The notes under the pieces were generated by a model. That model was not told where the DNA came from and made no database searches. It saw nothing but the letters and a program-made list of their open reading frames with translations. A stretch of DNA of 64,000 nucleotides, taken from positions 1 to 64,000 of the IMG/VR virus record IMGVR_UViG_3300013006_000020; one strand, 5' to 3'. The translations under genes were made by a program, and so were the position numbers. Positions 1-64,000 of the stretch are shown here, piece by piece. This stretch comes from a virus. Position 1 is the stretch's first letter. Each line of letters opens with the position of its first letter.

Positions 1-251
1 CCCGTGAACGGCTCCACCCTCACACAGGACGGCATGTTCTCGAGCATGGTCAGCAACTTCGTCAGCCCGCCCGTGGTCAGGAACTCCGGCACCTCATCCG
101 CCGAAGGCTGCACGTACGTCAGATCCTTCGACACCGTATAGAACACCTGACGCGGCCCCATCACCATCACCTTGCAGGCATTCCAGGACGGAACAACCCG
201 CACACTCCAACCGTTGACCCAAGAGAACGTCGTCTCATTGCTGATGTTCAT
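1..251 (-). CDS. Partial hypothetical protein of the GC-rich segment
   Basis: An open frame runs from an ATG at 251 off the left edge, 83 codons without a stop. I do not recognise the protein. It is not obviously membrane-bound and contains several Trp, Val and Thr residues (for example FSWVNGWSVRVV near the N-terminus), which would suit a small beta-rich or DNA-contact protein, but no family can be named. Codons end mostly in G or C, unlike every gene after 2,100. A weak AAAGG lies upstream of the ATG. Coding status rests on the open frame and the coherent GC-rich codon use. Confidence 0.5.
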   Translation of the reverse strand, partial: MNISNETTFSWVNGWSVRVVPSWNACKVMVMGPRQVFYTVSKDLTYVQPSADEVPEFLTTGGLTKLLTMLENMPSCVRVEPFT

Positions 252-1465
252 GACCGTAATCCAACCTTTCTTCTATCAAGTAACAAGTAACATGAGGACT
301 TTGAAACCGCACGCTGCGGTCCCATAAGTGAATGCCCACCACAACCCTTCCGGGCTGGGCGGGACTGTGTGCCTGGACGGGGTTGACCGTCGCAGGACTT
401 GGCGCCTTCCAGGCGTGAACCCCACGCACCACGTTTCCGCGATGCGTGAGGGGGAGAACCGGGCGTGATAGCACGCTAGCCCGGTCCATCTGCAGCCATG
501 CGTGCGGCTGCGTGTTGCTGTTGTTGTTGACTCGGCTACTGCAGTAGAATCGTCCGCTTACCCCACTACTGTGTAGCCTACAGATACCGCCGTGTCATGC
601 GTGGCTGGTTGCTAGGCAACCACGCGTGATCGACTTCCTGGTGCGCATGCCGCGCGTATGCAACCCCGTAGCCGTTGGCTACCGGACATAGCGCACCGTT
701 GTCATCAGCCCTGGGGCTGACCGTCCAGCGGAGTTACCCGCTGTATTGAATCTAGGTCGTTGGCATCATCGACCGTAGCGTAACCTTGCTGACGTACTTA
801 TCAGGGTTGTCATGTACCCCGGCCTGTGGCGAACCCGCTCATGGGGAACTTCGCAGTCGCTGCATAGTTACCAAGCCGCCTGCCACGCCTGGATCCACGC
901 CGAAGCGCAGAGCCGAACGCGACCACGTACTACTACGGTAGGACTATCGCGCACCTGTCTGCCATGCAGAGGAGCAACGCGATAGCCGCCATACGGTATC
1001 TGTCGGTGGATAGCCTATAGTACCTTTCGACCGTTGACGAGCATGGCCTGGCGCTACTCGCTGTGTCGATATGGGTACTCTGATCCTAGCGCGGTCTAGC
1101 CTCCACAGGGTAGCCGCCCCGCTCCACTGTCGCATAGTGGTAGCGGACTACGAATGGTTTCGGTGCCGTGTTGGATCGGTACTTGCGTACCTTGCACCTA
1201 CCTTCACGCTCCCGCGTGAATGTCCCACCCATTCGCATCTAGGGTTCCACGGCTTCCGCGTTTCTTTCGCCTATGTCTAGGCAGCGGATCCCAGGCTAGT
1301 TCCTCTGTGCCCAGGGCGATATCGGTCTATGGCTGCCATGTTTCAGGCAACTAGTTCCGTATCACACCCTGCGGTGCGGATACTATAACCTCGTGGTTCT
1401 ATGTTCGTCCGGCTTTACGGCTAATAATATCGAACCGTCGCGTTTCCGCGGCGGTCGATTGTGGG
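252..1465. other. GC-rich non-coding stretch with many short hairpins
   Basis: About 1.2 kb without a convincing gene; the short open frames here lack ribosome sites and coherent codon use. The stretch is unusually rich in short perfect inverted repeats: GGTTGC/GCAACC at 607-621, GTAGCC/GGCTAC at 668-682, TCAGCCC/GGGCTGA at 705-720 and GGTCG/CGACC at 755-774. No tRNA cloverleaf was found. Function unknown. Confidence 0.5.
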
Positions 1466-1936
1466 TTACTTACCCTTCGGTGCGGAGTCCGCAGCGATCG
1501 CTGCGCGGATGGTACGTTCGGTCTGCGCGGACGTTTCGGGCGCGAAGACCATAGCGATCACGGATTCGAGCGTGATAGCCGCTCCGCTAGCCGTGTTCCA
1601 CACGGGACGCGAACGGTCTAGCGTAGCGACCACGCGCACTAGGGATGCCGCCCATGCTTCGGATTCCGCGAGGCGGGCTTCCGCCGCGAGTAGATCGGAT
1701 TCCGCCGCGTGACCGCGCACGAAATCCGCCGCTACGCGGCGCAGTCGATTCGCGGCAATATGCGGAACGCGACCGCTAGCCTTACGCTCAATCCATTCCG
1801 CCGCGACCGCCTTACCGAACGTACCGATGGCATTCCGCGCCTTATCGACCGTCCACGCCGTAGCCGCGTTCACGCGCGCCGTATGCATGAGGATAACGGA
1901 CGGGAGGGCAAGAACGCTGGTGGAAACCTGGGTCAT
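1466..1936 (-). CDS. Hypothetical Ala-rich helical protein of the GC-rich segment
   Basis: A 156-residue protein, start chosen at the ATG at 1936 because AGGAG lies seven bases upstream; an in-frame start further up at 1999 would place a stable hairpin inside the coding region. The sequence is Ala/Arg/Glu-rich and largely helical, with a hydrophobic N-terminus (residues about 5-20) that could be a membrane anchor, and a central AAEARLAESEAWAAS stretch that suits a coiled coil. No family recognised. Codon use is strongly GC-biased, matching the partial gene at the left edge and not the phage genes to the right. Confidence 0.5.
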   Translation of the reverse strand: MTQVSTSVLALPSVILMHTARVNAATAWTVDKARNAIGTFGKAVAAEWIERKASGRVPHIAANRLRRVAADFVRGHAAESDLLAAEARLAESEAWAASLVRVVATLDRSRPVWNTASGAAITLESVIAMVFAPETSAQTERTIRAAIAADSAPKGK

Positions 1937-1994
1937 GACATAACTCCTGGCGCTGCGCGCCGTAGGTGGGTGATTTGTCCCGCCACACGGCGGG
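1937..1994 (-). promoter_or_regulatory. Paired hairpins flanking a ribosome binding site
   Basis: Upstream of the gene that starts at 1936, reading the minus strand, there is a CCCGCC/GGCGGG hairpin (1979-1994, loop of four), then GGCGC/GCGCC (1949-1961) abutting the AGGAG ribosome site at 1944-1948. The placement would suit translational control of the gene, but this is inference from position only. Confidence 0.35.
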
Positions 1995-1999
1995 AACAC

Positions 2000-2115
2000 C
2001 TATGGGGGCGCCGGAGGGCGGGGGAGTCCACCCAATTTCACAGCTCAAAAAATCAATATGAGGACTTATAACACGAGCGTATCGCTATCGAAAAGACGAA
2101 GGCGCCACTTCTAAA
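2000..2115. other. Junction between GC-rich and AT-rich DNA
   Basis: Base composition switches near 2,040-2,060: the left side is full of GGGCG-type runs, the right side of A/T runs. The 10-mer ATGAGGACTT at 2058-2067 also occurs at 292-301. No gene, attachment-site duplication or insertion-sequence end was recognised here. Confidence 0.45.
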
Positions 2116-2637
2116 TCAGGACTTTGCCCAACTTTTTCCATTTCTAATATTTCGTATTGCGCCAGCGCTTATATTAAAGCGTACAGCAATCACATCATCT
2201 CCAAATCCCATCTCTATCATTTTCCTTATTTCATCCACGTTTGCCTGTGTTAGTTTACTAAACCGTGAATTCTCCCCTGATATCCGGCTTAAATCTCTAT
2301 TTTCTGTCTGTTCAGCTTTTGTTGCGTATCGTAAATTAGCCAAAGTGTTGTTTGTACGAACTCTATCGATATGATCAACACTCATTTGATCTGGACATTC
2401 TCCTATAAAGACCTCCATTACTAAACGATGCACAAATATTTTCTCTGCTCCAGTGCCCATGGGCTTTCGCATTACTACAAACGCGTATCCTTCTGTGTCG
2501 ATAAAAGGATCAATAGTTCTTGGGGGTTTTGAGTGGATCCTACCACGGTTAAAAACAGGTCGCGCCTTTTCACGGACGCGACCTTCGGTGCTGACTTCGT
2601 AGTTGGGATTACGGGCTAGTGCTTTCCAGGTTTCCAC
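2116..2637 (-). CDS. HNH homing endonuclease with NUMOD4-type start
   Basis: A 173-residue free-standing nuclease. The N-terminus (WKALARNPNYEVSTEGRVR) is a NUMOD4-type DNA-binding motif. Residues about 68-105 form the HNH core, with the HR of FVHRLVMEVF, the DHID of MSVDHIDRVRTNN and the N of ANLRYATKAEQ. The C-terminus (AGAIRNIRNGKSW) resembles the helix-turn-helix tail of intron-encoded nucleases. It should cut DNA and spread by homing. The start is a GTG at 2637 with CTATAAT 12 bases upstream and no ribosome site, so the message may be leaderless; that promoter overlaps the stop of the gene before it. It lies beside the composition break, which fits a mobile boundary. Confidence 0.85.
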   Translation of the reverse strand: METWKALARNPNYEVSTEGRVREKARPVFNRGRIHSKPPRTIDPFIDTEGYAFVVMRKPMGTGAEKIFVHRLVMEVFIGECPDQMSVDHIDRVRTNNTLANLRYATKAEQTENRDLSRISGENSRFSKLTQANVDEIRKMIEMGFGDDVIAVRFNISAGAIRNIRNGKSWAKS

Positions 2638-2642
2638 CCATT

Positions 2643-2649
2643 ATTATAG
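2643..2649 (-). promoter_or_regulatory. CTATAAT promoter of the HNH gene
   Basis: CTATAAT read on the minus strand, 12 bases before the GTG at 2637. It overlaps the stop codon of the upstream gene. Confidence 0.4.
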
Positions 2650-3672
2650 GAGGAATGGAGGCCTAGGAAAATTATCTAGTTGCGGTCTAGTAAAACAATG
2701 TCCGCAATAACTCTTTACCCATTCAAATCCAGCCATCACTAATACTGTCACTTTTTGAATTTCTGTTTTTCCCTCAAATTTTGTTTTATTCTTTGGGTTT
2801 TGCAGATAATTTTCTAAATATTTAGCAAGACTCTCACGCCATGATGGATTAAAAATTCTAAGATCATTTAGACATTGTATTTCGCATTTTCCAAGTAGCC
2901 CCGATATTATATCAACTGCTTTACTAACCATTGATATATTTTCCGCAGCATAAAAATTTGGATCTTCATACCATCTATCCATTTTTTTTGCCATAGAAGG
3001 CTGTAAATTGTTAAAACATCCTGTGCAATTTTCTTTTAGCCAATTAATTATTTGCGCATGCGTCAAAGCGCTAATTTCTAAATTATTTGGTTGGGCGTTG
3101 TTATTGGGCTGCAATAAAAATAAACTATCCAAAACTGATGTTTTTAAAGTCTCCTCCCAGGTTCCAAGCAAAAAGGTTTCAGACTCTAGACATTTTTTTA
3201 AGCACTCTGATTCTTTAATGATAACAGAAATATCTTTAATTATTTCGTCTATCTTCATGCTTTCCGGATTATAAAAAGACAGATCTTCGTACCACTCACC
3301 CATGGCTTTTGACACAGAAGGCTGCGCGTGTACAGCCGCTGCTAATTTATTTAAAAGTAGATCAAAAGAGTTTGCCTTTTTGCTATTGTATTTTACAAAC
3401 TTTAGGTATATGCCCCGCGCTCTTGCCTGCATTCGATCTTTTTGTACTCTAGATAAAAATTTAGCCTGTGGAATTCTCGCAATCGCGTTAAGAATGTGTG
3501 CGCGGTCAACTTTTCCGTCCGCGTCCTTGTAAGGAAAGTGACGTAGTGAACGAGGTTTGATTTTACCTTCGGAATCTTTTTTGCCACCAGCCTCTATATA
3601 AAGAAAAGCAGAGTCAGGAAGATTATTCTTGTATCGTGTGGTCCACTCGGCGCCTTGGGAAAAGTTTTCCAT
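2644..3672 (-). CDS. Phage protein with DUF6582-like N-terminal domain
   Basis: 342 residues. Residues about 12-95 carry a pattern I associate with DUF6582: LPDSAFLYIEAGGKKD, then KPRSLRHFPYKDADGKVD and ILNAIARIPQAK, followed by an Arg-rich helix. In other phages this domain is seen near head-maturation genes, often attached to the prohead protease, and its biochemical role is unknown. The remaining ~240 residues are helical with scattered Cys and contain two similar units (SMAKKMDRWYEDPNFYAAE resembles SKAMGEWYEDLSFYNPE), so an internal duplication is likely. A GTGTAT motif 14 bases upstream of the ATG suggests late, possibly leaderless, expression. Confidence 0.55.
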   Translation of the reverse strand: MENFSQGAEWTTRYKNNLPDSAFLYIEAGGKKDSEGKIKPRSLRHFPYKDADGKVDRAHILNAIARIPQAKFLSRVQKDRMQARARGIYLKFVKYNSKKANSFDLLLNKLAAAVHAQPSVSKAMGEWYEDLSFYNPESMKIDEIIKDISVIIKESECLKKCLESETFLLGTWEETLKTSVLDSLFLLQPNNNAQPNNLEISALTHAQIINWLKENCTGCFNNLQPSMAKKMDRWYEDPNFYAAENISMVSKAVDIISGLLGKCEIQCLNDLRIFNPSWRESLAKYLENYLQNPKNKTKFEGKTEIQKVTVLVMAGFEWVKSYCGHCFTRPQLDNFPRPPFLL

Positions 3673-3680
3673 GGTTATTT

Positions 3681-3686
3681 ATACAC
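3681..3686 (-). promoter_or_regulatory. GTGTAT late-promoter motif
   Basis: GTGTATAAATAA on the minus strand, 14 bases before the ATG at 3672; no ribosome site between. Confidence 0.5.
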
Positions 3687-3698
3687 AATTAAATGTTG

Positions 3699-4523
3699 TT
3701 ATACCTCAATACCCATTGATCGTAGCTCTTCTTTGGTTGGCGGTTTCTGACCAAGAAGAACAAAACCAGCTATAAGAATAGCTAAAATAGGACCGGTAAC
3801 AGGTGCGCTAGTTCCGCCACTAGCGATGGTTATGCCTAGCGCTGCAAGCATCGCTATAATGAGCGCGCCTCGCAAATCAACCGATGCAAGTCCCTGTGAA
3901 AGAACAGCAGATCCAGCTTGTAACACAGACGAAACCTTCTCAAATTCAGCCATTATTACCGTAACTAGTGTTGCTGCTTCTTCTTCAGTCATTTGGGCTA
4001 TTGTTGAACAAAAAGCGTTTGTGTTGCTTCGTCCGCCCATTAGCAGATCGCTTAAAAATTGACTAAATTGTGGACTATTAAATACAGAACGATTAAATGA
4101 ATAAAATGTTTCACCTAAAATAAAACCAAGCTTGCCAATAATTTGTTGAACTAATATTTGAACGAGTGCTGGGTTTGCTAAAAACTGGTTAGCTACGCCT
4201 ATCTGCAAAAGTGTGTCAATTATGCTTTTTATAAAAGCGCACAGCATCTTAAAGAAATCAAGCCAACTCGCTACAGATCCAGCTCTAATCATTGATATTG
4301 CAAGTTCGCCTAGTTTGGTTACTATCATACCAATAACAACAACAGACGTTATTGCACCGCCACCAGCAGTAAAGCATGAATTTACTGAAGTCAATAATTC
4401 TTTAATTGTTTTTGCTAGGTTAAGTTCAGGACATTGGGCCTTTTCTTTTATGCCCTCATTTTCAACAGTTAAAAGCTCAACCTGTCTATTCATTGCCTTG
4501 ATAAATAATTCGTATCTATTCAC
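3699..4523 (-). CDS. Leader-tagged membrane protein
   Basis: 274 residues, GTG start. The N-terminus MNRYELFIKAMNRQVELL is a short amphipathic helix of the type shared by many proteins in this phage. Hydrophobic segments follow at roughly 56-80 (AITSVVVIGMIVTKLGELA), 85-115, and a long Gly/Ala-rich pair near the C-terminus (ALIIAMLAALGITIASGG and ILAILIAGFVLLG). No known family. The design, a leader helix plus a late hydrophobic hairpin, matches the two proteins at 61.5-63.3 kb. Membrane insertion at infection or lysis is possible but unproven. Confidence 0.6.
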   Translation of the reverse strand: MNRYELFIKAMNRQVELLTVENEGIKEKAQCPELNLAKTIKELLTSVNSCFTAGGGAITSVVVIGMIVTKLGELAISMIRAGSVASWLDFFKMLCAFIKSIIDTLLQIGVANQFLANPALVQILVQQIIGKLGFILGETFYSFNRSVFNSPQFSQFLSDLLMGGRSNTNAFCSTIAQMTEEEAATLVTVIMAEFEKVSSVLQAGSAVLSQGLASVDLRGALIIAMLAALGITIASGGTSAPVTGPILAILIAGFVLLGQKPPTKEELRSMGIEV

Positions 4524-4531
4524 ACATTAAA

Positions 4532-4537
4532 ATACAC
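4532..4537 (-). promoter_or_regulatory. GTGTAT late-promoter motif
   Basis: Minus-strand GTGTATTTTAAT, 14 bases before the GTG start at 4523. It forms a divergent pair with the plus-strand motif at 4559. Confidence 0.45.
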
Positions 4538-4558
4538 TCAAAGCAAAACATATGATAA

Positions 4559-4564
4559 GTGTAT
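4559..4564 (+). promoter_or_regulatory. GTGTAT late-promoter motif
   Basis: GTGTATCTATTAAA, 18 bases before the ATG at 4577. Its own GTG is in frame with the gene and can be mistaken for the start codon. Confidence 0.45.
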
Positions 4565-4576
4565 CTATTAAAGAAT

Positions 4577-5266
4577 ATGAACAGTCTCAAAGCTAAAATA
4601 GAAGTTTTAAGAGTTGCTGTGAGTGCAGCACCACCACCATCAACACCTGTTAGATGTAAAGATATAGTAGCAAAATGGGCAAATATAAGAGCAAAAATAA
4701 ATCAGGCTTACGAGGCTGGTGTAAGCCAAGTTAATGGTTTAACTTTTAACACTCTTGGTAATGTTTGGACTTTTGAGACGTGGAATGATCAAAACGGAAA
4801 TCCCTTTCCACCAGAGCTTTTTAAGTTTGATCTTTCAAATCCTTATACCCCATCAAACAACTACCCGCCAGCTGCTGCAGCCGTACAGGTTGCTCCACAA
4901 ATTGGTCCAGCTTTAGAAAATGAAGCTAATGTTGCAAAAGAAAAACTATTACAGTGCATTAGAGAGATGCGAAAATGCGCAATTACACGGGGTTATAAAG
5001 ACCAAAGAAGTGGAAAATATATTCGTGGAAAATGGGATATGCTTTACGCGGCAGCTGTTGGTGAAGCAATAGAATTGGCACGAAAAGCGTGCGAGCCTTA
5101 CGCCTCCGCTGGTGGAATGAGTAGACCTACTACATCTCAAAAGAGGGATTTTTTCAAAGCTCAAATGACATCTATTTTAGACGGAGTAAGATCAGCTCTT
5201 GGGCCACCGTGTAAGCCATGTATTAAAACTCCAGCACCAGCACAAACAGCTCCAGCAACACCATAA
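4577..5266 (+). CDS. Leader-tagged hypothetical protein
   Basis: 229 residues from the ATG at 4577; the in-frame GTG at 4559 belongs to the promoter motif. The N-terminus MNSLKAKIEVLRVAVSAA is the short amphipathic leader, followed by a Pro-rich linker (PPPSTP). The body has paired Cys (LLQCIREMRKCAITRGYKD, then KACEP) and ends in CKPCIKTPAPAQTAP. No enzyme motif is visible. It starts a plus-strand run of leader-tagged genes through 9.3 kb. Likely a virion or infection-stage protein, by context only. Confidence 0.6.
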   Translation: MNSLKAKIEVLRVAVSAAPPPSTPVRCKDIVAKWANIRAKINQAYEAGVSQVNGLTFNTLGNVWTFETWNDQNGNPFPPELFKFDLSNPYTPSNNYPPAAAAVQVAPQIGPALENEANVAKEKLLQCIREMRKCAITRGYKDQRSGKYIRGKWDMLYAAAVGEAIELARKACEPYASAGGMSRPTTSQKRDFFKAQMTSILDGVRSALGPPCKPCIKTPAPAQTAPATP

Positions 5267-5287
5267 AATAATAGCCTAGGAATAATA

Positions 5288-5917
5288 ATGAACCCTATTG
5301 ATAAATTAAAATTTGTATTAGCAAAAGAGCCAACAGACTGCACTAAGATAACCGCTAAATATGCAAAAAAAATAGCAGCTGCTAATTCTTGCAAAACGGC
5401 TGGATTTAGAGCGGCAGATAATATTACTTGGATAAATAACAATAGACCTGATGATGGAATGACTAATTTTAGTTGGACCTGGGAGCGATGTGCTCCAGAA
5501 GGAGAGACTTCTTTTTTTCCTGAGGGTAATAAAAATCCTTTAAGGGGTGGCGCTAGTAGCCCAAACCAAGACGGTGGTGGTGGATCTATGAGACCGCCAC
5601 GTGGTCGTGGTGCTGTTATGCCAGCAGTTTTGACCCCGGGCTTAATGGATCCTTCAATGGGGCCTCCATCAAATCAAGATCGTCTTGATGCACGGCAAAG
5701 TGAAGAAAAATGCAAAATTTTGCTAAAGCACAACCAGATTCTTTATTCCCTAGCTGTAGAAAAAGAAAATGAACTTTACGCTGGCGGTTGCTCTCCGTAT
5801 CAAACAAATGTCGGCACAAGAAAAGAGTTGTTGGAGAAGAAAAAGGCGGACCTTGAAGCAAAATTTCTTAAAAACCAATCTGTAATAAATGGAAAAAAAC
5901 CATGCAAAAAAACTTAA
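5288..5917 (+). CDS. Leader-tagged hypothetical protein, Pro/Gly-rich middle
   Basis: 209 residues beginning MNPIDKLKFVLAKEPTDC, another leader helix. A Cys-containing helical region (ITAKYAKKIAAANSCKT) is followed by a low-complexity Gly/Pro/Arg stretch at about 95-135 (for example GGGGSMRPPRGRGAV) and a charged helical C-terminus (KELLEKKKADLEAKF). No family recognised. It lies 21 bases after the previous gene and overlaps the next by 16 bases, so it is co-transcribed with both. Confidence 0.6.
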   Translation: MNPIDKLKFVLAKEPTDCTKITAKYAKKIAAANSCKTAGFRAADNITWINNNRPDDGMTNFSWTWERCAPEGETSFFPEGNKNPLRGGASSPNQDGGGGSMRPPRGRGAVMPAVLTPGLMDPSMGPPSNQDRLDARQSEEKCKILLKHNQILYSLAVEKENELYAGGCSPYQTNVGTRKELLEKKKADLEAKFLKNQSVINGKKPCKKT

Positions 5918-6348
5918 TTATTGCAATTGCTAAGCTCGCAACAGCTGTAAGAGAAAATTACGCTGTGGTCCCTTGCACACTAATGAAAATTAGCCCCTCC
6001 AAAAGAGCATTACGCTGCAATTGGAAACCAACAGATATATCAAAGATTGCTTCTGATATAGCAACAAAGGCTAAAACTCAACAATTGTCTTCTGAGTGTG
6101 TTGAGCAAATAGTTCGATCATTTTCAGATACTTTTAATATGAAGTGTGGCAACATGGGAAAAGGTATGTACTCTGGCGCCTATCAGGCTCTTAGATCTGA
6201 TCTTATTAGACGTGGTATAATTAAAACAACAACCAAGACTAGCAAACCAGCACCAAAACCAAATTATAATAAACCATCGGTGCTTGTACCAGACTCGCCA
6301 AGACCATACGAGACAATACGAATGGCAAATGTTGACATAACTAAATAA
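5902..6348 (+). CDS. Leader-tagged hypothetical protein
   Basis: 148 residues starting MQKNLIIAIAKLATAVRENY, again an amphipathic leader. The body has four well-spaced Cys and a helical core (SECVEQIVRSFSDTFNMKCG), then a Pro/Lys tail. It overlaps the end of the preceding frame by 16 bases, which suggests translational coupling. Unknown function. Confidence 0.6.
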   Translation: MQKNLIIAIAKLATAVRENYAVVPCTLMKISPSKRALRCNWKPTDISKIASDIATKAKTQQLSSECVEQIVRSFSDTFNMKCGNMGKGMYSGAYQALRSDLIRRGIIKTTTKTSKPAPKPNYNKPSVLVPDSPRPYETIRMANVDITK

Positions 6349-6351
6349 CAG

Positions 6352-6357
6352 GTGTAT
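6352..6357 (+). promoter_or_regulatory. GTGTAT late-promoter motif
   Basis: GTGTATAATAAA, 29 bases before the ATG at 6381. Confidence 0.5.
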
Positions 6358-6380
6358 AATAAAAAAGGATATATAATTAT

Positions 6381-6710
6381 ATGTCGCTAGAAAATACTAT
6401 AAATCGTTTAACACAAGTAATTAAAGCGGCTAATAGTCGTATGTCAGCGCCAACTAGTCCTTGGTTACCTGGCGACGACCAATTTCCTCGCGATAACAGC
6501 GGAACTTCCAAATGCGCGGGTGTAAGAGCACAAATTACTAGTAATCCTAATATAAGAATATTGGGCTGTCTTGAAGAGACTGGTCGCACTCCCGGTTGCC
6601 AATGCACTACTTATCAAAGAGCCGCTCCTGGTGGCGCTATTTCTACAAGCGGACCAGTAGCAGTTCCATGTAGATGGAGTGAATGCATAACACAGCCTGT
6701 TATGTTTTAA
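6381..6710 (+). CDS. Cassette protein 1: leader plus Cys module
   Basis: 109 residues, the most divergent of five tandem paralogues. The leader is MSLENTINRLTQVIKAA. After a Pro/Gly linker comes a Cys module of the form C..C-x-C..GP..C (CLEETGRTPGCQC, then SGPVAVPC). There is no signal peptide or membrane segment. Each of the first three copies has its own GTGTAT motif. The conserved leader with a freely varying remainder suggests that the leader is the addressed part and the Cys-rich part is the cargo. Confidence 0.65.
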   Translation: MSLENTINRLTQVIKAANSRMSAPTSPWLPGDDQFPRDNSGTSKCAGVRAQITSNPNIRILGCLEETGRTPGCQCTTYQRAAPGGAISTSGPVAVPCRWSECITQPVMF

Positions 6711-6716
6711 TAATTA

Positions 6717-6722
6717 GTGTAT
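6717..6722 (+). promoter_or_regulatory. GTGTAT late-promoter motif
   Basis: GTGTATAAAAAA, 24 bases before the ATG at 6741, with AAGGA seven bases before the start codon. Confidence 0.5.
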
Positions 6723-6740
6723 AAAAAATAAGGAATAACC

Positions 6741-7010
6741 ATGTCACTAGAAAAATCAATTCAAAAACTTACAAATGCAATTACTGCTGCAAAAATGGCC
6801 CCATCTGTAATGACAGATCCATCTATAGAGCCAATACGAAATCCACCTTTAAAAGTAGTCTGCAAAACGGAATGGGAAGGTATGTGGCCAAACGTCACAG
6901 CAAAATGCGTTTGCAGATTTGGCAAGGATTGCATTGTGGAATCTATGTCAGGACCATGCCTAATAGAAAATTTCAGAACAAATGTCCCCATGGGAACTCC
7001 ATGTCAATAA
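6741..7010 (+). CDS. Cassette protein 2: leader plus Cys module
   Basis: 89 residues. The leader MSLEKSIQKLTNAITAA is nearly identical to that of the next three copies. The single Cys module reads VVCKTEWEG, AKCVCRFGKDC and SGPC, the same C..C-x-C..GP-x-C order as its neighbours with different residues between. It lacks the C-terminal module of copies 3-5. No enzymatic motif. Confidence 0.65.
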   Translation: MSLEKSIQKLTNAITAAKMAPSVMTDPSIEPIRNPPLKVVCKTEWEGMWPNVTAKCVCRFGKDCIVESMSGPCLIENFRTNVPMGTPCQ

Positions 7011-7036
7011 TAATGTAATTAGAAATATTTTAAAAC

Positions 7037-7065
7037 AGCCCTCCTTAACAGGGGGGTTATTTTTT
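7037..7065 (+). terminator. Intrinsic terminator, cassette copy A
   Basis: GCCCTCC, loop TTAACA, GGGGGGT and then TTATTTTTT. It is followed immediately by a GTGTAT motif, so terminator and promoter form one unit that is repeated at 7575 and 8417. Confidence 0.7.
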
Positions 7066-7071
7066 GTGTAT
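7066..7071 (+). promoter_or_regulatory. GTGTAT late-promoter motif
   Basis: GTGTATAATAAATAAG, 28 bases before the ATG at 7094, directly after the T-run of the terminator. Confidence 0.5.
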
Positions 7072-7093
7072 AATAAATAAGAAAAAACCCATT

Positions 7094-7549
7094 ATGTCTT
7101 TAGAAAAATCAATTCAAAAACTAACTCAAGTAATTCAAGCGGCTAAGCAGTTGGGATGCGTTGGTCGTGAGCGTTGCACAACAATGCCAAGAGGAGGTCA
7201 AATAGTTTGTGAGTGCCAAGAACTTAACGCAGACTGCAGTGTTAAGACCAATGGGCGAGTAACAATCACCCCAGGCGAATGCGCAACACAAGGTGACCGT
7301 CCGATGCAAACTCCACGAGTTCCAGTAGCTCCACGGGGTCCAGCAGAGACTGTCGGTCCACCAGCTCCAACTGAAGATTATCCACAGTTTTCGACTTGCT
7401 GGTGGGCGCGCCAAAGGATGATAGAAAATCCAAATTCTATGTCGGATGTCTGTTTTGATGCACGTACACCTGTTCCACATACAAGAATTGAGTTCTATAG
7501 AGATACCCCTGGTGGCCCAATCAAGACCCGGTCAAGCCGGTCGGACTAA
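7094..7549 (+). CDS. Cassette protein 3: leader plus two Cys modules
   Basis: 151 residues from the ATG at 7094; an upstream in-frame start would include the promoter. Order: leader MSLEKSIQKLTQVIQAA; module A (ERCTTMPRGGQIVCECQ to TPGEC); a Pro-rich linker of about 30 residues; module B (CWWARQRMIENP to EFYRDTPGGPIKTR). Modules A and B both recur in the protein at 7927, and B alone at 7632, so the set evolves by module exchange. No catalytic motif is seen; disulfide-stabilised binding domains are one possibility. Confidence 0.65.
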   Translation: MSLEKSIQKLTQVIQAAKQLGCVGRERCTTMPRGGQIVCECQELNADCSVKTNGRVTITPGECATQGDRPMQTPRVPVAPRGPAETVGPPAPTEDYPQFSTCWWARQRMIENPNSMSDVCFDARTPVPHTRIEFYRDTPGGPIKTRSSRSD

Positions 7550-7574
7550 CATCACTAGAAAAAGCAATTAAAAT

Positions 7575-7603
7575 AGCCCTCCTTAACAGGGGGGTTATTT
7601 TTT
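7575..7603 (+). terminator. Intrinsic terminator, cassette copy B
   Basis: Near-identical to the copy at 7037: AGCCCTCC, TTAACA loop, GGGGGGTT and a T-run, followed at once by GTGTAT. Confidence 0.7.
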
Positions 7604-7609
7604 GTGTAT
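7604..7609 (+). promoter_or_regulatory. GTGTAT late-promoter motif
   Basis: GTGTATAATAAATAAG, 28 bases before the ATG at 7632, identical in layout to the copy at 7066. Confidence 0.5.
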
Positions 7610-7631
7610 AATAAATAAGAAGAAACCCATT

Positions 7632-7916
7632 ATGTCGTTAGAAAAATCAATTCAAAAATTAACTCAAGTAATTCAAGCGGCTCAGCTAGGAAGCCAAGAA
7701 CCTACGCAAAATATTAAAAGGCGTGGTGATATGCTGTATGACGATATTAGAGATCTTCCAAAAAATAGATTTGGTCAATCTAGTAAGGATTGCTACAATG
7801 CGCTCAAATATCTAGAACAAGATCCATTTGCGTTGGAGAGCTGCTGTACTGATTCAGAGTTACCTGTTTGCTACTATAGAAATGAAAGGGATGGCGAAAT
7901 TTTTGTTCGTCACTAA
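7632..7916 (+). CDS. Cassette protein 4: leader plus module B only
   Basis: 94 residues, start at the ATG at 7632 by comparison with its paralogues. The leader MSLEKSIQKLTQVIQAA is identical to copies 3 and 5, but module A and the Pro-rich linker are absent. Module B is present as DCYNALKYLEQDP to ESCCTDSELPVCYYRN, matching YYRNTPGGPI in copy 5. It ends ten bases before the next cassette and shares its transcript. Confidence 0.65.
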   Translation: MSLEKSIQKLTQVIQAAQLGSQEPTQNIKRRGDMLYDDIRDLPKNRFGQSSKDCYNALKYLEQDPFALESCCTDSELPVCYYRNERDGEIFVRH

Positions 7917-7926
7917 AAAACCCATT

Positions 7927-8391
7927 ATGTCTTTAGAAAAATCAATTCAAAAGTTAACCCAGGTAATTCAAGCGGCTCAGCTATACTCAGCACAGGCAAT
8001 AGTTGGTGGCCCCTATGCTAACAGTAGTGAGCGTTGCACAACAGAAACTAGAGGAGGCCAAAAAATGTGTGTGTGCGTGACAATTGGCGCAGACGGCCAG
8101 GTTATACTCAATGGACCAATAACAACCACCCCAGGCCCTTGTAAACCTCGTATACGACAAGTTCACGACCGAGATCCAGATTTTGTCGGCCCACCAACGC
8201 CACTTCCACCACTTCCACCAGAGCCTGTAGATGGATGGGATTGCTATTGGGCGCTCAAAGCTATGACAGACGATACAACAAAAATGGAGTCCTGCTGTTC
8301 TTTGAGACCTCCTGAAATGACAAGAATTTGCTACTATAGAAATACCCCTGGTGGCCCAATACAGAACCGGCCGGCAAACCCGGGAGGATAA
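7927..8391 (+). CDS. Cassette protein 5: leader plus two Cys modules
   Basis: 154 residues from the ATG at 7927. Leader MSLEKSIQKLTQVIQAA, module A (ERCTTETRGGQKMCVCV to TPGPC), a Pro-rich linker (PPTPLPPLPPEP) and module B (DCYWALKAMTDD to ICYYRNTPGGPI). It is the closest relative of copy 3, with most differences outside the leader. The upstream bases ACCCATTATGTC are shared with copies 3 and 4, but there is no promoter motif here, so it is read through from copy 4. Confidence 0.65.
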   Translation: MSLEKSIQKLTQVIQAAQLYSAQAIVGGPYANSSERCTTETRGGQKMCVCVTIGADGQVILNGPITTTPGPCKPRIRQVHDRDPDFVGPPTPLPPLPPEPVDGWDCYWALKAMTDDTTKMESCCSLRPPEMTRICYYRNTPGGPIQNRPANPGG

Positions 8392-8416
8392 CTTTACTAT
8401 AAAAACCAATTAAAAT

Positions 8417-8445
8417 AGCCCTCCTTAACAGGAGGGTTATTCTTT
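8417..8445 (+). terminator. Intrinsic terminator, cassette copy C
   Basis: AGCCCTCC, TTAACA loop, GGAGGGTT and a short T-run; here the stem pairs perfectly. GTGTAT follows immediately. Confidence 0.7.
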
Positions 8446-8451
8446 GTGTAT
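8446..8451 (+). promoter_or_regulatory. GTGTAT late-promoter motif
   Basis: GTGTATTAAAAAT, 13 bases before the ATG at 8459, without a ribosome site. Confidence 0.5.
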
Positions 8452-8458
8452 TAAAAAT

Positions 8459-9304
8459 ATGGATTTTTCCGCTATTAATAAACTTAATATTCTGCTTGGT
8501 ATCGCAAAGCCAGAACCAACAGTTTTTACACCATCGCCAGCCGAGCCAGCAGCAAAACCACCGAAAAAACCAAAGCCTGCACCTATTCCTTGTTTTAAGC
8601 TTAATGCATACTGGAAAAGCCTAATTGGTTTTTGGGAGGGCTATAGGCCCTATAGATATAGAGATAGCGAAGGCTATTGGACAGTAGGAGTTGGAACACT
8701 AATTGATAAAAGAAAAGTTTCAATTTCAAGAATTCAATCAAGGCTTGGTGGATATTTTACATCAGTAATGGATGGTATAAACTCCGACACTGATCCAATA
8801 ATATTTTCTGCAGGCTCTAGAAATGGAGATAGTCCAATGCCAGGAACATCTCAAGCTCCAGTATCTATTGATACTGCTTGGCAGTGGGCGGATGTAGATC
8901 TACAAAACGCATATAAGGTTATATTTAACCTTTTAGGTCCAGAAGCATGGTCAAGATTATCGTATCCAGTACAATGTGTTTTGGTTTCGCTAAGCTATCA
9001 AGCAGATATAAGAAACTTTGTTTTATTAATAGCAGCCTTAAAACAACAGCCACCAGACTATGTAGAAGCGGCAAACCAAATGAAAAGATCAACTTGGTAT
9101 AGTCAAACACAAAGTGACAGAAAAGAACCAATGATTGCGATAATGAAATCAGGAGGTTCGTATACACCAACAACGATTGGCACATTTACAGCATCAAATC
9201 CAGAAACAGCAAGAACAAATCCATGTAATTTAAATTCTTCAACAAATCCAGAAAGTTTACCAAATTGGCCATCTACACCTCAAGAAACATTGATCTTGGA
9301 TTAA
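8459..9304 (+). CDS. Leader-tagged T4-type lysozyme (GH24-like)
   Basis: 281 residues from the ATG at 8459. Order: leader MDFSAINKLNILLGIAK; a Pro/Lys linker (about 18-45); a lysozyme domain opening LIGFWEGYRPYRYRDSEG. Glu60, Asp69 and Thr75 keep the spacing of the catalytic Glu11, Asp20 and Thr26 of T4 lysozyme, so muramidase activity on peptidoglycan is expected. No signal peptide. The leader is of the kind on the neighbouring cassette proteins, so this enzyme may be carried in the virion rather than being the main endolysin. The C-terminal ~80 residues are Thr/Asn/Pro-rich. Confidence 0.8.
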   Translation: MDFSAINKLNILLGIAKPEPTVFTPSPAEPAAKPPKKPKPAPIPCFKLNAYWKSLIGFWEGYRPYRYRDSEGYWTVGVGTLIDKRKVSISRIQSRLGGYFTSVMDGINSDTDPIIFSAGSRNGDSPMPGTSQAPVSIDTAWQWADVDLQNAYKVIFNLLGPEAWSRLSYPVQCVLVSLSYQADIRNFVLLIAALKQQPPDYVEAANQMKRSTWYSQTQSDRKEPMIAIMKSGGSYTPTTIGTFTASNPETARTNPCNLNSSTNPESLPNWPSTPQETLILD

Positions 9305-9311
9305 GTGCTAC

Positions 9312-9707
9312 TTAAATAGTTGGAAATTTTCTGCGTTGACTCTGGGTTGGATTATACGATGATTCCTTTGTTATTTTTGAGAATACTGTTTTAAATCTTT
9401 TAACTGTATTTTCAGGAACCGCAAATGGAGCTATATAAAATCCAAACTGATAGCACCCTGGATTGTCTTCTGCATCAATAGAGTATGTTCCAAAAAATCC
9501 AGCGTCTGTTATTCCAGTTAAAGTAATCTGCCAAGAGTATCCAGTCAAAACATCGCCGCCTAGCAAATAAGAAGCTTGAAGAACATTGTTTTGCGCATCG
9601 TAAATCATTACGGCTTGAGGTGGACAGCTTGAAAGTGGGGTTTGAAATCCCGAACCGTTTAATACTACGGAGCTTGTTGTTCGGTTACTTGTAGTAATTG
9701 TAGGCAT
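9312..9707 (-). CDS. Hypothetical beta-rich protein
   Basis: 131 residues, Thr/Ser/Gly-rich, predicted mostly beta. The opening (PTITTSNRTTSSVVLNGSGF) resembles the first strand of Ig-like IPT/TIG folds. It ends in a basic tail. The gene abuts the 3' end of the lysozyme gene on the other strand and follows the gene at 9,708 with no gap. A structural or adhesion role is likely, but no family is recognised. Confidence 0.55.
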   Translation of the reverse strand: MPTITTSNRTTSSVVLNGSGFQTPLSSCPPQAVMIYDAQNNVLQASYLLGGDVLTGYSWQITLTGITDAGFFGTYSIDAEDNPGCYQFGFYIAPFAVPENTVKRFKTVFSKITKESSYNPTQSQRRKFPTI

Positions 9708-10145
9708 TTAAAATTTCGGCACTTCGTTTCTGGTTTTTTTTGATCTTTTTAAAGGGCCATTACTAGAAGATCTTGTTGTTTTAATTCCAAAGCCATAAAA
9801 TGCTGGTACGGTAAGAATATTAGAAAATGTCGTAACAAAACCATCTGGGTTTGTTACACTAACCCTATATTGACTGCTACCACTCGCCCCGTGCTTATGA
9901 GTATACACCCAGTAATTTTTTGTAATAAACGCGGGTTCTACACCAAACTGGCCTGCTTGAAATGAAAAAATTGACGTAAAAGTTGGTGCACCAGGTGCCT
10001 TGTAGGATAACTCATAAATTAACTGCTCTGCATTGCCACCACTTAAAGCCGATCCCATATAACACTCAAGTGTTGTTGATGACTCGTCTCTGCCGTAAGC
10101 AAAAAGAGTTATATCATTTGGCAGTTCTTGTGGCGGTGTATTCAC
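9708..10145 (-). CDS. Hypothetical Ig-like virion protein
   Basis: The frame is open to 10196; I prefer the GTG at 10145, just past the stop of the upstream HTH gene, giving 145 residues starting with NTPPQELPND. The longer GTG start would overlap the HTH gene by 50 bases. The body alternates hydrophobic and polar residues (YELSYKAPGAP, YRVSVTNPDGFVTTFS), as in fibronectin or Ig-like domains of phage surfaces. The C-terminus is basic. A structural role is inferred; the start is uncertain. Confidence 0.5.
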   Translation of the reverse strand: MNTPPQELPNDITLFAYGRDESSTTLECYMGSALSGGNAEQLIYELSYKAPGAPTFTSIFSFQAGQFGVEPAFITKNYWVYTHKHGASGSSQYRVSVTNPDGFVTTFSNILTVPAFYGFGIKTTRSSSNGPLKRSKKTRNEVPKF

Positions 10146-10146
10146 T

Positions 10147-10350
10147 TTAAATCTGCGATTGTTGTATTGGTCGCAACTCGACCCTTCCTCTACCACACAT
10201 CTTTACAAGACCCATGCGCCTGCGCATTTCACGTATTGACTTTAGTGTTCTACCCAAAGTTGACGCTATTTCACAGTCTCTCATTTTTCCAGCTTCTAGC
10301 TTTAAAAAATTCTTATGTTCTTCGCTCCATCTCTCTTTTTTATCCTGCAT
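10147..10350 (-). CDS. Small helix-turn-helix protein (SANT/GcrA-like)
   Basis: 67 residues. The core WSEEHKNFLKLEAGKMRD, then EIASTLGRTLKSIREMRRRMGL, fits a Myb/SANT- or GcrA-like DNA-binding helix-turn-helix. AGGAG lies a few bases before the ATG and a GTGTAT motif 24 bases before it. A similar N-terminal motif opens the probable small terminase at 10,976. It may regulate transcription, but a structural DNA-binding role is equally open. Confidence 0.6.
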   Translation of the reverse strand: MQDKKERWSEEHKNFLKLEAGKMRDCEIASTLGRTLKSIREMRRRMGLVKMCGRGRVELRPIQQSQI

Positions 10351-10368
10351 AATATTCTCCTGTAATTA

Positions 10369-10374
10369 ATACAC
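10369..10374 (-). promoter_or_regulatory. GTGTAT late-promoter motif
   Basis: Minus-strand GTGTATTAATTACAGGAG, 24 bases before the ATG at 10350. It stands back to back with the CTATAAT promoter of the sigma-like gene. Confidence 0.5.
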
Positions 10375-10383
10375 CTTTCTAGT

Positions 10384-10390
10384 CTATAAT
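10384..10390 (+). promoter_or_regulatory. CTATAAT promoter of sigma-like gene
   Basis: CTATAAT 12 bases before the GTG at 10396. Normal -10 spacing puts the transcript start at or next to the start codon, so the message looks leaderless. Confidence 0.5.
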
Positions 10391-10395
10391 AGAAC

Positions 10396-10992
10396 GTGAA
10401 AAGACCTCAGAAAGACACAGTTGCCATCTTTTTGAAAAAATTCTCAAAAACTTCTGAGTATAAAATCTCAAGAGAAGAGGTCTTGTCTCTTGTTGAAAAA
10501 ATAGCACAAACGCATATGACAAAAACATTTGCGTATATGACAGTAGAAGATATAGCATCCCAGACGCGCCTAATATGCATGCAACAGTTAAAATTTTACG
10601 AACCAGAAAAAGGCGCTGGGTGGGATGATATTAATTCGCTTGAAAGATGGCTCAATCGTGTTGTAAAAAATAGACTTAAAAATTTTTATAGAGACCATTG
10701 CGGTAGTCTTAATGAACAACACAAGAAAGCACGAGTCTCTTTAAGCGCCAAAGCAAGAAACACAAAAGAAGACGCTATTGCATATGAGCCAGCAACTGGC
10801 AAAAATGAAACGGAAAACTCCGTTGTCTTTGCTGAGCTAAAAGATTTTATGGAATCTCGTTTATCTGAAGAGGGACGAGAAATATATAGAGCATGCCTAT
10901 CTGAGGAGCCAGTAAACTCATACTATAAAAACAAACTCAGAATAGAAATATCGCAAATCATGCAGGAGTGGACACATGGCAAAGCGAATTGA
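10396..10992 (+). CDS. Sigma-70-like factor, candidate late sigma
   Basis: 198 residues, GTG start (the only start after an in-frame stop). Residues about 50-102 match the shape of sigma region 2: VEDIASQTRLICMQQLKFYEP, a loop, then LERWLNRVVKNRLKNFYRDH, the conserved aromatic/basic helix used for promoter melting. Residues 140-195 could form a region-4-like helical part (FMESRLSEEGREIYRACL). Small phage sigmas such as T4 gp55 direct RNA polymerase to late promoters; this one is the obvious candidate for the GTGTAT motif. Its own promoter is CTATAAT, as expected if it is made first. Its end overlaps the next gene by 17 bases. Confidence 0.55.
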   Translation: MKRPQKDTVAIFLKKFSKTSEYKISREEVLSLVEKIAQTHMTKTFAYMTVEDIASQTRLICMQQLKFYEPEKGAGWDDINSLERWLNRVVKNRLKNFYRDHCGSLNEQHKKARVSLSAKARNTKEDAIAYEPATGKNETENSVVFAELKDFMESRLSEEGREIYRACLSEEPVNSYYKNKLRIEISQIMQEWTHGKAN

Positions 10993-11818
10993 AGAAGCTG
11001 ATAAGGTTTATATAGAAAATAACTGTAAATATAAAACTGATGCCGAAATAGCCAAGCATATTGGCTGTTCTGTAAAAACAGTTGAGCGCTATAGAAAAAG
11101 CATTGGCATGATGAAAAACGCGACCAAAGATCCAGTTGTTATAGTTGAGGGTCGCAAAGAAAATTATAATAGAGACATATTTGACTTTCACGTTCGCTCT
11201 TTTGAAACAAGTCCGAGGGGCGGCAGAATTAAAAAACAGCTTCCGCCAGACGAATGGACTCTTTTTGCCGAAGAATGGGCAAATTATAAAATTCAGCTTG
11301 AAGATCTCACACACACAGAACAAAACACTGTTGAGCAGCTTATATTTTTAAAGCTAAGAATAGATAAAAATCAAAAAGATTATTACGAAGCCATGAGAAT
11401 ACGAGATTCTATAATGGCTGAAAATGAAATTGTTGATATTAAAGATCTTGATTTATCTGATCCAAAACAGGCAGAGCTTTATCAAAAGGTATTTAATTCT
11501 TCAATAAGGGCTACCGATCTTAACAAAGAGTATAAAGATTTACTTGAAAAATCTACAAAATTAAATGAAACACTAAACGCCACAAGACGGCAAAGAGAAG
11601 AAAAGGGTAAGGTTGGTGGAGATACGTTTTTTTCTCTTTGCAAAAAGTTTGAATCAATGCAAACACGAGAAAAAGAAGGCCGTATGGCGGAACTGCTTCG
11701 TCTTTCAATGGAAAAGAAACAAGACAAAATGAGAAACGCAATAGAGTTTATGGATGGAGAACTGGCTCCACAACTAATGGACTCAGAAACAGTAGCAAAG
11801 GTTAGAGATCAACAATGA
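10976..11818 (+). CDS. Probable terminase small subunit
   Basis: 280 residues. An N-terminal helix-turn-helix (residues about 15-45: KYKTDAEIAKHIGCSVKTVERY) is followed by a long charged, coiled-coil-prone region (about 85-250). A DNA-binding head with an oligomerising coiled coil upstream of the large terminase is the usual plan of small terminases, which select phage DNA for packaging. There is no direct sequence match that I can name, and three genes separate it from the large subunit. It overlaps gmd by four bases. Confidence 0.5.
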   Translation: MAKRIEEADKVYIENNCKYKTDAEIAKHIGCSVKTVERYRKSIGMMKNATKDPVVIVEGRKENYNRDIFDFHVRSFETSPRGGRIKKQLPPDEWTLFAEEWANYKIQLEDLTHTEQNTVEQLIFLKLRIDKNQKDYYEAMRIRDSIMAENEIVDIKDLDLSDPKQAELYQKVFNSSIRATDLNKEYKDLLEKSTKLNETLNATRRQREEKGKVGGDTFFSLCKKFESMQTREKEGRMAELLRLSMEKKQDKMRNAIEFMDGELAPQLMDSETVAKVRDQQ

Positions 11819-12837
11819 AAACAGCAATAGTAACAGGTTGCCCTGGACAAGACGCATCATATCTATCAGAGCTTTTACTAGAAAAGGGATATAAGGTATA
11901 TGGAATATATCGCCGTAGCTCTACTGAAAAAAACGCATCAAATATGGCAGTTGCAGAAAGACATACAGACTTTCATCAGATCAATCTTGATATAACTGAC
12001 GCTTCTGGTATCTTCAGTATTATTTCCCATATTAGACCAGACGAATATTATAATCTTGCAGCAATGTCTCATGTTGGACAAAGCTTTAAAGAGCCAATTT
12101 CCTGTGCTTACGTAAATGGAACTGCGGTTACAATCGTTCTTGAGGCAATTGCAAAACATTCGCCACACACAAGATTTTATCAGGCTTCTACATCAGAGAT
12201 GTTTGGTGGAATAACGGAAAGCCAATCGGAAACAACTTCGTTTGTCCCGAGAAGTCCATATTCTGCCGCCAAGCTGTACGCTCATAATATGGTTGATATT
12301 TATAGAAAGTCATACGGGATATATGCTTGTTGTGGCATTCTATTTAATCATGAAAGCCCTAGACGTGGTTTTGATTTTGTGACTAGAAAAATAACTAGTG
12401 GAATAGCAAGATATAAACTTGGTCTTTCTAGTCATATAGAACTTGGAAACCTTGCAGCTAAAAGAGACTGGGGGCACGCTAAAGATTATGTTAGAGCCAT
12501 GTGGATGATGTTGCAGGCTCAAGAACCAAGCGATTATGTTGTTGCGACTGGTGAAACAATTTCAATTAAAGATGCTCTTGAATATGTTTGTGGTATTGCT
12601 GGGGTTGAGCCAAATGAAGCTTGTAAAATCAACCCAGCATTTAATCGACCACTAGAGGTAAATGTACTTTGTGGAGACCCATCAAAAATTAAAAGAGAAC
12701 TAGGATGGCAACCAGAATATACCTGGCAAGACTTGCTTTACGAGATGTATCAACACGATTACAGTATTAATTACTCTCAAAGTGTATTAAATAGTAGTGG
12801 CAAAGAAAAGGTTGAGGAAACCCAGGTTCAGGCGTAG
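11815..12837 (+). CDS. gmd: GDP-mannose 4,6-dehydratase
   Basis: 340 residues, normal length for the family. Extended SDR enzyme: the NAD(P)-binding motif GCPGQDASYL (residues 8-17), the STSEMFG active-site segment (125-131), Tyr149 and Lys153 of the YxxxK pair, and the NHESPRRGFDFVTRKI signature of GDP-mannose dehydratases. It turns GDP-mannose into GDP-4-keto-6-deoxymannose, precursor of fucose, rhamnose or perosamine sugars. No partner epimerase or reductase is present in the window. It lies between terminase genes but fits functionally with the glycosyltransferases at 46-52 kb. The start overlaps the preceding stop (ATGA). Confidence 0.93.
   Translation: MKTAIVTGCPGQDASYLSELLLEKGYKVYGIYRRSSTEKNASNMAVAERHTDFHQINLDITDASGIFSIISHIRPDEYYNLAAMSHVGQSFKEPISCAYVNGTAVTIVLEAIAKHSPHTRFYQASTSEMFGGITESQSETTSFVPRSPYSAAKLYAHNMVDIYRKSYGIYACCGILFNHESPRRGFDFVTRKITSGIARYKLGLSSHIELGNLAAKRDWGHAKDYVRAMWMMLQAQEPSDYVVATGETISIKDALEYVCGIAGVEPNEACKINPAFNRPLEVNVLCGDPSKIKRELGWQPEYTWQDLLYEMYQHDYSINYSQSVLNSSGKEKVEETQVQA
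12782..12787 (+). promoter_or_regulatory. GTGTAT motif inside the end of gmd
   Basis: GTGTATTAAATAG, 15 bases before the GTG start at 12797, inside the last codons of gmd. Confidence 0.4.
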
Positions 12838-13195
12838 AGATGGTCGATACTCACCAGAGTATTGGAGTTTCAGAAAAGAAGTTCTTAAAAGAGATGGGTT
12901 TTGTTGTCAGTTTCCTGGGTGTAATGAAAAACGTGGTCTTGAAGTTCACCATATAAAAAAATATGCTAGCTCTGCAAGGTTAAGAACAGAAAAATTTAAT
13001 GGTATAACGCTTTGTAAAAAGCATCATGATCAAGTAACTGGAAAAGAAGAGCAGTTTGAATCGGAGTTTTTTAAAATAATTTGTCAAAAAAACACCGAAG
13101 AAATACAGAGGATAAATGAACTCCGGAAACAAGGGTTCGCTAAAGAAGGCCCAAAAAACACTAGAGAGCGTTACATACGCAAACGTAATCATTGA
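12797..13195 (+). CDS. HNH endonuclease beside terminase
   Basis: 132 residues, GTG start, overlapping the end of gmd by 41 bases. A very basic N-terminus (KKRLRKPRFRRR) precedes the HNH core: RDGFCCQFPGC with two zinc-ligand-type Cys, EVHHIKKY with the catalytic His, and the N and H of GITLCKKHH. HNH proteins next to terminase genes assist DNA packaging or cutting in several phages; homing activity is the alternative. The end overlaps the following nuclease gene by 80 bases in another frame. Confidence 0.8.
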   Translation: MAKKRLRKPRFRRRDGRYSPEYWSFRKEVLKRDGFCCQFPGCNEKRGLEVHHIKKYASSARLRTEKFNGITLCKKHHDQVTGKEEQFESEFFKIICQKNTEEIQRINELRKQGFAKEGPKNTRERYIRKRNH

Positions 13196-13685
13196 TAATC
13201 AAGAAAAAAAACCATGGGACTTTACTGAAAAGCTACCTTCAAAGTTTTTTGTAAAAAATGTTATGGTAAAAAATCTTGAGTATGGCGATTATACTCTTGA
13301 TGGTTACGATCTTCCAGAGTTTAAAAACAGTATTATAATTGAAAGAAAAGCTTCTGTAGAAGAGCTTTTGGGTAATGTTGGAAAAAACTGGGAAAGATTT
13401 CAAAGAGAACTAGACGGCCTTCAAAAGTATTCAAGAGCGGTAATAATAGTAGAGGATGATCTTCATGACGCATATGCAAAATACATGGGGAGAAATCCAA
13501 AAAAGGGAATGTACTTTACATTACCGCCGGACTTTTTGCTTTCTCGAATAACAGAGATAGATTACAAATGGGGCATCAAAACTTTATTTTTAAGCAGCAA
13601 GTATTTTGCAAGACGATACGCATGTAATATGTTTAGATCAATATTAGGAGAAATTAAAAATGAATCTGAGCCAAGAGTATCTTGA
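13116..13685 (+). CDS. ERCC4/XPF-type nuclease
   Basis: 189 residues. Residues about 24-110 hold an ERCC4 nuclease core: VIIDNQEKKPWDF, the GDY of LEYGDYTLDGY, IIIERKASVEELLG, then WERFQRELDGL and VIIVEDD. The ERK triplet with the upstream Asp matches the metal site of XPF/Mus81 nucleases, which cut branched or flap DNA. There is no helicase or HhH part, so it is a minimal single-domain form. It overlaps HNH upstream and terminase downstream by 26 bases. Resolving branched DNA during packaging is an attractive role by context. Confidence 0.75.
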   Translation: MNSGNKGSLKKAQKTLESVTYANVIIDNQEKKPWDFTEKLPSKFFVKNVMVKNLEYGDYTLDGYDLPEFKNSIIIERKASVEELLGNVGKNWERFQRELDGLQKYSRAVIIVEDDLHDAYAKYMGRNPKKGMYFTLPPDFLLSRITEIDYKWGIKTLFLSSKYFARRYACNMFRSILGEIKNESEPRVS

Positions 13686-15630
13686 TAATTTATACCTAGA
13701 GCTTGGAGACACTAGATCTCTTGATATCTCTAATCCTATAGATATATACGCGCCAAAAGAAAGAACCGCTGAAGAACTTATTAAAATGGGGATGGACCCA
13801 CGATACATTGGGTTTACCGCAAAACACTTTCTAGGTGTTAATTTATTCCCGTATCAAATGGCGGTATTAAACGAAATATGGAATAAAAGACTTCCAATTT
13901 TGATTGCAACCAGAGGTGGTGCAAAAACAACCATGCTTGGTATAACAGCAATACTAAAAGCCATGTTTAATCAAGGCTCTAAAATAGTCATTGCTGGTGC
14001 TGGTTTAAGACAATCTGGTTTAGTGTTTGAGTCTATGGAAAATATTTGGAAGAACGCTCCCATTCTTCAAGATATATGTGGATCAAACAATGGACCAAGA
14101 CGAAGCGTCCTTGGATTCAACTGGGATATTGGTGATAGCAAGATCATGGGCATCCCAATTGGTACAGGTGAAAAAATCAGAGGTCTGCGTGCCAATGTAA
14201 TTATCGTTGACGAGTTTGCATCAGTTAATCCTGATATTTTTGAAGTTGTAATTAGAGGCTTTGCAGCAGTACAAAGTCAAAATACCTTTGAAAAAGTAAA
14301 ACAAGAATATATACGAAGAGCAATTCAAGAAACTCTTGGTGAAGAAGCCGTTGATGATGCGTTAAAAAACACAGGCAACCAAATAATACTTGCGGGTACT
14401 GTTAGCTATCAATTTAATCATTTTTATAAATACTATCAAGACTACGTAAACATTATAACCTCTGATGGAAAAGCAGGAGTTGATCCAAGTGAATACGCAA
14501 TAGTCAGAATACCTTTTGATCAAATGCCACCTGGCATTATGGATGAAACCATTTTAAATCAAGGTAGAGCCACAATGGATTCTGTAATTTTTAAAATGGA
14601 ATATGGCTGTGTGTTTGCAAAAGACTCAGAAGGATTCTATCCGGCGTCTGCAATATATGCCGCCACAAGCCCGATTAAAACCCCCGAGGGAGATATATCC
14701 TTTACTGTTGAGTCGTACGGAGACAAAACAGCTAAATATGTTCTTGGAATTGACCCCGCATCCGAGCGAGATAATCTTGCAATCAGTATTATCAAAGTAA
14801 CAGAAAACGCTAAACAGCTTGTTTTTTGTTGGAGCACAAACAGAAAGCGATTTGAGGCCGACAAGAAAAAACACCCAGACAGATACAAAGAAATATCTGA
14901 TTACAATACCTTCATTCTTAGAAAGATACATGAGCTTTTTGCTAGATTTAATATAGTTAGAATGCATTTAGACTCTGGCGGTGGTGGTAGATCCATTCTT
15001 GAGGGCCTAAAGGACCATTCTAAACTTAAAGATGGCGAGTATTGCATATATGATATGGATGACGAAGAGTGTTCTGATAAAGTTGGTTTGCATGTTATCA
15101 AAGTAATAGAGTTCTCTTCTAGAGAGTGGTATGAGGGAGCACATTTTAATCTACTTAAAGATATCACAACTATGAAAATACTTTTTCCCGAGTACGATGC
15201 TTTGGGAATAGAGCAGGCAAAAATACTTGGTTTAGAATCAGATAATGATTACAACCACGATAACATACTATCAGAGATAGAAGAGTGTAAGTATCAAACC
15301 ACCTTAATACAAGAACAAACCACTCCTAAAGGACAAAAAAGATGGGATCTACCAAGGATAAAAGGGGTGGTTACAGAGGGTGTAAAACTCAGACTTAAAA
15401 AAGACCATTTCACAAGCTTGTTGCTAGCAAATGATGCCGCACGAAATCTTAATACTGAGGTGCAGCAACAAATATCTACTTTTGGTGGATACTCTTCAAA
15501 ATACATAGTGCAAAACAATATACGCTCAGATGTGATGTATCAAGGTCGTGGAATGAGAAAGATGAAAGGTGATCAAAGATCTTCAAATATTTCTATAGAA
15601 CAGGGCAGACAGGGAAACATAGCGTATTAG
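13660..15630 (+). CDS. Terminase large subunit
   Basis: 656 residues. The packaging ATPase has Walker A ATRGGAKTT (83-91) and Walker B IIVDE (181-185); the coupling segment is ILAGTVSY near 243-250. The C-terminal nuclease has LGIDPASERDN with Asp365 and a second acidic motif in MHLDSGGGGRS. It pumps DNA into the prohead and cuts it to length. The gene precedes the portal directly. The Walker A has Ala where many terminases have Gly or Ser. No intein or intron interrupts it. Confidence 0.92.
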   Translation: MNLSQEYLDNLYLELGDTRSLDISNPIDIYAPKERTAEELIKMGMDPRYIGFTAKHFLGVNLFPYQMAVLNEIWNKRLPILIATRGGAKTTMLGITAILKAMFNQGSKIVIAGAGLRQSGLVFESMENIWKNAPILQDICGSNNGPRRSVLGFNWDIGDSKIMGIPIGTGEKIRGLRANVIIVDEFASVNPDIFEVVIRGFAAVQSQNTFEKVKQEYIRRAIQETLGEEAVDDALKNTGNQIILAGTVSYQFNHFYKYYQDYVNIITSDGKAGVDPSEYAIVRIPFDQMPPGIMDETILNQGRATMDSVIFKMEYGCVFAKDSEGFYPASAIYAATSPIKTPEGDISFTVESYGDKTAKYVLGIDPASERDNLAISIIKVTENAKQLVFCWSTNRKRFEADKKKHPDRYKEISDYNTFILRKIHELFARFNIVRMHLDSGGGGRSILEGLKDHSKLKDGEYCIYDMDDEECSDKVGLHVIKVIEFSSREWYEGAHFNLLKDITTMKILFPEYDALGIEQAKILGLESDNDYNHDNILSEIEECKYQTTLIQEQTTPKGQKRWDLPRIKGVVTEGVKLRLKKDHFTSLLLANDAARNLNTEVQQQISTFGGYSSKYIVQNNIRSDVMYQGRGMRKMKGDQRSSNISIEQGRQGNIAY

Positions 15631-15635
15631 TGTAT
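15630..15635 (+). promoter_or_regulatory. GTGTAT motif before the portal gene
   Basis: GTGTATTAAACAAA, 32 bases before the ATG at 15662. Confidence 0.45.
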
Positions 15636-15646
15636 TAAACAAATAG

Positions 15647-15653
15647 CTATAAT
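15647..15653 (+). promoter_or_regulatory. CTATAAT motif before the portal gene
   Basis: CTATAAT 15 bases before the portal ATG, 17 bases after the GTGTAT motif. Both promoter types stand in tandem here. Confidence 0.35.
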
Positions 15654-15661
15654 GGTGTAAC

Positions 15662-17296
15662 ATGTCAGAGGAACAGAACTTTTATATATCGCCCGATGCA
15701 GATAAACAAGATGGCCTAAACAAGCTTGGCAAGGCTATGGCTGGTCAAGACATGGCGGTTGCAGGATTCTATTCAAATCTTGAAGAGAACATTTCTGTTC
15801 GCCCGCCATTTACAAGAACAACATACGAAAGATTTAGACCGCACGAAAGAATTCCAGATAAAGATAACGATATAATGACCTCCTGCCGAAACGCTTATCA
15901 AAGCGTCGGCGTCATTAGATCGGTTGTTGATCTAATAACTGAAACAGCAGTTGAGGGTCTTGAAATTGTAAGTGAAAACGAAAACATTAACAATTTCTTT
16001 AGGGTTTGGTCTAATAACGTTTCCTTAAAAGAACGAGCTGAAAGATTTGCAAATTATTTTGTTGTTGAGGGTAATGTTGTCGTTCGAAGAAAGACATCGC
16101 AAATTGATACTCCAACAGCTCGTAGAATGAAACGAGCTAATGGTATTGAAAAAATTGATATTCCAACAGAATACGTTTTTTATGACCCACAAACAATACG
16201 TCTTCTTGGTGGCGAGCTTGCTATTTTTTCTGGCATAAAACGTTGGGGGATTAAAGTAAGTTCAGCCCAGGTTCAAGATCTAAAAGATGCTTACGCACAA
16301 GATAAAAGCATACTTAAGAGCGTGCCAGATGAAATCAAGAAGTTAATTGGTGATAAAAGTAACACAGGAGAAACAGTAATACCAATTCCAGAAGATGAGG
16401 TTTACGTTGCTCACTATAAGAAAAAAGACAGTGAAATATGGGCAAAAAGCTTTATATTTAGTATTTTGCACGATGTCATATACAATGAAAAATTGCGTAT
16501 GGCAAAGATAAGCGCTCTTGACAGCTGGTATAACTCTGTTCGCCTTTGGAAACTTGGTGATCACAAAGCAGAAATTTTACCAGACACTGGATCAATAGTA
16601 AAACTAGCAAAGATACTTGAAAACCATAGCGGTGGTACACTTGATGTCATTTGGGATTCCATGCTTGATTATCAGCAGTACTTTCCGCCAATCGAAAAGC
16701 TTCAAAACTTTGAAGAAAATTATGAGTCAATGCTTCTTGGTTTAGGTGTTCATAAAAGTTTAATTGGTGGTGATAGTAATGTTCCGGGAAGCTCAGATTC
16801 ATTTATTGGCCTAAGAAATTTAATGAAGCGGATAGATTGTGTTAGAAGAGCAATGGCTGATTGGATTACAACAGAAATAAATCAGATTTGCGATGAGATG
16901 GGATTTCAAGATAGACCAACTGTTAGATTTAATAATGATAACTTGTTTGATCAACCAAGTTACTTTAAATTGCTCATAGAGCTGGCTGATAGAAATATAA
17001 TATCTAATCAAACTATTCTTGAAAAGATTGGTGAAATGTGGAATATTGAAAAAACTAGAGTTAAAAATGAAAGCGAGTCACGAAAAGATGGTGAAATTCT
17101 TGATAAGCTTAGCCCGTTCATTCAAACTATTATTCCTGAAAGCAATCATAAAAAGGCAAAAGAACTGCAGCAGTTGCGACTAGAAATACCTGGTGCGAAA
17201 GAACCACCAGGTCAAGCTGGTCGCCCCGATGGATCAAAAGATACTGTTACAAGAAAAGTTAAGAAAAGAACTCGGGCTGATAAAAAGAGCACTTAA
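15662..17296 (+). CDS. Portal protein
   Basis: 544 residues. Position after terminase, length and layout fit the dodecameric portal: an N-terminal clip/wing region (CRNAYQSVGVIRSVVDLITETAVEG), a central part binding neighbouring subunits, a long helix with PIEKLQNFEENYESMLLGLGVH and a GGDSNVPGSSDSF loop typical of HK97/SPP1-type portals, then a charged, basic C-terminal tail (KVKKRTRADKKST). It is the DNA gate at the head vertex. The recognition is by pattern and context rather than by a single motif. Confidence 0.8.
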   Translation: MSEEQNFYISPDADKQDGLNKLGKAMAGQDMAVAGFYSNLEENISVRPPFTRTTYERFRPHERIPDKDNDIMTSCRNAYQSVGVIRSVVDLITETAVEGLEIVSENENINNFFRVWSNNVSLKERAERFANYFVVEGNVVVRRKTSQIDTPTARRMKRANGIEKIDIPTEYVFYDPQTIRLLGGELAIFSGIKRWGIKVSSAQVQDLKDAYAQDKSILKSVPDEIKKLIGDKSNTGETVIPIPEDEVYVAHYKKKDSEIWAKSFIFSILHDVIYNEKLRMAKISALDSWYNSVRLWKLGDHKAEILPDTGSIVKLAKILENHSGGTLDVIWDSMLDYQQYFPPIEKLQNFEENYESMLLGLGVHKSLIGGDSNVPGSSDSFIGLRNLMKRIDCVRRAMADWITTEINQICDEMGFQDRPTVRFNNDNLFDQPSYFKLLIELADRNIISNQTILEKIGEMWNIEKTRVKNESESRKDGEILDKLSPFIQTIIPESNHKKAKELQQLRLEIPGAKEPPGQAGRPDGSKDTVTRKVKKRTRADKKST

Positions 17297-17316
17297 GTAA
17301 ATAACAATTAAAAATT

Positions 17317-17322
17317 GTGTAT
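17317..17322 (+). promoter_or_regulatory. GTGTAT late-promoter motif
   Basis: GTGTATTAGCTCAGGAGG, 23 bases before the ATG at 17340, with a strong AGGAGG ribosome site. Confidence 0.5.
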
Positions 17323-17339
17323 TAGCTCAGGAGGCAAAT

Positions 17340-17774
17340 ATGCCAATTGAGCTTTTATCAATGATCGGCGGTAGTACTCTAGGGTTTGTTTTTAGATACC
17401 TAGCCGAAAAAAGACAGGATGAAAAAGAGCTTTTCGAAAGAGCGCTCGAAGCAAACAAGCAGACTACATCTAATCAAGATCAAGCATCAAAGCGAGTTCC
17501 TATTGATGTTGGTAAAGGCGTTAGACAGCTGATAGTACTAACTGTTCTTTTCGGATCAATAGCGGCACCATTTATACTTCCGTTCTTTGGTGTTCCAACT
17601 TTTGTTGAGGTAGATGCAAAAAATCCAGAAGTTCTTTTTGGAATAGTTCCTGAAACAACTCGCAAGTTTTTTGTTGAAGTAAATGGGTTTTTATACTCAT
17701 CTGAAAATAGACAGATACTTTTAAGCATTGTTGGTTTTTACTTTGGCACATCTGCAGCAGCGAGGAAGTCATGA
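17340..17774 (+). CDS. Small membrane protein, holin candidate
   Basis: 144 residues with three hydrophobic segments: LLSMIGGSTLGFVF (5-18), LIVLTVLFGSIAAPFILPFF (about 63-83) and ILLSIVGFYFGTSAAA near the C-terminus. Three short helices with a charged tail and a closing FYFG motif recall the 3-TM holin superfamily, proteins that open the inner membrane at lysis. It overlaps the lipoprotein gene by four bases, as lysis pairs often do. Its place between portal and protease is unusual for a holin. Confidence 0.45.
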   Translation: MPIELLSMIGGSTLGFVFRYLAEKRQDEKELFERALEANKQTTSNQDQASKRVPIDVGKGVRQLIVLTVLFGSIAAPFILPFFGVPTFVEVDAKNPEVLFGIVPETTRKFFVEVNGFLYSSENRQILLSIVGFYFGTSAAARKS

Positions 17775-18070
17775 AATCAATACCCAAACTAATTTGGCCA
17801 ATTTTTCTTTCGTACTCAATGGTTGCCTGCGATACTACGCCAAAAATAATACCAGACCAAACCGGTGACAGTGCAGTTATGTTATCAATTAAAAAATCAA
17901 TCGAGCATCAATCAACTGATACAACTGGCTACGGTTGGCTTTTTTGGTATGCCCCTGTTGCATTAATAGCACTGCTTTGGGCATATAGAGAATTTATTAG
18001 AAAACCATTGCTTTGCGATGATGGCGATGTAAAAGACGAGCCAGTGGAAAATAAGGAAGAGACTACGTGA
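17771..18070 (+). CDS. Small lipoprotein with one membrane helix, spanin-like candidate
   Basis: 99 residues. The N-terminal signal ends in a lipobox-like YSMVAC (Cys20), which would lipidate the protein. A second hydrophobic helix sits at about 55-72 (LFWYAPVALIALLWAY), followed by an acidic tail. A lipoprotein coupled to a small membrane protein suggests a lysis pair bridging a Gram-negative envelope, but the lipobox is imperfect and no spanin family is recognised. The stop codon lies within the left arm of the palindrome at 18,067. Confidence 0.45.
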   Translation: MKSIPKLIWPIFLSYSMVACDTTPKIIPDQTGDSAVMLSIKKSIEHQSTDTTGYGWLFWYAPVALIALLWAYREFIRKPLLCDDGDVKDEPVENKEETT

Positions 18071-18138
18071 AAGCCTAATTTGGATTCGGCTAGCCATAGC
18101 TATGCACGCTAGCTTTTACGCCTGATCTAGGCTTTCAC
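18067..18138. repeat. Nested palindromes between convergent genes
   Basis: An outer inverted repeat GTGAAAGCCT/AGGCTTTCAC (18067-18076, 18129-18138) encloses two GCTAGC copies (18089-18094, 18108-18113), between which lies the perfect palindrome CATAGCTATG (18095-18104). It sits where two convergent genes end. A two-way terminator is possible, although T-runs are weak; a protein or replication site is the alternative. Confidence 0.55.
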
Positions 18139-18364
18139 TATTAACTTTTTTTAATGTACCATCAATATACTGAAAAACCAAAAACGAAGAAGGCACGTCT
18201 TCTTTATTTTTTTCAGCTCGTCGCTTTGCTCTTTTTAACTCATCTTTAGTCAAAAGAAGCGGATAAACGTCTCCGTCTGATTCCAAAAACGCACAAAAGT
18301 AATAAAACATAGCCTCAGACGGCTTTTTATTCTGGTTGCGAATTGCATTCTTTTTCTTCTTCAT
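18116..18364 (-). CDS. Small hypothetical protein
   Basis: 82 residues, strongly basic at the start (KKKKNAIRNQNKK) with a compact core FYYFCAFLESDGDVYPLLL and a charged helix ELKRAKRRAEKNKED. No family recognised. It overlaps the end of the gene upstream by 38 bases. An internal Met at residue 19 (MFYYF) is an alternative start that would remove most of the overlap. Confidence 0.5.
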   Translation of the reverse strand: MKKKKNAIRNQNKKPSEAMFYYFCAFLESDGDVYPLLLTKDELKRAKRRAEKNKEDVPSSFLVFQYIDGTLKKVNSESLDQA

Positions 18365-18989
18365 CTAGATAAAATACACCATTGTCCTCAGAAACAGACC
18401 AACGATCACATGTTTCTGCACTCCAATTTGATTCAGAAACACGATATCCACACGCTCCTGGATTTGGTTTATTTCCAATAAAGTACGCATCCTTAAAAGC
18501 AATTCTATTTGTTGGAAGTGCTGCAATTTGACCATTATCCAATTTTATTAAATGAGCGCATTTATCTTGATCAGATGTGCTAACAAAAGATGTGTCTGGA
18601 TTCCCATCCTTCAGCCACTCCACTGAACACCAATACTCACCACCCACCATTTTTTTATTTCTTAAAAAGCAATCGCACTGGTGCCCAAGTAAATAATCCC
18701 ACTGAATTACCTGTGTCTTTTCCGTAAAACAATCCCATAGCTGTAGATTCTCAAGATCATAGTACTCAATTTTTTCATCAGCATCAGGCTTGTACCACCA
18801 CATTGAATGAATGGGAAGACCACGCCAGTGTGCTCCAGACTTCAACATTACATGAAAAAGGAGCGCTCGTGCTCTCATTGATTTAATCCCAAAGATGTAC
18901 CCTTCAGTAAATCCCTCTATCTCTTCGTCCATATTATATAGAAATTGATTTTTAACAAATACCTTCAGGACTGGAGTGTTGGTGTGCAT
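18327..18989 (-). CDS. Hypothetical protein, Trp/Cys-rich
   Basis: 220 residues with a well-conserved look: IFGIKSMRARALLFHVML, SGAHWRGLPIHSMWW, and many Trp, Cys and acidic residues. The first part resembles conserved phage proteins of unknown role; I cannot name a family. The start ATG lies 12 bases from a minus-strand CTATAAT and has no ribosome site, like the HNH and exonuclease genes. This minus-strand pair interrupts the late plus-strand block and is probably expressed earlier than its neighbours. Confidence 0.6.
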   Translation of the reverse strand: MHTNTPVLKVFVKNQFLYNMDEEIEGFTEGYIFGIKSMRARALLFHVMLKSGAHWRGLPIHSMWWYKPDADEKIEYYDLENLQLWDCFTEKTQVIQWDYLLGHQCDCFLRNKKMVGGEYWCSVEWLKDGNPDTSFVSTSDQDKCAHLIKLDNGQIAALPTNRIAFKDAYFIGNKPNPGACGYRVSESNWSAETCDRWSVSEDNGVFYLDEEEKECNSQPE

Positions 18990-18994
18990 GAAAT

Positions 18995-19001
18995 ATTATA
19001 G
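18995..19001 (-). promoter_or_regulatory. CTATAAT promoter
   Basis: Minus-strand CTATAAT, 12 bases before the ATG at 18989. It is divergent from the GTGTAT motif at 19025. Confidence 0.45.
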
Positions 19002-19024
19002 AGCTTTTAGTCTTTAAAACTAAT

Positions 19025-19030
19025 GTGTAT
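19025..19030 (+). promoter_or_regulatory. GTGTAT late-promoter motif
   Basis: GTGTATATCAAATC, 14 bases before the ATG at 19039, with no ribosome site. Confidence 0.5.
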
Positions 19031-19038
19031 ATCAAATC

Positions 19039-20973
19039 ATGAAGGTCTTTGAAGGCGAAAAAGAAATAGCGTCACTTGTAGCTAACAATAAAACAAAGTG
19101 CGATTCTACTTTGGTTACTGATATTTCAGTAAAAACAGATTCGCTAAATAATGTCTGCAAAGGGAATGCATGCGCAATTGCCTCTATTGCACCCAATGGA
19201 TACAAGCCAACGGATGATGTAACCACATTATCCTCAATACTTGTAAGTGATATATGGAATGCAAATGATGATGTCTTCACCTCAGAAGAAATTCTTTCTA
19301 GATACTCTACCGCAAAATTTAAACCAATAAACTGGATGCATAAGGGTTCTGAAGACACCGAAAATGAAAATATCGGCGTCATGCTTGAGACTACCCTAGT
19401 CGAGGGTGATGTCCCTGAAGTTAATATAATTAAAGCCGAAGACGCTTCTTGCAGCGATCCTAGAGCGTGCAGTGGAAAAATACACGTTAAACAAGACGGT
19501 ATTATTTGGTCTGGTTATTTCCCAACCTATGCACAAAAAATCAAAAAAGGAATTCAAGACGGTAAGCTTTTCGTTTCAATGGAATGTTTCTTTGAAGATT
19601 TTGGTTATGCCTTAAGAAATAGCGAAGATTCTGAAATTATATTCCTTGACAGAACTGATGCAAACTCAAAGATGTCAAAGGATCTTATTGCTTTTGGCGG
19701 CAAGGGTACAACTCAATATAAAGGTCAGAAATATCAAATTGGTAGATGGCTAAAGAAAATAACTTTTTCTGGTCAGGGCGTTGTATACGAGCCAGCGAAT
19801 AAGAAAAAGAACAAAATATACAGCATAATTTTTGCTCAAACAGCACAGGATCTTATGAATGCAAATTCCCCAATCCCAACTGTTCAGGAGCCTGGGGCTA
19901 TTCTAAATCCTGCAGAGATGATGGACGATACTTCAAATGTCTCTAGAACAGACACCCCACAAGATCTCAAAAATAAAAGAGAGATGCCAACAACATATAC
20001 CGCACCATCAGACGGTTTCATGTTCTTTACAGCAAAAGAAGCTGAATCTGTTGGTAAAATTAAGCTTGGGTGTACTGGATATCACCTGTACCAAGAAGAT
20101 AGACATGGTGATAAGCCACTACTTTATTCTGCGCTGATTGCAGACCCAACAGATCTTGAAAAGCAAATGGCAATACCACAGTATCGTCCATGCGAGGACG
20201 AGCGCGAGCTTCGTTTTGTTCTTAAAGAGCTTGGTATTTCACAAGAATCAGAAACCTCTTATTATATAGACAAACCAGAGGGTGATACAGATCCTGAGAT
20301 TGATCCTGCAACTGGTCTCCCAAGGAATCCAAGTTCTGGCGCCTTTGATCCCGCAACTGGTCTTCCTACAGGTCGTTCTGATGCACCAAATCAAGGGGGT
20401 GCAATTACAACTAGATCACAGATAACAAATGTTTCAAATATAAAAAAAGAAGTGTATAAAAATAAAGAGGAAAAAATGTCCGAACAAAACATCACAGAAA
20501 ACGCCCAAATCACCGAGCTTAAAGAGCAGCTCTCATACGCAGAACAAGCAATTGTTTTGGCTACTTCACATATTGAAAATATGAACTTCAAGCTGTCAAG
20601 AATTGATGAGCTAGAGAGTTTTAAGGCGCAAGCTGAGCAAATTATTGAAGAGGCATATGATAACAAGGTGGCACAAGACAGACTCACCGAAATGCGTGAA
20701 ATTGTGGGCGAAAGCTACACAGAAGAAGATCTACCAGAGCTAAAGGCTATGTCTGAAGCGTCTTTTGCCGAACTTCGTAAGGCTGTAAGCAAAGTAAGCT
20801 CGAAGATCGAAAAAGTAATTACAGAACAAGAAATAGTAGCAAGAGCTTCTCATGCAATCTCACAAGCAAAGAAGCAACAAGCTCAAACCCCAAATTTTGT
20901 TGTAGCGACAAAGCATGAGAACAAGGCCGACGTGGCGAAAAATCTCATAGCTCATGCGCTGCGAAGAAAATAA
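19039..20973 (+). CDS. Prohead protease with C-terminal scaffold
   Basis: 644 residues. The protease part (about 1-265) has KPINWMHKG with His101 and LFVSMECFF with Ser180, which fit the His and Ser of prohead serine proteases that process head proteins. A linker follows with the repeated DPATGLP. The last ~165 residues are acidic coiled coil, as in capsid scaffolds, ending in a basic tail that could bind the capsid shell. An internal promoter motif and start at 20,476 would make the scaffold alone. It is followed by decoration and capsid genes, the usual head order. Confidence 0.82.
   Translation: MKVFEGEKEIASLVANNKTKCDSTLVTDISVKTDSLNNVCKGNACAIASIAPNGYKPTDDVTTLSSILVSDIWNANDDVFTSEEILSRYSTAKFKPINWMHKGSEDTENENIGVMLETTLVEGDVPEVNIIKAEDASCSDPRACSGKIHVKQDGIIWSGYFPTYAQKIKKGIQDGKLFVSMECFFEDFGYALRNSEDSEIIFLDRTDANSKMSKDLIAFGGKGTTQYKGQKYQIGRWLKKITFSGQGVVYEPANKKKNKIYSIIFAQTAQDLMNANSPIPTVQEPGAILNPAEMMDDTSNVSRTDTPQDLKNKREMPTTYTAPSDGFMFFTAKEAESVGKIKLGCTGYHLYQEDRHGDKPLLYSALIADPTDLEKQMAIPQYRPCEDERELRFVLKELGISQESETSYYIDKPEGDTDPEIDPATGLPRNPSSGAFDPATGLPTGRSDAPNQGGAITTRSQITNVSNIKKEVYKNKEEKMSEQNITENAQITELKEQLSYAEQAIVLATSHIENMNFKLSRIDELESFKAQAEQIIEEAYDNKVAQDRLTEMREIVGESYTEEDLPELKAMSEASFAELRKAVSKVSSKIEKVITEQEIVARASHAISQAKKQQAQTPNFVVATKHENKADVAKNLIAHALRRK
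20452..20457 (+). promoter_or_regulatory. Internal GTGTAT promoter motif inside the protease gene
   Basis: GTGTATAAAAATAAAGAGG lies within the protease reading frame, 24 bases before an in-frame ATG at 20476 that has a GAGG ribosome site. Confidence 0.55.
20476..20973 (+). CDS. Nested in-frame scaffold protein
   Basis: 165 residues identical to the C-terminus of the protease polypeptide, beginning MSEQNITENAQITELKEQL. The start is supported by GAGGAAAAA upstream and a GTGTAT motif 24 bases before it, the same layout as true late genes. The product is an acidic coiled coil with a basic C-terminus, as expected of a scaffold that fills the prohead. Lambda makes its scaffold Nu3 from inside gene C in a similar way. 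Its separate production is inferred, not shown. Confidence 0.6.
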   Translation: MSEQNITENAQITELKEQLSYAEQAIVLATSHIENMNFKLSRIDELESFKAQAEQIIEEAYDNKVAQDRLTEMREIVGESYTEEDLPELKAMSEASFAELRKAVSKVSSKIEKVITEQEIVARASHAISQAKKQQAQTPNFVVATKHENKADVAKNLIAHALRRK

Positions 20974-20993
20974 TTAAAGCAAATTTTAAATTT

Positions 20994-20999
20994 GTGTAT
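20994..20999 (+). promoter_or_regulatory. GTGTAT late-promoter motif
   Basis: GTGTATAATAAAACAAAGG, 26 bases before the ATG at 21020, with an AAAGG ribosome site. Confidence 0.5.
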
Positions 21000-21019
21000 A
21001 ATAAAACAAAGGTAAAACA

Positions 21020-21595
21020 ATGGCATTAAAACCTGATAGAAACGAACTCGACGTAGACATCTCTTATTTCTGGGCTACCGGTATTGGTTATGGTAGCGAG
21101 CGTGGTGGCTGGTGCAGCGCGACTGGTGTAAACGCTGCTGCAAGCAACGTTGCCTCTGGTGCCGCTATGGACCAATCAGCAAACCAAGTCTGGTACGGCT
21201 TAAGCGCTACTGGCGTTCGTCCCATTGGTCTTCTCCTCAACGATGTAGTAAATATCGATCTCACCAGACAGATCCTCAATCCATACAAGAGCGAGGTTCA
21301 AGTTGGTGATAAGGTCACCCTACTAAAGAAGGGCTACGTTGTAACAAATAGAATAGTGGAAAGCATTGGTGCTGTAGTAGTTAGAATTACACCAGGCGCA
21401 CCAGCATTTACTGGCCCAAGCGGATTCATCACTAGCGTAGCGTCAGGTACTGTCCACATGCTTCAGCCAACAGGTGCTACCCAAGACTGGACATCTAGAG
21501 GAATGCTTAATAGCGCCTCAGGCTCGTATGTTGTTGGTAAATTCCTAAGCAGACCAGACGAAGATGGCTATGCTAAGGTCTACGTTGATCTATGA
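21020..21595 (+). CDS. Probable head decoration protein
   Basis: 191 residues between protease/scaffold and major capsid genes, the standard place of decoration (cement) proteins. The sequence is Gly/Ala/Ser-rich and beta-like, with a hydrophobic core VQVGDKVTLLKKGYVV that suits a small barrel as in lambda gpD-type or other cement folds. Codon use is richer in C-ending codons than that of most neighbours, as in the capsid gene, so high expression is likely. Assignment rests on synteny. Confidence 0.55.
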   Translation: MALKPDRNELDVDISYFWATGIGYGSERGGWCSATGVNAAASNVASGAAMDQSANQVWYGLSATGVRPIGLLLNDVVNIDLTRQILNPYKSEVQVGDKVTLLKKGYVVTNRIVESIGAVVVRITPGAPAFTGPSGFITSVASGTVHMLQPTGATQDWTSRGMLNSASGSYVVGKFLSRPDEDGYAKVYVDL

Positions 21596-21633
21596 TAATT
21601 GCGCTGATCTAAAATAAAAAAGGTATAAAAACA

Positions 21634-22698
21634 ATGAATAACGAAATCAAAGACAGCGTAGAAACACAAGAATTAACCGATGCAGCAAAGCAGCTGCTTT
21701 CCGATGCTGGCAGCAACGATAAGGCCGTTTCAATGAGAGCGCAAGCTCAAATTGCTAAGGGTATTGCTTCAGCCCTGAACGAGTTTAACTACTCTGAGGC
21801 TGTTGAAGGCCCAATCAGAGAGGGTATACTCAAGGGCGACGTTGTTTCTGATATCTTCGTTACCGAAGACTTCAGCACCACCAATGACCTTAGAATCCCA
21901 CTCGACCTTCTTGCTCCAGGCACAGAGAAGGATCACGTTGCCTACGTCATTCCAGACCACGGCAAGATCCCAATGCGTAGAGTTGAGGCTGATTACATTC
22001 AATTGAACACCTACATGATAGGCAGCTCAATTGACTGCACTAGAAAGTTCCTCAAGAATGCTAGATTCGATGTTCTTCGTAGAATGATCGAAGTTCTCAA
22101 CATGTCCTTCGTTAAGAAGAACAACGACGACGGCTGGCAGACTCTTCTTGCCGCTGCCTACGGTCGTGGTATCGCCGCTTATGACGCTGACGCTCCAGCG
22201 GGTTCTTTCACCCCCAAGCTCGTTAGCCTCATGAAGACTATAGTTCGTAGAAACGGTGGTGGTAACTCCACTAGCACTAATCGTCGTAAGCTCACCGATC
22301 TTTACATGTCTCCAGAGGCATTTGAAGACATGAGCGCGTGGGGTCTGAGCTTGGTTTCTGACGACATCAGAAGCTCCATCCAAAGAAGCGAAGAAGGCGC
22401 AGTCCGTGGTATGTATGGCGTAAACTTCCATGATCTTGATGAGCTTGGTGTTGGTCAAGAGTATCAACTCTACTACGAGAGCACTCTTAGTGGCACCAAG
22501 GGTCCATCTGATGAAGAGATAGTAATCGGTCTTGACCTCACTCAGCCCGACAAGTCTTTCATCCACCCAGTGTCTCAGAAGATCGAGATCACTGAAGATG
22601 AAAACCTCCACAGACACGGCCTAGTTGGCTTCTACGGTTCTATGGAAGGTGGATGGGCTTGCCTTGACGTTCGCTACATCCTCGCTGGCTCCTTCTGA
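21634..22698 (+). CDS. Major capsid protein (HK97-fold)
   Basis: 354 residues. Features consistent with an HK97-type shell protein: an N-terminal helical arm (residues 1-60) suitable for proteolytic trimming, a segment KDHVAYVIPDHGKIPMRRVEADYIQL where the E-loop and P-domain strands are expected, and a C-terminal A-domain ending in LVGFYGSMEGGWACLDVRYILAGSF. Position after protease and decoration genes and before a strong terminator agrees. Codons shift to C-ending forms (CTC, AGC, ATC, AAG), typical of the most abundant protein. Confidence 0.85.
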   Translation: MNNEIKDSVETQELTDAAKQLLSDAGSNDKAVSMRAQAQIAKGIASALNEFNYSEAVEGPIREGILKGDVVSDIFVTEDFSTTNDLRIPLDLLAPGTEKDHVAYVIPDHGKIPMRRVEADYIQLNTYMIGSSIDCTRKFLKNARFDVLRRMIEVLNMSFVKKNNDDGWQTLLAAAYGRGIAAYDADAPAGSFTPKLVSLMKTIVRRNGGGNSTSTNRRKLTDLYMSPEAFEDMSAWGLSLVSDDIRSSIQRSEEGAVRGMYGVNFHDLDELGVGQEYQLYYESTLSGTKGPSDEEIVIGLDLTQPDKSFIHPVSQKIEITEDENLHRHGLVGFYGSMEGGWACLDVRYILAGSF

Positions 22699-22720
22699 GT
22701 TAAGCTAACGCAACTATTAA

Positions 22721-22753
22721 GAATCCCGTCCCTTTGGGGCGGGATTTTTATTT
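22721..22753 (+). terminator. Strong intrinsic terminator after capsid gene
   Basis: AATCCCGTCCC, loop TTT, GGGGCGGGATT and TTTATTT. The next GTGTAT promoter motif starts at 22754, so the capsid transcript is insulated from the neck genes. Confidence 0.85.
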
Positions 22754-22759
22754 GTGTAT
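22754..22759 (+). promoter_or_regulatory. GTGTAT late-promoter motif
   Basis: GTGTATTTCAATTAGAGG, 23 bases before the ATG at 22777, with a GAGG ribosome site. Confidence 0.5.
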
Positions 22760-22776
22760 TTCAATTAGAGGAAAAA

Positions 22777-23259
22777 ATGCCATTAGCCCCTACAAATCCA
22801 AGCAATGTTAGCGGAGTGACGAATCGCGCTATAGTTTATCAAAATCCCACAGTACAGCAATTTATTACATACGGAATAGTTGGTTTAACTTCTGAAAATA
22901 TCGTAGCGAATCAATTTGTATACGACAAAACAATTAAGCCATTTGCCACAGGTTGGCCAGGAATAGACTCAAACGGTAGATATGTTTTTGCTTCAGAAAG
23001 TGGTCACCACGGTGAGCCAGTAGAATCAATTATTATTTATAATCCAGGCCCAACAGCAATTCGTGTTGGTTTTAACATACCTGTATCAGGAAGCTGGTCT
23101 GCAGAAACAGGATTCCCTCTTGGCTCTGGCGACAGTATACAGCTTGGTGGTCAAAATATCGCCACTGTAAGAAATGCATGGGCAAAAACCGTTACTGGCG
23201 ATATGGGTGCTGGTCAAGTAATTTACATTCAAACATATCCAAAAGATCACTGGGTCTAA
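22777..23259 (+). CDS. Hypothetical head/neck structural protein
   Basis: 160 residues, mostly beta by composition, with GPTAIRVGFNIPVSGSWSAE and an ordered run of Gly/Ser loops. No membrane or catalytic motif. It opens the neck operon after the capsid terminator, and the next gene starts three bases after its stop. A second capsid surface protein or a connector component is plausible; I cannot name a family. Confidence 0.5.
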   Translation: MPLAPTNPSNVSGVTNRAIVYQNPTVQQFITYGIVGLTSENIVANQFVYDKTIKPFATGWPGIDSNGRYVFASESGHHGEPVESIIIYNPGPTAIRVGFNIPVSGSWSAETGFPLGSGDSIQLGGQNIATVRNAWAKTVTGDMGAGQVIYIQTYPKDHWV

Positions 23260-23262
23260 AAA

Positions 23263-23790
23263 ATGCCAACAGTAAACAGCTGGACAGATGTTTTACCAGA
23301 AAGATTGCGCTATTATATAGGCGATTTAGATTCGCCACAAAGATATACAGACACAATACTTCAAAGTTTTATTACACTTGCTGCGGCAGCTGTTGTTTCT
23401 GAGGTCCAGCTAATCAATAACACCTTTTTAATAGATACAGCCAACAACACTATATCCCCTGATCCAATTATTAGCGGTGATGTTGACCGCGGAATTGCCG
23501 CTTTGTTTGTCTTTAAAGCAGGGTCAATAGTGGCAATGTCAGAAATGCGTAGAGATGCGGCAAAATATGGTGTTAAAATCAGAGATGATGTTACATCATA
23601 TGATGGAACAGCTGCGCTAAAAGCACGAAGCGACTCCTATAAAGTTTATCTTGAAAATTATGAGAAGGCTCGCTGGGCATGGGAGAAGGGTAATCGTGCA
23701 ACACTTAAGGCTATCTTTGGAGCTTACGAAAGCGCCAATATTGGTCAAACAAGCGTCGATTTTTACTGGCCAACAATTAGTAGGAGATAA
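23263..23790 (+). CDS. Probable head-tail adaptor
   Basis: 175 residues, largely helical: DILPERLRYYIGDLDSP-type opening (actual start VNSWTDVLPERLRYY), a helix ILQSFITLAAAAVV, then GIAALFVFKAGSIVAMSEMRRDA. This fits the small helical adaptors that dock below the portal (gp6/gp15-type connectors), and the gene sits first among the neck genes. Assignment by size, helix pattern and synteny only. Confidence 0.5.
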   Translation: MPTVNSWTDVLPERLRYYIGDLDSPQRYTDTILQSFITLAAAAVVSEVQLINNTFLIDTANNTISPDPIISGDVDRGIAALFVFKAGSIVAMSEMRRDAAKYGVKIRDDVTSYDGTAALKARSDSYKVYLENYEKARWAWEKGNRATLKAIFGAYESANIGQTSVDFYWPTISRR

Positions 23791-23792
23791 AG

Positions 23793-24323
23793 ATGGGAAA
23801 TCTGTCAAGCTCAGAGTTAAGCGCAATAAAAGCAGAATGGCGCAGTGTAGCAACTGACTTGACTGATGGCTTTGGTATGTCTTGCAAGCTTGTTTTTGCT
23901 CATGCTGTTGAGGCTACAACTTCTGTTTCTCAAGACCCAATAGGCAAAAAAGAAGCCTTTATGCCTGGATTTGGTGGTAGATCAAACCCAAGACTTGTTC
24001 CTGGTATAGGTAATTCTAATTTACCAATAGCACCAACTGGTTTAAAGATACTAGAAAATACAAAAACAATAATTGCACGAGTCTACGGAGCCAATAAGGA
24101 ATACAAGGAGCTTAATCCAGCAGCTGGTATTTCCGAGAATGTGTGGAAAATGATTTGCGCAAAAGAGTATGCTCCAGATCTAGTGAGGTGCACAGATGCT
24201 GTTTTTGATCCGTCATTTAAGGGTAGGGAAATAAAGGTAAAAATTTTAATGGCTCCAGTGCCTTATGGTCTTGGTGGTTATCACCAGGTAAAGACCTATT
24301 GGGTGGAGATATCAAATGGCTAA
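23793..24323 (+). CDS. Probable head-closure/neck protein
   Basis: 176 residues with mixed beta content: an N-terminal helix (SELSAIKAEWRSVATDL), then CKLVFAHAVEATTSV and KIIARV-like strands, ending in VKTYWVEISNG. Size and place between adaptor and tail-completion genes suit a head-closure protein. It starts three bases after the previous stop and overlaps the next gene by eight bases, so the neck genes are one translational unit. Confidence 0.45.
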   Translation: MGNLSSSELSAIKAEWRSVATDLTDGFGMSCKLVFAHAVEATTSVSQDPIGKKEAFMPGFGGRSNPRLVPGIGNSNLPIAPTGLKILENTKTIIARVYGANKEYKELNPAAGISENVWKMICAKEYAPDLVRCTDAVFDPSFKGREIKVKILMAPVPYGLGGYHQVKTYWVEISNG

Positions 24324-25296
24324 AGGCGCAAAAATTGGCGCTGAAATATTGATATTAGATCAGACAGAATACTCTGCCGCAATCCGACAGCTGCAAAAAG
24401 ATCTACGTGGTCTTGGTGCTATTTCTAGATTAATGAAGCGCGCAGTTAATGTCGCTGCTAAAAAAACAGCCTCTTATTTAGCTAACAGATTTCGAGAGTT
24501 TGTCATCAATGATCCAAACATCAAACAAGCTATGAACGATCTTGAGCTTCGAGGCGCCCTTGGCTTGAGAAAAGAAAGCAAAGTTGAAGATTTAATCTTT
24601 AAGAAAGCCCGTGCATTTTTTAAAGTAGAAATAAACCAAAATGGCACAGACGGTACTGTACGATTTAAAAACGCAACTAATTTAGACAAAATTGCCTCAT
24701 CAATATCCTACGTCTCCAAAAGATCTTTTTTGTCTCCTTATTCAGATCAAAAAGTTAAAAAATCGACACCCCAAAAAATAAACTGGTTTGAGTGGTTGCT
24801 TCGTCCGTCTAAAGGTAATATTCAAGGATACAGCGTGTGGCCTGGGGTTGGAAATAACCAGTCATTAAGCCCCAAACTACAACCTCTTAAAGATACAATT
24901 TTAGAAAACGTTGCCAAGCGATCACGAAGCGGAACCCACACAATGTTATTTGGTGGTTCTTTTGCTATAAAGTCATGGGTAAATCGCAAAAAAGATATTA
25001 ATATCGATGTTGAATTTATAAAAACGGCCAATGAAGAAGCCGCTCAATATTTTCGTGTAGCCCTACAGGAACAGGTGCTAAAATATGGTGGAAATAAAAG
25101 AGGAATAATTACAGAGGGCAGAGCTGGAGGCCTAGAAGGCCGCGCTGTTTCAAGAGCCGCTAGTGCAGAGGATAAAGCTCAGGCATCGGAATTGGTAAAA
25201 CAAATCCTTGAAGCGGCTCAAAGGGGTCAAAAAACATTTATGGGCAAACCAATTCAGGGATTGCTAAACTTGGTTCGTGGAATAGAAGGAGGATAA
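24316..25296 (+). CDS. Probable tail-completion (gp10-like) neck protein
   Basis: 326 residues. The N-terminal region (about 15-60: IRQLQKDLRGLGAISRLMKRAVNVAAKKTASYLANRF) has the long basic helix typical of HK97 gp10-like neck proteins, and the rest is extended by basic segments including SWVNRKKDINIDVEFIK. Longer than the usual 120-190 residues. It likely joins head and tail. Function inferred from helix pattern and order. Confidence 0.45.
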   Translation: MAKGAKIGAEILILDQTEYSAAIRQLQKDLRGLGAISRLMKRAVNVAAKKTASYLANRFREFVINDPNIKQAMNDLELRGALGLRKESKVEDLIFKKARAFFKVEINQNGTDGTVRFKNATNLDKIASSISYVSKRSFLSPYSDQKVKKSTPQKINWFEWLLRPSKGNIQGYSVWPGVGNNQSLSPKLQPLKDTILENVAKRSRSGTHTMLFGGSFAIKSWVNRKKDINIDVEFIKTANEEAAQYFRVALQEQVLKYGGNKRGIITEGRAGGLEGRAVSRAASAEDKAQASELVKQILEAAQRGQKTFMGKPIQGLLNLVRGIEGG

Positions 25297-25299
25297 AAC

Positions 25300-26238
25300 A
25301 TGTTCAGGAATCTTACTTATTTAGGACAGTACAGTAACAGGGCGCAAATACGCGAAAATCTCACTTGGAGATTGCGCGAGTCTTTTATAAATATTGGCGC
25401 TTATTACAATATAGAATCTGGAACAAAATCATTTGACGGCAGTGAAATGGCCGTACTTAAACCATCTTACCGTCCCGAGCTTCATAACGCTTCTGGATTT
25501 AAGTTTTGGCAAGGATTAAGTTCCGATTGGGTTTGGGAAAATGCTTCACCAACTTATACTGGTGGATCAAATCCAATACAAGTGAGCGGTATTTTTATCA
25601 ATGACGTGTTTTACCCAACTGGCACCGTTGGTACATTTCAATACTATGTTGATTATGCTAGAGGTGGCATAGTTTTCACAAACGCCCTTACTGAAAGTGG
25701 AAACACTATTTATTGCAACAGATCAGAGCGTGTAGTATTTGTTTATCCAACCAAATCAAGCCAATACAAACTTCTTTTTACAGAGCATTTGAAAAGATTT
25801 GAAAATTATACCCCTGGATCTGGCGTAGATTCAATACCAAATGAACTTAGATCTTTTATGCCAGCTGTATTTATAGACGTTTCTCAATCTAATGGTGATC
25901 CTTTCCAGCTTGGAGACATTAATAAACTTCAAAACTTTAGTATTGCACTTGACATAATTTCAGAAGATCCTGGGCTTCATGATACAATAGTTGATGCCGC
26001 CCTTGCTTTAGCTGGTCAGGGCGTTAAGATGTTTGACGTTAATAATGCTATAGAAAACCGCAAGTATCCCCTAGACCACAAGGGTCAGGTGGAAAATAGA
26101 ATAAGTGCTGATCAACTGTACTCACTTTACCCATGGAAAACTGGCCGTTTTGATTACAATCCAACAGAAATTGAAGGTTATACAGCTTTGCCTATTTATA
26201 AATCTACAGTTGTGTTTGATTTTGAGATAGTTACGTAG
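25300..26238 (+). CDS. Probable tail terminator/neck protein
   Basis: 312 residues with a beta-rich first half (DVFYPTGTVGTFQYYVDYARGGIVF) and NKLQNFSIALDIISEDPGLHDTIVD in the second. It is the last gene before the tail tube, where the tail terminator is normally encoded, and ends in a YKSTVVFDFEIV strand. Longer than standard terminators. No specific signature. Confidence 0.45.
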   Translation: MFRNLTYLGQYSNRAQIRENLTWRLRESFINIGAYYNIESGTKSFDGSEMAVLKPSYRPELHNASGFKFWQGLSSDWVWENASPTYTGGSNPIQVSGIFINDVFYPTGTVGTFQYYVDYARGGIVFTNALTESGNTIYCNRSERVVFVYPTKSSQYKLLFTEHLKRFENYTPGSGVDSIPNELRSFMPAVFIDVSQSNGDPFQLGDINKLQNFSIALDIISEDPGLHDTIVDAALALAGQGVKMFDVNNAIENRKYPLDHKGQVENRISADQLYSLYPWKTGRFDYNPTEIEGYTALPIYKSTVVFDFEIVT

Positions 26239-26240
26239 TT

Positions 26241-26246
26241 GTGTAT
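26241..26246 (+). promoter_or_regulatory. GTGTAT late-promoter motif
   Basis: GTGTATTATTATACGGAG, 30 bases before the ATG at 26271. Confidence 0.5.
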
Positions 26247-26270
26247 TATTATACGGAGACTATAAAATAA

Positions 26271-27428
26271 ATGGCTGACAACAAAAGACTATATTACGCC
26301 GCATACGGAGTTGGTATTTCAAAAAATACTACAGCTGGCACAGTTGGTTATACAACTGGCTTTATTCCCGTTAGCGGCCTACAAAGCGTTGGTATAGACA
26401 CAACCTTTAACCTCGATACCGTTTTCCAGCTTGGTGAACTAGAGCTTTTTGACCAACCAGAAAATCTTCCAGCTGTTGAGTGCACAATGGAACAGGTTTT
26501 ATGTGGCGCTACATTACTAGCCTGTCTTGGAACCCCGGGAGCTACAACTGGTACTCTTGTAGGTCGTTTCTCGAACGAGCAGTGCAACATTGCTGTTGGC
26601 TTCTGGCAAGATACCGTTGATATAATGGGAACAGGCACCGCCTATGGTGGTCCACCAAGCGGAACTTGCATCATGAGCGGTATGTATGTTAACTCCATTA
26701 ACTTTAACATGCCTGTTGATGGCAACTTTACCCATAGCGTTACTTTCGTTGGAAACAACAAGTTGTGGGTTTATGGAACTGGAGTTGCAGTTGCTAACGC
26801 TACTGGCTTCTTCAACCCAACCAACTTTGGTGCGACTATTGACTCAACTGGCGTTCGCAGACGTTATAACTGGAATCCAACAGGATCCATTCTTCCAAGA
26901 AGCATCGCTGGTGTAAGACCAATTACTGCATCCACGAATTTACCAGCTTCTGGTCAAAGCGCAACTGGTGAAGACGGTGGCTATCTACCAAGAATTCAGT
27001 CCATTCAGATCTCGACAGACTTTGGTCGCCCAGAAATCTTCCAGCTTGGTCGTCGCGCTCCATACGCTCGTTACATTGACTTCCCAGTTGAGGTTACTAC
27101 CACTTTTGAAATTATTAACAGAGCTGGCGATAAAGTTTCTGCTATTGATAACACCGCAAACCTTACCGATGAGCCAATCATTATTGGTCTCAATGACGGA
27201 ACCCTGTTTGACGTAGGTCTTAAAAATAAGCTTACATCTGTTTCAGATACCGGTGGCGATACTGGCGGTGGTAATAGAACCACAACATATACCTATAGCT
27301 CTTACAACACTTTTTACATTAGAGATCCTAAAGATGTTGCTACCTCACCCACTGGTCAGCTTCTTTCAACCGGTGGTACAAATGTTGGTGCTGCTGCTAC
27401 TGCTGGTTTCTCTGGTCCACCAACCTAA
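26271..27428 (+). CDS. Major tail tube protein
   Basis: 385 residues, Gly/Thr-rich beta protein located between neck and tape-measure genes and followed by a terminator, the pattern of a highly expressed tube subunit. Features include paired strands FIPVSGLQSVGIDTTFNL and VDGNFTHSVTFVGNNKLWV and a central EIFQLGRRAPYARYIDFPVEV. No sheath gene follows, so the tail should be non-contractile. The last ~45 residues (Gly/Thr/Ser-rich) may form an exposed surface domain. Confidence 0.7.
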   Translation: MADNKRLYYAAYGVGISKNTTAGTVGYTTGFIPVSGLQSVGIDTTFNLDTVFQLGELELFDQPENLPAVECTMEQVLCGATLLACLGTPGATTGTLVGRFSNEQCNIAVGFWQDTVDIMGTGTAYGGPPSGTCIMSGMYVNSINFNMPVDGNFTHSVTFVGNNKLWVYGTGVAVANATGFFNPTNFGATIDSTGVRRRYNWNPTGSILPRSIAGVRPITASTNLPASGQSATGEDGGYLPRIQSIQISTDFGRPEIFQLGRRAPYARYIDFPVEVTTTFEIINRAGDKVSAIDNTANLTDEPIIIGLNDGTLFDVGLKNKLTSVSDTGGDTGGGNRTTTYTYSSYNTFYIRDPKDVATSPTGQLLSTGGTNVGAAATAGFSGPPT

Positions 27429-27452
27429 TAGTAGTCTTCAGTTTAAAGAAAA

Positions 27453-27477
27453 GCCCAGCCGAAAGGTTGGGTTTTTT
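27453..27477 (+). terminator. Intrinsic terminator after tail tube gene
   Basis: CCCAGCC, GAAA loop, GGTTGGG (one G-T pair), then TTTTTT. The next gene's CTATAAT starts right at the end of the T-run. Confidence 0.8.
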
Positions 27478-27484
27478 CTATAAT
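27478..27484 (+). promoter_or_regulatory. CTATAAT promoter
   Basis: CTATAAT 13 bases before the GTG at 27491; apparently leaderless. Confidence 0.4.
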
Positions 27485-27490
27485 ATTATA

Positions 27491-28528
27491 GTGATATCAG
27501 ACTCTTTGGTTTACGCAGTAATATCGGGTGAGTTCTGCATAGAATGCAGTGGAAATTCTTACGTATTTAGACAGCCTGGAATTATCACATCTGCTAGAAT
27601 ATTTAATTCAAATAATAACACAGAAAAAAAGCTTAAAAAAGACGGATTTATTTCTAAAGAAGAGGAAAAAGAGCTTTTATATAAGCATGGGCTTTGGAGC
27701 GACGATCTTGAAAAAGAATTTGAAGAAGTAAAAAACTTTATCAAGGAAATCACACAGGCTCTTCCAAATTACCAGTTTAAAGCAATTGAAAAAAATTTAA
27801 TGCTTTCTCGTCGTAAAATGGCGGAAATTAGGATTAAAGAACTGCTTGATCTTAAGATGTCATTTTTTACACAAACAATTGACTACCAGCTTAAGAAAAA
27901 TCAAGCCTCATCATTATTGCCAAGCTCCGTATACAAAGACGGAAGTTTACTGTGGAAAGATCAGAAAAGTTTTGATGAAGAAGAAGATGTTGAGCTTGTA
28001 AATTGTTTAATTGGAGAGACTCTACAAGAGTTCTATTCTGAAAAAGAAATAAGAAAAATTGCACGCTCTGAGCCATGGAGATCTATTTGGAAAACTTATA
28101 AGGGCGGTGGTGGTGATTTATTTGGGCGACCTATTGCTGATATGGCAAAATCACAAAGAGATCTTACGTACTGGTCTAGTATATACGATAATGTTTTTGA
28201 AAGTCACGAGAGACCAGAGTGGTCCATTATAGATGACGACGAAGCTCTTGATAAATGGTTTGAAGATCAATATAATAAGACATCCAAAAAGATTACCAAC
28301 TTTACAACAAACCCAAGAATAGCTGGAGCGAAAGAGGTTTTCATTGTTGCACAAACACCTCAAGACGCACAAAAAGTGTATTCTACAATGAATTCACCGC
28401 TTGGTCTTGCAAGTATACAAAGCAGGAATAGGACACTAGAGGTCAAGGGTGAGGCAAAGGAACATGAGCTGCCAGATGTGCGCGCAGACATACAAATTCA
28501 GCAAAATAATTTGAGGATGAAAAAATGA
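27491..28528 (+). CDS. Hypothetical tail-region protein
   Basis: 345 residues with GTG start at 27491; the frame is open further upstream, but that part is the terminator. Highly charged and helical, with KKLKKDGFISKEEEKELLYK and DLEKEFEEVKNFIKEI. The position between tail tube and tape measure is that of tail-assembly chaperones, although it is larger than usual. Ends overlapping the next gene by four bases. Not recognised. Confidence 0.5.
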   Translation: MISDSLVYAVISGEFCIECSGNSYVFRQPGIITSARIFNSNNNTEKKLKKDGFISKEEEKELLYKHGLWSDDLEKEFEEVKNFIKEITQALPNYQFKAIEKNLMLSRRKMAEIRIKELLDLKMSFFTQTIDYQLKKNQASSLLPSSVYKDGSLLWKDQKSFDEEEDVELVNCLIGETLQEFYSEKEIRKIARSEPWRSIWKTYKGGGGDLFGRPIADMAKSQRDLTYWSSIYDNVFESHERPEWSIIDDDEALDKWFEDQYNKTSKKITNFTTNPRIAGAKEVFIVAQTPQDAQKVYSTMNSPLGLASIQSRNRTLEVKGEAKEHELPDVRADIQIQQNNLRMKK

Positions 28529-28902
28529 ATTACAAAGAGGCGCGAGAAAGATTGCGTCTAATACAACAGCAAAAGCTGCAAGATCTTACCGAGCAGAAGT
28601 GCTCTGAGATTTTACAAAAATCTGCATGCTCAAGAATAGAAACCGTGTTTGTCGGCGCTGTTTCAAAAATAGAGGATTTCTTTGGGGTTCTCTGGGGAGA
28701 AAATGAAAAAATTGAAGAAGACCAGATGACCCCCGAGCAAAAGATATGGTTTAACAAATTTCTTGATTTGCGAGAGTCAATATTTGACCAGGGCAATAAA
28801 GAAAAAAAGAAGATGTCTAGTGATATTGCCAACTTTAAAATATCAATCATAGAAGCTAAAATAGAATTAGGAACAAACAATGGACGAAGTAAGAAAATTT
28901 GA
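28525..28902 (+). CDS. Tail-assembly chaperone candidate
   Basis: 125 residues, charged and helical (EARERLRLIQQQKLQDLTEQKC), overlapping the upstream gene by four bases and the downstream gene by 23. In siphoviruses, two overlapping small genes before the tape measure are usually chaperones that hold it. I saw no clear slippery site, so a frameshifted product is not claimed. Confidence 0.4.
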   Translation: MNYKEARERLRLIQQQKLQDLTEQKCSEILQKSACSRIETVFVGAVSKIEDFFGVLWGENEKIEEDQMTPEQKIWFNKFLDLRESIFDQGNKEKKKMSSDIANFKISIIEAKIELGTNNGRSKKI

Positions 28903-29545
28903 ATTTGAGAGTGTTAAATATAGAATTATTAAGCCAACAAACAAAATTCGCCGCGAAAGTGATGCGATTTATGCACGGGCATATAGAGAAGCTATAGCAA
29001 ATGGTCTTTTTCTTGAGGCTGAAGTCGAAAAAATATTAAAGGAGCGTGGGCTTGATCGTTATTCTCGAGAAGAAGAACGTCGTGAATGTGAAAAGAAAAT
29101 TGAAAAACTTCTTTTGAAGCTCAACACTATCGAAGACAAGACCACTGGCATGAAGATTGTTGATGAAATTCGCGCCGCACGCAAGACACTCGATGAGGTT
29201 GATAACGCTAGATATGAGCTAAACTCTCAGTCTGCGACCCTTTTTGCTGAAAACCGTAGATTTAACTACTATGCCTTTGCTTGCTGCTCCCGTGAAGACG
29301 GTGGTAAGATCTGGGCATCATTTAAAGAATTTGAGGAAGATGATTCTGCACTCGCAAATCGCGCCGCCTCTGAAATAATGTCTTTTATCTACGAAGGAAC
29401 TCAAGAAATTCTTCGCCAGATAGAAAAACTTCGACCAGAAAACGAATGGCTCGAAAGACATGGAGAAGAAGCCGATCAATCACCAGTTGTTGAAAAGGCA
29501 ATGGGTGAAAGTAAGCCAAAGAAGAAAAAGGCCTCAGTAAAATAA
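28880..29545 (+). CDS. Tail-assembly chaperone candidate
   Basis: 221 residues: a short beta start (KFEFESVKYRIIKP) followed by long charged helices and a Lys-rich tail (KPKKKKASVK). It sits directly upstream of the tape measure and overlaps the preceding candidate by 23 bases. A tail chaperone role fits the order, but no motif proves it. Confidence 0.45.
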   Translation: MDEVRKFEFESVKYRIIKPTNKIRRESDAIYARAYREAIANGLFLEAEVEKILKERGLDRYSREEERRECEKKIEKLLLKLNTIEDKTTGMKIVDEIRAARKTLDEVDNARYELNSQSATLFAENRRFNYYAFACCSREDGGKIWASFKEFEEDDSALANRAASEIMSFIYEGTQEILRQIEKLRPENEWLERHGEEADQSPVVEKAMGESKPKKKKASVK

Positions 29546-29555
29546 ACAAACTCTA

Positions 29556-29561
29556 GTGTAT
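29556..29561 (+). promoter_or_regulatory. GTGTAT late-promoter motif
   Basis: GTGTATTTAATCTAGAGG, 25 bases before the GTG at 29581, with a GAGG ribosome site. Confidence 0.5.
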
Positions 29562-29580
29562 TTAATCTAGAGGACAGAAC

Positions 29581-32500
29581 GTGGCAGAGGACTTCTTTTT
29601 AAGATTTGGCGCGCTTGTCAACACAATTAACATAAATAAATCAGCTGTTGCACAGGCTGCAAAAGCTATCCAGGGCGCACTTAACCAAAAGGCTGCAGTT
29701 GAGGTTTCTGTTGACTTTAAACAACAAAACGCAGATGATCTATTCAAGCAACTAGCCCAAGTTGCAGCAGAGGCTAAAAAGATCATAAATGATCCGAAAC
29801 TGAAGGTTGGTGCTGGTAGCGGAAAAAATGTAGATGATCTTTTGCGGTCAGTAAGTGCTCTAAAGGGCGCATCAGCGGGTGTTCGAGAAGCAATTCGTTT
29901 AATACAATTAAGTCCAAAAACATTTCAAGACTCACAAGATCTTGTAACACTTTTTCAGTATCTCGGAGAAGAACTTAAAGTTCTTCAAAGGGACGCAAAA
30001 AAGGCAATAAAACTTGAATTTGATACAGACGCAATAGATAAAGCACTAGAAAAAACAGAAAACTTAAAAACAAGACTCGGAACAAGACAGCAAGTTTTAG
30101 GATCATCAATAGCTCAGTTTATTCGCGCACGATCAGCTCAAGAAGAGCAGCGCGCACAGCTTGACCCATCTTATGTTGCAAAGTCTAGAGATGACGTTCG
30201 ATCTGAAGCGCTTACATTATTTGATCCATCTTCAGTAAACAATCTACGAGAAGCCAACGATCTTATAAATAAAGTTCGAGACGCAACGCAAAAAATAAGT
30301 GCGGAAAACTTTAAAACATCTAAAGATGTAAAAGACGCAAATGCTGCATCTAAGGTGCGCGAATCAAACGCAAACAAGATCTACAGTGTAGAGCAGCAAA
30401 TAAAAAAAACCGTAGAGGAACAGCTCAAACTAGAGGCTGCACGAGCAACCACCGCAGCAAAGTCTGGAACAGTTTATAAGGCAAAAACTGCCGCAGAACT
30501 AGAGGCTGATATTCGTGCACGGCCAGAAGTGGCTGCTGTTCTTTCATCACCGGGTAAAACCACGGGACTAGACAGAAGAAAGGCAGAAGATGCTGTTAAG
30601 GCTGAGGGTGTTGCCGCTAAGAAAGAATCAAAAGATTTACTAGATAAGCTTACATCAAAAGAAAAAGAGCGATCAAAGGCATTACTTGACCAATTAAGAT
30701 TTAGAGAATCGCTTCGCCCAATAATAGAAAAAGAAATAGCTCTTGAGCAAAAGCTGGTTGAGCTTGATAGGCTTAAAGGAAAAACAAGAGTTGCAAGAAG
30801 TGATTTAGATATTACTTCTAGTGTTGAGAATCAATTTGGTATTATTGCCCCGGGGGCTTCAGCAGCGTCAACTTCTGATATAATTAGGGCAAACTCTCAA
30901 AGAGCAGCTCTGTCTAGATCACAGTCTGACAATGAAAAAAATGTAAATAAAGAAATCGCGCAACGACAGGCTGTTCTTGATAATGAAGCAAAACAGCGTC
31001 AAAAAATACGTGATCGTGTTCGTGAAACATATGAGTCTCTTGTTAAGTTAAATAATGAGGTTGCTCGTAAGGCTGGTCCTGGATATACAAAGCTTAGCAA
31101 TTCTGAGCTTGCAAAACAAGCGCTTGAGGTAAATAAACTTACTGGCGTAAATATATCAAATCTAACTGGTGGATCACTTGAGGCTACGGTTGCAAGAACC
31201 ACAAAAACATCCAAAGAAGCAAAGGCTGCTTTAAAAGAATTTAATCAAGCTCTTCGTGATGTAGAAGGTGGTCGCCAAAGCACAATTCAATTTATAGCAA
31301 GATTCGGAAATGGGTTTGAAAGACTTGGCGCTCAAGTAACTATAGCCACTCAAAGAATAGCCGCCTATACAATAGGTGCATCTGGAATTTATGGTGCTGT
31401 TACCTTCATTAAAGCATCAACTAGTGAGTTTTTCAAGCTTGAACAGCAGTTAACAAAAGTTCGTCAGGTACTTGGAGACACCGTAGAAAACAACAGCAAG
31501 ATCAAGCAACTTTCTGAGTTTATAAAAAACCTAGGCACTTCTCTTGGTATTGCACCAAGTGATATTGCTAGCGGAGTTGCTTTACTAGCACAGGCTGGTT
31601 TTACTAACGTAACTGAGCTTCAGGGTGCAATAAGTGCTATATCTGAAGCTAGACTAGGCCCATCTTTTGGTTCACAAGAACAAACCGTCGATGGATTGAT
31701 TGCTGTATACAGACAGTTCAATCTTACCCTTACTGACACACGAAATATTCTTGATCTTGTAAATCAGTTTTCTAAAGATTACGCCGTAGAATCACAAGAT
31801 CTATTTGAAATTGTAAAGCGTGGTGGCTCTGCATTTGCTGAACTTGGCGGAAATTTTCAAGAGTTCCTGCAGATATCTTCTGCACTGAGACAACAAACAA
31901 GAGAGTCAGCCTCGGTAATTGGTACTTCGCTTAAGACAATTACAACATCTCTATTTAAGCCTAAATTTGAACAGTTTATTGGTCGTATAGATCCAAAGAT
32001 TTTACAAGAACTTAATCCATCGCGAAGGCTTCAAGCTGTAGCAAAACTTTTTCAGACACAGTTTGGTACTGAAACAGAAAAAGTATCAGCTATATCTCAA
32101 TTTGTTGATGTCAGAAACGCCTCTCGTGTACTTGCCCTTTTTGAGGCGATAAATTCACAAGCCGAAAATCTAGAGAACACAGTAAACAAAGCCTCAGGAT
32201 CTGTTCTTCGTGACGCAAAGACTCAGCTAGAAACAGTTGGAAAAGCATTAGAGAGGGCACAAGTTGCCCTTCAAGAGGCTGCGATTGGGCTTATTGACAA
32301 TCCGTTCATAAAAGATATATTTAGATCTGGTGCTAATTTAGTCAGCGGTGCCATTGCTCCAGCTTTGAAAGCTACCGCACCAGTCGTAGGTCCAGCTGCT
32401 GCAGCAACAGCAATATTCGCCCTTACCAACATTATTAAGGCTTCGTTCACCACGTATAGAGCGCTTATTAATAATAATAATAGATTGATTACTGGCCTTG

Positions 32501-35304
32501 ATACAGTAAACCGTACGATATCGATACTTAATAATAACATAGCTGGTAGTCTTGGTGGTTCTTCAATTTCGCCTGGCGGTGCCGCTGGTGGCCGCGCTGG
32601 TGGCGGCGCTGGTGGCGGAAAAGGTGGTCTTTTAAAGAGTACAATATTTTCGCCCCTAGGACAAGGAGCTGGTTTATTTCTTGCCTCCGCTGGTCTATCG
32701 AAAATATCTGAAGTACTAACTAATCTTGAGGCCTCAAATGATCGACAAAGACTTGGGAACGAAGCAGTTGCAGCTGGAGTAAGTGTTGCTGGTGCTGGTC
32801 TTGGTGGTGCTGGATTGGCTAGACTTTTTGGTCTTGGGGTGCGTGGAACAGCCGCTGGAGCCGCTGTTGGTGCTGGTCTTGAGATTATTAATCAGTTCAG
32901 TCAAAAAAACCAACAATTAAGATTAAAGCAAGAGCAAAAAATCCAAGAGCAACAGTCTGCTAGACAAAATCTAACAGCTGAATTTATATCCACAGGAAAG
33001 ATAGCTCAAGGTGGAACCCCTACCTTTGGACCAAACATAGAACGGTTTTTCCTTGATAAAAATGGACTACCACAAAGAATAGACGCGTTAATATCTCTAA
33101 TAATTAAGAGAGAAGGAAATGTAACTGGCTCACTTGAAAATTTGGTTAGAAGATCTGATCCAAATTTAACGTCAGAAAAATTAGCAGAAACAGTCAAGGA
33201 TTTGGCTAGTCCTGAAGGTGGTGGCACTCAAGCCCTTGAATTGCTTCGCCAGTCATTAAAAAATGCTTTTGTAAGAGCGAGAAATCTTGGGTTAACAGGT
33301 GCTAAAGCAGACGAGTTTGTTAAAAAAGAGCTGCAGACATTACTTTCAAGACCATCAGAAGGTGTAATAGTACAAGGCGCTGAAATAGAAAAAGTATTTG
33401 GTGCTCTTGTTAAACAATTTGGCAGAGTAGGAAGGGCCTCACAAAATCTAGATGAGGTGCTTGATACGTACTCACAAAGTCTAGAGCTTTCTTCTGCAAA
33501 GATTTTTGCTTCTCTTGGTCAAGTTAATAGGTCATCGCAGCTTCGTCAAAACATAAGAGGTAGAAACGCTCTTGGGTCAGATGCCCTGTCTTCTGTATTT
33601 GGAACTAGCTCATTTACTCCAAGAGCAGCGGAGATTTCCCCATTTACATCTGACGCTTCGATGCTTCAGGGTTTTGGACTATCACCATTAGTCACACCAG
33701 CATTGCAGAAAAGCATAGATAAAATAAATACCTTGGCGGAACAGTTTAGGTCTGATAAGTTTGCTGGGGGCGCGCCACCACTTTTCGTTGCGCAACAAGC
33801 AGCATTGACTGCGTCACAGGCTGGTGATGAAACTACACAAGATCTTCGTGGTAGAGAATCTGAACTGCAAAAGCGTTTTGAGCAATTAGCTAAGTCTGGC
33901 GAGGCAAATGTTGGAGAAGCTTTACTAGGTATTGATAAATTAAGAGAGGCAAGAATAAGTTCTATTAATGAGCTTATTAAAGAGCAAAACGAATATTTAA
34001 AAGATGCCGTAGCTCTTTCTGATCTAGCAAACCAGAAAAGATTCCAACAGCTTGATGCACAAAAGCAAATAGTTGCCACACAAGATTCAATAAAAAGACA
34101 ATTGCTTGAGATAGATCGTGCGAGTGGAAATATTAACGAGAAGCAATTCCAAGCTGGTGTTCGTGCTATTAAACCACAGCTTCCTGGTGTTGCTACAGGG
34201 CTGTTGACTGGTGGACCTGGAGGATTTGCAGGACTTGGTGGTGTTCTTGCAGATGTTCAAAGGGCCTTTGCTAACTTTTCCGATAATATCTCTAGAGGTA
34301 ATTTTGCCCCTGGAAACAGGACTGGGTCCGCAAGCTCACCAGGTGCCTTTGGTTCTTTTATTAATAGTATAATACAGTCAAATAAATTAGCTGTTGGTAC
34401 AGTAAATGTAGCAGAAACAGACCCAAATAAGCTCATATCAGATGTCACAAGAGCCTTTAACGAAACTAAAGCTCTCATACCAAGACTTTTCGATGAGTTT
34501 GGAAACTATCTAGATGCTTCTAGACAAGGCGTACTTGAGCAAATTCAAATAGTTCAAGGTCAATTGCAGGCGAGTCTTGGTTTTAGCAAGGATATTGTAA
34601 GTAAGGCATTTGGTGGAACACCAGATGATCAAGCCCTTGCGCGACAAGAAATTGAAAAAAACCGAGATAACCTTAGAAGGCTGGCTTCTGAATTGCAAGG
34701 TGCTGGTTTTAAACCAGCAGATCTTACCCCAGAAAAAATAGTAAATAATCCAGCTCTTCAAGCAATTGCAGAAGATTTTGCTCGTAGGATTGGTGCAACT
34801 GGAGATTTCCTTGGAACTACTGGTTTAGCTCAAGGCGCTGGCAGCGCTACATTACAAGGCTTTGCTTTTACAGGCAATCAACTTAGTGATGTATTAAACT
34901 TCGGTCAGAATCTTGTGCCAAGCTTAACAGGTTTCAATACTGGAATAAAAGACAGCTTTAATGAAATAACAAAACTAAAAGCAGAGCTTACAAGTATTGG
35001 CCAATCTCAAATAGATCTGCAAAAAGAATCAATTAAAGTTATACAAGAACAAACTTCGCTAGTTCAGAAAACCGCAGATACTCTTGCAAAAGCCCTAGAG
35101 GGTGTTCCAGATACAATAACCTTTAAGTTTGAAGGCTTAAGCGATATTAATCTTAAATTTAACCTATCTAGTGCCGAACAGGATATCCAAAATATCAAAA
35201 ATGTTGTTGCTGTACAAGTAAGTGAGTATATCAAAAACGCACTTAATACAGCCGGCTTTAATATATCTTCATTTGTCTTCCCAGTAGCCCCACCAGCAAA
35301 GTAA
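29581..35304 (+). CDS. Tape measure protein
   Basis: 1,907 residues, the longest gene, GTG start after a clear GAGG site. Long coiled-coil stretches (about 1-560 and 1,380-1,500), a conserved tape-measure core around 570-800 (ATQRIAAYTIGASGIYGAV, LGIAPSDIASGVALLAQAGF) and Gly/Ala-rich hydrophobic segments near 930-1,100 that could enter the host membrane. It sets tail length and is ejected at infection. At about 0.15 nm per residue a tail near 280 nm is expected. No lysozyme or peptidase domain was recognised in it. Confidence 0.9.
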   Translation: MAEDFFLRFGALVNTININKSAVAQAAKAIQGALNQKAAVEVSVDFKQQNADDLFKQLAQVAAEAKKIINDPKLKVGAGSGKNVDDLLRSVSALKGASAGVREAIRLIQLSPKTFQDSQDLVTLFQYLGEELKVLQRDAKKAIKLEFDTDAIDKALEKTENLKTRLGTRQQVLGSSIAQFIRARSAQEEQRAQLDPSYVAKSRDDVRSEALTLFDPSSVNNLREANDLINKVRDATQKISAENFKTSKDVKDANAASKVRESNANKIYSVEQQIKKTVEEQLKLEAARATTAAKSGTVYKAKTAAELEADIRARPEVAAVLSSPGKTTGLDRRKAEDAVKAEGVAAKKESKDLLDKLTSKEKERSKALLDQLRFRESLRPIIEKEIALEQKLVELDRLKGKTRVARSDLDITSSVENQFGIIAPGASAASTSDIIRANSQRAALSRSQSDNEKNVNKEIAQRQAVLDNEAKQRQKIRDRVRETYESLVKLNNEVARKAGPGYTKLSNSELAKQALEVNKLTGVNISNLTGGSLEATVARTTKTSKEAKAALKEFNQALRDVEGGRQSTIQFIARFGNGFERLGAQVTIATQRIAAYTIGASGIYGAVTFIKASTSEFFKLEQQLTKVRQVLGDTVENNSKIKQLSEFIKNLGTSLGIAPSDIASGVALLAQAGFTNVTELQGAISAISEARLGPSFGSQEQTVDGLIAVYRQFNLTLTDTRNILDLVNQFSKDYAVESQDLFEIVKRGGSAFAELGGNFQEFLQISSALRQQTRESASVIGTSLKTITTSLFKPKFEQFIGRIDPKILQELNPSRRLQAVAKLFQTQFGTETEKVSAISQFVDVRNASRVLALFEAINSQAENLENTVNKASGSVLRDAKTQLETVGKALERAQVALQEAAIGLIDNPFIKDIFRSGANLVSGAIAPALKATAPVVGPAAAATAIFALTNIIKASFTTYRALINNNNRLITGLDTVNRTISILNNNIAGSLGGSSISPGGAAGGRAGGGAGGGKGGLLKSTIFSPLGQGAGLFLASAGLSKISEVLTNLEASNDRQRLGNEAVAAGVSVAGAGLGGAGLARLFGLGVRGTAAGAAVGAGLEIINQFSQKNQQLRLKQEQKIQEQQSARQNLTAEFISTGKIAQGGTPTFGPNIERFFLDKNGLPQRIDALISLIIKREGNVTGSLENLVRRSDPNLTSEKLAETVKDLASPEGGGTQALELLRQSLKNAFVRARNLGLTGAKADEFVKKELQTLLSRPSEGVIVQGAEIEKVFGALVKQFGRVGRASQNLDEVLDTYSQSLELSSAKIFASLGQVNRSSQLRQNIRGRNALGSDALSSVFGTSSFTPRAAEISPFTSDASMLQGFGLSPLVTPALQKSIDKINTLAEQFRSDKFAGGAPPLFVAQQAALTASQAGDETTQDLRGRESELQKRFEQLAKSGEANVGEALLGIDKLREARISSINELIKEQNEYLKDAVALSDLANQKRFQQLDAQKQIVATQDSIKRQLLEIDRASGNINEKQFQAGVRAIKPQLPGVATGLLTGGPGGFAGLGGVLADVQRAFANFSDNISRGNFAPGNRTGSASSPGAFGSFINSIIQSNKLAVGTVNVAETDPNKLISDVTRAFNETKALIPRLFDEFGNYLDASRQGVLEQIQIVQGQLQASLGFSKDIVSKAFGGTPDDQALARQEIEKNRDNLRRLASELQGAGFKPADLTPEKIVNNPALQAIAEDFARRIGATGDFLGTTGLAQGAGSATLQGFAFTGNQLSDVLNFGQNLVPSLTGFNTGIKDSFNEITKLKAELTSIGQSQIDLQKESIKVIQEQTSLVQKTADTLAKALEGVPDTITFKFEGLSDINLKFNLSSAEQDIQNIKNVVAVQVSEYIKNALNTAGFNISSFVFPVAPPAK

Positions 35305-35305
35305 A

Positions 35306-35908
35306 ATGACAATACAGAGCACAACAATCGCCAACCTGATTACCTATGGCGCTTACGGTGTCTCTAGTGGTACTGCAACTATATTTGCCTCTGGCTCTCC
35401 TGGTTTAAGCATAGGCGCCATGCCTATGTACATTGGCACTGTTGAAACACCAGCAACGGGCACCGCCACACTTTTTCTTTCCGCAATGGATCAGTGTGGC
35501 ATTTGGAATGGCGGACTGAGACAGCAGTGGGAAACATACAATAGCTCAGTACTAGAGCAATGGCAAGTAATACCTTCTAGCTGCACTCAGGGTGCGTATA
35601 TAACAAAGTCCACATCTGTTTTTATGTCTGGCACAAGTACAGGAAATTACAATGTACAAATGCCGTTGTTCTTGTACGCTAGTGGAGATGGCATTATCAC
35701 TAGTTCAACTACTGCTTTTATGTACGCGCCAGCCTTTCAAAGCGCTACTGGAACTGTATTTATTGGAGGATATGGTGTTGCTACTGGAGTTACAACAATA
35801 GCAATTTCAGGTGAATATGCTAGCTCTACAGGCACAGCAACCGCATTTATAGGTGGCCTTGAGGTATCAACTCTTGAGGTAGAACTTTATATTTCTGGTA
35901 TAGAATGA
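35306..35908 (+). CDS. Tail protein with repeated beta units
   Basis: 200 residues built from repeating ATG-S-G/TATxFxxG units (SSGTATIFASGSPG, ATGTATLFLSAMD, ATGTVFIGGYG, STGTATAFIGGLE), suggesting a solenoid or stacked beta fold. It begins one base after the tape-measure stop. A tail-tip or distal-tail component is likely by order; no named family. Confidence 0.55.
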   Translation: MTIQSTTIANLITYGAYGVSSGTATIFASGSPGLSIGAMPMYIGTVETPATGTATLFLSAMDQCGIWNGGLRQQWETYNSSVLEQWQVIPSSCTQGAYITKSTSVFMSGTSTGNYNVQMPLFLYASGDGIITSSTTAFMYAPAFQSATGTVFIGGYGVATGVTTIAISGEYASSTGTATAFIGGLEVSTLEVELYISGIE

Positions 35909-35909
35909 G

Positions 35910-35915
35910 GTGTAT
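35910..35915 (+). promoter_or_regulatory. GTGTAT late-promoter motif
   Basis: GTGTATAAAATAAT, 14 bases before the ATG at 35924, with no ribosome site. Confidence 0.5.
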
Positions 35916-35923
35916 AAAATAAT

Positions 35924-36763
35924 ATGGGAACTTCATTTTTAGGACAAACTCCAAGTCAAACATATAAAGATATACTCCAGATATCTAATTCCAATAACGG
36001 CATGCCCACAACACTGCGCGCCGTTTCCGCTGGTAATGGAACTGACTCAGCTCTTCAAATATGCACCACTGGAATTGATGTAAATGGGGTTCTTTCAATT
36101 AGCGGCACCCGCTTAACAGCAACAGCAGCACAGTTAAATAAAATTAATATAAACGGATCAGATGGTGAGGTCGAATCCAACAGAGCCATTGTTGCTGGCT
36201 CTAATCGCGATGTTGCTTTTAACGGAGGAATTATAAGCATGGCTGGGTCTGGATTGTACCAAAATGGAACAATTAGAAATCTAGCCATTGAAAGCTTTGC
36301 GTTTGCTGGGTATCAAGTAAGCTCTACTGGATCTACTGCTACAGGATCTTTTGTTATTTATCCAGCAAGCGGTAGCACACAAAAAGTAATCCTTAATCAG
36401 CCACTAACCCAAGTATCAATTGCAAAATCACCTTTTCAAGATCAAGACGCAAGCGGAACCACAGGTCTTCCGTCCACGTACATGCGTGATTATAGGGTAA
36501 CTTTATTTACAGTTCAGGATGCGGCTGGTAATAGAGAGGTTGATTTTAATGCTTCTATTATTTGGCCAAGAGAACAATGGGCTAGCGGATACTCAAAACC
36601 TCGAATTAATTACCCAGTAACAGCAACAGGAACACAGATTGATGGATTTGAGTTTTATAGTTTTGATTATGGCACTACATGGTATGGAAATAAAATAATT
36701 TCTTCTATGGCAGGATCAAGTGCAGGACCATTAGACTCTATAATTGATGGTGGGACATATTAA
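35924..36763 (+). CDS. Tail fibre/tip protein
   Basis: 279 residues. The N-terminal part FLGQTPSQTYKDILQISNSN followed by LRAVSAGNGTDSALQI and RLTATAAQLNKI is typical of phage fibre or baseplate-attached proteins that start with a docking segment and a shaft. The C-terminal half is a beta domain (VTLFTVQDAAGNREVDF). Probably part of the tail tip. Confidence 0.6.
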   Translation: MGTSFLGQTPSQTYKDILQISNSNNGMPTTLRAVSAGNGTDSALQICTTGIDVNGVLSISGTRLTATAAQLNKININGSDGEVESNRAIVAGSNRDVAFNGGIISMAGSGLYQNGTIRNLAIESFAFAGYQVSSTGSTATGSFVIYPASGSTQKVILNQPLTQVSIAKSPFQDQDASGTTGLPSTYMRDYRVTLFTVQDAAGNREVDFNASIIWPREQWASGYSKPRINYPVTATGTQIDGFEFYSFDYGTTWYGNKIISSMAGSSAGPLDSIIDGGTY

Positions 36764-36774
36764 GGTAGGAACAA

Positions 36775-38352
36775 ATGGCAATAGTACTATATAACGGTAA
36801 ATATATTACCCCAGCACCGCTTTACAGCCTTTCCGAAAGCTTCACACGAACCTCGGATGGCACTGTACTATCATCACAATTTGAAATAACATTAAACGGC
36901 ACTCTTTTACCCGACAGAGGATCTCCAGGTCCGACAGGGCAACTTTTCACAACTTTTGCCACCGCAAATGCTGTTGATACATCCATAAACACAGACGATA
37001 AAAGATTTGGATCACTTGTAAAGAAGCAAAGAGCTTTAAGAGATCTTTTTACTATAAACCCAGGTGAGCCTGATACTGGAACTACAGCCGTAAAGAATGC
37101 AACAGAATATCTTCTCGAAATAAAAACTGATGATGGAACAACAACAGTTTTAAAATGTAAACCTCAAATAGCCAGCGTTTCTTTTGCTGATTCAATCCAT
37201 GTAATTAGGACTGACTATACAATAAGCGTTGTAACGAATGAAATTTTAATAGACGGATTTAATCCAGTAAATCCAACATTCTCTCAATTTGACGGATATA
37301 ACCTCAAATCAGCATCAGATTCGATAACTGTTTCTTCTGATAACGATTTTGAAAATTCTTATTCTGTAAATAGAACAGTATCCGCACAGTCATACAAGGC
37401 ATTTGCTACAGAATATGCAGCAACAGGAAACTATGCCCCGTTTTCAAAAGCTCAGGAATGGGTGGCTAAAAGAGTTTCTCAGACTGGTCTTATTAGCCCA
37501 ATAACTTTCTATAGTTTGTATTCACCCAAGTCTGGATATGAATACGTTGGTCACCAAACATCGGAGCAAATGGACCAGATTGGTGGTTCATATTCAATAC
37601 AGCAGTCTTGGAAATTTATAAAGACAACTACAAGCGGTGTGCAAGATGACTTTAATATAACAATGACATCTAGAGCTAGTGGACCAAATTCAATAAGCCG
37701 ATCTCATGGATACGATAAAGTATTTAGAGTTGCTGGTGCCATAAAGGGCATTGCCCCTGGTGCAACCGGATATCAAAAATCAAAAGACTATTTTGAAAAC
37801 ATTATTGCCGCAAATAATTTTGCCATCCTAAAGACTCGTATTACCGAAACAGGATCATTAACTAATCCGTATGTGACAGGATCAAGTTATATTTATGGAC
37901 CTTATGGGATGACGATTTCAGAGAATCGTCGTTCTGGTACTGTTAATTACGAAGGAGAATTCAAAGAAAAAACAATTGATCTTACCAGCACCTCCTTTAT
38001 TGATTTTGATGTGAATGTAAGTCAAAACACAAAAGAAAATTTTGTTGCAGAAATACCAGTTCCAGGAAGGACGGCTGGTCCTGTTATCCAAGATATAAAA
38101 ACCACAAACACAACGAAAAGAAACATCTCTGCTAGTTTTGTGATTGGCACAGGTACAAAAGCTGACTTTGATTCTGTAGAAACATATAGAACACAAGCCA
38201 AAACAGTCCTAAGTACATTAAAAGTCTATCCCACAGGAACCCAAGGTACACATTACTGGTTAACATCATTTAATGAATCTGTTGATATCTTTAAAGGAAC
38301 ATATTCTTTTAATGCTACAACTCTCACACCGGGTGATGGGGGCGCTTTATAA
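36775..38352 (+). CDS. Tail-tip structural protein
   Basis: 525 residues, beta-rich, with a conserved-looking N-terminus (IVLYNGKYITPAPLYSLSES) and long Thr/Ser strands. It shares its last base with the first base of the next gene, the large hub protein, so the two are translated together. Size and order suit a distal-tail/baseplate ring component. No specific signature. Confidence 0.55.
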   Translation: MAIVLYNGKYITPAPLYSLSESFTRTSDGTVLSSQFEITLNGTLLPDRGSPGPTGQLFTTFATANAVDTSINTDDKRFGSLVKKQRALRDLFTINPGEPDTGTTAVKNATEYLLEIKTDDGTTTVLKCKPQIASVSFADSIHVIRTDYTISVVTNEILIDGFNPVNPTFSQFDGYNLKSASDSITVSSDNDFENSYSVNRTVSAQSYKAFATEYAATGNYAPFSKAQEWVAKRVSQTGLISPITFYSLYSPKSGYEYVGHQTSEQMDQIGGSYSIQQSWKFIKTTTSGVQDDFNITMTSRASGPNSISRSHGYDKVFRVAGAIKGIAPGATGYQKSKDYFENIIAANNFAILKTRITETGSLTNPYVTGSSYIYGPYGMTISENRRSGTVNYEGEFKEKTIDLTSTSFIDFDVNVSQNTKENFVAEIPVPGRTAGPVIQDIKTTNTTKRNISASFVIGTGTKADFDSVETYRTQAKTVLSTLKVYPTGTQGTHYWLTSFNESVDIFKGTYSFNATTLTPGDGGAL

Positions 38353-41300
38353 TGCCAGCAGACTCAACTATAGGATCACCAATAAAATTTCTTGGTTGTT
38401 CAGTTGTTAGCTTTAGTTGCACTCTTGGATTTAATGGATCGTCTTCAACACTTGATGTACAGTTGGTAGAAGACAATGGTGAAAGTTTTACTGGACATGG
38501 AACTCTTAATTATTCAAGCACAGAATCAGATCTAATTAAATCCATCAAAGGAGGTTCTGAATTTCTGTCAGGTAATCCAGGTAGCTATCATCTTTTTAAA
38601 AATGGAAATTTTAAATTTGGTGGCATAGTAACTTCTTGGAGAAGAACGCATTCACCATCAGGAAGATTAATAAATGTACAACTTACTGACCCAAGATCCA
38701 TACTTAAAGACATTCCAGTAATCACCGATCACTGCCCAGCTTTTAATAGCGGAGTAACCCAATGGGATGGGTACAACGTAGTAACACCACTTAATACATT
38801 TGCTAATGCTGTTGCGGCAAACTGGACTACTGATGGAATGATTTGGCGCAATATTTTGGACACAAGACTTCAGCAGCCAAAATATAATTTTTATGGCAAA
38901 GAATACAAGATAGCTTTTGACGACACATTTACTCTTAGAATTCCAGTAAATTACAGAGTTCAAATACAAAATGCAAGCGTAGAAGATTTTATCAATCGCG
39001 TTGCCAAAGATAATAATATTGATTGGTATGCCGTTTGTATTTCTGAAGAATCAGATTTAAAAATAATATCTATTCGCGGAATAAGCAGAGTAAACCAATA
39101 CGCTCTTACAAATGATTCAATAAACACATTTATAAGCTCCCTTTCAGATAAGCTTTCATCGTATGAAGTTGGTAGAGAGTTAAGATCAGATCCAACTAAG
39201 GCAATATTTATTGGAGATAACAAGCGAACGCTTCAAATCAATACAGATTTAAGTCAGGTTTATCACATTGGTGGTGATGGATACATATGCGATCAGCCAT
39301 TTATTGATCTATCATCAATACATTCAGAATCTTCATCTTTGATTGCTGATTTGCCAACCGTAACACTAGGAGCAATAAGATCCACAAAAACAAATGGTGC
39401 TGTTACTGGTTCCACAGTTGGAAACCCAACAACTAACAAAAACAAATCAGCAGTAACCAAAAAGGGTTATATTGCTACGGAAAGAATACTTCGCGCCGCC
39501 TTGCACAGCAAAGAATCTTGGGCCACAGCGATTTGGTACGCTTTTAGAAATATATATACTGATGGAATTACATATACAACTTATAGCAGCTTCCACAAAA
39601 ACAAATTTATAGCTGGTACACACGGAGGTGTTGAACAAACAATACCATTTGGTACTTTAAATTCAATACCTCTTAAAATGGGTATTTACTCACCACCATT
39701 CAATAGAGATGCGCCGTCATTCTCCGATGTACCCACTACGTTTGTAATCGGCTATATTCCAAGTCCACAAACAGAAGCACTAAAAGAAGCTTGCTACCAA
39801 GCAACCCTTAGGGTCGCTCAAGAATATTATGGAAAGGTGTTTGTTGGATTTATAGGTGACGATCCAGCTTTTACATCTATAACTGGTTCTGATACGGGAG
39901 GCGATCAAGGATCATATACATATTCTGGAAAAAAAATACCGCTTACATATGAAATTTGCGATGCTGCCCCAGACCTAAGGGATCCACAAAACGATTCACT
40001 TGTTCAAAGTTTATACGGTCTGCATCTTAATACAGACTCTGGTGCGTTTAAAAACGAACAGGGTTTATTTAGACAATATTGTGAAATAGACTTTGGGACC
40101 CTGTCAACAAACAGACCTGGAGCAAAATTAGAAAATTTAGATCCAGCTTCGTATTTAAAAATAAATAGAGCAAACACTTCATTTCCTGCAGACACATCCA
40201 ATTGTTACTTATTAAGATCTGACGTTTCTATTGAGCAATATAAATTTGATCCTAGATATTTTATTGCAACAATAAACGAGCCATTCCATGTTGGATTTGA
40301 TCCGTTTCGAGTTTGTTCTTTTACAGTTTACTCTTACTCTAATGATCAGACAACCATAGAGGGAAATCCACGACTGCTAGGCACCACTAAAACTGTTGAT
40401 TCAACATTTAATGCGATACCATCGTTGACAACTAAAAAAGACAAAAGTATAGGCACTCAAGAATTTTTAGCCTGGATATACAGTGATTACACTATTAGTG
40501 CCGTTACAGATGATATAATACCTTCCACTAAGGTAATTTCAGCCAAAAAATATATGGAGATGATTAATAGTTCATCTAAAATTTGGCAAGAAAAAATAGG
40601 TTTAGCCGAAAGACGATACACTCCTGCAATGGGTGCTGGATTTAAAGTTGCTATTCCATTAAAATGGAGATTTTTAAAGTATGGACCATTTGTTGGTACT
40701 AACACCAATATAAACTACAATTTACGACCAACACAGGTTATTGAAGATACTAGTCTTTCCCCATGGACTTATGGAAACATTGGCAATATGAATTCTGCTG
40801 GTAATATTCTTGCTGACAATTCTTCTGGACAGGTCTCGACTGTTGGATATGCCTCTATAACCGTGGCTGGATTGCCAGAGTATTCAATTGGTTATGAAAT
40901 ATCATCTGGTGGTGCTGTTGTTTCAAATCTAGCCGATATATCTCTATCATATGGCAGCAGCGGCTTTACCACAACATATAGGTTTAAAACCTTCTTTGGT
41001 CCAACTGGTTTCAGAAGAAAGCAAGAAATAGATTCTGAAAGATCCAATACTTTTAGGCTCGCTGATGCAAAGAAAGAGTTCATAAAGCTAGATTCAATAG
41101 TTAAAGATTATCAACCAGATTCAGGTAAAAAGTTTATCTATATCGATAGATCAAAATCGACACCAGCAACAGTGATAACTACAGGTCAGGATAAAAATAC
41201 TTCAGTCGATACAAGCTATCTAATGTGCAGTACATCGCCAGGAGCAGAAAAGCCCAATGTTTCTCTCATCTCAGGTGGTGCAATCAAAGAAATGGTAAAC

Positions 41301-41549
41301 GCTGATGTTAATGGCACATACATTGCATCTGCTTACGCTGGATTAAGTGAGATTTTTACACCAGTTGGGGGTGACTTACCTGAAAACCTAAGAGCATCTA
41401 ACACTATAATACCGAGTATACATGGTATACCGATTGGTGGCGGTGTAGCATTTACATCAACAGCCGCACCAGCATCAGTGGAATCTAAATATATACCAGT
41501 GTTTGAGGCTAAGGAATTTGAGGGAGAGGTATCTCTACCAAAGGCATAA
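38352..41549 (+). CDS. Large tail hub/tail-tip protein
   Basis: 1,065 residues. The first ~300 residues (SFSCTLGFNGSSSTLDVQLVED, GNFKFGGIVTSWRR, RLINVQLTDPRS) look like the hub domains of baseplate hub proteins (gp27/Tal type), which bind the tail tube end. Later regions hold Thr/Ser-rich strands and extended loops. Probably the central tip protein that contacts the host. No peptidase motif was found. It ends one base before the next gene. Confidence 0.6.
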   Translation: MPADSTIGSPIKFLGCSVVSFSCTLGFNGSSSTLDVQLVEDNGESFTGHGTLNYSSTESDLIKSIKGGSEFLSGNPGSYHLFKNGNFKFGGIVTSWRRTHSPSGRLINVQLTDPRSILKDIPVITDHCPAFNSGVTQWDGYNVVTPLNTFANAVAANWTTDGMIWRNILDTRLQQPKYNFYGKEYKIAFDDTFTLRIPVNYRVQIQNASVEDFINRVAKDNNIDWYAVCISEESDLKIISIRGISRVNQYALTNDSINTFISSLSDKLSSYEVGRELRSDPTKAIFIGDNKRTLQINTDLSQVYHIGGDGYICDQPFIDLSSIHSESSSLIADLPTVTLGAIRSTKTNGAVTGSTVGNPTTNKNKSAVTKKGYIATERILRAALHSKESWATAIWYAFRNIYTDGITYTTYSSFHKNKFIAGTHGGVEQTIPFGTLNSIPLKMGIYSPPFNRDAPSFSDVPTTFVIGYIPSPQTEALKEACYQATLRVAQEYYGKVFVGFIGDDPAFTSITGSDTGGDQGSYTYSGKKIPLTYEICDAAPDLRDPQNDSLVQSLYGLHLNTDSGAFKNEQGLFRQYCEIDFGTLSTNRPGAKLENLDPASYLKINRANTSFPADTSNCYLLRSDVSIEQYKFDPRYFIATINEPFHVGFDPFRVCSFTVYSYSNDQTTIEGNPRLLGTTKTVDSTFNAIPSLTTKKDKSIGTQEFLAWIYSDYTISAVTDDIIPSTKVISAKKYMEMINSSSKIWQEKIGLAERRYTPAMGAGFKVAIPLKWRFLKYGPFVGTNTNINYNLRPTQVIEDTSLSPWTYGNIGNMNSAGNILADNSSGQVSTVGYASITVAGLPEYSIGYEISSGGAVVSNLADISLSYGSSGFTTTYRFKTFFGPTGFRRKQEIDSERSNTFRLADAKKEFIKLDSIVKDYQPDSGKKFIYIDRSKSTPATVITTGQDKNTSVDTSYLMCSTSPGAEKPNVSLISGGAIKEMVNADVNGTYIASAYAGLSEIFTPVGGDLPENLRASNTIIPSIHGIPIGGGVAFTSTAAPASVESKYIPVFEAKEFEGEVSLPKA

Positions 41550-41550
41550 A

Positions 41551-42927
41551 ATGGAAATACCAAAAGATACACACGGATTAGTACCTGGCGACACTTCGTT
41601 CTCAAATCTAAGAAATAGGCCCGTCCCACAGGGAAATGCGCCTGGAACAATTAATCCATTTACAGCTAGATTTATTGGTTTAAGTGGGCCAGTAGCTATT
41701 GCTGGATGGGGATATGATATTTTTGGTCGCCCAGCCCCTGGTGCTGTTAACCTAGCCGAATTAAATGGAAGAGATGGGCAATCTAGAGACTATAGTCAAA
41801 CAAGATTTATAACTAAAGATGCTGGTGGGGCAAAATTTCCTCTTGGTGGAGAATCACTTCCCACACACCATGTCGGCGGTATGTTGGATGTAAGATACGA
41901 TCCGCGACACGGATTATGGAGAACCAATCATTTTTTCCTAGCTGAAATTACCGGAGTTGTTTCTACCGGAAATAGTATATTCTGTAATCGTTATGGTTGG
42001 CGTGAAATAGAAATTCATGAAATTAATCTTGCAGACCCAACAACAAAAAATTTTCCAATTAACACGTTTGAATTTCCATACCCAGCAAGATCATACGATG
42101 TCACTAATGGAATACAAAACTATGCAGTGAATCTAGCTGAAGCATCTGCAAATCAATACGACCGTATTTATCACAAAATACCATCTGGCACGATTGTACA
42201 GATGCGATCAATAAATGTTTTAAAAGCTAAGAATAGTAATGATCCTGTTCTTAATGATTATCAACCGTTGTATGTATTTGAACAAGCTGGATACAATAGT
42301 GTTTTCATAAAAATACTTGGATACGATGGCACTTATCCAGCAACGCTTTCTGAGTGGGATGCGTATCCAGTTGGTGATATAAACAATTACAATAGTGGTC
42401 GTATGCCCAATAGATGGATTTATCAGGGTGTAATAGTACAGTTTAGTGGTGGAAATTTTCAAGATAGTTCTTCTAGAGCAGGAATAACACCGTTTGGCGT
42501 CTTTGTAGAGGATGAATCAATACCATCTACGTATAGAAAAGTTCAATGTATAAATCTTATCGAGCTTGGAAACCCACCTGGCAAAAGAGGCATGATATGT
42601 CCTGGTGTTGTTACTGCTACAGGAAATTCAATAGCACCAAGTAATGTTTGGCCTAATGGTGTTCCGGGCAATATAACATTTACAGGTGGTACAAAGTCCG
42701 CATACCCCAAGGGTTTTGCCGTTCAACCAGTTTGCAGTGGAACAATTGTGGAGGCTCGTAGACTTCCAAATCCAAACGGTGTTGCAAATTACGGACCAAT
42801 ATATTATTTTCAAGTAGAAAACGCTCACGATGGTGGATGCGCAAGCGGAGTTTGGCCCTTCTACGGTCATACAACCCAAGCCCCAATGGAATATAGTTCT
42901 GCAAACGTTGTGAGACCTGGTGTATAA
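41551..42927 (+). CDS. Tail-tip/adhesin protein
   Basis: 458 residues from the ATG at 41551; the frame opens earlier, but those codons lie inside the hub gene. The sequence is Gly/Pro/Asn-rich with HHVGGMLDVRYDPRHGLW and NSIFCNRYGWREIEIHEI. It looks like an exposed tail-tip or receptor-contact protein. No family named. Confidence 0.55.
   Translation: MEIPKDTHGLVPGDTSFSNLRNRPVPQGNAPGTINPFTARFIGLSGPVAIAGWGYDIFGRPAPGAVNLAELNGRDGQSRDYSQTRFITKDAGGAKFPLGGESLPTHHVGGMLDVRYDPRHGLWRTNHFFLAEITGVVSTGNSIFCNRYGWREIEIHEINLADPTTKNFPINTFEFPYPARSYDVTNGIQNYAVNLAEASANQYDRIYHKIPSGTIVQMRSINVLKAKNSNDPVLNDYQPLYVFEQAGYNSVFIKILGYDGTYPATLSEWDAYPVGDINNYNSGRMPNRWIYQGVIVQFSGGNFQDSSSRAGITPFGVFVEDESIPSTYRKVQCINLIELGNPPGKRGMICPGVVTATGNSIAPSNVWPNGVPGNITFTGGTKSAYPKGFAVQPVCSGTIVEARRLPNPNGVANYGPIYYFQVENAHDGGCASGVWPFYGHTTQAPMEYSSANVVRPGV
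42920..42925 (+). promoter_or_regulatory. GTGTAT late-promoter motif
   Basis: GTGTATAATACAAT, 14 bases before the ATG at 42934, inside the last codons of the upstream gene. Confidence 0.5.
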
Positions 42928-42933
42928 TACAAT

Positions 42934-43578
42934 ATGGCAACAGTTACTTTTTACGCAAACGAAGGCATAGGCGCAATAAACAGCGGAAGCCAAAACTTAA
43001 ACGGCTCAGGAATTGGTTTTTTCGGTAATGGCGGCGCTTTTGCTAGTGTTCGCATTGGAGAATACCAAGACAGAACATTTGTTTGTGACGCCAATGGCAC
43101 AGCAGTTGGTGCGGAAATAGATAACGTAAAATATGTTAATGCAACTGGCGCTCTTATTAGCCGTGGCGGATCAACTGATGCGTCTTTACCATTGGTTAAT
43201 ATTCCGAATTATAAATCCACACTTAATATAAGATTTGACCACGGTTCTGCTGTTAGAACGCAGAACGCTAAAGTTCAAATTTACGATAGATCTAACGTTA
43301 ATAACGCTCCATCTGGAGTAATTTGTCAGGCAGCAGAAATAGTTCACCCTGAGGTATCTCAAGCTGTTGTAGGCTCTGGAGATACAACTTGGATTTCTTG
43401 CAGCGGATCTACCCCATATGTTGATTTGATTGCAAGCCCAGGAATTAGCGGTATTCGTGTTTCTGGATCTAATACAACGCAAATACAACACGACTGGTAT
43501 GTCTGCATATCCGCTTCGCCTACTGGTATTGGATCACATACTAACTTTGGTATTTATTTTACGACAGAGTATCTATAA
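42934..43578 (+). CDS. Tail adhesin paralogue 1
   Basis: 214 residues, beta-rich. It is a diverged copy of the next gene: GEYQDRTFVCDANG, EIDNVKYVN and the closing HDWYVCISASPTG line up with GNYQEATFISTADS, KINDVRYKT and HDWYLCLSVTPAK there. The position after tail-tip genes and the Gly/Ser/Thr content suggest a fibre or surface-binding unit. Stop and next start overlap. Confidence 0.55.
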   Translation: MATVTFYANEGIGAINSGSQNLNGSGIGFFGNGGAFASVRIGEYQDRTFVCDANGTAVGAEIDNVKYVNATGALISRGGSTDASLPLVNIPNYKSTLNIRFDHGSAVRTQNAKVQIYDRSNVNNAPSGVICQAAEIVHPEVSQAVVGSGDTTWISCSGSTPYVDLIASPGISGIRVSGSNTTQIQHDWYVCISASPTGIGSHTNFGIYFTTEYL

Positions 43579-44249
43579 TGCCCACATTTGCCCTATTTGG
43601 TCAGTTTGGAAATAATAAAGTCCAACAAATAGGAAACGAATTCATCTCCAAAAGCTCTTTTAGAAGCGCACTTGGTATGGGTATAATTAACGGAGATGGT
43701 AGCATTGGCTACCAGATAATTGGTAATTATCAAGAGGCCACATTTATATCAACAGCTGATTCTGTATCGGTTCTAGATAAAATTAATGATGTAAGATATA
43801 AAACCTCTAGCACCGCAGATGCTGTAAGTCCGAACATTGGCCCGTATAAAGATATAGAGGTTAGATATATACCAAACAGGGCGGCTACACTTAACTTAAG
43901 GATTTCAGATTTAACGCCCATTCGCGTTTCTTCTTGCAGGATGTATTTTCATGAAGGATCTTCTACAGGTGCGGCTAATTCTTTTTATAATACTCAATGG
44001 TATGAGTGCATACACACGAGTACAGATGAAACGCTTCCTGGATCAGGGGCCTCTACTTGGTCATCAATGCCAGCTAGCTCCACAGGATCTATAGTACTCA
44101 GAAGCAGCCCTGGTCCCACTGGATCAAACCCAACTGGAAGCACTGCCTTTGCAACAAGGCACGATTGGTATTTATGCCTGAGCGTAACTCCAGCTAAATC
44201 ATTTCCTCAATCCTCCATCAACATTTCGTGTATGATAGACTATGTGTGA
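43578..44249 (+). CDS. Tail adhesin paralogue 2
   Basis: 223 residues, paralogue of the upstream gene, which it joins with a one-base overlap. The shared end motif is HDWYLCLSVTP, and the middle differs (Thr/Ser/Pro-rich GSSTG and GPTGSNPTGSTA). Duplicated tail-tip proteins with a conserved fold and variable loops often bind receptors; this is inference from position and pattern. Confidence 0.55.
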   Translation: MPTFALFGQFGNNKVQQIGNEFISKSSFRSALGMGIINGDGSIGYQIIGNYQEATFISTADSVSVLDKINDVRYKTSSTADAVSPNIGPYKDIEVRYIPNRAATLNLRISDLTPIRVSSCRMYFHEGSSTGAANSFYNTQWYECIHTSTDETLPGSGASTWSSMPASSTGSIVLRSSPGPTGSNPTGSTAFATRHDWYLCLSVTPAKSFPQSSINISCMIDYV

Positions 44250-44258
44250 GGTGTAATA

Positions 44259-44468
44259 ATGGAAGATAGTGGATGGCCCGAATATCGTAAATTAGTGCTC
44301 AGCGAGCTGCAAAGATCAAATGATCGTCTTTCTCGTATAGAAAACGACATTGGTGAAATCAAAGAAAAACTGGCAATACTGCAAACAAAAGTATACTTTA
44401 CATCTAGCTCGATCGCTTTTATGATTTCAACGATGGTGGCCTTTTTCACTACGTCCATGAGGGGCTAA
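44259..44468 (+). CDS. Small coiled-coil/membrane protein, XhlA-like
   Basis: 69 residues: WPEYRKLVLSELQRSNDRLSRIENDIGEIKEKLAIL is a coiled coil, followed by one membrane helix (SSSIAFMISTMVAFFT). This two-part plan is that of XhlA/haemolysin-type phage proteins that work with holins. Ribosome site GAGG eight bases upstream; a GTGTAT at 44228, inside the previous gene, may serve as promoter. A lysis accessory role is likely. Confidence 0.6.
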   Translation: MEDSGWPEYRKLVLSELQRSNDRLSRIENDIGEIKEKLAILQTKVYFTSSSIAFMISTMVAFFTTSMRG

Positions 44469-44469
44469 A

Positions 44470-45063
44470 ATGCAAGAAAATAAATCAATAGCTAAATTAA
44501 CAGAACTTTTAGTCCAGCAAAAACTCATAGCAAATGATGCTCAACTAGGCGTAGTTATGCCAAATCCATATGACACTCCACCTATTACTATTCCAGAAAT
44601 GGCGCCATTGTTTCCAGGAGTAAAGCCATGCGGATCTACCGAGCAAAATGATTCGTGCGCTGCCTGCGATGAGCTTGCTAGAATAACCGCTCGTATCGAA
44701 AGGGTATCAGATCCTATTGTAATAGGAAGGCTAATAAAAGCAAAAAACGCAATTGGAGATATGTGCGCTCTTATTCAGGGGTGTTCAACACAGCAAAGCG
44801 GAAATATAGCACCATATCAAGACGGTACAGTGTGTTTGTGTTCTGCATTTATGCAATTAATTACATCCTTTATAGGCACCGTTAATGCCGCTTTAGTTCA
44901 ACCTCAATGGAGTGACAAATCAAGAAAGGCATTGACAAAAACGCTTAACTCTCAAAAAGATACATTCCGCAGGACTATAACTGAATGCTATAGACGTTAT
45001 AGAATCTCAGATAATAAAACATCTCAAAATGAGATTTTAAAAATAATTAATACACACTCATGA
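44470..45063 (+). CDS. Leader-tagged Cys-rich protein
   Basis: 197 residues starting MQENKSIAKLTELLVQQKLIA, the same kind of amphipathic leader as the 6-8 kb cassettes. Eight Cys follow, in pairs (CGSTEQNDSCAACDELAR, TVCLCSAFMQL), with a helical body. It starts one base after the XhlA-like gene. Unknown function; its leader places it in the tagged-cargo set. Confidence 0.6.
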   Translation: MQENKSIAKLTELLVQQKLIANDAQLGVVMPNPYDTPPITIPEMAPLFPGVKPCGSTEQNDSCAACDELARITARIERVSDPIVIGRLIKAKNAIGDMCALIQGCSTQQSGNIAPYQDGTVCLCSAFMQLITSFIGTVNAALVQPQWSDKSRKALTKTLNSQKDTFRRTITECYRRYRISDNKTSQNEILKIINTHS

Positions 45064-45081
45064 GTATTGAGCAAAAAAGAT

Positions 45082-45561
45082 TTAGTCTCCACATCCAGCA
45101 AATGTGCTTGAGATTATATTTTTGCAAATCGTCTCAATAACAAATGCCTCAGCTACAGTTATTCGATGACCAGCCCAAAAACGCTGGTCTCCTTTTTTTG
45201 AGCTTACCTCAAAAGCAAATCCTTCGTCAAGCTTATAAAGCTTTAATATAACATTACCGCTTTTATTTTGATGAAAAAATCCCTTACCCTTTCCAGACTC
45301 ATCCGCCGCTCCAAGAAATGCCTTTCTTCCTGAAAGCACACACGCTATTTCAGCAGCCTCCTCTATATCAAGCTTTACTGTTTCCGAATCATCCTTCCAA
45401 GAAAAACGATTGTTTCCATCACCGTCTTTTTGGGCTTCTTGCTTCGCTATAGTCAGAAAAAAGTTGCATGTCTTATGATTCCATTCCCAACAAGACGCAC
45501 ACCCCTTTGTGTGATCTTTCATGTTTGGCTTGTATATACGATAAGAAGAGTTGTATTGCAT
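45082..45561 (-). CDS. Putative ssDNA-binding PC4-like protein
   Basis: 159 residues. After a Cys-containing N-terminus (CASCWEWNHKTCNFF) comes a domain with ETVKLDIEEAAEIACVL, KGKGFFHQNKSGNVILKLY, GFAFEVSSKKGDQRF and a long C-terminal helix, reminiscent of PC4/whirly-type folds that bind single-stranded DNA. It follows the annealing-protein candidate with a one-base overlap, so a joint recombination role is reasonable. The family match is by impression only. Confidence 0.35.
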   Translation of the reverse strand: MQYNSSYRIYKPNMKDHTKGCASCWEWNHKTCNFFLTIAKQEAQKDGDGNNRFSWKDDSETVKLDIEEAAEIACVLSGRKAFLGAADESGKGKGFFHQNKSGNVILKLYKLDEGFAFEVSSKKGDQRFWAGHRITVAEAFVIETICKNIISSTFAGCGD

Positions 45562-46382
45562 TAGAAGATTACCTCACCTTTAATTTGATCTGGAACTGTC
45601 TGCCCACCGTTTTCTGGTCCACGACTAAAACCATTTAGCACATTAATAACTTCATGCGATTGCTTATACGTTAGTGCGTGAATACTTTCAGCCTCAAGCC
45701 CACAGAATTTAATCAGCTTATTCTGATCAATTCCCATTCTGTTGCACATTGTATTAATAGCAATTTTTGCACTGTCAGAGATCGGCTTGTTATCATCAAT
45801 CATCATCGGATCCATTTCGTCCTTTGATGCGCTTTGATTTACTTCCTCGAGTGTGTAAACCTTCACAAGACCAATTGCCTTTCGAAGAGCGCGAGCTTCC
45901 GCCTTTGTAGCAGCTGTTGCTACAGCAGCATTGCAGTATGGAAATGGTGTATTGTCTGGGTTTACATCAAAAACATCGCTGACATATTCTGGACTAAATC
46001 CAGAAACCCCATGTCTACGGAATGTAATAGAGCAACGAACAGTTGCAGTTCTATCTGAAATAGTTGGTGACTTTAACACATCAATATCAACAGATGTAAT
46101 CTTACCAACTAATTTCTTAAAAATTCTGCGAAGGCCATCGCATGTTGGCATGCCATCCTTGCATTCTTTGTCAGTTAGCTGAGACATTACAAAATCTGAC
46201 CATTTTGGATCAGTGTCATCAAGCACACCAGTATCTGTTTTAACCGCATCGGGAACCTTTGTAGGCTCAGCATCTACCATCATTGCCTCTAGATCAGCCA
46301 TTGGAAGATCCGAAATCAATGCTTCATTCTTACCAAGTTCAACCAGTTTATTAATTAGTGCTTTTTTGTTCTTTCGTGGCAT
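45561..46382 (-). CDS. Single-strand annealing protein candidate
   Basis: 273 residues. The stretch ATVRCSITFRRHG, then CNAAVATAATKAEARALRKAIGL, has the A..ATKAEARALRKA signature seen in Rad52/Erf-type phage annealing proteins. An N-terminal helical part and a C-terminal RecT-unlike tail frame it. It would anneal complementary strands during replication or repair. Gene order with a PC4-like protein supports recombination. The exact family is uncertain. Confidence 0.5.
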   Translation of the reverse strand: MPRKNKKALINKLVELGKNEALISDLPMADLEAMMVDAEPTKVPDAVKTDTGVLDDTDPKWSDFVMSQLTDKECKDGMPTCDGLRRIFKKLVGKITSVDIDVLKSPTISDRTATVRCSITFRRHGVSGFSPEYVSDVFDVNPDNTPFPYCNAAVATAATKAEARALRKAIGLVKVYTLEEVNQSASKDEMDPMMIDDNKPISDSAKIAINTMCNRMGIDQNKLIKFCGLEAESIHALTYKQSHEVINVLNGFSRGPENGGQTVPDQIKGEVIF

Positions 46383-46896
46383 ATTGTAATATCCTTATAT
46401 AGTCCTCTCCTGATTGTGGGAGTATGATCGCTGCTTTTCTATACATACCAGAGTATCTTGAATCAAATACTTGCTTGATGTATTCGTTTGGAAATATTAC
46501 AAGATCAGCTGATGAAAAAATATTTTCACTTGTGATATGTTCAATTTTCCAATCTTCCATGTCAGTTACCATTAGAATCAATGGCTTGGCTAAATTTATA
46601 TTTGATTTAACCGCATTAAATGCATTATAAGAAAAGCACAGGGTGGGTCCGTATATCGCACATAAATACGAAGCCGAAAAAACTGGAAATGATGGTACTG
46701 ATATTGTCGCAGTATCACTTAGGGTGAACAGATTAAATGATATTTTCTTAGATGTGGCCTCTGATGCAAACTTATTTATTTCATAGTATTTTTGAGTCAT
46801 ACAACCATCTAAAACAAAATTTAGATTGGCTCTCTTGTAAAGAGATCCTAGGAAAAATGTCTCATCAATACAATTTTCATTCATTACTGCTGTCAT
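46351..46896 (-). CDS. Glycosyltransferase-like fragment
   Basis: 181 residues with ribosome site AGGAG. The pattern (KPLILMVTDMEDWKIE, SSADLVIFPNEYIKQVFD) resembles the acceptor half of a GT-B glycosyltransferase, but the sugar-nucleotide-binding half with its E-x7-E is absent. It could be a degenerate or partner protein. It lies in the sugar cluster and overlaps the annealing gene by 32 bases. Confidence 0.4.
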   Translation of the reverse strand: MTAVMNENCIDETFFLGSLYKRANLNFVLDGCMTQKYYEINKFASEATSKKISFNLFTLSDTATISVPSFPVFSASYLCAIYGPTLCFSYNAFNAVKSNINLAKPLILMVTDMEDWKIEHITSENIFSSADLVIFPNEYIKQVFDSRYSGMYRKAAIILPQSGEDYIRILQYATKEQKSTN

Positions 46897-46897
46897 T

Positions 46898-47572
46898 TTA
46901 TCTCCTGAGCATTGCGTGCTCTTTGTTTATGTCTTCTGAGCGAGAAACAACTGTTTTGTTTTGTCCATGTAAATAATAAGTAAAAAGCGGCATTGGTATT
47001 CTAAGACACATATAGTTTGCCGCAGATATTCGCATCCAGTAATCGTAGTCCTCAATTATTTTGATTGCTTCATTAAAGTAGCCAACTGTGTTTATAATGT
47101 CTCGTTTGATAAACGAATTTGTTGACACAATACAGTGCTGTTTAAGAATAGAAGGATCAAAATCCCTCTTTGCAGTATAAAACATTTTCTGTTCATTCAC
47201 CTCGATATAATCGGAATAGACCAATCCAACCTCTGAACCAAACTCTAAGTATTTTATGCTAAGCTCCGCTTTTTGTGGAGCATATTCATCATCAGCATCA
47301 AGAAAACCTATGTATTTTCCCGATGAGTTTACCATGCCAGCGTTTCTTGCGCTTGCAGTTCCTCCATTAGGTTTTTTGATAAGCTTGATATCGTGAGTCT
47401 TGTTTTTAGAGATTATATTCTGAGCGATAAGAAGCGAGTTGTCTTTACTGCCATCATCAACAATGATAATTTCATACTCTGATGGATTAAGAGTTTGCCT
47501 CATAGCACTGCTAACAGACCGCTCAAGAAAATGACCCTGGTTATAATTTGGTATGATTATAGAGCATTTCAT
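46898..47572 (-). CDS. Family 2 glycosyltransferase
   Basis: 224 residues, GT-A fold: CSIIIPNYNQGHFLERSV at the start, IIIVDDGSKDNS (nucleotide binding), GGTASARNAG, the metal-binding LDADD at about 93-97 and the EDYDYWMRI catalytic region. It transfers a sugar from a nucleotide sugar to a glycan. Complete for the catalytic domain, with no membrane helix. Start overlaps the previous stop (ATGA). Confidence 0.88.
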   Translation of the reverse strand: MKCSIIIPNYNQGHFLERSVSSAMRQTLNPSEYEIIIVDDGSKDNSLLIAQNIISKNKTHDIKLIKKPNGGTASARNAGMVNSSGKYIGFLDADDEYAPQKAELSIKYLEFGSEVGLVYSDYIEVNEQKMFYTAKRDFDPSILKQHCIVSTNSFIKRDIINTVGYFNEAIKIIEDYDYWMRISAANYMCLRIPMPLFTYYLHGQNKTVVSRSEDINKEHAMLRR

Positions 47573-48096
47573 ATTACTGCAACACGCTCCGTTTCACGAT
47601 TGAAAAGCTCTTCCTCGCTCATATCTTCGTATCTATAAATATTAAACGCTCCGTATTGCGAGAATCCAGGATCTGCAGATCTATGAAGTATTGGCTTTTT
47701 ATTTGTGGACAATGCTGAGATCAAATCATTAATTTTGTGAGCATACCTTTCATTTGACCATACGCAATGATCAAATCCAGCCTTTTTGTAAGGCATTTTT
47801 TGACTTTTCAAGTAATCATTCCATATAATGAATATTGCTGATTCAACGCGCTCCATTGTTGATGTCATGTTTGTATCTTTAAAGAAAATTTCTGAAATTC
47901 TTACAAATCTGACGTTTTTATAGTCGTTGTATTTTGAGCGCTTACAATCAAGCTCATCACCAGAGATTCCAATATCAACAAAAATATACTCGTACTCTAG
48001 ATTTATCTCAATTGTTTTTTTGCACTCAGCAGTTGTTCCAAAGTACATTGGTCCATTTCTGTTCTCTGTCAGAAAAATACAAATTACTGGTTTCAT
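47569..48096 (-). CDS. Hypothetical sugar-cluster protein
   Basis: 175 residues from the ATG at 48096, preceded by a GGAGG-like site and overlapping the upstream stop by four bases; a longer frame to 48144 is open but would deepen the overlap. It begins KPVICIFLTENRNGPMYFG and contains YIFVDIGISGDE, a Rossmann-like opening. No family named. Surrounded by glycosyltransferases, so a glycan role is likely. Confidence 0.5.
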   Translation of the reverse strand: MKPVICIFLTENRNGPMYFGTTAECKKTIEINLEYEYIFVDIGISGDELDCKRSKYNDYKNVRFVRISEIFFKDTNMTSTMERVESAIFIIWNDYLKSQKMPYKKAGFDHCVWSNERYAHKINDLISALSTNKKPILHRSADPGFSQYGAFNIYRYEDMSEEELFNRETERVAVI

Positions 48097-48539
48097 GTCT
48101 TCTTTGCCTCCACGTTTAAAACCCATTGGTGCGGACCATACCATGTTTTTGTGGGTTTAAACCCTGCGACTGACAGTGCTTCTACAAAAGACTGCTTATC
48201 AAAGAAAACCAAATACCCGCTTAATATTGAATTAAAAGTGTCTCTATCTATTGTCCCAGCAGATAGCGCATTTGACATGGCCTCAATATCAATGCATTTT
48301 GCCTTTATTAAGCATTCGCTAGATGAAAAGGAAGACCATGATTTAAGTACCTCTTGGTATCCAGCTTGACTTTTTTCTAGCGCCCCTGGGTGGCAAATAA
48401 TTTCATATATTTTGTCTTCGCCACTTACACTATTAATAACGTAATCGTTAACAACGTGGTCTGTTTTGAAAGAACTATTCTTTTCAAGATTTATGTATCC
48501 GTCTAGATAGTTTTCGTTGTGATTTATGTTCAGTTTCAT
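48093..48539 (-). CDS. Degenerate methyltransferase-like protein
   Basis: 148 residues. The start MKLNINHNENYLDGYINLE matches the layout of sugar-cluster SAM methyltransferases whose first motif is usually LGCG..xLxGWxNVD; here the Gly-Cys-Gly is NHN, so SAM binding may be lost. Later YEIICHPGALEKSQ echoes the ...HVLEH motif of that family. It may be a non-catalytic relative. ATGA overlaps on both sides. Confidence 0.5.
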   Translation of the reverse strand: MKLNINHNENYLDGYINLEKNSSFKTDHVVNDYVINSVSGEDKIYEIICHPGALEKSQAGYQEVLKSWSSFSSSECLIKAKCIDIEAMSNALSAGTIDRDTFNSILSGYLVFFDKQSFVEALSVAGFKPTKTWYGPHQWVLNVEAKKT

Positions 48540-49558
48540 ATTACTCTTCCAATTCTAATTTCGTGTGCCAAGTCAAATACTTTATTCCATGCGTTGACAA
48601 AGTCACCTATATTATAGTTGTTTACTATTTGATTACGACAATGCGAGCCAATTTTAACTGCATATTCTTTATCGTTGCAAATTTTCACAATTTGAGCGGC
48701 CATTTGATCAAGATCATTAGTGCAAACATCATCATTTTGCATTATTTTTGGTATTTCTTGCTTGGCGCTTGAAACACATGGTGCTCCACAAGACATTGCT
48801 TCCATAAGAGACATAGGCACAGGCGAAAGTCGTGATGTGTTTATGTAGCAAGCGCACTTATTTATTGATGCCACAAGCATTTTTTCATTTGAGATTGGTT
48901 GACTTACGCCAGGATTTTCCCCAATTAAAGCAAACTTGATAGAAGGATCAATTGCTTCAACCTTTTCTTTTACAGCAGACCATTCTGTAAACCCACAGAA
49001 TTGGTCCCTTGACTCTAGACCGTTAACTATATATAGAACATATTTCACATCCCCATCAGCTGGACCAGTCCAACCGTTGAAGTCATCTGTTCTTATTCCA
49101 TGCTTTACAACAATAGAATCATTAAGGCCCCAGGACTTTTGATTATGCTCAGTGATAAATACATTTATGTCAGCTTTAAACGACCTCATATGGTCAAACT
49201 GCTCTTGTGGCCAGTTGTTTAGCTGCGGCTCTATATGCTCAAGATGAATGATTGGTATGCGAAGACTTTTTGAAATTTCCTGCGCAAATTGTATTTGACC
49301 AAATCTCTCTTGAGATAAAACAAAATCTATATCATATTCAGTGTCTGTAATGGCATTGAATATATGGGTATTTTTTGGAAGTGGCTTGTATTTCTCCTCC
49401 CAAATCTTGTTGCCACCACCACGATTAAATAAAATAAATTCATGTCCAGTCTCAGCTAGATTGGTTTGGTATGACTCGTGTGTTGGAAAAGACAATATTC
49501 TGTACTTGTCTTTCTTTGGTGCGTTTACTCGGTTTAAAATTGAAACTATTGGATTCAT
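48536..49558 (-). CDS. GT-B glycosyltransferase (GT4-like)
   Basis: 340 residues. The N-terminal half includes IPIIHLEHIEPQLNNW and the C-terminal half the donor-site pattern RLSPVPMSLMEAMSCGAPCV, a GT4-type loop in which the usual first Glu is not conserved. It likely builds a glycan, with donor unknown. It overlaps the next gene by four bases. Confidence 0.8.
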   Translation of the reverse strand: MNPIVSILNRVNAPKKDKYRILSFPTHESYQTNLAETGHEFILFNRGGGNKIWEEKYKPLPKNTHIFNAITDTEYDIDFVLSQERFGQIQFAQEISKSLRIPIIHLEHIEPQLNNWPQEQFDHMRSFKADINVFITEHNQKSWGLNDSIVVKHGIRTDDFNGWTGPADGDVKYVLYIVNGLESRDQFCGFTEWSAVKEKVEAIDPSIKFALIGENPGVSQPISNEKMLVASINKCACYINTSRLSPVPMSLMEAMSCGAPCVSSAKQEIPKIMQNDDVCTNDLDQMAAQIVKICNDKEYAVKIGSHCRNQIVNNYNIGDFVNAWNKVFDLAHEIRIGRVI

Positions 49559-49560
49559 TT

Positions 49561-50667
49561 TTATCTCAGCATTGAAATTAGTTTTGGACCGACCGAAGAG
49601 TATGAGAATTTATTGTGCATATGCTTAATATTTTCAATAGCTAATTTTTTAAATTCTCCATTCATTGCTCTTCTCATTTTTACCATCATTTCTGTAAGCG
49701 AACCCTCCATCCACACACCATTGTGTGAATAAAGCCCTGGTATAATTGCATTCTTCGACATAGCAAACACAGGCTTGCTTATCATTTCTTTTACTGTTGG
49801 CTCGTAATCACTAGGGAACATTCTTCTTATTCCATTGAAGTGAGTTGCTATTACGGGCTTGCCCATAGCAGCAGCATCAAACGCTGGTATACATTCACCC
49901 TCACCACGCGAGGCTGTAACATAACAGTCACCCGTGTTATGTATTGCGCTAATGCCATCATCTGAAAGCATGTCTGTTATAAGAAATATTTTTGGATGCA
50001 GCTTGTCTGGTCTTTTAATTTCTGCTTTTATCGACTCTATAGAAGCTTTTACTGCCTCAAGAGATTCAACTGGATTTTTGCCATCAATGTATGTTTTTAC
50101 TATTAATGAGACATTGTCTCTTGATGTAAACTCTGACAAAAACGCGGCAATAGTTCCAGATACGTTTTTCCTATACGAGTAATCAGAAATGGTATAGAAC
50201 TTATACGTATCTTTGATTTCATCTGGGAGATCAAGATGACTATGCCAAGTGTCGTATTTTGAGAAATCTGCTGGTCTAGTTGTCATACCAATGGGTGTGG
50301 TTACCCTAGAATTGACAGCAGCCTCTATTTGTTCTTGGGTGGTCATCCATATCTCGTCCATTAGATTGCACGAGTATTGCCACCCAGAGTCTTTAAAGGA
50401 CGATGTCTCCCAATAAAATAGACCTACGTTCTTGACCCCTTCCACTCTAACAAATGTATTTGGGATTGTGTGTTGAATTACGACATCAACGCCATCTAGA
50501 GATCCGCCCTCTTTAATTTGATTGTCAATAAAGTTCGGTCTTTGGTTCAGACTAAACCAAATAGGAACCACATCGACACCATGAGCCTGCATGCATTTAA
50601 TAAAATCTCTAGCAGAATTTGCGTAACCAGTACCATCTCTATAAACGGATATATATGCTACTTTCAT
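49561..50667 (-). CDS. GT-B glycosyltransferase (GT4-like)
   Basis: 368 residues. Start KVAYISVYRDGTGYANSARD matches the acceptor-side Rossmann fold, and the donor side has ASRGEGECIPAFDAAAMGKPVIAT, a GT4-type E-x7-D/E region. The start overlaps the end of the upstream glycosyltransferase by four bases, so the two are co-translated. Substrate unknown. Confidence 0.82.
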   Translation of the reverse strand: MKVAYISVYRDGTGYANSARDFIKCMQAHGVDVVPIWFSLNQRPNFIDNQIKEGGSLDGVDVVIQHTIPNTFVRVEGVKNVGLFYWETSSFKDSGWQYSCNLMDEIWMTTQEQIEAAVNSRVTTPIGMTTRPADFSKYDTWHSHLDLPDEIKDTYKFYTISDYSYRKNVSGTIAAFLSEFTSRDNVSLIVKTYIDGKNPVESLEAVKASIESIKAEIKRPDKLHPKIFLITDMLSDDGISAIHNTGDCYVTASRGEGECIPAFDAAAMGKPVIATHFNGIRRMFPSDYEPTVKEMISKPVFAMSKNAIIPGLYSHNGVWMEGSLTEMMVKMRRAMNGEFKKLAIENIKHMHNKFSYSSVGPKLISMLR

Positions 50668-52331
50668 ATTAGCTTTGAGTTCCCTGTATTTTGGACAACA
50701 GCCTTTTTCTTTACGTTGCTAAAGTATCTGTTTTGTTCAAAATTATTTCTATCAAACACTTCTTTGTTGGCAATATTATTTAACTTTTCAAGATCTATTT
50801 CGTTACCAGTGAAAGCTGCATTTTTGTTCATTACATCAGATATAGCGGCCATCTGAAATGGCGAACCTTGCATGCAACCTTTTGTAAACGCCTCTGATGC
50901 TATGGTACAAGCCTTGAAAGCATCATATGCGCCATTGCTTTGTAAATTTATATAGTTTGAGTGTTTGGGTGTTGCAAACCATCTAAACGGGTTTTTATTT
51001 GGTATTGATGAAAATATCTCATCCCATTTTTTAGCAAACCCATCACTTGAGTGATATTTTTCAGCGGTATCACGTGCAAGCTCACGCATAAGTTCTCTTT
51101 TTTCACTACCCTCTTGTAAAAAGCTAGTCAATATTTCTTCTAGATGCTTATCATCTGGAACACCACGTATTTGGCTAGTTTCACGTACTGACTCCTGCTT
51201 CCATCCCGCCATTCTAACTTGACCGTATCCACCACCAAGCCTAGCAAGCTCATATGGCGCGGCATATTCTACGGAGACAACTGGAACGCCACAAGCCTTT
51301 GCCTCTATGATCGGTATCTCCAAAGCACCAGCTACGCTATATTGCAAATACAAATCGGCAAGATTGTAAATCTTTGCAAGCTCTTCTCTTGTTGATCCAT
51401 TTGATGTATTTGCCATAGCACAGGCTTTTGCCCTGCACTTTGGGCAATATTTTCGATCACCAGCATAGAAACCAGGGGTGGATTGTTTACAGGTTTGACA
51501 ATAGTATGTTACAATAACTCTGTTACCAATACCATATCTAATCATCTCCTTTGGTATATCAAAACCACAGTCAGGATTGCCCGTATGCAAATAAAGGTAT
51601 GTCTTATCTGCAATAGAATCTAAGCCCATGCTGTATAGATTGTCAAGGGCGTTTGCAAACGCACTCATAATGCTTGGAAACAGCTTACGAGGCTGATTTC
51701 TCATGACGGTCATAATTATATTTGCGTCTTGAGGAATTCCATACTCAGCACGGATCTTCGCTCTATCCATTGGCTTAAATGTCTCAATGTCAACACCAGG
51801 CATTGTGTCAAGGTTTGAAACATTGAGTTTGCCGCCACCATATTTACGTAAAACGTTTAAACCCCATTGAGTGTAAGAAGTAAGCAAATCAACTGTAGAA
51901 AATGTTGACATCCATTCATCACGTGGTGGCTCAGAGTCAATACAAGCAGACCATATATATGTGTAGTATGGTCTAGAAGGAGACTTTGTAATAAATTCAT
52001 CATGCCAATAATCTCGATATGAAAAAACAATATCTGGCTTAAAATGATTTACCGCACTTTCGAACCGCAGACCGCCAAATTGCGCTGTCTGATATTCACG
52101 ATGATATCGTTCCATTTCTTCTTTTTTAGAATGTGATGGAATAACAGGATATACCTTCCATGGAAGTTGATTTATCCGTGGATCATCATCAGATACATAA
52201 GACGCAAGCTCAGCCACCTCATATTTGCCGCTATTATGAAGACGAGAAAGTACATCATATGCCATAACAGAAAAGCCTGTATTTAGCAGGCTAAACTCAC
52301 TAACAAGCAAGATTCTTTTTTTATCGCTCAC
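50664..52331 (-). CDS. GT-B glycosyltransferase with zinc-ribbon insert
   Basis: 555 residues, GTG start. Glycosyltransferase parts: KRILLVSEFSLLNTGFSVM (N-terminal Rossmann) and ALEIPIIEAKACGVPVVS (donor site; the usual first Glu of E-x7-E is Gly335). Between them is an unusual insert with C278, C281, C296 and C299 (YYCQTCKQ to YCPKCRAK), which looks like a zinc ribbon. The last ~100 residues are extra helix. It opens the sugar cluster, right after SSB and a small gene. Confidence 0.8.
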   Translation of the reverse strand: MSDKKRILLVSEFSLLNTGFSVMAYDVLSRLHNSGKYEVAELASYVSDDDPRINQLPWKVYPVIPSHSKKEEMERYHREYQTAQFGGLRFESAVNHFKPDIVFSYRDYWHDEFITKSPSRPYYTYIWSACIDSEPPRDEWMSTFSTVDLLTSYTQWGLNVLRKYGGGKLNVSNLDTMPGVDIETFKPMDRAKIRAEYGIPQDANIIMTVMRNQPRKLFPSIMSAFANALDNLYSMGLDSIADKTYLYLHTGNPDCGFDIPKEMIRYGIGNRVIVTYYCQTCKQSTPGFYAGDRKYCPKCRAKACAMANTSNGSTREELAKIYNLADLYLQYSVAGALEIPIIEAKACGVPVVSVEYAAPYELARLGGGYGQVRMAGWKQESVRETSQIRGVPDDKHLEEILTSFLQEGSEKRELMRELARDTAEKYHSSDGFAKKWDEIFSSIPNKNPFRWFATPKHSNYINLQSNGAYDAFKACTIASEAFTKGCMQGSPFQMAAISDVMNKNAAFTGNEIDLEKLNNIANKEVFDRNNFEQNRYFSNVKKKAVVQNTGNSKLI

Positions 52332-52497
52332 CGGTTGTAAACCCTTTAAATTTTCCTAAGTTTTTTGCACTTGCCTTTGTTGAAAGACTAAGTTCTTTTT
52401 CAATTTCTTCAGCTAGTAAGTCAAGCTGGCCAGGGGCTTGAAGTAAACCCCTGGCCTGCAAGATCTCAAGAACCTTAAGTATCTTGATTGATGACAT
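52321..52497 (-). CDS. Small hypothetical protein between SSB and sugar genes
   Basis: 58 residues, too short for many gene finders: begins MSSIKILKVLEILQARGLLQ and ends NLGKFKGFTTGER. Its ATG shares bases with the SSB stop (TGATG), and its own stop lies 11 bases inside the following glycosyltransferase frame, so it is tightly coupled on both sides. The N-terminal half is a good amphipathic helix with a QAPGQLDLLAEEIEKEL coil. No family. Confidence 0.6.
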   Translation of the reverse strand: MSSIKILKVLEILQARGLLQAPGQLDLLAEEIEKELSLSTKASAKNLGKFKGFTTGER

Positions 52498-52928
52498 CAG
52501 AATGGGATGTCCTGTAAATCAGATTGCTTCTTATTTACCTTCGAGGAGGTCTTTTGAGAAGCTCTTGGCTCTTCCTTTTGCTCTTCACCGCCACCACCAC
52601 GACGAGATAGGAACTCAAAGTCTTCAATGCTTACGAGAATCTTACTTCTCTTTTCGCCGTCCTTGTTTTCCCAATTCTCTTGCTTGAGATGGCCCTCAAC
52701 TAGAATTGGATCTGCCTTCTTTACATATTCAGAAATGACTCCAGCTCTAGCGCCCCACATTTCGCAATCAATGTATGTGGTCTCTTCCTTCTTTTCACCA
52801 GACTTAGTGGTGTAACGACGATTAATCGCCATTCTGAAACGAACGACATTGTTGTTATCGCCAATTTCCTTAAGTTCTGGATCGCTGACTAGATTACCGA
52901 CTAAAACGACTTTGTTAAAATTTGACAT
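52497..52928 (-). CDS. ssb: Single-stranded DNA-binding protein
   Basis: 143 residues, bacterial SSB plan: an OB-fold (FNKVVLVGNLVSDPELK, VVRFRMAINRRY, IDCEMWGARAGV, VEGHLKQENWENKDG) over residues 1-105, a flexible Gly/Glu/Lys-rich tail and the acidic tip SDLQDIPF that recruits replication partners. It coats single strands during replication. Upstream stand a CTACAAT motif and an AGG-type ribosome site. Confidence 0.93.
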   Translation of the reverse strand: MSNFNKVVLVGNLVSDPELKEIGDNNNVVRFRMAINRRYTTKSGEKKEETTYIDCEMWGARAGVISEYVKKADPILVEGHLKQENWENKDGEKRSKILVSIEDFEFLSRRGGGGEEQKEEPRASQKTSSKVNKKQSDLQDIPF

Positions 52929-52945
52929 GTTTTTACCTGTGATAT

Positions 52946-52952
52946 ATTGTAG
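52946..52952 (-). promoter_or_regulatory. CTACAAT promoter
   Basis: Minus-strand CTACAAT, 24 bases before the SSB start, giving a short leader with a ribosome site. Confidence 0.35.
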
Positions 52953-52979
52953 TTACTTACTTAAATTTTGACCATTAAA

Positions 52980-54524
52980 TCAACTGATTTCTGTTAAAGA
53001 CTCTACTGACCAACCATTTCCAGTGCCTCTTATAGTGAACTCATATTTGCCATCCTTTCTAATTTTAGCTTTATGTTTTGCGTAAGCATTTGGAAAAACA
53101 ACAATTCTAATGCTCCCGCTTGAATCCGTGATATTTATCTGACACATTTCCTGCCCAGGATTTTCACCCTTCTTTGTTACAGTAAATGTGGTATCAACAA
53201 TTGATGCTATTACTCGTTTTGTGACGCCCTTGTTATTACGTAGCATTCTGTGGCAATCTTTGCAAGTGAAATCTGATATATCTTTGTACTCGTCCACGGC
53301 GCTGCAAGTCATTGCAATTGATAATAGCTCTTGCTCGCTTGATGCCTTCCAATCAATCATATCTTTGCTGTTTTCATCGATTGCATCAGCTTCAGACTTC
53401 ACAATGGGCTTTCTCTTTTTGGTGCTAATAAGCTCAGAGCATTCAACCATTTTATCTTTTATTAGGGAGATGGAGTTATTTGGGCCATCCTTACTAATAC
53501 CGTCAATTACATGCTTGACTTCTCTTGCTGTAAGTTCGTTCAAAGCACCAATTACATCAAGCATTGTTTTGCGACCAATACCATATATATCGCAAGCACC
53601 ACTTTTAATTAATGATTCAACACCTAGAGAACGCAGCGAGTCCTTTTCCTTATAAGAAAGACACAGAAAATCAGAGAAATATTCGGGCCGTTTGTCCTTG
53701 ATTGTTTCCCAGTCCTTCTCGCCAAATTGCTTAATATGGCTAAGACCAAAAATAATAGCTCTTTTACTATCATGTTGGACTATTTTAAAATCCTTTGATG
53801 ATGAAATGACGGTTGGTGGAAGTATTGTAATACCACACAGCTTAGCCTCATTAATCATATCATGAAGTTCTTCTCTAGATCGCTGTCTCGCCTTTGAGTA
53901 TGTTAGATATGTGCAGTAGAATTCGTATGGGAAATTAGCTTTCATATACGCGGTTCGATAAGACCAAACTGCGTACTTTTTTGCGTGAGCATCATTGAAA
54001 GCATATCGCCCTGCGCTTTCAATCATTGAAAAAAGCTGTTCAGCAAGATCTTTTGACTTACCATTTTTTACGCAACCAGAAACGAACTTCTCACGAAGAT
54101 CATTAATTACTTTGTAGTCTTTTTTACCAATACCTTTACGAAGCTTATCAACAATAACCAATCGGTCAATATATGGCATATCACGCCATGCAATTTCACC
54201 ACCGAACTTCATAAGCTGCTCTTGGTAGATCAAGACGCCACTAGTTGGTTGGAGAATGCGATCAACATCTTCATCTCCAAATTTATGAGCAACATCAAGA
54301 CCATTTTTTACACGAGCATATTTCTCAGTCATTCCCGACTCAAGACATGCTGGACGAATTAAAGCAAGTACCGCACTAAGCTCGTTTATATTCTTCGGCT
54401 TGATTTTAGAAGCCCATTGCTTTCCAAGCTCGCTTTCCAATTGGAAAACACCACCTGTATTGCCAGATTGAATAAGCCTCCACGTTTTGTCGTTCTTAAA
54501 GTTTACTTCTTCTATGTTAAACAT
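52980..54524 (-). CDS. C-terminal half of DNA polymerase III alpha (DnaE-like)
   Basis: 514 residues aligning to the part of DnaE that begins just before the fingers: GVFQLESELGK (25-35), LIRPACLESGM (55-65), GVLIYQEQLMK (96-106), DKLRKGIGKKD (126-136), YAFNDAHAKKYA (174-185), ILPP and an OB-fold near the C-terminus (CQINITDSSGSIRIVVF). The PHP domain and the palm with its catalytic Asp residues, which lie N-terminal of this point in DnaE, are missing. It may pair with a separate N-terminal half encoded outside the window. The exonuclease gene lies directly upstream with a seven-base gap. Confidence 0.8.
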   Translation of the reverse strand: MFNIEEVNFKNDKTWRLIQSGNTGGVFQLESELGKQWASKIKPKNINELSAVLALIRPACLESGMTEKYARVKNGLDVAHKFGDEDVDRILQPTSGVLIYQEQLMKFGGEIAWRDMPYIDRLVIVDKLRKGIGKKDYKVINDLREKFVSGCVKNGKSKDLAEQLFSMIESAGRYAFNDAHAKKYAVWSYRTAYMKANFPYEFYCTYLTYSKARQRSREELHDMINEAKLCGITILPPTVISSSKDFKIVQHDSKRAIIFGLSHIKQFGEKDWETIKDKRPEYFSDFLCLSYKEKDSLRSLGVESLIKSGACDIYGIGRKTMLDVIGALNELTAREVKHVIDGISKDGPNNSISLIKDKMVECSELISTKKRKPIVKSEADAIDENSKDMIDWKASSEQELLSIAMTCSAVDEYKDISDFTCKDCHRMLRNNKGVTKRVIASIVDTTFTVTKKGENPGQEMCQINITDSSGSIRIVVFPNAYAKHKAKIRKDGKYEFTIRGTGNGWSVESLTEIS

Positions 54525-54531
54525 GCGTTTC

Positions 54532-55167
54532 TCAGTTTGCTATCTTGATCTTAGGACGAATTCTAAAGTTCATAAACGACATATATCGCTTAAACATCTC
54601 AGCGGTGATTTTTACATCTTCAAGTGCATCGTGTGTTTCTGCGGTTCTTTTCATACCTAATAGACCGGCATATGTATCCAGCTTATTGTTTTTAAGGTTG
54701 TCTCTACCAAATATAGAAAACATCATTGGTAGCATATCAAGTTTAATATTTGACCACGGACAGTCATTACGGCTAGTAATAATCTTGTACTTTCTCATCC
54801 AGAACTCAATAAACTTATCGTCAAAATTGCAGTTATTATAACCAACAATTATTGGATATTCCCAAGGATTTTCTGACGGGTTAGATATTGCAAGATACTC
54901 TCGAAATTTTCGAAGTGCTGTTTTTGGGTGCATGCCCTCATTTTGAGCCTTAGTCCATAGATCTTGGCCAATCACTTGTATTGCTTTGGCGTCAGCCTTT
55001 TCAGGACTTTGTGGCTGAACGGTAACGCAAAAATCTGGTATAGACTTTGAAATTTCATAATCTGAGTAGTTTAGTGTTACCGCAGCAATCTGAACTATCT
55101 CCGCACCATTTTCATAATCGAGGCCAGTTGTTTCAATATCGTAAACAACGAAGTTCCGCTTGTTCAT
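54532..55167 (-). CDS. DnaQ-like 3'-5' exonuclease
   Basis: 211 residues, DEDDh exonuclease: FVVYDIETTGLD with Asp10 and Glu12, the middle YNNCNFDDKF and the third motif ETHDALEDVKIT with His and Asp. It proofreads the DNA polymerase or trims DNA, and is adjacent to the DnaE part. The start is 12 bases after a CTACAAT motif with no ribosome site, so it appears leaderless. First gene of the minus-strand operon. Confidence 0.88.
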   Translation of the reverse strand: MNKRNFVVYDIETTGLDYENGAEIVQIAAVTLNYSDYEISKSIPDFCVTVQPQSPEKADAKAIQVIGQDLWTKAQNEGMHPKTALRKFREYLAISNPSENPWEYPIIVGYNNCNFDDKFIEFWMRKYKIITSRNDCPWSNIKLDMLPMMFSIFGRDNLKNNKLDTYAGLLGMKRTAETHDALEDVKITAEMFKRYMSFMNFRIRPKIKIAN

Positions 55168-55172
55168 ATCTC

Positions 55173-55179
55173 ATTGTAG
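55173..55179 (-). promoter_or_regulatory. CTACAAT promoter of the replication operon
   Basis: Minus-strand CTACAAT 12 bases before the ATG at 55167. It lies six bases from the plus-strand GTGTAT motif, so both divergent promoters fit into about 30 bases. Confidence 0.5.
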
Positions 55180-55184
55180 GATTG

Positions 55185-55190
55185 GTGTAT
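55185..55190 (+). promoter_or_regulatory. GTGTAT late-promoter motif
   Basis: GTGTATATTACTAT, 16 bases before the ATG at 55201, divergent from the replication promoter. Confidence 0.5.
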
Positions 55191-55200
55191 ATTACTATTG

Positions 55201-55896
55201 ATGGATCATCGCGCTAAAGTTATTAAAAAACATTTAAACGCTGTCGCAAAACAAGTTGTTGTTCCTCCACAACCTACGCGATTCGATGAGCCTAATCTGC
55301 CACTCGATACAACTCCAGGCCCTTGGTATGATCCTACGCCATCACGTTGGCAATTTTCAATGCTAGATCTGTTGCGAGCGTTTTATAATGGGGTTGACTC
55401 TTTAAGAGCATACATTCAAAAGTGGCTTATAAGCCTTGGTTTAACACCAAGCCTTGCTAGAATATTAACAATAAATCTTACTCTAACAAGCGAAACAATA
55501 TATACTATTGCTAATTGGATTTTAAGACCAGGAAGCGTAAATTTACCACGTGATCTTTTTCAAAACTTACTTAGGGAGCTTTTGTGGCAATTGCTTCCCG
55601 CTAATGTTGTAACCTCCATAGACAGCGATGTATGGGATACTTTTTATTATTTTGAAAACAGAGGCGTGTTTTTCTTTGGTGAAATTGCTGCAGCTATCAA
55701 CAGGGGTTGGACATTACAACAAATAATAAGCTGGTTAAAATTTTCAATTGAAAGAATGATGAATGATAGCGATTGGACTTTTTATTGGCCAGAAACAGTA
55801 GAAGAGGCGCAAGAGTTTATAGATTCTTACGGGGAAAATAATGATACAAACGGACCTGGTGATCTAGTGAATCCAGAACAGCCACCAGTTCCATAA
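55201..55896 (+). CDS. Leader-tagged hypothetical protein
   Basis: 231 residues from the ATG at 55201 (a TTG just upstream is not needed). The N-terminus MDHRAKVIKKHLNAVAKQVV is the amphipathic leader type. A Pro-rich linker follows, then a Trp-rich, partly hydrophobic body (FSMLDLLRAFYNGVDSL, WLISLGLTPSLARILT). No family. A candidate virion cargo protein. Confidence 0.6.
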   Translation: MDHRAKVIKKHLNAVAKQVVVPPQPTRFDEPNLPLDTTPGPWYDPTPSRWQFSMLDLLRAFYNGVDSLRAYIQKWLISLGLTPSLARILTINLTLTSETIYTIANWILRPGSVNLPRDLFQNLLRELLWQLLPANVVTSIDSDVWDTFYYFENRGVFFFGEIAAAINRGWTLQQIISWLKFSIERMMNDSDWTFYWPETVEEAQEFIDSYGENNDTNGPGDLVNPEQPPVP

Positions 55897-55909
55897 TCAG
55901 GATATTAAA

Positions 55910-56482
55910 ATGAATAAATTTGAGCAAATATTACGCAAAAACATTCAGGCCGTTACCTTAGATACAGTTCAAAGACAAACAGATCAGGTTGAGAGATTTC
56001 CTGCTGATAAATTTCCATGCAACGTTCCAGGTACTGCAGTTCTAGATGTAAACGCTGTATGTACAGCTGTTAATCAATTAAGTTCAACTGCTGGTAATCC
56101 AGGAAATAATAAGTGCGCCAAGTTAATTAAAAAATATAACACTACGGCGTGCATTGACAGGGACTATATAAAAGCAGATACAGTCATACGTAAATGTGAT
56201 GATTACGTTAACTCCGTGGTCTCCGCGCTGTCTAACAATGCTACAGATGCAAAAAGAGCAGAAGCTAGAAGAAAAGCAAAATGCGATTGTCTAAATTTTG
56301 CCATATACGGAAGACCAGTATTAACTTCTGTTACCTTCCCAGCTGGAGTTATGAATAAGCAAATTGCGGATTTTGATAATGCGTATTGCTCTTATACATA
56401 TCTTGCAAGAGTCTGCGATGAAAGAAGGAAAGTTTCAGATGCCTTAAATGCTATTAGTCCCGTTTGTCGCTTCCCTCTATAA
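55910..56482 (+). CDS. Leader-tagged Cys-rich protein
   Basis: 190 residues starting MNKFEQILRKNIQAVTLDTV. The body has at least ten Cys (CNVPG, VCTAV, KCAKL, ACIDR, KCDDY, KCDCL, YCSY, VCDER, VCRF), far above average, with helical stretches. It overlaps the metallopeptidase gene on the other strand by 29 bases. Another member of the leader-tagged set. Confidence 0.6.
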   Translation: MNKFEQILRKNIQAVTLDTVQRQTDQVERFPADKFPCNVPGTAVLDVNAVCTAVNQLSSTAGNPGNNKCAKLIKKYNTTACIDRDYIKADTVIRKCDDYVNSVVSALSNNATDAKRAEARRKAKCDCLNFAIYGRPVLTSVTFPAGVMNKQIADFDNAYCSYTYLARVCDERRKVSDALNAISPVCRFPL

Positions 56483-57098
56483 TTGATTCTAGTTCCCGTG
56501 GAACTTTGTGAAACCGTCCTTTAAGGGATGGTTTTACTTTATTCATTACAGAGCGTCTTTTTTCTAGCGTATCGCCCATCCATTTTCCAGTCTTGCACAA
56601 AACCCAATACTTATATAAAGTGATTGCTGCACCTCGCTTGTATTGCTCCACATTTATTGGAAGTCTAAATTTTTTGATGGTTTTTACAGCGCGCCTTTCG
56701 CAGTCCAGCTCACAAGCTATTGTTTTTTTGGTATATACATTACGTAGTCGTTTGTTGTAATCAGCCTGCCCATTTTCTAAAAGGCTTAATTTATATGTTG
56801 CGTCTTCACCATTACGCAAAAATGTATTGGTATAAGCTGGACAACTCTCTATCCATTGAAGCATATGGCAATACTCATGAACTAAAAAACCAAGCCATTC
56901 ACTAATAGGTCTTTCGCCCCGTGCCACAACTATTGTTTTTTTATTAGAAGATTCAAGAAAATAACCACAGCAAAGTGTGTTTCCTGCTGGCTCTCTTACA
57001 TGTTTAGTATTTTTAATTTTAATTTTGACGCCGTGTTCTTTGGCGACCTTACGGACATGAGCAATAAAGGCATCTACCCTAGTTCCGTAGCTCTTCAT
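56454..57098 (-). CDS. HExxH zinc metallopeptidase
   Basis: 214 residues. WLGFLVHEYCHMLQW carries His74, Glu75 and His78 of the HExxH zinc motif; a third ligand may be the Glu in CELDCERRAV about 55 residues later. No signal peptide or membrane segment, so it acts in the cytoplasm or virion. It could process phage or host proteins. GTGTAT lies 14 bases before its ATG, so it is expressed late like the virion genes, although antisense to its neighbours. Confidence 0.75.
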   Translation of the reverse strand: MKSYGTRVDAFIAHVRKVAKEHGVKIKIKNTKHVREPAGNTLCCGYFLESSNKKTIVVARGERPISEWLGFLVHEYCHMLQWIESCPAYTNTFLRNGEDATYKLSLLENGQADYNKRLRNVYTKKTIACELDCERRAVKTIKKFRLPINVEQYKRGAAITLYKYWVLCKTGKWMGDTLEKRRSVMNKVKPSLKGRFHKVPRELESIIEGSDKRD

Positions 57099-57106
57099 AT
57101 CCTATA

Positions 57107-57112
57107 ATACAC
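57107..57112 (-). promoter_or_regulatory. GTGTAT late-promoter motif
   Basis: Minus-strand GTGTATTATAGGAT, 14 bases before the ATG at 57098. Confidence 0.5.
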
Positions 57113-57156
57113 TTAGAAGGATCTTGTTGATCTTTAAAGTGCTTAAATCCCATTTC

Positions 57157-57162
57157 GTGTAT
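57157..57162 (+). promoter_or_regulatory. GTGTAT late-promoter motif
   Basis: GTGTATATTTAATGTA, 16 bases before the ATG at 57173. Confidence 0.5.
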
Positions 57163-57172
57163 ATTTAATGTA

Positions 57173-59026
57173 ATGGCAAGAATAAAGACAAAAAACTCCA
57201 CAACTTCTACATCCGTACCAGCCAGCGGTTCTTTGCTACGGGGAGAGATTGCGGTAAACATAACAGACAAAAAACTTTTTGTTGGTGACGCATCAGGAAA
57301 TCCAGTAGAAATCACAAACCAGGGCGTTACCGCTGTATACGGCTCAACAAGCGGTATTTACGTTACGCAAGCAACTGGATCGACAGTAATAGGTCTTGAT
57401 CCGGACATTTACGTTAGTGGAGTTTTGCAAGTTAGCGGTGTTATTTCCACAACCGGAACCGCTGGTAGTTTGTTTAACGATACAGCTCTGAGTGTAAATA
57501 TTGGCGGTGGCGCAAGCGGTGTACAGATTGGTCACCCGACCGGAACCGTGGTGATGGGAAACATCGCGGTGAACAGCGGAACCATTTCAACAACCGCGTT
57601 AGCCGGTGATATATTTAACGCTACAGCGGCAAGAATAAACATTGGCGCTGGTGCAAGCGGTGTTCTTATAGGTCACGCCACGGGTGTGGTCACAGTTGGC
57701 GACCTTGCTGTAAATTACGGAACCATTTCAACAACCGCCACTGGTGTCAGTATATTTGACGCGACTGCGCTTCGTGTAAACATAGGCGGTGGCGCAAGCG
57801 GTGTACAGATAGGTCATCCAACTGGAACCGTTGTGATGGGCAACATCGCGGTGAACAGCGGAACCATTTCAACAACTGCGTTAGCCGGCGATATATTTAA
57901 CGCTACAGCAGCACGAATAAACATTGGCGCTGCAGCAAGCGGTGTTAAAATAGGAAACGCGACCGGCGTAGTGGTTGTTGGTGACATTGCCGTTAACAAC
58001 GGAGCGATCACTACAACTGCTGCTACAGCAACACTGTTTAATGCTACAGCTTCTCGTGTAAACATTGGCGCTGGTGCAAGCGGGGTTCTTATAGGTCACG
58101 CTACTGGTGTCGTTACTGTTGGTGATATTGCTGTCAACGACGGAACCATTTCTACAACTGCCGCAACAGCCACACTTTTTGACGCAACAGCCACCACCAT
58201 AACAATTGGCAGCGCTGCTACAACAACAAACATAGCAGCTATTACCGGTAGTCAAACCATCAATATTGGTGCTGGAAATACTGCGGTTTTTACCACCAAA
58301 ACCATAAACATTGGCACAAATGGAGCGGCTGGAAGTATTTCTAACGTAAACATTGGAAATACGGTCGCGGGAGGAACTGTTACAATAAACGGCACATTAG
58401 CTGTGAACAGTGGAACTCTCACAACAGCTAATTCCACAGGCTTCATATTTAACGCAGGCACTTCTCGCGTAAACATTGGTGGCGCAGCAAGTGGTGTAAT
58501 GATTGGTAACGCTACTGGTGTCGTGACAGTTGGTGATATTGCCGTTAACAACGGAGCAATTACTACGACAGCAGCCACCGCAACACTATTCAATGCTACG
58601 GCTTCTCGCGTAAACATTGGCGCTGGCGCTAGTGGTGTGCAAATTGGACATCCAACTGGAACAGTTGTGATGGGAAACATTAGTGCTACTGGACATGTTT
58701 CTGCGGCAAGTGGATATAGAATTGCATCAGCGGCAATCAATGCACAAACAGCAACTGGTTATACGCTAGTTTCTACAGATAATGGTAAAATAATAACCTT
58801 TGATAGCGCCGCCACGCACACGCTAAGAATACCAACTGGTCTGGATATTGGATTTAATGCCACAATAATTCAACTTGGAACTGGACAAGTTACCTGTACT
58901 GGTTTAGCTGGAGCAACAGTCAACTGCTACGCATCTGGAAACAAAATACTAGGACAGCACGGATCTGCAAGCGTACTATGCTATGCTAGCAATGTCTATA
59001 ATTTAGCAGGAACACTCGGAATATGA
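57173..59026 (+). CDS. Repeat-rich tail fibre
   Basis: 617 residues. The N-terminus (LLRGEIAVNITDKKLFVGDASGNP) is the docking/shaft start common to phage fibres. Residues 108-343 contain five perfect-length 47-residue units (starts at 108, 155, 202, 249, 296), then a spacer and two more (433, 480), each with NIGxGASGVxIGxxTG and IAVNxGxIxTT. The last ~110 residues (YTLVSTDNGKIITFD to GQHGSASVLCY) match a typical fibre tip fold. It probably recognises host glycans. Confidence 0.8.
   Translation: MARIKTKNSTTSTSVPASGSLLRGEIAVNITDKKLFVGDASGNPVEITNQGVTAVYGSTSGIYVTQATGSTVIGLDPDIYVSGVLQVSGVISTTGTAGSLFNDTALSVNIGGGASGVQIGHPTGTVVMGNIAVNSGTISTTALAGDIFNATAARINIGAGASGVLIGHATGVVTVGDLAVNYGTISTTATGVSIFDATALRVNIGGGASGVQIGHPTGTVVMGNIAVNSGTISTTALAGDIFNATAARINIGAAASGVKIGNATGVVVVGDIAVNNGAITTTAATATLFNATASRVNIGAGASGVLIGHATGVVTVGDIAVNDGTISTTAATATLFDATATTITIGSAATTTNIAAITGSQTINIGAGNTAVFTTKTINIGTNGAAGSISNVNIGNTVAGGTVTINGTLAVNSGTLTTANSTGFIFNAGTSRVNIGGAASGVMIGNATGVVTVGDIAVNNGAITTTAATATLFNATASRVNIGAGASGVQIGHPTGTVVMGNISATGHVSAASGYRIASAAINAQTATGYTLVSTDNGKIITFDSAATHTLRIPTGLDIGFNATIIQLGTGQVTCTGLAGATVNCYASGNKILGQHGSASVLCYASNVYNLAGTLGI
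57494..58680 (+). repeat. Tandem 141-base units inside the fibre gene
   Basis: Units of 141 bases encode the 47-residue shaft repeat. Alternate units are the most alike: the stretch GGAACCATTTCAACAAC recurs at matching places in units 282 bases apart. The pattern suggests growth by duplication of a two-unit block. Confidence 0.75.
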
Positions 59027-59931
59027 TTGTAATACCAAGCGCAAAGCCACGATTAACATATAATCCAAGAGCAGAAATAGCAGAGTTTGGCACAAAGAGA
59101 TCATCTGGTACATTTGGAGCACTTGGTTCATTTCAAGTAGGCTCTTATACTGGATGGTTTAAGGTTAATTGGTGGGATGGAACATCCACTCTTTATAATC
59201 CTGGCATTGGTGTCTCAAGCGCATCAAAGGCTATTTCTGCGCCATATGATACAACAGCTGAAAAAAGATTTTCAATTATACCAACAAACTCATCTGGTGT
59301 TCAGATTGGCCAATTAAGCAATATTGCTTTTGGCAACAGCAGTCTTTCTCCAATAAGTTATGTTGATGTTCTTGGTTTATCTAAACTTGAGAATTTCGCT
59401 TGTGATCCAGGAACTAATTTAACGTCGTACACACACAATGGAAGAATAAAATATTTAACTCTTAGTAATATTTCACTTACATCTATTTCAATTCCACCTG
59501 GAAGCTTAACTCAGAGGATTACAATAGTTGGCAGTACAACCTTTACTACTTTAAACGGCCTAGATAATGTAAAAAACACATTACAAGAATTTGAATTGTC
59601 AACCTGTACATCGTTTACATCTGCTATAGATCTTTCCAACTTCTTAGCGTTATACCACATTGATATTAAGAGCAGTGCAATAACTTCGATTAGAGCGCAA
59701 AACTGCGCGCTAAATCTTGTATACTATTCTGACTATAATAATTTTTCTGGAGGTGCCGAATTTGATGGCTCAAATTTAGATAGAACGGCAATAGTTCAAT
59801 TTTTTAATGATCTTGCAAACGGAAATGGCTATCTTGATGTTTCTGGTACGATAGGCGCAGCATCTTTAACCGCATCTGACATTTTGATTGCAACTAATAA
59901 GGGGTACACAGTACTTAACATCCCAAGCTAA
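59023..59931 (+). CDS. Leucine-rich-repeat-like receptor protein
   Basis: 302 residues. An N-terminal beta domain (SYTGWFKVNWWDGTSTLYN) is followed by leucine-rich-type repeats (YVDVLGLSKLENFACD, LTLSNISLTSISIP, LQEFELSTCTSF, LYHIDIKSSAITSIRAQNC). It overlaps the fibre gene by four bases and shares one base with the sulfotransferase gene. A host-binding tip protein is likely; LRR surfaces commonly bind proteins or sugars. Confidence 0.65.
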   Translation: MIVIPSAKPRLTYNPRAEIAEFGTKRSSGTFGALGSFQVGSYTGWFKVNWWDGTSTLYNPGIGVSSASKAISAPYDTTAEKRFSIIPTNSSGVQIGQLSNIAFGNSSLSPISYVDVLGLSKLENFACDPGTNLTSYTHNGRIKYLTLSNISLTSISIPPGSLTQRITIVGSTTFTTLNGLDNVKNTLQEFELSTCTSFTSAIDLSNFLALYHIDIKSSAITSIRAQNCALNLVYYSDYNNFSGGAEFDGSNLDRTAIVQFFNDLANGNGYLDVSGTIGAASLTASDILIATNKGYTVLNIPS

Positions 59932-60575
59932 TGTCTTATTTTATAACACCAAACTATAGCGTCGCATTTATACCAAAATCTGGTTGTTCAACGATTTCTC
60001 GTGCTGTAATTAAAGCTTTTCAAACAGATGAAGAGTTGCTTATAACAACTGCTTCGTATCCTGTTGGTAAAAATGCAGATAACTCAATGTGGCAAGGTTT
60101 TGTGAAAAGAGAAAAATATCCATCAAAATCAATACTTGCAATGATAAGAAATCCAATAGAAAGATTTCGATCAGCAATAGCCCAATTTCATGCCGTTGAT
60201 GTTAACGCGGTAATTGATTCATTAATTAATGGATCAAAATTTGTATCTGGAACAGCGAGAGCAAGGGAAATAAATGCAAGCACTAATGCACATTTTAAAC
60301 CTCAAATACTATGGGTTGATGCAAACACTAAATTATATAAATTCCCAGATCATATAAATGAGGCGGCTGTTGAAATAGGCTTTACCTTACCGCTTCCACA
60401 AATTAACGTCGCTAGTTTTACAAAGCCAACGCTTGACGAGCAGCAAACGGCAATACTAGAGTCTTACTACGCAGAGGATATAGTCCTGTTTAATTCTATC
60501 ACATCGCCTGGCATAATTAGTGGAGTTATTTCTGCAAATCCACCAAACTTAACTCCACCAAGCGGTGAAGAGTAA
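59931..60575 (+). CDS. PAPS-type sulfotransferase
   Basis: 214 residues. The 5'-phosphosulfate loop is AFIPKSGCSTIS (Pro15-Thr21) and the 3'-phosphate motif is MIRNPIERFRSAI with Arg73 and Ser81, spaced as in carbohydrate sulfotransferases of the Sulfotransfer family. It would move sulfate from PAPS to a sugar or protein. No signal peptide. Its start shares a base with the stop of the LRR-like protein, so it is co-expressed with receptor-binding genes. The last ~20 residues are Pro-rich. A modified fibre or host surface is the likely target. Confidence 0.85.
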   Translation: MSYFITPNYSVAFIPKSGCSTISRAVIKAFQTDEELLITTASYPVGKNADNSMWQGFVKREKYPSKSILAMIRNPIERFRSAIAQFHAVDVNAVIDSLINGSKFVSGTARAREINASTNAHFKPQILWVDANTKLYKFPDHINEAAVEIGFTLPLPQINVASFTKPTLDEQQTAILESYYAEDIVLFNSITSPGIISGVISANPPNLTPPSGEE

Positions 60576-60577
60576 TT

Positions 60578-60583
60578 GTGTAT
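60578..60583 (+). promoter_or_regulatory. GTGTAT late-promoter motif
   Basis: GTGTATATTAAACT, 14 bases before the ATG at 60592, with no ribosome site. Confidence 0.5.
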
Positions 60584-60591
60584 ATTAAACT

Positions 60592-60873
60592 ATGAAAGCA
60601 AATAGCCATAAAGTAAAGAGGGCGCTTCGTGCCTTGCAGATAGCAATGGGTATGGAGGTGACTTCATACAAAGGAATTAATGTTGGAGACAGAGTTAAGG
60701 ACATTAATCAACAATGCATGCACTTTGGAAGTATTGGTGTAGTTACAGAGATTGAGCCGCTTCCAAACAATAGTGGTTATCTTATTCATTATACGGTTGA
60801 GAATGATGGGCCTTCTTATAGCCCAGGCACAGTACTAACAAAAACAGAAGATCAATTGGAGAAAATATCATGA
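60592..60873 (+). CDS. Leader-tagged SH3/KOW-like protein
   Basis: 93 residues: leader MKANSHKVKRALRALQIAMGM, then a small barrel pattern INVGDRVKDINQQCMHFGSIGVVTEIEPLP with a conserved-looking YSPGTVLTKT. The barrel recurs in the next protein. It overlaps the next gene by four bases. Unknown role. Confidence 0.55.
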   Translation: MKANSHKVKRALRALQIAMGMEVTSYKGINVGDRVKDINQQCMHFGSIGVVTEIEPLPNNSGYLIHYTVENDGPSYSPGTVLTKTEDQLEKIS

Positions 60874-61115
60874 GCGAAGAAGAAAACGAATACTCTTACA
60901 CACCACCACAGCAGCCACAGCAGCCACAAGTGGCTAGCATTTCCGAGGGCGATATAGTTAGCTGCGGAAACAAGGACTCAGTTAACTTCGGCGTTTGGGG
61001 CGAGGTTTTAGAAATTAACTCTGGGATTGCAACGATTAAAATAATGAATCCTGAGTTTCCACGCAACACTGGATGGAATATAGCGGAAAGTGTTGAGAGT
61101 CTGGAGAAGTTATGA
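60870..61115 (+). CDS. Small SH3/KOW-like protein
   Basis: 81 residues: an acidic Pro/Gln-rich N-terminus (TPPQQPQQPQ) and a barrel motif ISEGDIVSCGNKDSVNFGVWGEVLEI like that of the upstream protein. No leader helix. It overlaps the next gene by four bases. Function unknown. Confidence 0.55.
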   Translation: MSEEENEYSYTPPQQPQQPQVASISEGDIVSCGNKDSVNFGVWGEVLEINSGIATIKIMNPEFPRNTGWNIAESVESLEKL

Positions 61116-61492
61116 CCGAATCTGAACTTGACGTAATTTTTGCAGCTGAGCAAACGCAAGCCGTTGAGTATCAGGGCAAGAAAGTTACCCTTAACCAACC
61201 AAGGCGAATAGGCAAGGGTGATCCAGGTTACGGCAAGAAGAAGTTTTATGTTTATGTAAAGAATGATCGCGGCAATGTTGTTCGCGTGATGTTTGGTGAT
61301 CCTAATATGGAAATCCGTCGTGACGATCCACAAAGACGAAAAAACTACAGATCTCGTCACGGATGCAGTAATCCAGGACCAAAGTGGAAAGCAAACTATT
61401 GGTCATGTAGGATGTGGGAAGCTAAAAAATCCGTTACTGATTATACTAGTAGCGGATTAATTAAGGCTTTTATACGTGCAATAAATTCTTGA
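61112..61492 (+). CDS. Conserved phage protein, DUF5872-like
   Basis: 126 residues. FYVYVKNDRGNVVRVMFGDP, then RRDDPQRRKNYRSRHGCSNPG and KANYWSCRMWE form a pattern I recall from a widespread small phage domain (DUF5872-type) sometimes attached to prohead protease genes. Very basic centre. Likely a virion or head-maturation protein. The stop is shared with the convergent gene's end. Confidence 0.55.
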   Translation: MTESELDVIFAAEQTQAVEYQGKKVTLNQPRRIGKGDPGYGKKKFYVYVKNDRGNVVRVMFGDPNMEIRRDDPQRRKNYRSRHGCSNPGPKWKANYWSCRMWEAKKSVTDYTSSGLIKAFIRAINS

Positions 61493-62287
61493 TTACACAG
61501 TGTTATCAGGTGGTTGATTGTTGCCTTGGTTTTGTTGCAACCAAATACCTAGAGCAATTATTGTTGCCGCGACTGTACCAACTGCAATACCAGCTGGTAA
61601 ACCCAAGCCTGTTAAATCTAGAACAAATGATCCAGCGGCTAAAGCTACGCCAAGAGCAATTATGGCTGCTACGGTTAGACCTAGACCAGCCAACCAATTA
61701 GCAAGTTGTTCGTTGCCACCGTTTGCCAACACATACATTCTAATAGCAGCATTTTGAGCGCCTGTTCGAAGATAGATGGCGGCTATTGCAATAAGACCTT
61801 CCTCGGTTTTATCCTTTAATCTTTCTAAAACTTCATCGGGTGTAAGCCCTAAGCCGTCAGCCGCAACCCCTATTCTGATTTTCACTTCATTAAGAGATAA
61901 AAACTCTGCCCTGCACTCATCGTCTAATTTATCGATTACGTCTTTTAGAATTGAAAATAACTCAACGGCATCCATCCCAGGTTCAGGCTTAGAATTTTTT
62001 ATTCTTCTTATTAATATATCTAAAGCCTTTTTTGCACAAGCACCTGTACCAGACTGATTTTCTTTATATAATTGGTATAATTTACGTAACAGGGGAATTA
62101 AAAGCAAGCCAAGTGTTGGTAATAAGACTGTAACCCACGTGTAATCTTTAGGTTCTTCTTGTCTTATTGAGTCATCAGATTCTAGAGGTCCAATGCCCTC
62201 AAATGTATTTGGCGCTATAACTGTATCGCCTTTACGTGCGGCGATCTTGGCAATGTAGTTGAATAGACGAATGTCGTTTTCTCTCAT
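61493..62287 (-). CDS. Leader-tagged membrane protein
   Basis: 264 residues starting MRENDIRLFNYIAKIAARKG, a leader-type helix. One membrane helix follows (WVTVLLPTLGLLLIPLL, about 50-66), a soluble helical middle, and a long C-terminal hydrophobic Gly/Ala block (LTVAAIIALGVALAAGSF, AGIAVGTVAATIIALGIWL) that could form a membrane hairpin. The start overlaps the upstream gene by four bases. It resembles the protein at 3,699 in plan. A pore or ejection role is possible. Confidence 0.6.
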   Translation of the reverse strand: MRENDIRLFNYIAKIAARKGDTVIAPNTFEGIGPLESDDSIRQEEPKDYTWVTVLLPTLGLLLIPLLRKLYQLYKENQSGTGACAKKALDILIRRIKNSKPEPGMDAVELFSILKDVIDKLDDECRAEFLSLNEVKIRIGVAADGLGLTPDEVLERLKDKTEEGLIAIAAIYLRTGAQNAAIRMYVLANGGNEQLANWLAGLGLTVAAIIALGVALAAGSFVLDLTGLGLPAGIAVGTVAATIIALGIWLQQNQGNNQPPDNTV

Positions 62288-63276
62288 GTTGATGGCACCA
62301 GTCCTCTAGCTATCTTCTCTAATATCTCTTGTATTCTTTGTAGCGCAGCAGGATTTAATGCTGCCCCAGCCGCACTTGCTGCAGAGGCAGCAGCATTCGC
62401 TGCAGTTGAAGACAACCATACACCAAGAGTGGCAAGGCTTCCACCACCAAGCAAGAATGCGCTGAGGGCAACAAGACCCGCAGCAAGCGCCGCCACTAGA
62501 ACTGTAGAGCCGACGCCATATGAATCACTAAATCCACTTACAAGAAGTGTAGCGGCATCAACAGCTAAAGCTGTAGTCATGGCAGAACCAACACCAATTA
62601 CAAAAGCGTAAGCAAAAGCTTCTAGATCGCCATCATTAAAATATTTATCAATAGCGAATCTAATTTTATCAAGAATACCTTGTGGTAAGTTTGGAAGTCT
62701 ATCTGTTACATACTTTTTAAAAATATCTTTAACAAGTCCAGGAAATGATGTGATACAATTTCTTAGTTTTTTACGAATATCCGACATTTCTTCTGGACTA
62801 TCAACATTATTTATACCTCTAACATTGTCTATTGCTGTACCTATTTGGGTCATAGCAGTACCCCCCTCTTTAAACGCGTCCCACGCCGTTCTTAGCGCTA
62901 TAAGAAGTTCTGTTAATCCCATATTTGATGTTAAACTTTGACCAGTCTGCGATCCAAGAGAACCACCAAGACTTGTCCTGAAGGCATTTGAAACTATTCT
63001 TATAATATCTTCTTTTAACCATCTATTTATTAATTTTGCGCACTCTTTAAACTTTTTTATATTTTGACTTTTAGCCCAAGCAAATGCAACAACTGCACTA
63101 AGCCCAAGTGCCTTAGCTAGCGATATAAAAAAACTATAATCATCAGAATCACTAACCGGCGCATCTTCTTCCATTGGTTCAGCAGTATATAAAACTGTTG
63201 GAATAGGACTATTAACAGCAAATGCGTAATTGTTAGCTATAGAATTTAGTGATTTAATGAAGCGTTGGTTGTTCAC
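62284..63276 (-). CDS. Leader-tagged membrane protein
   Basis: 330 residues, GTG start. Leader MNNQRFIKSLNSIANNYAFAV; hydrophobic segments FFISLAKALGLSAVVAFAWA, VGSAMTTALAVDAATLLVSGF and a C-terminal Ala/Gly block (VLVAALAAGLVALSAFLLGG, STAANAAASAASAAGA). No enzyme motif. GTGTAT lies 14 bases before the start, and the next gene is coupled by ATGA. Like its neighbour, perhaps delivered from the virion into the host membrane. Confidence 0.6.
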   Translation of the reverse strand: MNNQRFIKSLNSIANNYAFAVNSPIPTVLYTAEPMEEDAPVSDSDDYSFFISLAKALGLSAVVAFAWAKSQNIKKFKECAKLINRWLKEDIIRIVSNAFRTSLGGSLGSQTGQSLTSNMGLTELLIALRTAWDAFKEGGTAMTQIGTAIDNVRGINNVDSPEEMSDIRKKLRNCITSFPGLVKDIFKKYVTDRLPNLPQGILDKIRFAIDKYFNDGDLEAFAYAFVIGVGSAMTTALAVDAATLLVSGFSDSYGVGSTVLVAALAAGLVALSAFLLGGGSLATLGVWLSSTAANAAASAASAAGAALNPAALQRIQEILEKIARGLVPST

Positions 63277-63284
63277 AATAAATA

Positions 63285-63290
63285 ATACAC
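63285..63290 (-). promoter_or_regulatory. GTGTAT late-promoter motif
   Basis: Minus-strand GTGTATTATTTATT, 14 bases before the GTG at 63276. Confidence 0.5.
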
Positions 63291-63292
63291 AA

Positions 63293-63499
63293 TCAGATTT
63301 GCAGTAAAAAGAACTTCTTTTTGTGATGAGCCATTTTTGCGTACTTTAGCACATCTATTACAGTATCTATTTCTTCTATAGAAGACAGGAGAACTGATGA
63401 TCCACCTGATTTTAATTCAATACCATGTTCTCTTTCAATTATTTCAATTCCACGAACACGATGAGAGGCTTTAATTTCACCAAAATTATTAGGACTCAT
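63293..63499 (-). CDS. Small hypothetical protein
   Basis: 68 residues from the ATG at 63499, which overlaps the upstream gene by 11 bases; an earlier in-frame start would overlap more. Sequence MSPNNFGEIKASHRVRGIEI with a core SSVLLSSIEEIDTVIDVLKYAK. No family recognised. Confidence 0.5.
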   Translation of the reverse strand: MSPNNFGEIKASHRVRGIEIIEREHGIELKSGGSSVLLSSIEEIDTVIDVLKYAKMAHHKKKFFLLQI

Positions 63500-63680
63500 T
63501 GGATTCTTTATTGCAGTTGATCTCAACACCATCTACCTTTGTAAAGGTTTTAGCGTAATCAATAGCCCTATTCCATAAGTCAATATCCATTTCTTTCGTG
63601 TACTCAGCAAACTTCAGACCAAATACAATCATCGCCTTAGCAAGTCTCGGATCCATATCGTTCATATCTATTTCGTCCAT
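63489..63680 (-). CDS. Small acidic hypothetical protein
   Basis: 63 residues. The ATG at 63680 is chosen because AGGAGG sits four to nine bases upstream; the earlier in-frame GTG would place that site inside the gene. Sequence MDEIDMNDMDPRLAKAMIVF, then a helical middle. Unknown function. It follows an untranslated stretch that begins at a GTGTAT motif at 63789. Confidence 0.55.
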   Translation of the reverse strand: MDEIDMNDMDPRLAKAMIVFGLKFAEYTKEMDIDLWNRAIDYAKTFTKVDGVEINCNKESNES

Positions 63681-63783
63681 AAATCCTCCTAAAAAGCCCA
63701 CCAGAACAGTTACGGACTGATGGGCGAACTACGCGTGTAACTCAGACGAGCCTAAGATGCCCGAATAGCGTAATCACCTATAT
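63681..63783 (-). other. Long 5' leader with inverted repeats
   Basis: About 105 bases between the GTGTAT motif (63784-63789) and the AGGAGG site of the next gene. It contains GTTAC/GTAAC arms around an ACGCGT palindrome. It is too short and irregular for a tRNA; an RNA control element is possible. Confidence 0.35.
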
Positions 63784-63789
63784 ATACAC
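63784..63789 (-). promoter_or_regulatory. GTGTAT late-promoter motif
   Basis: Minus-strand GTGTATATATAGG, 109 bases before the ATG at 63680, the only copy with a long leader. Confidence 0.4.
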
Positions 63790-63981
63790 TTAATCATAAT
63801 ACGAGTATGAAAACTCCCCAAACTCAATTTCATCAAGTTTGAAATTAATCATGCGCTGTATTTGCAAGACTTTTTCAAGAGCCGTCACACCAAGGATATC
63901 AAATTTAACACCACCTAAATATTCAATATCAGCTCCTTCAACATCAATTACCATAGAGTCTAGCTTTTCTGAATATACCAT
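63790..63981 (-). CDS. Small hypothetical protein, possibly extending past the edge
   Basis: 63 residues from the ATG at 63981 (MVYSEKLDSMVIDVEGADIE). The frame stays open to the right edge of the window, so the true protein may be longer. The sequence has LGGVKFDILGVTALEKVLQIQ. No family. Confidence 0.45.
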   Translation of the reverse strand: MVYSEKLDSMVIDVEGADIEYLGGVKFDILGVTALEKVLQIQRMINFKLDEIEFGEFSYSYYD

Positions 63982-64000
63982 TGGAAATAGATTGCTTAGT

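Follow-up and report, generated by a model that had tools for sequence, protein, structure and literature searches.

Why should so many proteins of one phage, among them a lysozyme, membrane proteins and small Cys-rich proteins, begin with the same kind of short helix, and is this helix an address that brings them into the virus particle? The window, i.e. the whole stretch of 64,000 nt that was analysed, belongs to a record of 122 kb that looks circular and comes from an uncultured phage with a long tail and a tape measure protein of 1907 aa. A near-identity search gave no match to named phages, and TerL is only ~25% identical to theirs. The search for a host via TerL in genome contigs found none; a single relative with 35% TerL identity lies in a SAR202 MAG and does not identify the host. 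A literature search of incomplete coverage found no description of the N-terminal tag that is reported here. The tag is directly observed, and its destination is most likely the virus particle.

The N-terminal tag

The initial annotation had listed sixteen starts with a common amphipathic segment, all of which were found where it had placed them (for 4577, 7094, 7632, 7927, 8459 and 55201 a longer ORF contains the ATG at which translation probably begins). Not one of the 16 fits the formula it had given, M-x(3-6)-[IV]-x-[KR]-x-[LI]-x-x-[IV]-x-x-A, which is replaced here by the core M-x(1-8)-[ILVF]-x-[KRAS]-[LIM]-x-x-[ILVA], found in 10 of them. The N-termini were scored with a leave-one-out (LOO) PSSM, with the N-termini of other phages and internal pseudo-starts as controls. 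In this test, which is biased in that the sixteen entries had been picked by eye, 13 of the 16 proteins have P<=0.0103, i.e. they are at or past the 1% tail of the controls. Support is marginal for two (5902 and 55910) and lacking for 4523(-) taken alone, so most of the proteins in the list, though not all, share the tag. The proteins are as follows.

3699-4523, minus strand: membrane protein, 5 predicted TM segments, tag-like start MNRYELFIKAMNRQVE; LOO 0.2, P=0.088; orthologs retain [FI]-x-x-[AS]-[IML]-N-[KR]-Q
4577-5266, plus strand: tagged protein, helix and SAAPPPSTP linker; LOO 7.9; orthologs keep the pattern
5288-5917, plus strand: tagged protein MNPIDKLKFVLAKEP; LOO 9.3; orthologs with other tags, e.g. 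NSISKLIYVLGAAP
5902-6348, plus strand: probable tagged protein MQKNLIIAIAKLATAV; LOO 4.4, P=0.018, marginal
6381-6431, plus strand: tag MSLENTINRLTQVIKAA of a 109-aa Cys-rich protein (6381-6710); LOO 9.5, 0/161 control N-termini; DNA island
6741-6791, plus strand: tag MSLEKSIQKLTNAITAA of an 89-aa Cys-rich protein (6741-7010); LOO 16.2; DNA island
7094-7144, plus strand: tag MSLEKSIQKLTQVIQAA of a 151-aa protein (7094-7549), behind it a CxC module and then a DCY/CYYRN-type module; LOO 16.5
7632-7682, plus strand: tag MSLEKSIQKLTQVIQAA of a 94-aa protein (7632-7916) with the second (DCY/CYYRN-type) module only; LOO 16.5
7927-7977, plus strand: tag MSLEKSIQKLTQVIQAA of a 154-aa protein (7927-8391) with both CxC and DCY/CYYRN-type modules; LOO 16.5
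8459-9304, plus strand: tagged predicted GH24 lysozyme, helix MDFSAINKLNILLGIA, linker KPEPTVFTPSPAEPAAKPP, T4-lysozyme-like body; tag LOO 13.3
44470-45063, plus strand: tagged protein MQENKSIAKLTELLVQQ; LOO 7.5, P=0.002; different ortholog tag, YSSLNKLKFVISQSAPT
55201-55896, plus strand: tagged protein, helix and PPQPTRFDEPNLPLDTTP linker; LOO 6.0, P=0.007
55910-56482, plus strand: probable tagged protein MNKFEQILRKNIQAV; LOO 2.2, P=0.045; body homolog in relative G005 with MSIERSIQKLLAVVGPP
60592-60873, plus strand: tagged 93-aa protein KVKRALRALQIAMG; LOO 12.4
61493-62287, minus strand: tagged membrane protein, 3 predicted TM segments, LFNYIAKIAARKG; LOO 7.1, P=0.002
62284-63276, minus strand: tagged membrane protein, 3 predicted TM segments, FIKSLNSIANNYAFAVNSPIPTVLYTAEP; LOO 5.3, P=0.010

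The tag also extends beyond the window, where genes at 79954, 80942, 82562 and 85903(-) are tagged (P<=0.0011) and those at 78999 (P=0.086) and 81748 (P=0.023) are more weakly tag-like; all six lie at 79-86 kb. It is a counterpoint to the idea of cargo loading that several tags are weak individually.

A free EM motif search on the N-termini ended up at a generic helix and scored no better than on shuffles. It gave way to two other approaches, a profile scored on held-out families and a pair test that needs no model. With body homologs removed, the latter gave 8 N-terminus pairs scoring at least 40 in this genome and 0-1 in shuffles, the excess stemming mostly from the MSLEK group described below; applied to T4 as a positive control, it recovered IPII/IPIII. 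A search of the leader profile over relatives, akin to a check proposed in the initial annotation, bore the tag out: seeded from the window only, it found 10 of 508 held-out body families above 14 bits and none of 181 control genes (best 12.7), and six of the ten families are again MSLEK-type. The tag is limited to a clade with at least 60% TerL identity; in deeper relatives and in T4, SPO1 and MaeS each genome or locus has 0-1 matches. In other clades the pattern is seen again with a different sequence, and it also appears on further bodies.

Conservation of the tag and variability of what follows it

Five proteins (6381, 6741, 7094, 7632 and 7927, the MSLEK group) have a near-identical 17-residue tag, MSLEKSIQKLTQVIQAA, and looser versions are seen at the start of most other listed proteins. 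In 20 copies of the MSLEK tag from relatives the residues L3, I7, L10, I14 and A17, i.e. one heptad face, are invariant. The synonymous sites vary, pS being 0.52 and pN 0.15 over 20 distinct tag DNAs. Between 6381, 6741 and other MSLEK copies the tag DNA is 63-76% identical and the flanks 22-35%; in other words, between most copies the tag is a conserved island amid random flanking DNA. The exception is the pair 7094 and 7632, with 98% identity in the upstream DNA and 96% in the tag DNA. The hydrophobic moment is 0.59 in tagged proteins vs 0.36, a comparison that is partly circular.

The Pro-rich linker of the initial annotation was confirmed, as residues 19-60 contain 9.5% Pro in tagged proteins vs 2.4% (p=3e-7). 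A PT-x-hyd-x-P linker motif is recurrent, chiefly among tagged proteins; tried as a general signature, it was dropped, as it showed no enrichment over the whole proteome (7 families early, 19 late). The linker TRFDEPNMPLESTP of the 55201-55896 protein is found again in an MSLEK-type protein of relative L008. A loose [LIVFM]xE cleavage motif at residues 6-35 showed no enrichment (32% of tagged vs 35% of other proteins).

The bodies had been described as unrelated. This needs qualification for the five MSLEK proteins, which are modular paralogs with common Cys-rich modules, and for the paralogs at 78999-81727; the rest are otherwise dissimilar. The cargo differs between close relatives, and even orthologous bodies carry different tags, while the tag pattern persists.

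Exchanged wall hydrolases and a promoter-like motif

The product of 8459-9304 is, judged by its active site and modelled fold, a GH24 (T4-type) lysozyme. It matches phrog_7 with E=4.3e-7 and PF00959 with 21.2 bits, just below the cut-off of 22.3; the GH24 active-site residues E60, D69 and T75 are invariant; and Foldseek on the model gives T4 lysozyme as the best hit (E 5e-5, ~20% identity). The model, which is of low confidence, begins with a helix at residues 4-13, followed by a linker at pLDDT <50. Among the PHROGs it also has a weak likeness to lysozymes of the baseplate hub.

A tagged GH24 lysozyme is present in G000, G003, G004, L012 and L028, and a tagged Hydrolase_2-like wall hydrolase in G001, G002, G006-G010, L016, L021 and others. 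The Hydrolase_2 (PF07486) scores in the relatives are 24.3 and 26.1 bits (E ~1e-5; cut-off 27), and longer homologs in L008 and L016 were matched by BLAST only. Among the loci compared the two never occur together, and both are tagged, i.e. two non-homologous wall hydrolases swap for each other next to the terminase genes. As a counterpoint to cargo loading, the wall hydrolase in every genome could be a plain lysis enzyme.

The motif GTGTATAWW occurs 13 times in the window vs 2.6 expected, a count reached by 0 of 100 shuffles. GTGTAT precedes 11/22 tag genes, 9/23 structural genes and 10/118 others (tag vs other p=1.6e-5); the promoter-like motif is termed late solely on its presence at structural genes. 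Copies at tag genes are listed here.

6352-6360, plus strand: promoter-like motif GTGTATAAT, upstream of 6381
6717-6725, plus strand: promoter-like motif GTGTATAAA, upstream of 6741
7066-7074, plus strand: promoter-like motif GTGTATAAT, upstream of 7094, directly after inverted repeat CCCTCCTTAACAGGGGGG and a T run
7604-7612, plus strand: promoter-like motif GTGTATAAT, upstream of 7632, preceded by a similar inverted repeat
55185-55193, plus strand: promoter-like motif GTGTATATT, upstream of 55201
60578-60586, plus strand: promoter-like motif GTGTATATT, upstream of 60592

Between the portal and capsid genes lies 19039-20973, whose product has a long coiled coil and two invariant residues, H101 and S180. 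Considered as a possible head protease, it gave no match with Pfam, PHROGs, hhalign or Foldseek, and its AF2 model was poor (pLDDT 54.5). That the search yielded no head protease speaks against cargo loading of the T4 kind, as does the lack of LxE enrichment.

Explanations and known systems

We give slightly better than an even chance to the tag being a helix that loads cargo into the virion, similar in its working to the T4 capsid-targeting sequence (CTS) and not itself a CTS. The tag would be a one-faced amphipathic helix of ~13-17 residues at the extreme N-terminus, followed by a flexible, often Pro-rich linker and a variable body. Tagged proteins would be produced together with the structural proteins, and the hydrophobic face would most likely dock on a shared partner (the inner capsid, the portal or the scaffold core) while the virion is being assembled. 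The wall hydrolase, be it lysozyme or a different one, may thus be enclosed together with membrane-active and small Cys-rich proteins and then delivered at infection. A targeting tag is the best supported reading because of the promoter motif shared with structural genes, the turnover of cargo under a persisting tag pattern, the hydrolase and membrane cargo, and the precedents of T4 and P1. A broader proposal falls somewhat short of an even chance. In it, the uncultured long-tailed phages of one clade would load ~20 proteins by means of a single general address helix that has no relation to the T4 sequence, could acquire new cargo by fusing any small domain to it and would have exchanged wall hydrolase families under the tag.

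Amphipathic helices can bind membranes, and the helix might instead be a late membrane- or envelope-targeting element (for lysis or envelope remodelling), the tagged hydrolases and membrane proteins acting at the envelope from inside. The single wall hydrolase per genome, exchanged between two non-homologous types as an endolysin would be, fits this, as do the predicted TM segments in three tagged proteins and the lack of a further wall hydrolase among the tail proteins scanned. However, integral membrane proteins need no membrane-binding helix, much of the cargo consists of small soluble Cys-rich proteins and such helices are unusual on endolysins, and we consider this explanation unlikely. 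Still less probable is that the cargo goes to the tail tube or baseplate and not to the head. Tail-associated lysozymes are common, and both the long tail and the similarity to hub lysozymes would agree with it, but up to ~20 cargo proteins, some >300 aa with TM segments, are much for a tail tube, and to our knowledge all experimentally proven N-terminal addresses of phages lead to the head.

The remaining alternatives assign no targeting function to the N-termini. That they are relics of duplication or recombination at repeated gene starts appears highly improbable: the near-identical 7094/7632 upstream and tag DNA shows that cassette duplication occurs, and the MSLEK bodies are modular paralogs, but the excess of pS over pN, the invariant hydrophobic face and the reappearance of the pattern in other clades, with a different sequence, and on further bodies speak against it. 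To chance likeness among ordinary helical starts we give almost no credence. Amphipathic starts are common, the EM search did not surpass shuffles and the weakest members, 4523(-) and 55910, are unremarkable; against this stand the held-out profile, the pair test, the DNA island, the LOO scores and the clade restriction. Chance is thus improbable for the MSLEK group and for most of the other proteins, and may possibly explain single weak members.

If the tag does lead into the particle, the sequence of an uncultured phage would suffice to list its cargo, many small Cys-rich proteins of unknown function would become candidates for delivery at infection, and a new linker-joined tag for putting proteins into phage heads would be available.

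The CTS of T4, i.e. the first 10 residues of the internal proteins, is an experimentally proven address (PMC9026906). As in IPI, IPII and IPIII, a short segment at the extreme N-terminus is common to dissimilar proteins and the cargo varies between relatives (PMC3012670, PMC9026906); the same tag on variable cargo, as in a T4-type CTS, is found here. The analogy drawn by the initial annotation thus survives as one of design and fails at the level of sequence: none of 63 T4 ORFs, internal proteins included, reaches 6 bits with the tag profile, and a T4 IP starts with KTYQEFIAEA (MKTYQEFI-like CTS), so the present tag is not of the CTS type. It is a longer helix with a Pro-rich linker and far more predicted cargo, and it shows no enrichment of LxE, whereas a gp21-type (L/I)xE cleavage site lies close behind the T4 CTS. 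In P1 the first 30 residues of DarB are enough for a reporter to enter the capsid, likewise an N-terminal packaging address; however, the Dar N-termini show no consensus by BLAST (PMC9024508), and those of the present phage have a clear common pattern. SPN3US carries a large set of ejection proteins in its head (PMC5694885, PMC10052503), which are known by mass spectrometry, while the tagged set is read from the genome.

Should the cargo-loading reading be correct, phages have evolved N-terminal address tags on more than one occasion, and this one has a plan similar to that of the encapsulation peptides of microcompartments (e.g. PduP), with their amphipathic helix of ~18 residues. The tag likewise has a terminal amphipathic helix with one conserved hydrophobic face and a variable disordered linker, as indicated by the Pro content and the low pLDDT of the lysozyme linker. 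Unlike those peptides it belongs to phage late genes, outside any microcompartment context, and the likeness is at most one of convergent design.

Phage and record

The full virus record has 121,997 bases, of which the window covers bases 1-64000. Its ends are identical (the first 123 bases, window 1-123, equal the last 123, 121875-121997), and the record therefore looks like a complete circular map. From the following genes we identify the phage as a long-tailed phage:

13660-15630, terminase
15662-17296, portal
21634-22698, capsid (weak match)
29581-35304, tape measure, 1907 amino acids

The terminase shares only ~25% identity with named phages; relatives were drawn from viral contigs at 34-98% terminase identity, with larger stretches for thirteen records. 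Window 1-2000 is ORF-poor, with a GC content of ~60% vs 39% elsewhere, and belongs to the phage, i.e. is not an assembly chimera, since ~80% similar sequence lies inside the relatives G003, G004 and G006. At 57173-59026 there is an N-terminal similarity to Mtd_N (major tropism determinant; E=2e-4, under the cut-off). The right part of the record contains tRNA-Arg(tct), tRNA-Leu(caa) and tRNA-Lys(ttt) genes (L002, 13674-18288).

The N-terminal tag

All sixteen protein starts listed in the initial annotation as sharing an N-terminal helix are present (proteins are named by start position, minus strand as (-)). The formula written for the tag, M-x(3-6)-[IV]-x-[KR]-x-[LI]-x-x-[IV]-x-x-A, matches 0/16; when corrected to M-x(1-8)-[ILVF]-x-[KRAS]-[LIM]-x-x-[ILVA], it matches 10/16. 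Scored by leave-one-out against 161 N-termini of T4, SPO1 and MaeS and 714 internal pseudo-starts, 13 of the 16 reached P<=0.0103, the others being weaker (5902, 0.018; 55910, 0.045; 4523(-), 0.088), in a test that is biased because its members had been picked by eye. A held-out profile seeded from the window scored >14 bits in 10/508 other body families vs 0/181 control genes; at 10 bits the figures were 14/508 vs 1/181, which is weak taken alone. The best-scoring families were mostly of the MSLEK type, i.e. that of five proteins (6381, 6741, 7094, 7632, 7927) sharing a near-identical 17-residue tag. When all N-terminus pairs with non-homologous bodies were compared without a model, 8 pairs in this genome scored >=40 vs 0-1 in shuffles, and the T4 IPII/IPIII pair was recovered as a positive control. 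Most of this excess comes from the MSLEK group, and with lower thresholds neither G003 nor G004 rose above shuffles. We conclude that the MSLEK proteins and most of the others listed carry a real tag.

The MSLEK tag is conserved as a protein segment: among 20 distinct DNA sequences from the window and relatives pS is 0.52 and pN 0.15. S2, L3, E4, I7, L10, T11, I14 and A17 are invariant, and L3, I7, L10, I14 and A17 make up one heptad face. Tag DNA is 63-76% identical between 6381, 6741 and the other copies, the flanks (51 bases upstream, 150 downstream) 22-35%. The upstream DNA of 7094 and 7632 is 98% common, and the pair is a recent cassette duplication.

A profile trained on 28 tags picks out 7-21 genes at >=8 bits in the complete or large members of the clade, counts that are descriptive and no independent test because training members and their orthologs are included. 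The deeper relatives (G012, G013, L039, L043, L126) have 0-1, as do T4, SPO1 and MaeS.

Bodies, cargo and promoter-like motif

That the tagged bodies are unrelated fails for the five MSLEK proteins, which have Cys-rich modules in common. Read by eye, 7094 and 7927 both carry a CxC module plus another module rich in Cys, 7632 has just the latter, and 6741 has a CxC-type body of its own; 7094, 7632 and 7927 are also linked by BLAST. The median Cys content of tagged proteins is 4.5% vs 1.9% in the rest (p=3e-4), their residues 19-60 are Pro-rich (p=3e-7), and a simple hydropathy count predicts TM segments in three of them, encoded at 3699-4523(-), 61493-62287(-) and 62284-63276(-).

Four strong tags lie beyond the window, with starts at 79954, 80942, 82562 and 85903(-); the tags at 78999 and 81748 are weaker, and 78999-81727 holds paralogs of a single family. 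The four paralogs at 78999-82557 (L001:16999 onward) have the Cys module GACC-x-P-x-GEFGGF in common at the C-terminus; in addition to the N-terminal tag, three of them also have a C-terminal helix, EA(M/I)DMV(V/M)S(L/S)LK. The gene at 85523-85903 (-), whose Met-rich, acidic product begins in a tag-like way, also occurs in G003, G004, G008 and G009; of the tag genes seen, it is the one kept most widely.

Protein 8459 is a GH24 lysozyme; its model (mean pLDDT 61) shows a helix at 4-13 and then a linker of low confidence. Elsewhere among the relatives, the tag is found on a Hydrolase_2-like wall hydrolase (MKNILDKLKFAMSAIES..., MQKIIDKLNFIFSAIEQ...), and also on longer homologs in G002/L008, L016 and L021; in L008, L016 and L021 the longer homolog adjoins the terminase genes, at the lysozyme's position in the phage of the window (G000). 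The two enzymes occur together in none of the genomes and loci compared, several being fragments. The same orthologous body can carry differing tags, as in 44470 (MQENKSIAKLTELLVQQ vs MKYSSLNKLKFVISQ) and 55910 (vs MSIERSIQKLLAVVGPP).

The window has 13 copies of GTGTATAWW, where 2.6 are expected. GTGTAT is present in the 80 bases upstream in 11/22 tagged genes, 9/23 structural genes and 10/118 others (p=1.6e-5 for tagged and p=6e-4 for structural genes, each compared with the others), and its presence at structural genes suggests a late promoter. In front of 7094, 7632 and 8459, the motif directly follows an inverted repeat with a T run:

7036-7074, inverted repeat CCCTCC-TTAACA-GGRGGG with T run, then promoter-like motif
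7574-7612, the same arrangement
8412-8450, the same arrangement

By their layout, these units are self-contained gene cassettes.

Proposed targeting and known systems

A conserved one-faced helix and linker on many bodies, a common promoter-like motif and cargo turnover are the basis for a targeting reading, in which the helix would dock into a virion assembly partner and the tagged cargo would be packaged, then delivered. This is the best available reading, and we give it roughly even chances. The main doubt is the lysozyme: the wall hydrolase could instead be an endolysin, for which a single wall hydrolase per genome is the expected appearance too. We identified neither a head protease nor a partner of the tag. 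Between the portal and capsid genes lies a conserved protein (19039-20973) in which H101 and S180 are invariant and 483-556 is a long coiled coil, a possible, unproven candidate for a protease-scaffold fusion.

As for targeting, N-terminal addresses are proven in phages T4 (PMC9026906, PMC3012670) and P1 (PMC9024508), and microcompartment peptides made of a helix and a disordered linker are able to load cargo (PMC12339742). The initial annotation had proposed a targeting tag like that of T4; membership of the T4 capsid targeting sequence family is not supported, whereas a likeness in working is.

Follow-up and report, generated by a model that had tools for sequence, protein, structure and literature searches.

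Between positions 6381 and 8391 of the window, a 64,000-nucleotide stretch of viral DNA (positions 1 to 64,000 of the IMG/VR record IMGVR_UViG_3300013006_000020), five consecutive plus-strand open reading frames open with a nearly identical sequence of 17 residues. These leaders read MSLEKSIQKLTQVIQAA and end in either VIxAA or AITAA. Copy 1 (6381–6710, +) joins the leader to a 92-aa Cys payload that has orthologs in the related phages L042, L052, L058 and L036, and copy 2 (6741–7010, +), which we refer to as slot 2, likewise consists of the leader and a Cys payload. Sequence comparison divides copy 3 (7094–7549, +) into leader, module A, a Pro-rich linker and module B, copy 4 (7632–7916, +) into leader and module B, and copy 5 (7927–8391, +) into leader, module A, linker and module B. 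The record holding the window is 121,997 bases long and has a 123-bp direct repeat common to both ends, and is therefore likely to be a complete phage genome. It belongs to an uncultivated long-tailed phage that is unrelated to T4; the best matches of its large terminase among 50,697 phage records are 25–29% identical, and it encodes a long-tail gene set with a tape measure protein of 1907 aa (Pfam PhageMin_Tail). Relatives were gathered using the capsid and terminase proteins as queries, and include G004, whose capsid protein is 82% identical.

The sequence-only reading had described five genes that share a 17-residue start and differ sharply thereafter, and the reading frames are confirmed, with divergence that is not uniform along the genes. 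Among 14 array-type proteins from this phage and its relatives, M1, S2, L3, E4, I7, L10, T11, I14 and A17 of the leader are all invariant, and a single payload column is (P92). The leader peptides of copies 3, 4 and 5 are 100% identical, their leader DNA 92–96% and their payloads 25–40%; the leaders of copies 1 and 2 are 59–82% identical to those of the other copies as protein and 63–76% as DNA, and all array payloads within the window are 19–40% identical to one another. The hydrophobic pattern of the leader (L3, I7, L10, I14, A17) is that of a short amphipathic N-terminal helix of 2–3 heptads. By inspection and from hydrophobic moments, the leaders have neither a hydrophobic core nor an RR motif, so the features of Sec and Tat signals are absent. 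A search of 84,980 bacterial and archaeal genomes for the array leader peptide returned scattered chance matches only, the exact leader pattern in IMG/VR is confined to contigs already identified as relatives, and the distantly related records G005–G007 yielded no coherent set of genes with the pattern. None of the five array products matches a family in Pfam or PHROGs. A fold model of copy 5 (pLDDT 67.5, pTM 0.34) contains a leader helix, a beta module and an alpha-beta module, and has no significant match in a viral structure library.

Two Cys modules had been traced through the array, B in copies 3, 4 and 5 and A in copies 1, 2, 3 and 5. The assignment of module B is upheld both by Smith-Waterman shuffling (p≤0.0005) and by profile-profile comparison (probability 98%, E 8e-14), and that of module A in copies 3 and 5 by shuffling (p=0.0005). 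For module A in copies 1 and 2, shuffling gave p values of 0.08–0.32 and profile-profile comparison a probability of ~1%, similar Cys spacing (C-x-C) being the sole thing that these copies have in common with the module. The picture of exchangeable modules is consequently narrower than first proposed, since it cannot be shown that copies 1 and 2 contain module A. Within module B of copy 5, positions 8329–8343 are shared exactly with copy 4 (TGCTACTATAGAAAT, at 7869 and 8329) and positions 8342–8360 exactly with copy 3 (ATACCCCTGGTGGCCCAAT, at 7503 and 8342), and copy 5 thus looks like a mosaic in which a copy-4-like stretch is joined to a copy-3-like stretch.

Repeat comparison also identified a 119-bp unit (7030–7148, +) comprising an intrinsic terminator hairpin, a GTGTATAATAAA promoter, the start codon and the copy 3 leader, together with a second 119-bp unit (7568–7686, +) that is 96% identical to the first and includes the copy 4 leader. 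The terminator-promoter part of these units (7030–7079 and 7568–7617) occurs a third time at 8410–8459 (+), 5' of the lysozyme gene, and it is at homology here that L042 is joined. The proposal that a terminator-promoter unit was duplicated along with the leader therefore holds for copies 3 and 4 and extends to the lysozyme gene; it does not hold for copy 5, which directly follows copy 4 and has neither a terminator nor a promoter itself, nor for copies 1 and 2, which have a promoter without the terminator of the 119-bp units.

Payload exchange and selection at the array

Comparison with relatives reveals a slot in which the payload alone has been replaced. Homology of 91–92% to L052 and L058 runs from ~5801 to 6812, through the promoter and leader of copy 2, where it ends, and it restarts at 7010–7011, which is the copy 2 stop codon. 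In L036, homology breaks at 6775 and restarts at 7029; L036 and L037 are alike in slot 2 and carry a third payload. The slot 2 payloads of L052, L058 and L036/L037 are all unrelated to that of the window, and the leader and promoter are retained. Larger rearrangements are evident as well. L042 is without copies 3–5, with a junction inside the terminator-promoter unit, and in L052 the copy 4 payload follows directly after slot 2. More generally, both the number of genes with the exact type of leader and the payloads behind it vary among relatives. Payload-only replacement and the L042 junction are direct evidence for cassette exchange, and it is very likely that this is what has shaped the array, with the leader and terminator-promoter DNA acting as homology arms.

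Substitution counts (Nei-Gojobori) were obtained from five orthologous pairs, in which counts are small and lineages are shared among pairs, and give 0 nonsynonymous and 10 synonymous differences for the leader as opposed to 82.7 nonsynonymous and 22.3 synonymous differences for the payload. Payload pN is 0.076 and pS 0.071, a ratio of 1.06 (bootstrap 0.74–1.71; five pairs), and four neighboring genes, the terminase among them, have ratios of 0.05–0.08. Because only silent changes occur in its orthologs, the leader is held at the peptide level and is constrained as a peptide rather than as DNA. The earlier observation of a leader conserved at the DNA level accordingly stands for copies 3–5 and fails among orthologs, where silent differences accumulate while the peptide is constant. 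Payload change is either relaxed or diversifying, as a ratio of 1.06 (0.74–1.71) fits both. Neither outcome that the sequence-only reading named as refuting was found: related phages do have the leader, and divergence along the genes is not uniform. Its view of the array as a gene factory that keeps a tag and diversifies the payload is supported by the payload-only swaps, by purifying selection on the leader against near-neutral or diversifying change in the payload, and by further late genes that show the leader pattern.

Leader-type genes outside the array

A looser form of the leader (I-x-K-L-x-x-x-I/V-x-x-A) opens other genes, up to 22 by eye. Upstream of the array lie MNSLKAKIEVLRVAVSAAPPPSTP (4577–5266, +), which is preceded by the late promoter core described below, MNPIDKLKFVLAKEP (5288–5917, +), identified by leader scores, and MQKNLIIAIAKLATAVRE (5902–6348, +), which is weak by leave-one-out scoring and stronger in its orthologs. 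Leader scores likewise identify a Cys-rich gene 3' of the tail module (44470–45063, +), KVIKKHLNAVAKQVVVPPQPT (55198–55896, +) and an adjacent Cys-rich gene (55910–56482, +). The leader-type gene at 60592–60873 (+) has the late promoter core upstream, and its G004 counterpart also starts leader-like. Three minus-strand candidates encode membrane-spanning segments as predicted by inspection: one at 3699–4523 and MNNQRFIKSLNSIANNYAFAVNSPIPTV (62284–63276), both with the late promoter core upstream, and MRENDIRLFNYIAKIAARK (61493–62287), which was picked by eye and is weakly supported. With no accompanying DNA similarity, the pattern is seen again in further late genes and in G004, which encodes a second, separate array with a leader of its own (MNNDNLKRVLNKISGADRAS) that is full on two genes and shorter on a third.

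Leave-one-out scores best support the genes at 80942, 44470, 82562 and 85523 of the record as well as the lysozyme gene. A leader model trained solely on leaders of other genomes detects 14 genes here at p<0.02 when 3.5 are expected (1.4e-5), and its eight best (p ~0.01 or less) are all proposed leader genes; one of these eight, 85523, has a relative in the training set. A model built only from array leaders finds 6 genes outside the array versus 3.4 expected, which is not significant (p 0.13). Unsupervised pairwise comparison of N-termini gives 14 pairs versus 13 expected in this genome, which is no excess, and 16 versus 7 expected in G004. Amphipathicity is higher in leader N-termini than in others (p 1e-6, for leaders selected by eye), and the mean net charge of the leaders is +1.75. 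Since support across these tests is mixed, we give the number of leader-type genes in this genome as a range, perhaps 10–22.

The hexamer GTGTAT is found ≤50 nt upstream of 11/22 leader genes, 9/23 genes of the virion module and 5/98 replication and early genes (p 1.6e-6). Leader genes were picked by their N-terminus and not by their promoter; the hexamer itself was first spotted on the array, which is why it matters that the association persists with the array collapsed (7/17 leader genes, p 2e-4) and in a second genome (5/14 versus 2/51 in G004, p 0.004). As this late promoter core is common to leader and virion genes, the two are probably co-expressed.

Leader-bearing products include lysozyme-like, Cys-rich and predicted membrane proteins, and a Dps-like protein in relatives. 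Their Cys content is 3.3%, compared with 1.85% in other proteins and 0.84% in the virion module. The lysozyme-like protein (8459–9304, +) matches PF00959 at a score just under the curated Pfam cut-off (E 4e-4; 21.2 bits, cut-off 22.3), the PHROG endolysin family phrog_7 (E 4e-7) and the internal virion lysozyme motif of phrog_2083 (E 5e-5), with baseplate lysozyme families among the weak PHROG matches. It is the sole peptidoglycan hydrolase detected, a search of this genome and its relatives for two further Pfam families, Hydrolase_2 and SLT, having found none; because no other was detected, it may simply be the endolysin, with no need for encapsidation. The leader-bearing hydrolase of the relatives appears by inspection to be SleB-like with a GEA motif. 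The Dps-like payload of the relatives (DUF5856, E 4e-18) is preceded by a weaker leader-like start than the other payloads. It is related to ORF078 of Dickeya phage LIMEstone1, whose annotation reads “confirmed structural protein” and which has a putative late promoter and lacks the leader, so the tag would have been joined in this clade to a domain carried in virions elsewhere. Some neighbors of ORF078 have what we take to be T4-like N-termini.

The phage is also predicted to encode a prohead protease and a scaffold. Directly preceding the gene for the major capsid protein (21634–22698, +; weak matches to both PHROG 2522 and Pfam Phage_capsid_4) is an open reading frame (19039–20973, +) whose product is predicted to combine a prohead protease and a coiled-coil scaffold in one fusion protein. 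Its N-terminal domain is conserved in distant phages, with His101 and Ser180 invariant. Several BFVD entries labeled as prohead or capsid maturation proteases match a structure model of the product (pLDDT 70.9; probability 1.00, E 2e-7 to 4e-6); a fold search of the PDB with the protease model gave no match, and the product has no convincing Pfam family. Coiled-coil heptads are significant in the C-terminal scaffold part (p 0.0006), at residues 491–525 (window 20509–20613), and in the leader (p 0.02). The a/d spacing of the leader (L3, I7, L10, I14, A17) is the same as that of the scaffold coiled coil, which suggests that the leader could dock onto the scaffold through a coiled coil. A P-x-P-T patch follows the leader in 6/22 leader-type genes and occurs at residue 278 of the protease-scaffold protein, between protease and scaffold, making it a candidate cutting site.

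Discussion

In our view, the best explanation of these findings, with a probability of roughly 0.6, is a leader that targets proteins to the capsid combined with recombinational exchange of the payloads behind it. The amphipathic leader helix would dock late-made proteins onto the head scaffold; proteins docked in this manner would be enclosed in the prohead, where the prohead protease may trim the leader, and would exit with the DNA at infection. Homologous recombination between terminator-promoter-leader units, with homology supplied by the 119-bp repeat, would swap, add and remove payloads and leave the tag intact. The payloads would be small, fast-evolving Cys-rich proteins, plausibly acting against host defence or envelope targets. 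The leader would then be a true address; we infer this, as we do encapsidation, scaffold docking, cleavage, ejection and the targets of the payloads. The weakest links of the capsid reading are encapsidation itself and the lysozyme, and it counts against this reading that an L/I-x-E cleavage site was not found at the end of the array leaders, that the leader is degenerate outside the array, that the protease model matched nothing in the PDB and that the Dps-like protein of LIMEstone1 lacks a leader.

The amphipathic character and positive mean net charge (+1.75) of the leaders would also suit a helix that docks to membranes, in which case the proteins would act on the host envelope late in infection, from the inside and unpackaged, to bring about lysis or superinfection exclusion. 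Payloads that include lysozyme-like, predicted membrane-segment and Cys-rich proteins agree with such a role, as does a leader on the only peptidoglycan hydrolase found. However, the invariant leader positions fit a coiled-coil heptad, a leader-like start is also present on the Dps-like DNA-binding domain of relatives, a family found in virions elsewhere, and many Cys-rich payloads have no evident exit from the cytoplasm, all of which make membrane docking rather unlikely. Alternatively, the same cassette logic could serve an address in the tail or another part of the virion, such as the tail tube lumen or tail tip. The phage does have a long-tail gene set with its 1907-aa tape measure protein, lysozyme domains are often tail-borne and baseplate lysozymes are among the weak PHROG matches, but a tail would hardly accommodate ~20 different proteins, the leader genes are scattered instead of residing in the tail module and the internal virion lysozyme family matches too; we regard this destination as improbable.

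It is just as improbable that the leader-bearing proteins share no destination at all, the leader being a recombination handle or translation-start element that hitch-hikes on duplication. Copies 3 and 4 do have duplicated terminator-promoter-leader DNA, and the unsupervised test shows no genome-wide excess, both of which are in line with this idea. Nevertheless, the changes seen in orthologous leaders are exclusively silent (0 nonsynonymous, 10 synonymous), which is the opposite of conservation at the DNA level, and the pattern recurs without DNA similarity in late genes and in the separate array of G004.

A bolder possibility can be entertained, albeit tentatively and with rather less than even odds. 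Large long-tailed phages that form a clade without relation to T4 may have independently arrived at a genome-wide address tag, a coiled-coil leader by which some 20 late proteins per genome enter the head and from there reach the host; small Cys-rich effectors, membrane proteins and a lysozyme would be among this cargo, and recombination at the tag would reshuffle the effector slots. Were this true, the leader would be a sequence handle for injected effectors in uncultivated phage genomes, where function prediction otherwise fails, and each payload behind the tag would become a candidate host-takeover or counter-defence protein. Furthermore, the combination of a constant tag and interchangeable cargo seen in T4 would have arisen more than once, here with a clear record of cargo exchange, and a new short packaging tag would be available for protein delivery.

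Several known systems resemble the array in part. The N-terminal 30 residues of DarB, from the Dar system of phage P1, suffice for capsid targeting, and once packaged DarB is believed to pass into the host (PMC9024508); it is one large protein of 250 kDa, whereas the array encodes small exchangeable payloads. In the giant phage SPN3US, many head proteins are ejected, the diverged paralogs gp53 and gp54 have identical N-termini and there is a prohead protease (PMC5694885). However, propeptides of the SPN3US/phiKZ type are mostly >100 residues with a known cleavage motif, and no array with payload swaps has been described there. For LIMEstone1 (Ackermannviridae), mass-spectrometry results are reported to include clustered structural proteins from ORF78 to ORF85 (PMC3296691). 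Its Dps-like protein, by annotation a confirmed virion protein, is clustered (ORF078–085) with other structural proteins of unknown kind; it has no leader, whereas the Dps-like proteins of the relatives studied here start leader-like. Like the array, the T-even internal proteins IPI, IPII and IPIII and Alt, with their capsid targeting sequence (CTS), combine a short N-terminal peptide with otherwise unrelated small proteins (PMC3012670, PMC9026906). Their payload set is similarly highly variable between relatives, and T-even heads are built with a scaffold and a prohead protease, both of which are predicted here from sequence and modeling. On inspection, the array leader is presumably unlike the T4 CTS type. 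It differs in having 17 residues, a heptad pattern and no L/I-x-E, and in preceding Cys-rich payloads. As the leader differs and the cleavage motif is absent, the array lies outside the T4 internal-protein family on sequence, and the best reading is that it works like the T4 internal proteins and has a separate origin.

The predicted protease and leader-like sequences

The product of 19039-20973 (+), a predicted prohead protease fused to a coiled-coil scaffold, carries a P-x-P-T patch at its protease-scaffold boundary (residues 278-281; window 19870-19881), and P-x-P-T recurs in six leader-type proteins immediately downstream of the leader, the N-terminal peptide that has 17 residues in the five array genes and a looser form in other genes. 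The patch is possibly a protease site. A leader-like stretch, NSFDLLLNKLAAAVHAQP, also occurs inside the gene at 2644-3672 (-), following an N-terminal part that presumably resembles a domain occurring near phage head maturation proteases; a Pfam search with this product returned no match.

Other features of the record

By inspection, a nucleotide-sugar dehydratase-like gene (11815-12837) adjoins the packaging module, and consecutive genes at 46898-52331 resemble glycosyltransferases. The DNA polymerase III alpha subunit, likewise identified by inspection, appears to be divided between two ORFs of 514 and 627 aa (52980-54524 and 63790-65673, both on the minus strand, the latter running past the window end) separated by about 9 kb, and the related phages G001 and G004 show this division too. 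Tandem repeats of 141 bp (57471-58191) lie within a probable fibre gene (57173-59026). The record termini share a 123-bp direct repeat; GC content is 60% in window 1-2000 versus about 39% elsewhere, and around record positions 116-118 kb it again climbs, reaching about 50%.

Comparison with other phages

The G004 contig encodes a second leader array (32633-34188; L104:13133-14688, minus strand), in which three genes start with MNN(D)NLKR(V/I)LNKISG, a sequence independent of the first leader, followed by diverged, Cys-containing payloads. In Dickeya phage LIMEstone1 (L218, region 5461-8336), proteins encoded near the Dps-like virion protein have the N-termini MKPFIQYFNEQAA, MKGFQDFLLKEA and MSKPSFLQFMQEK, which we take to be similar to T4-type capsid targeting sequences.
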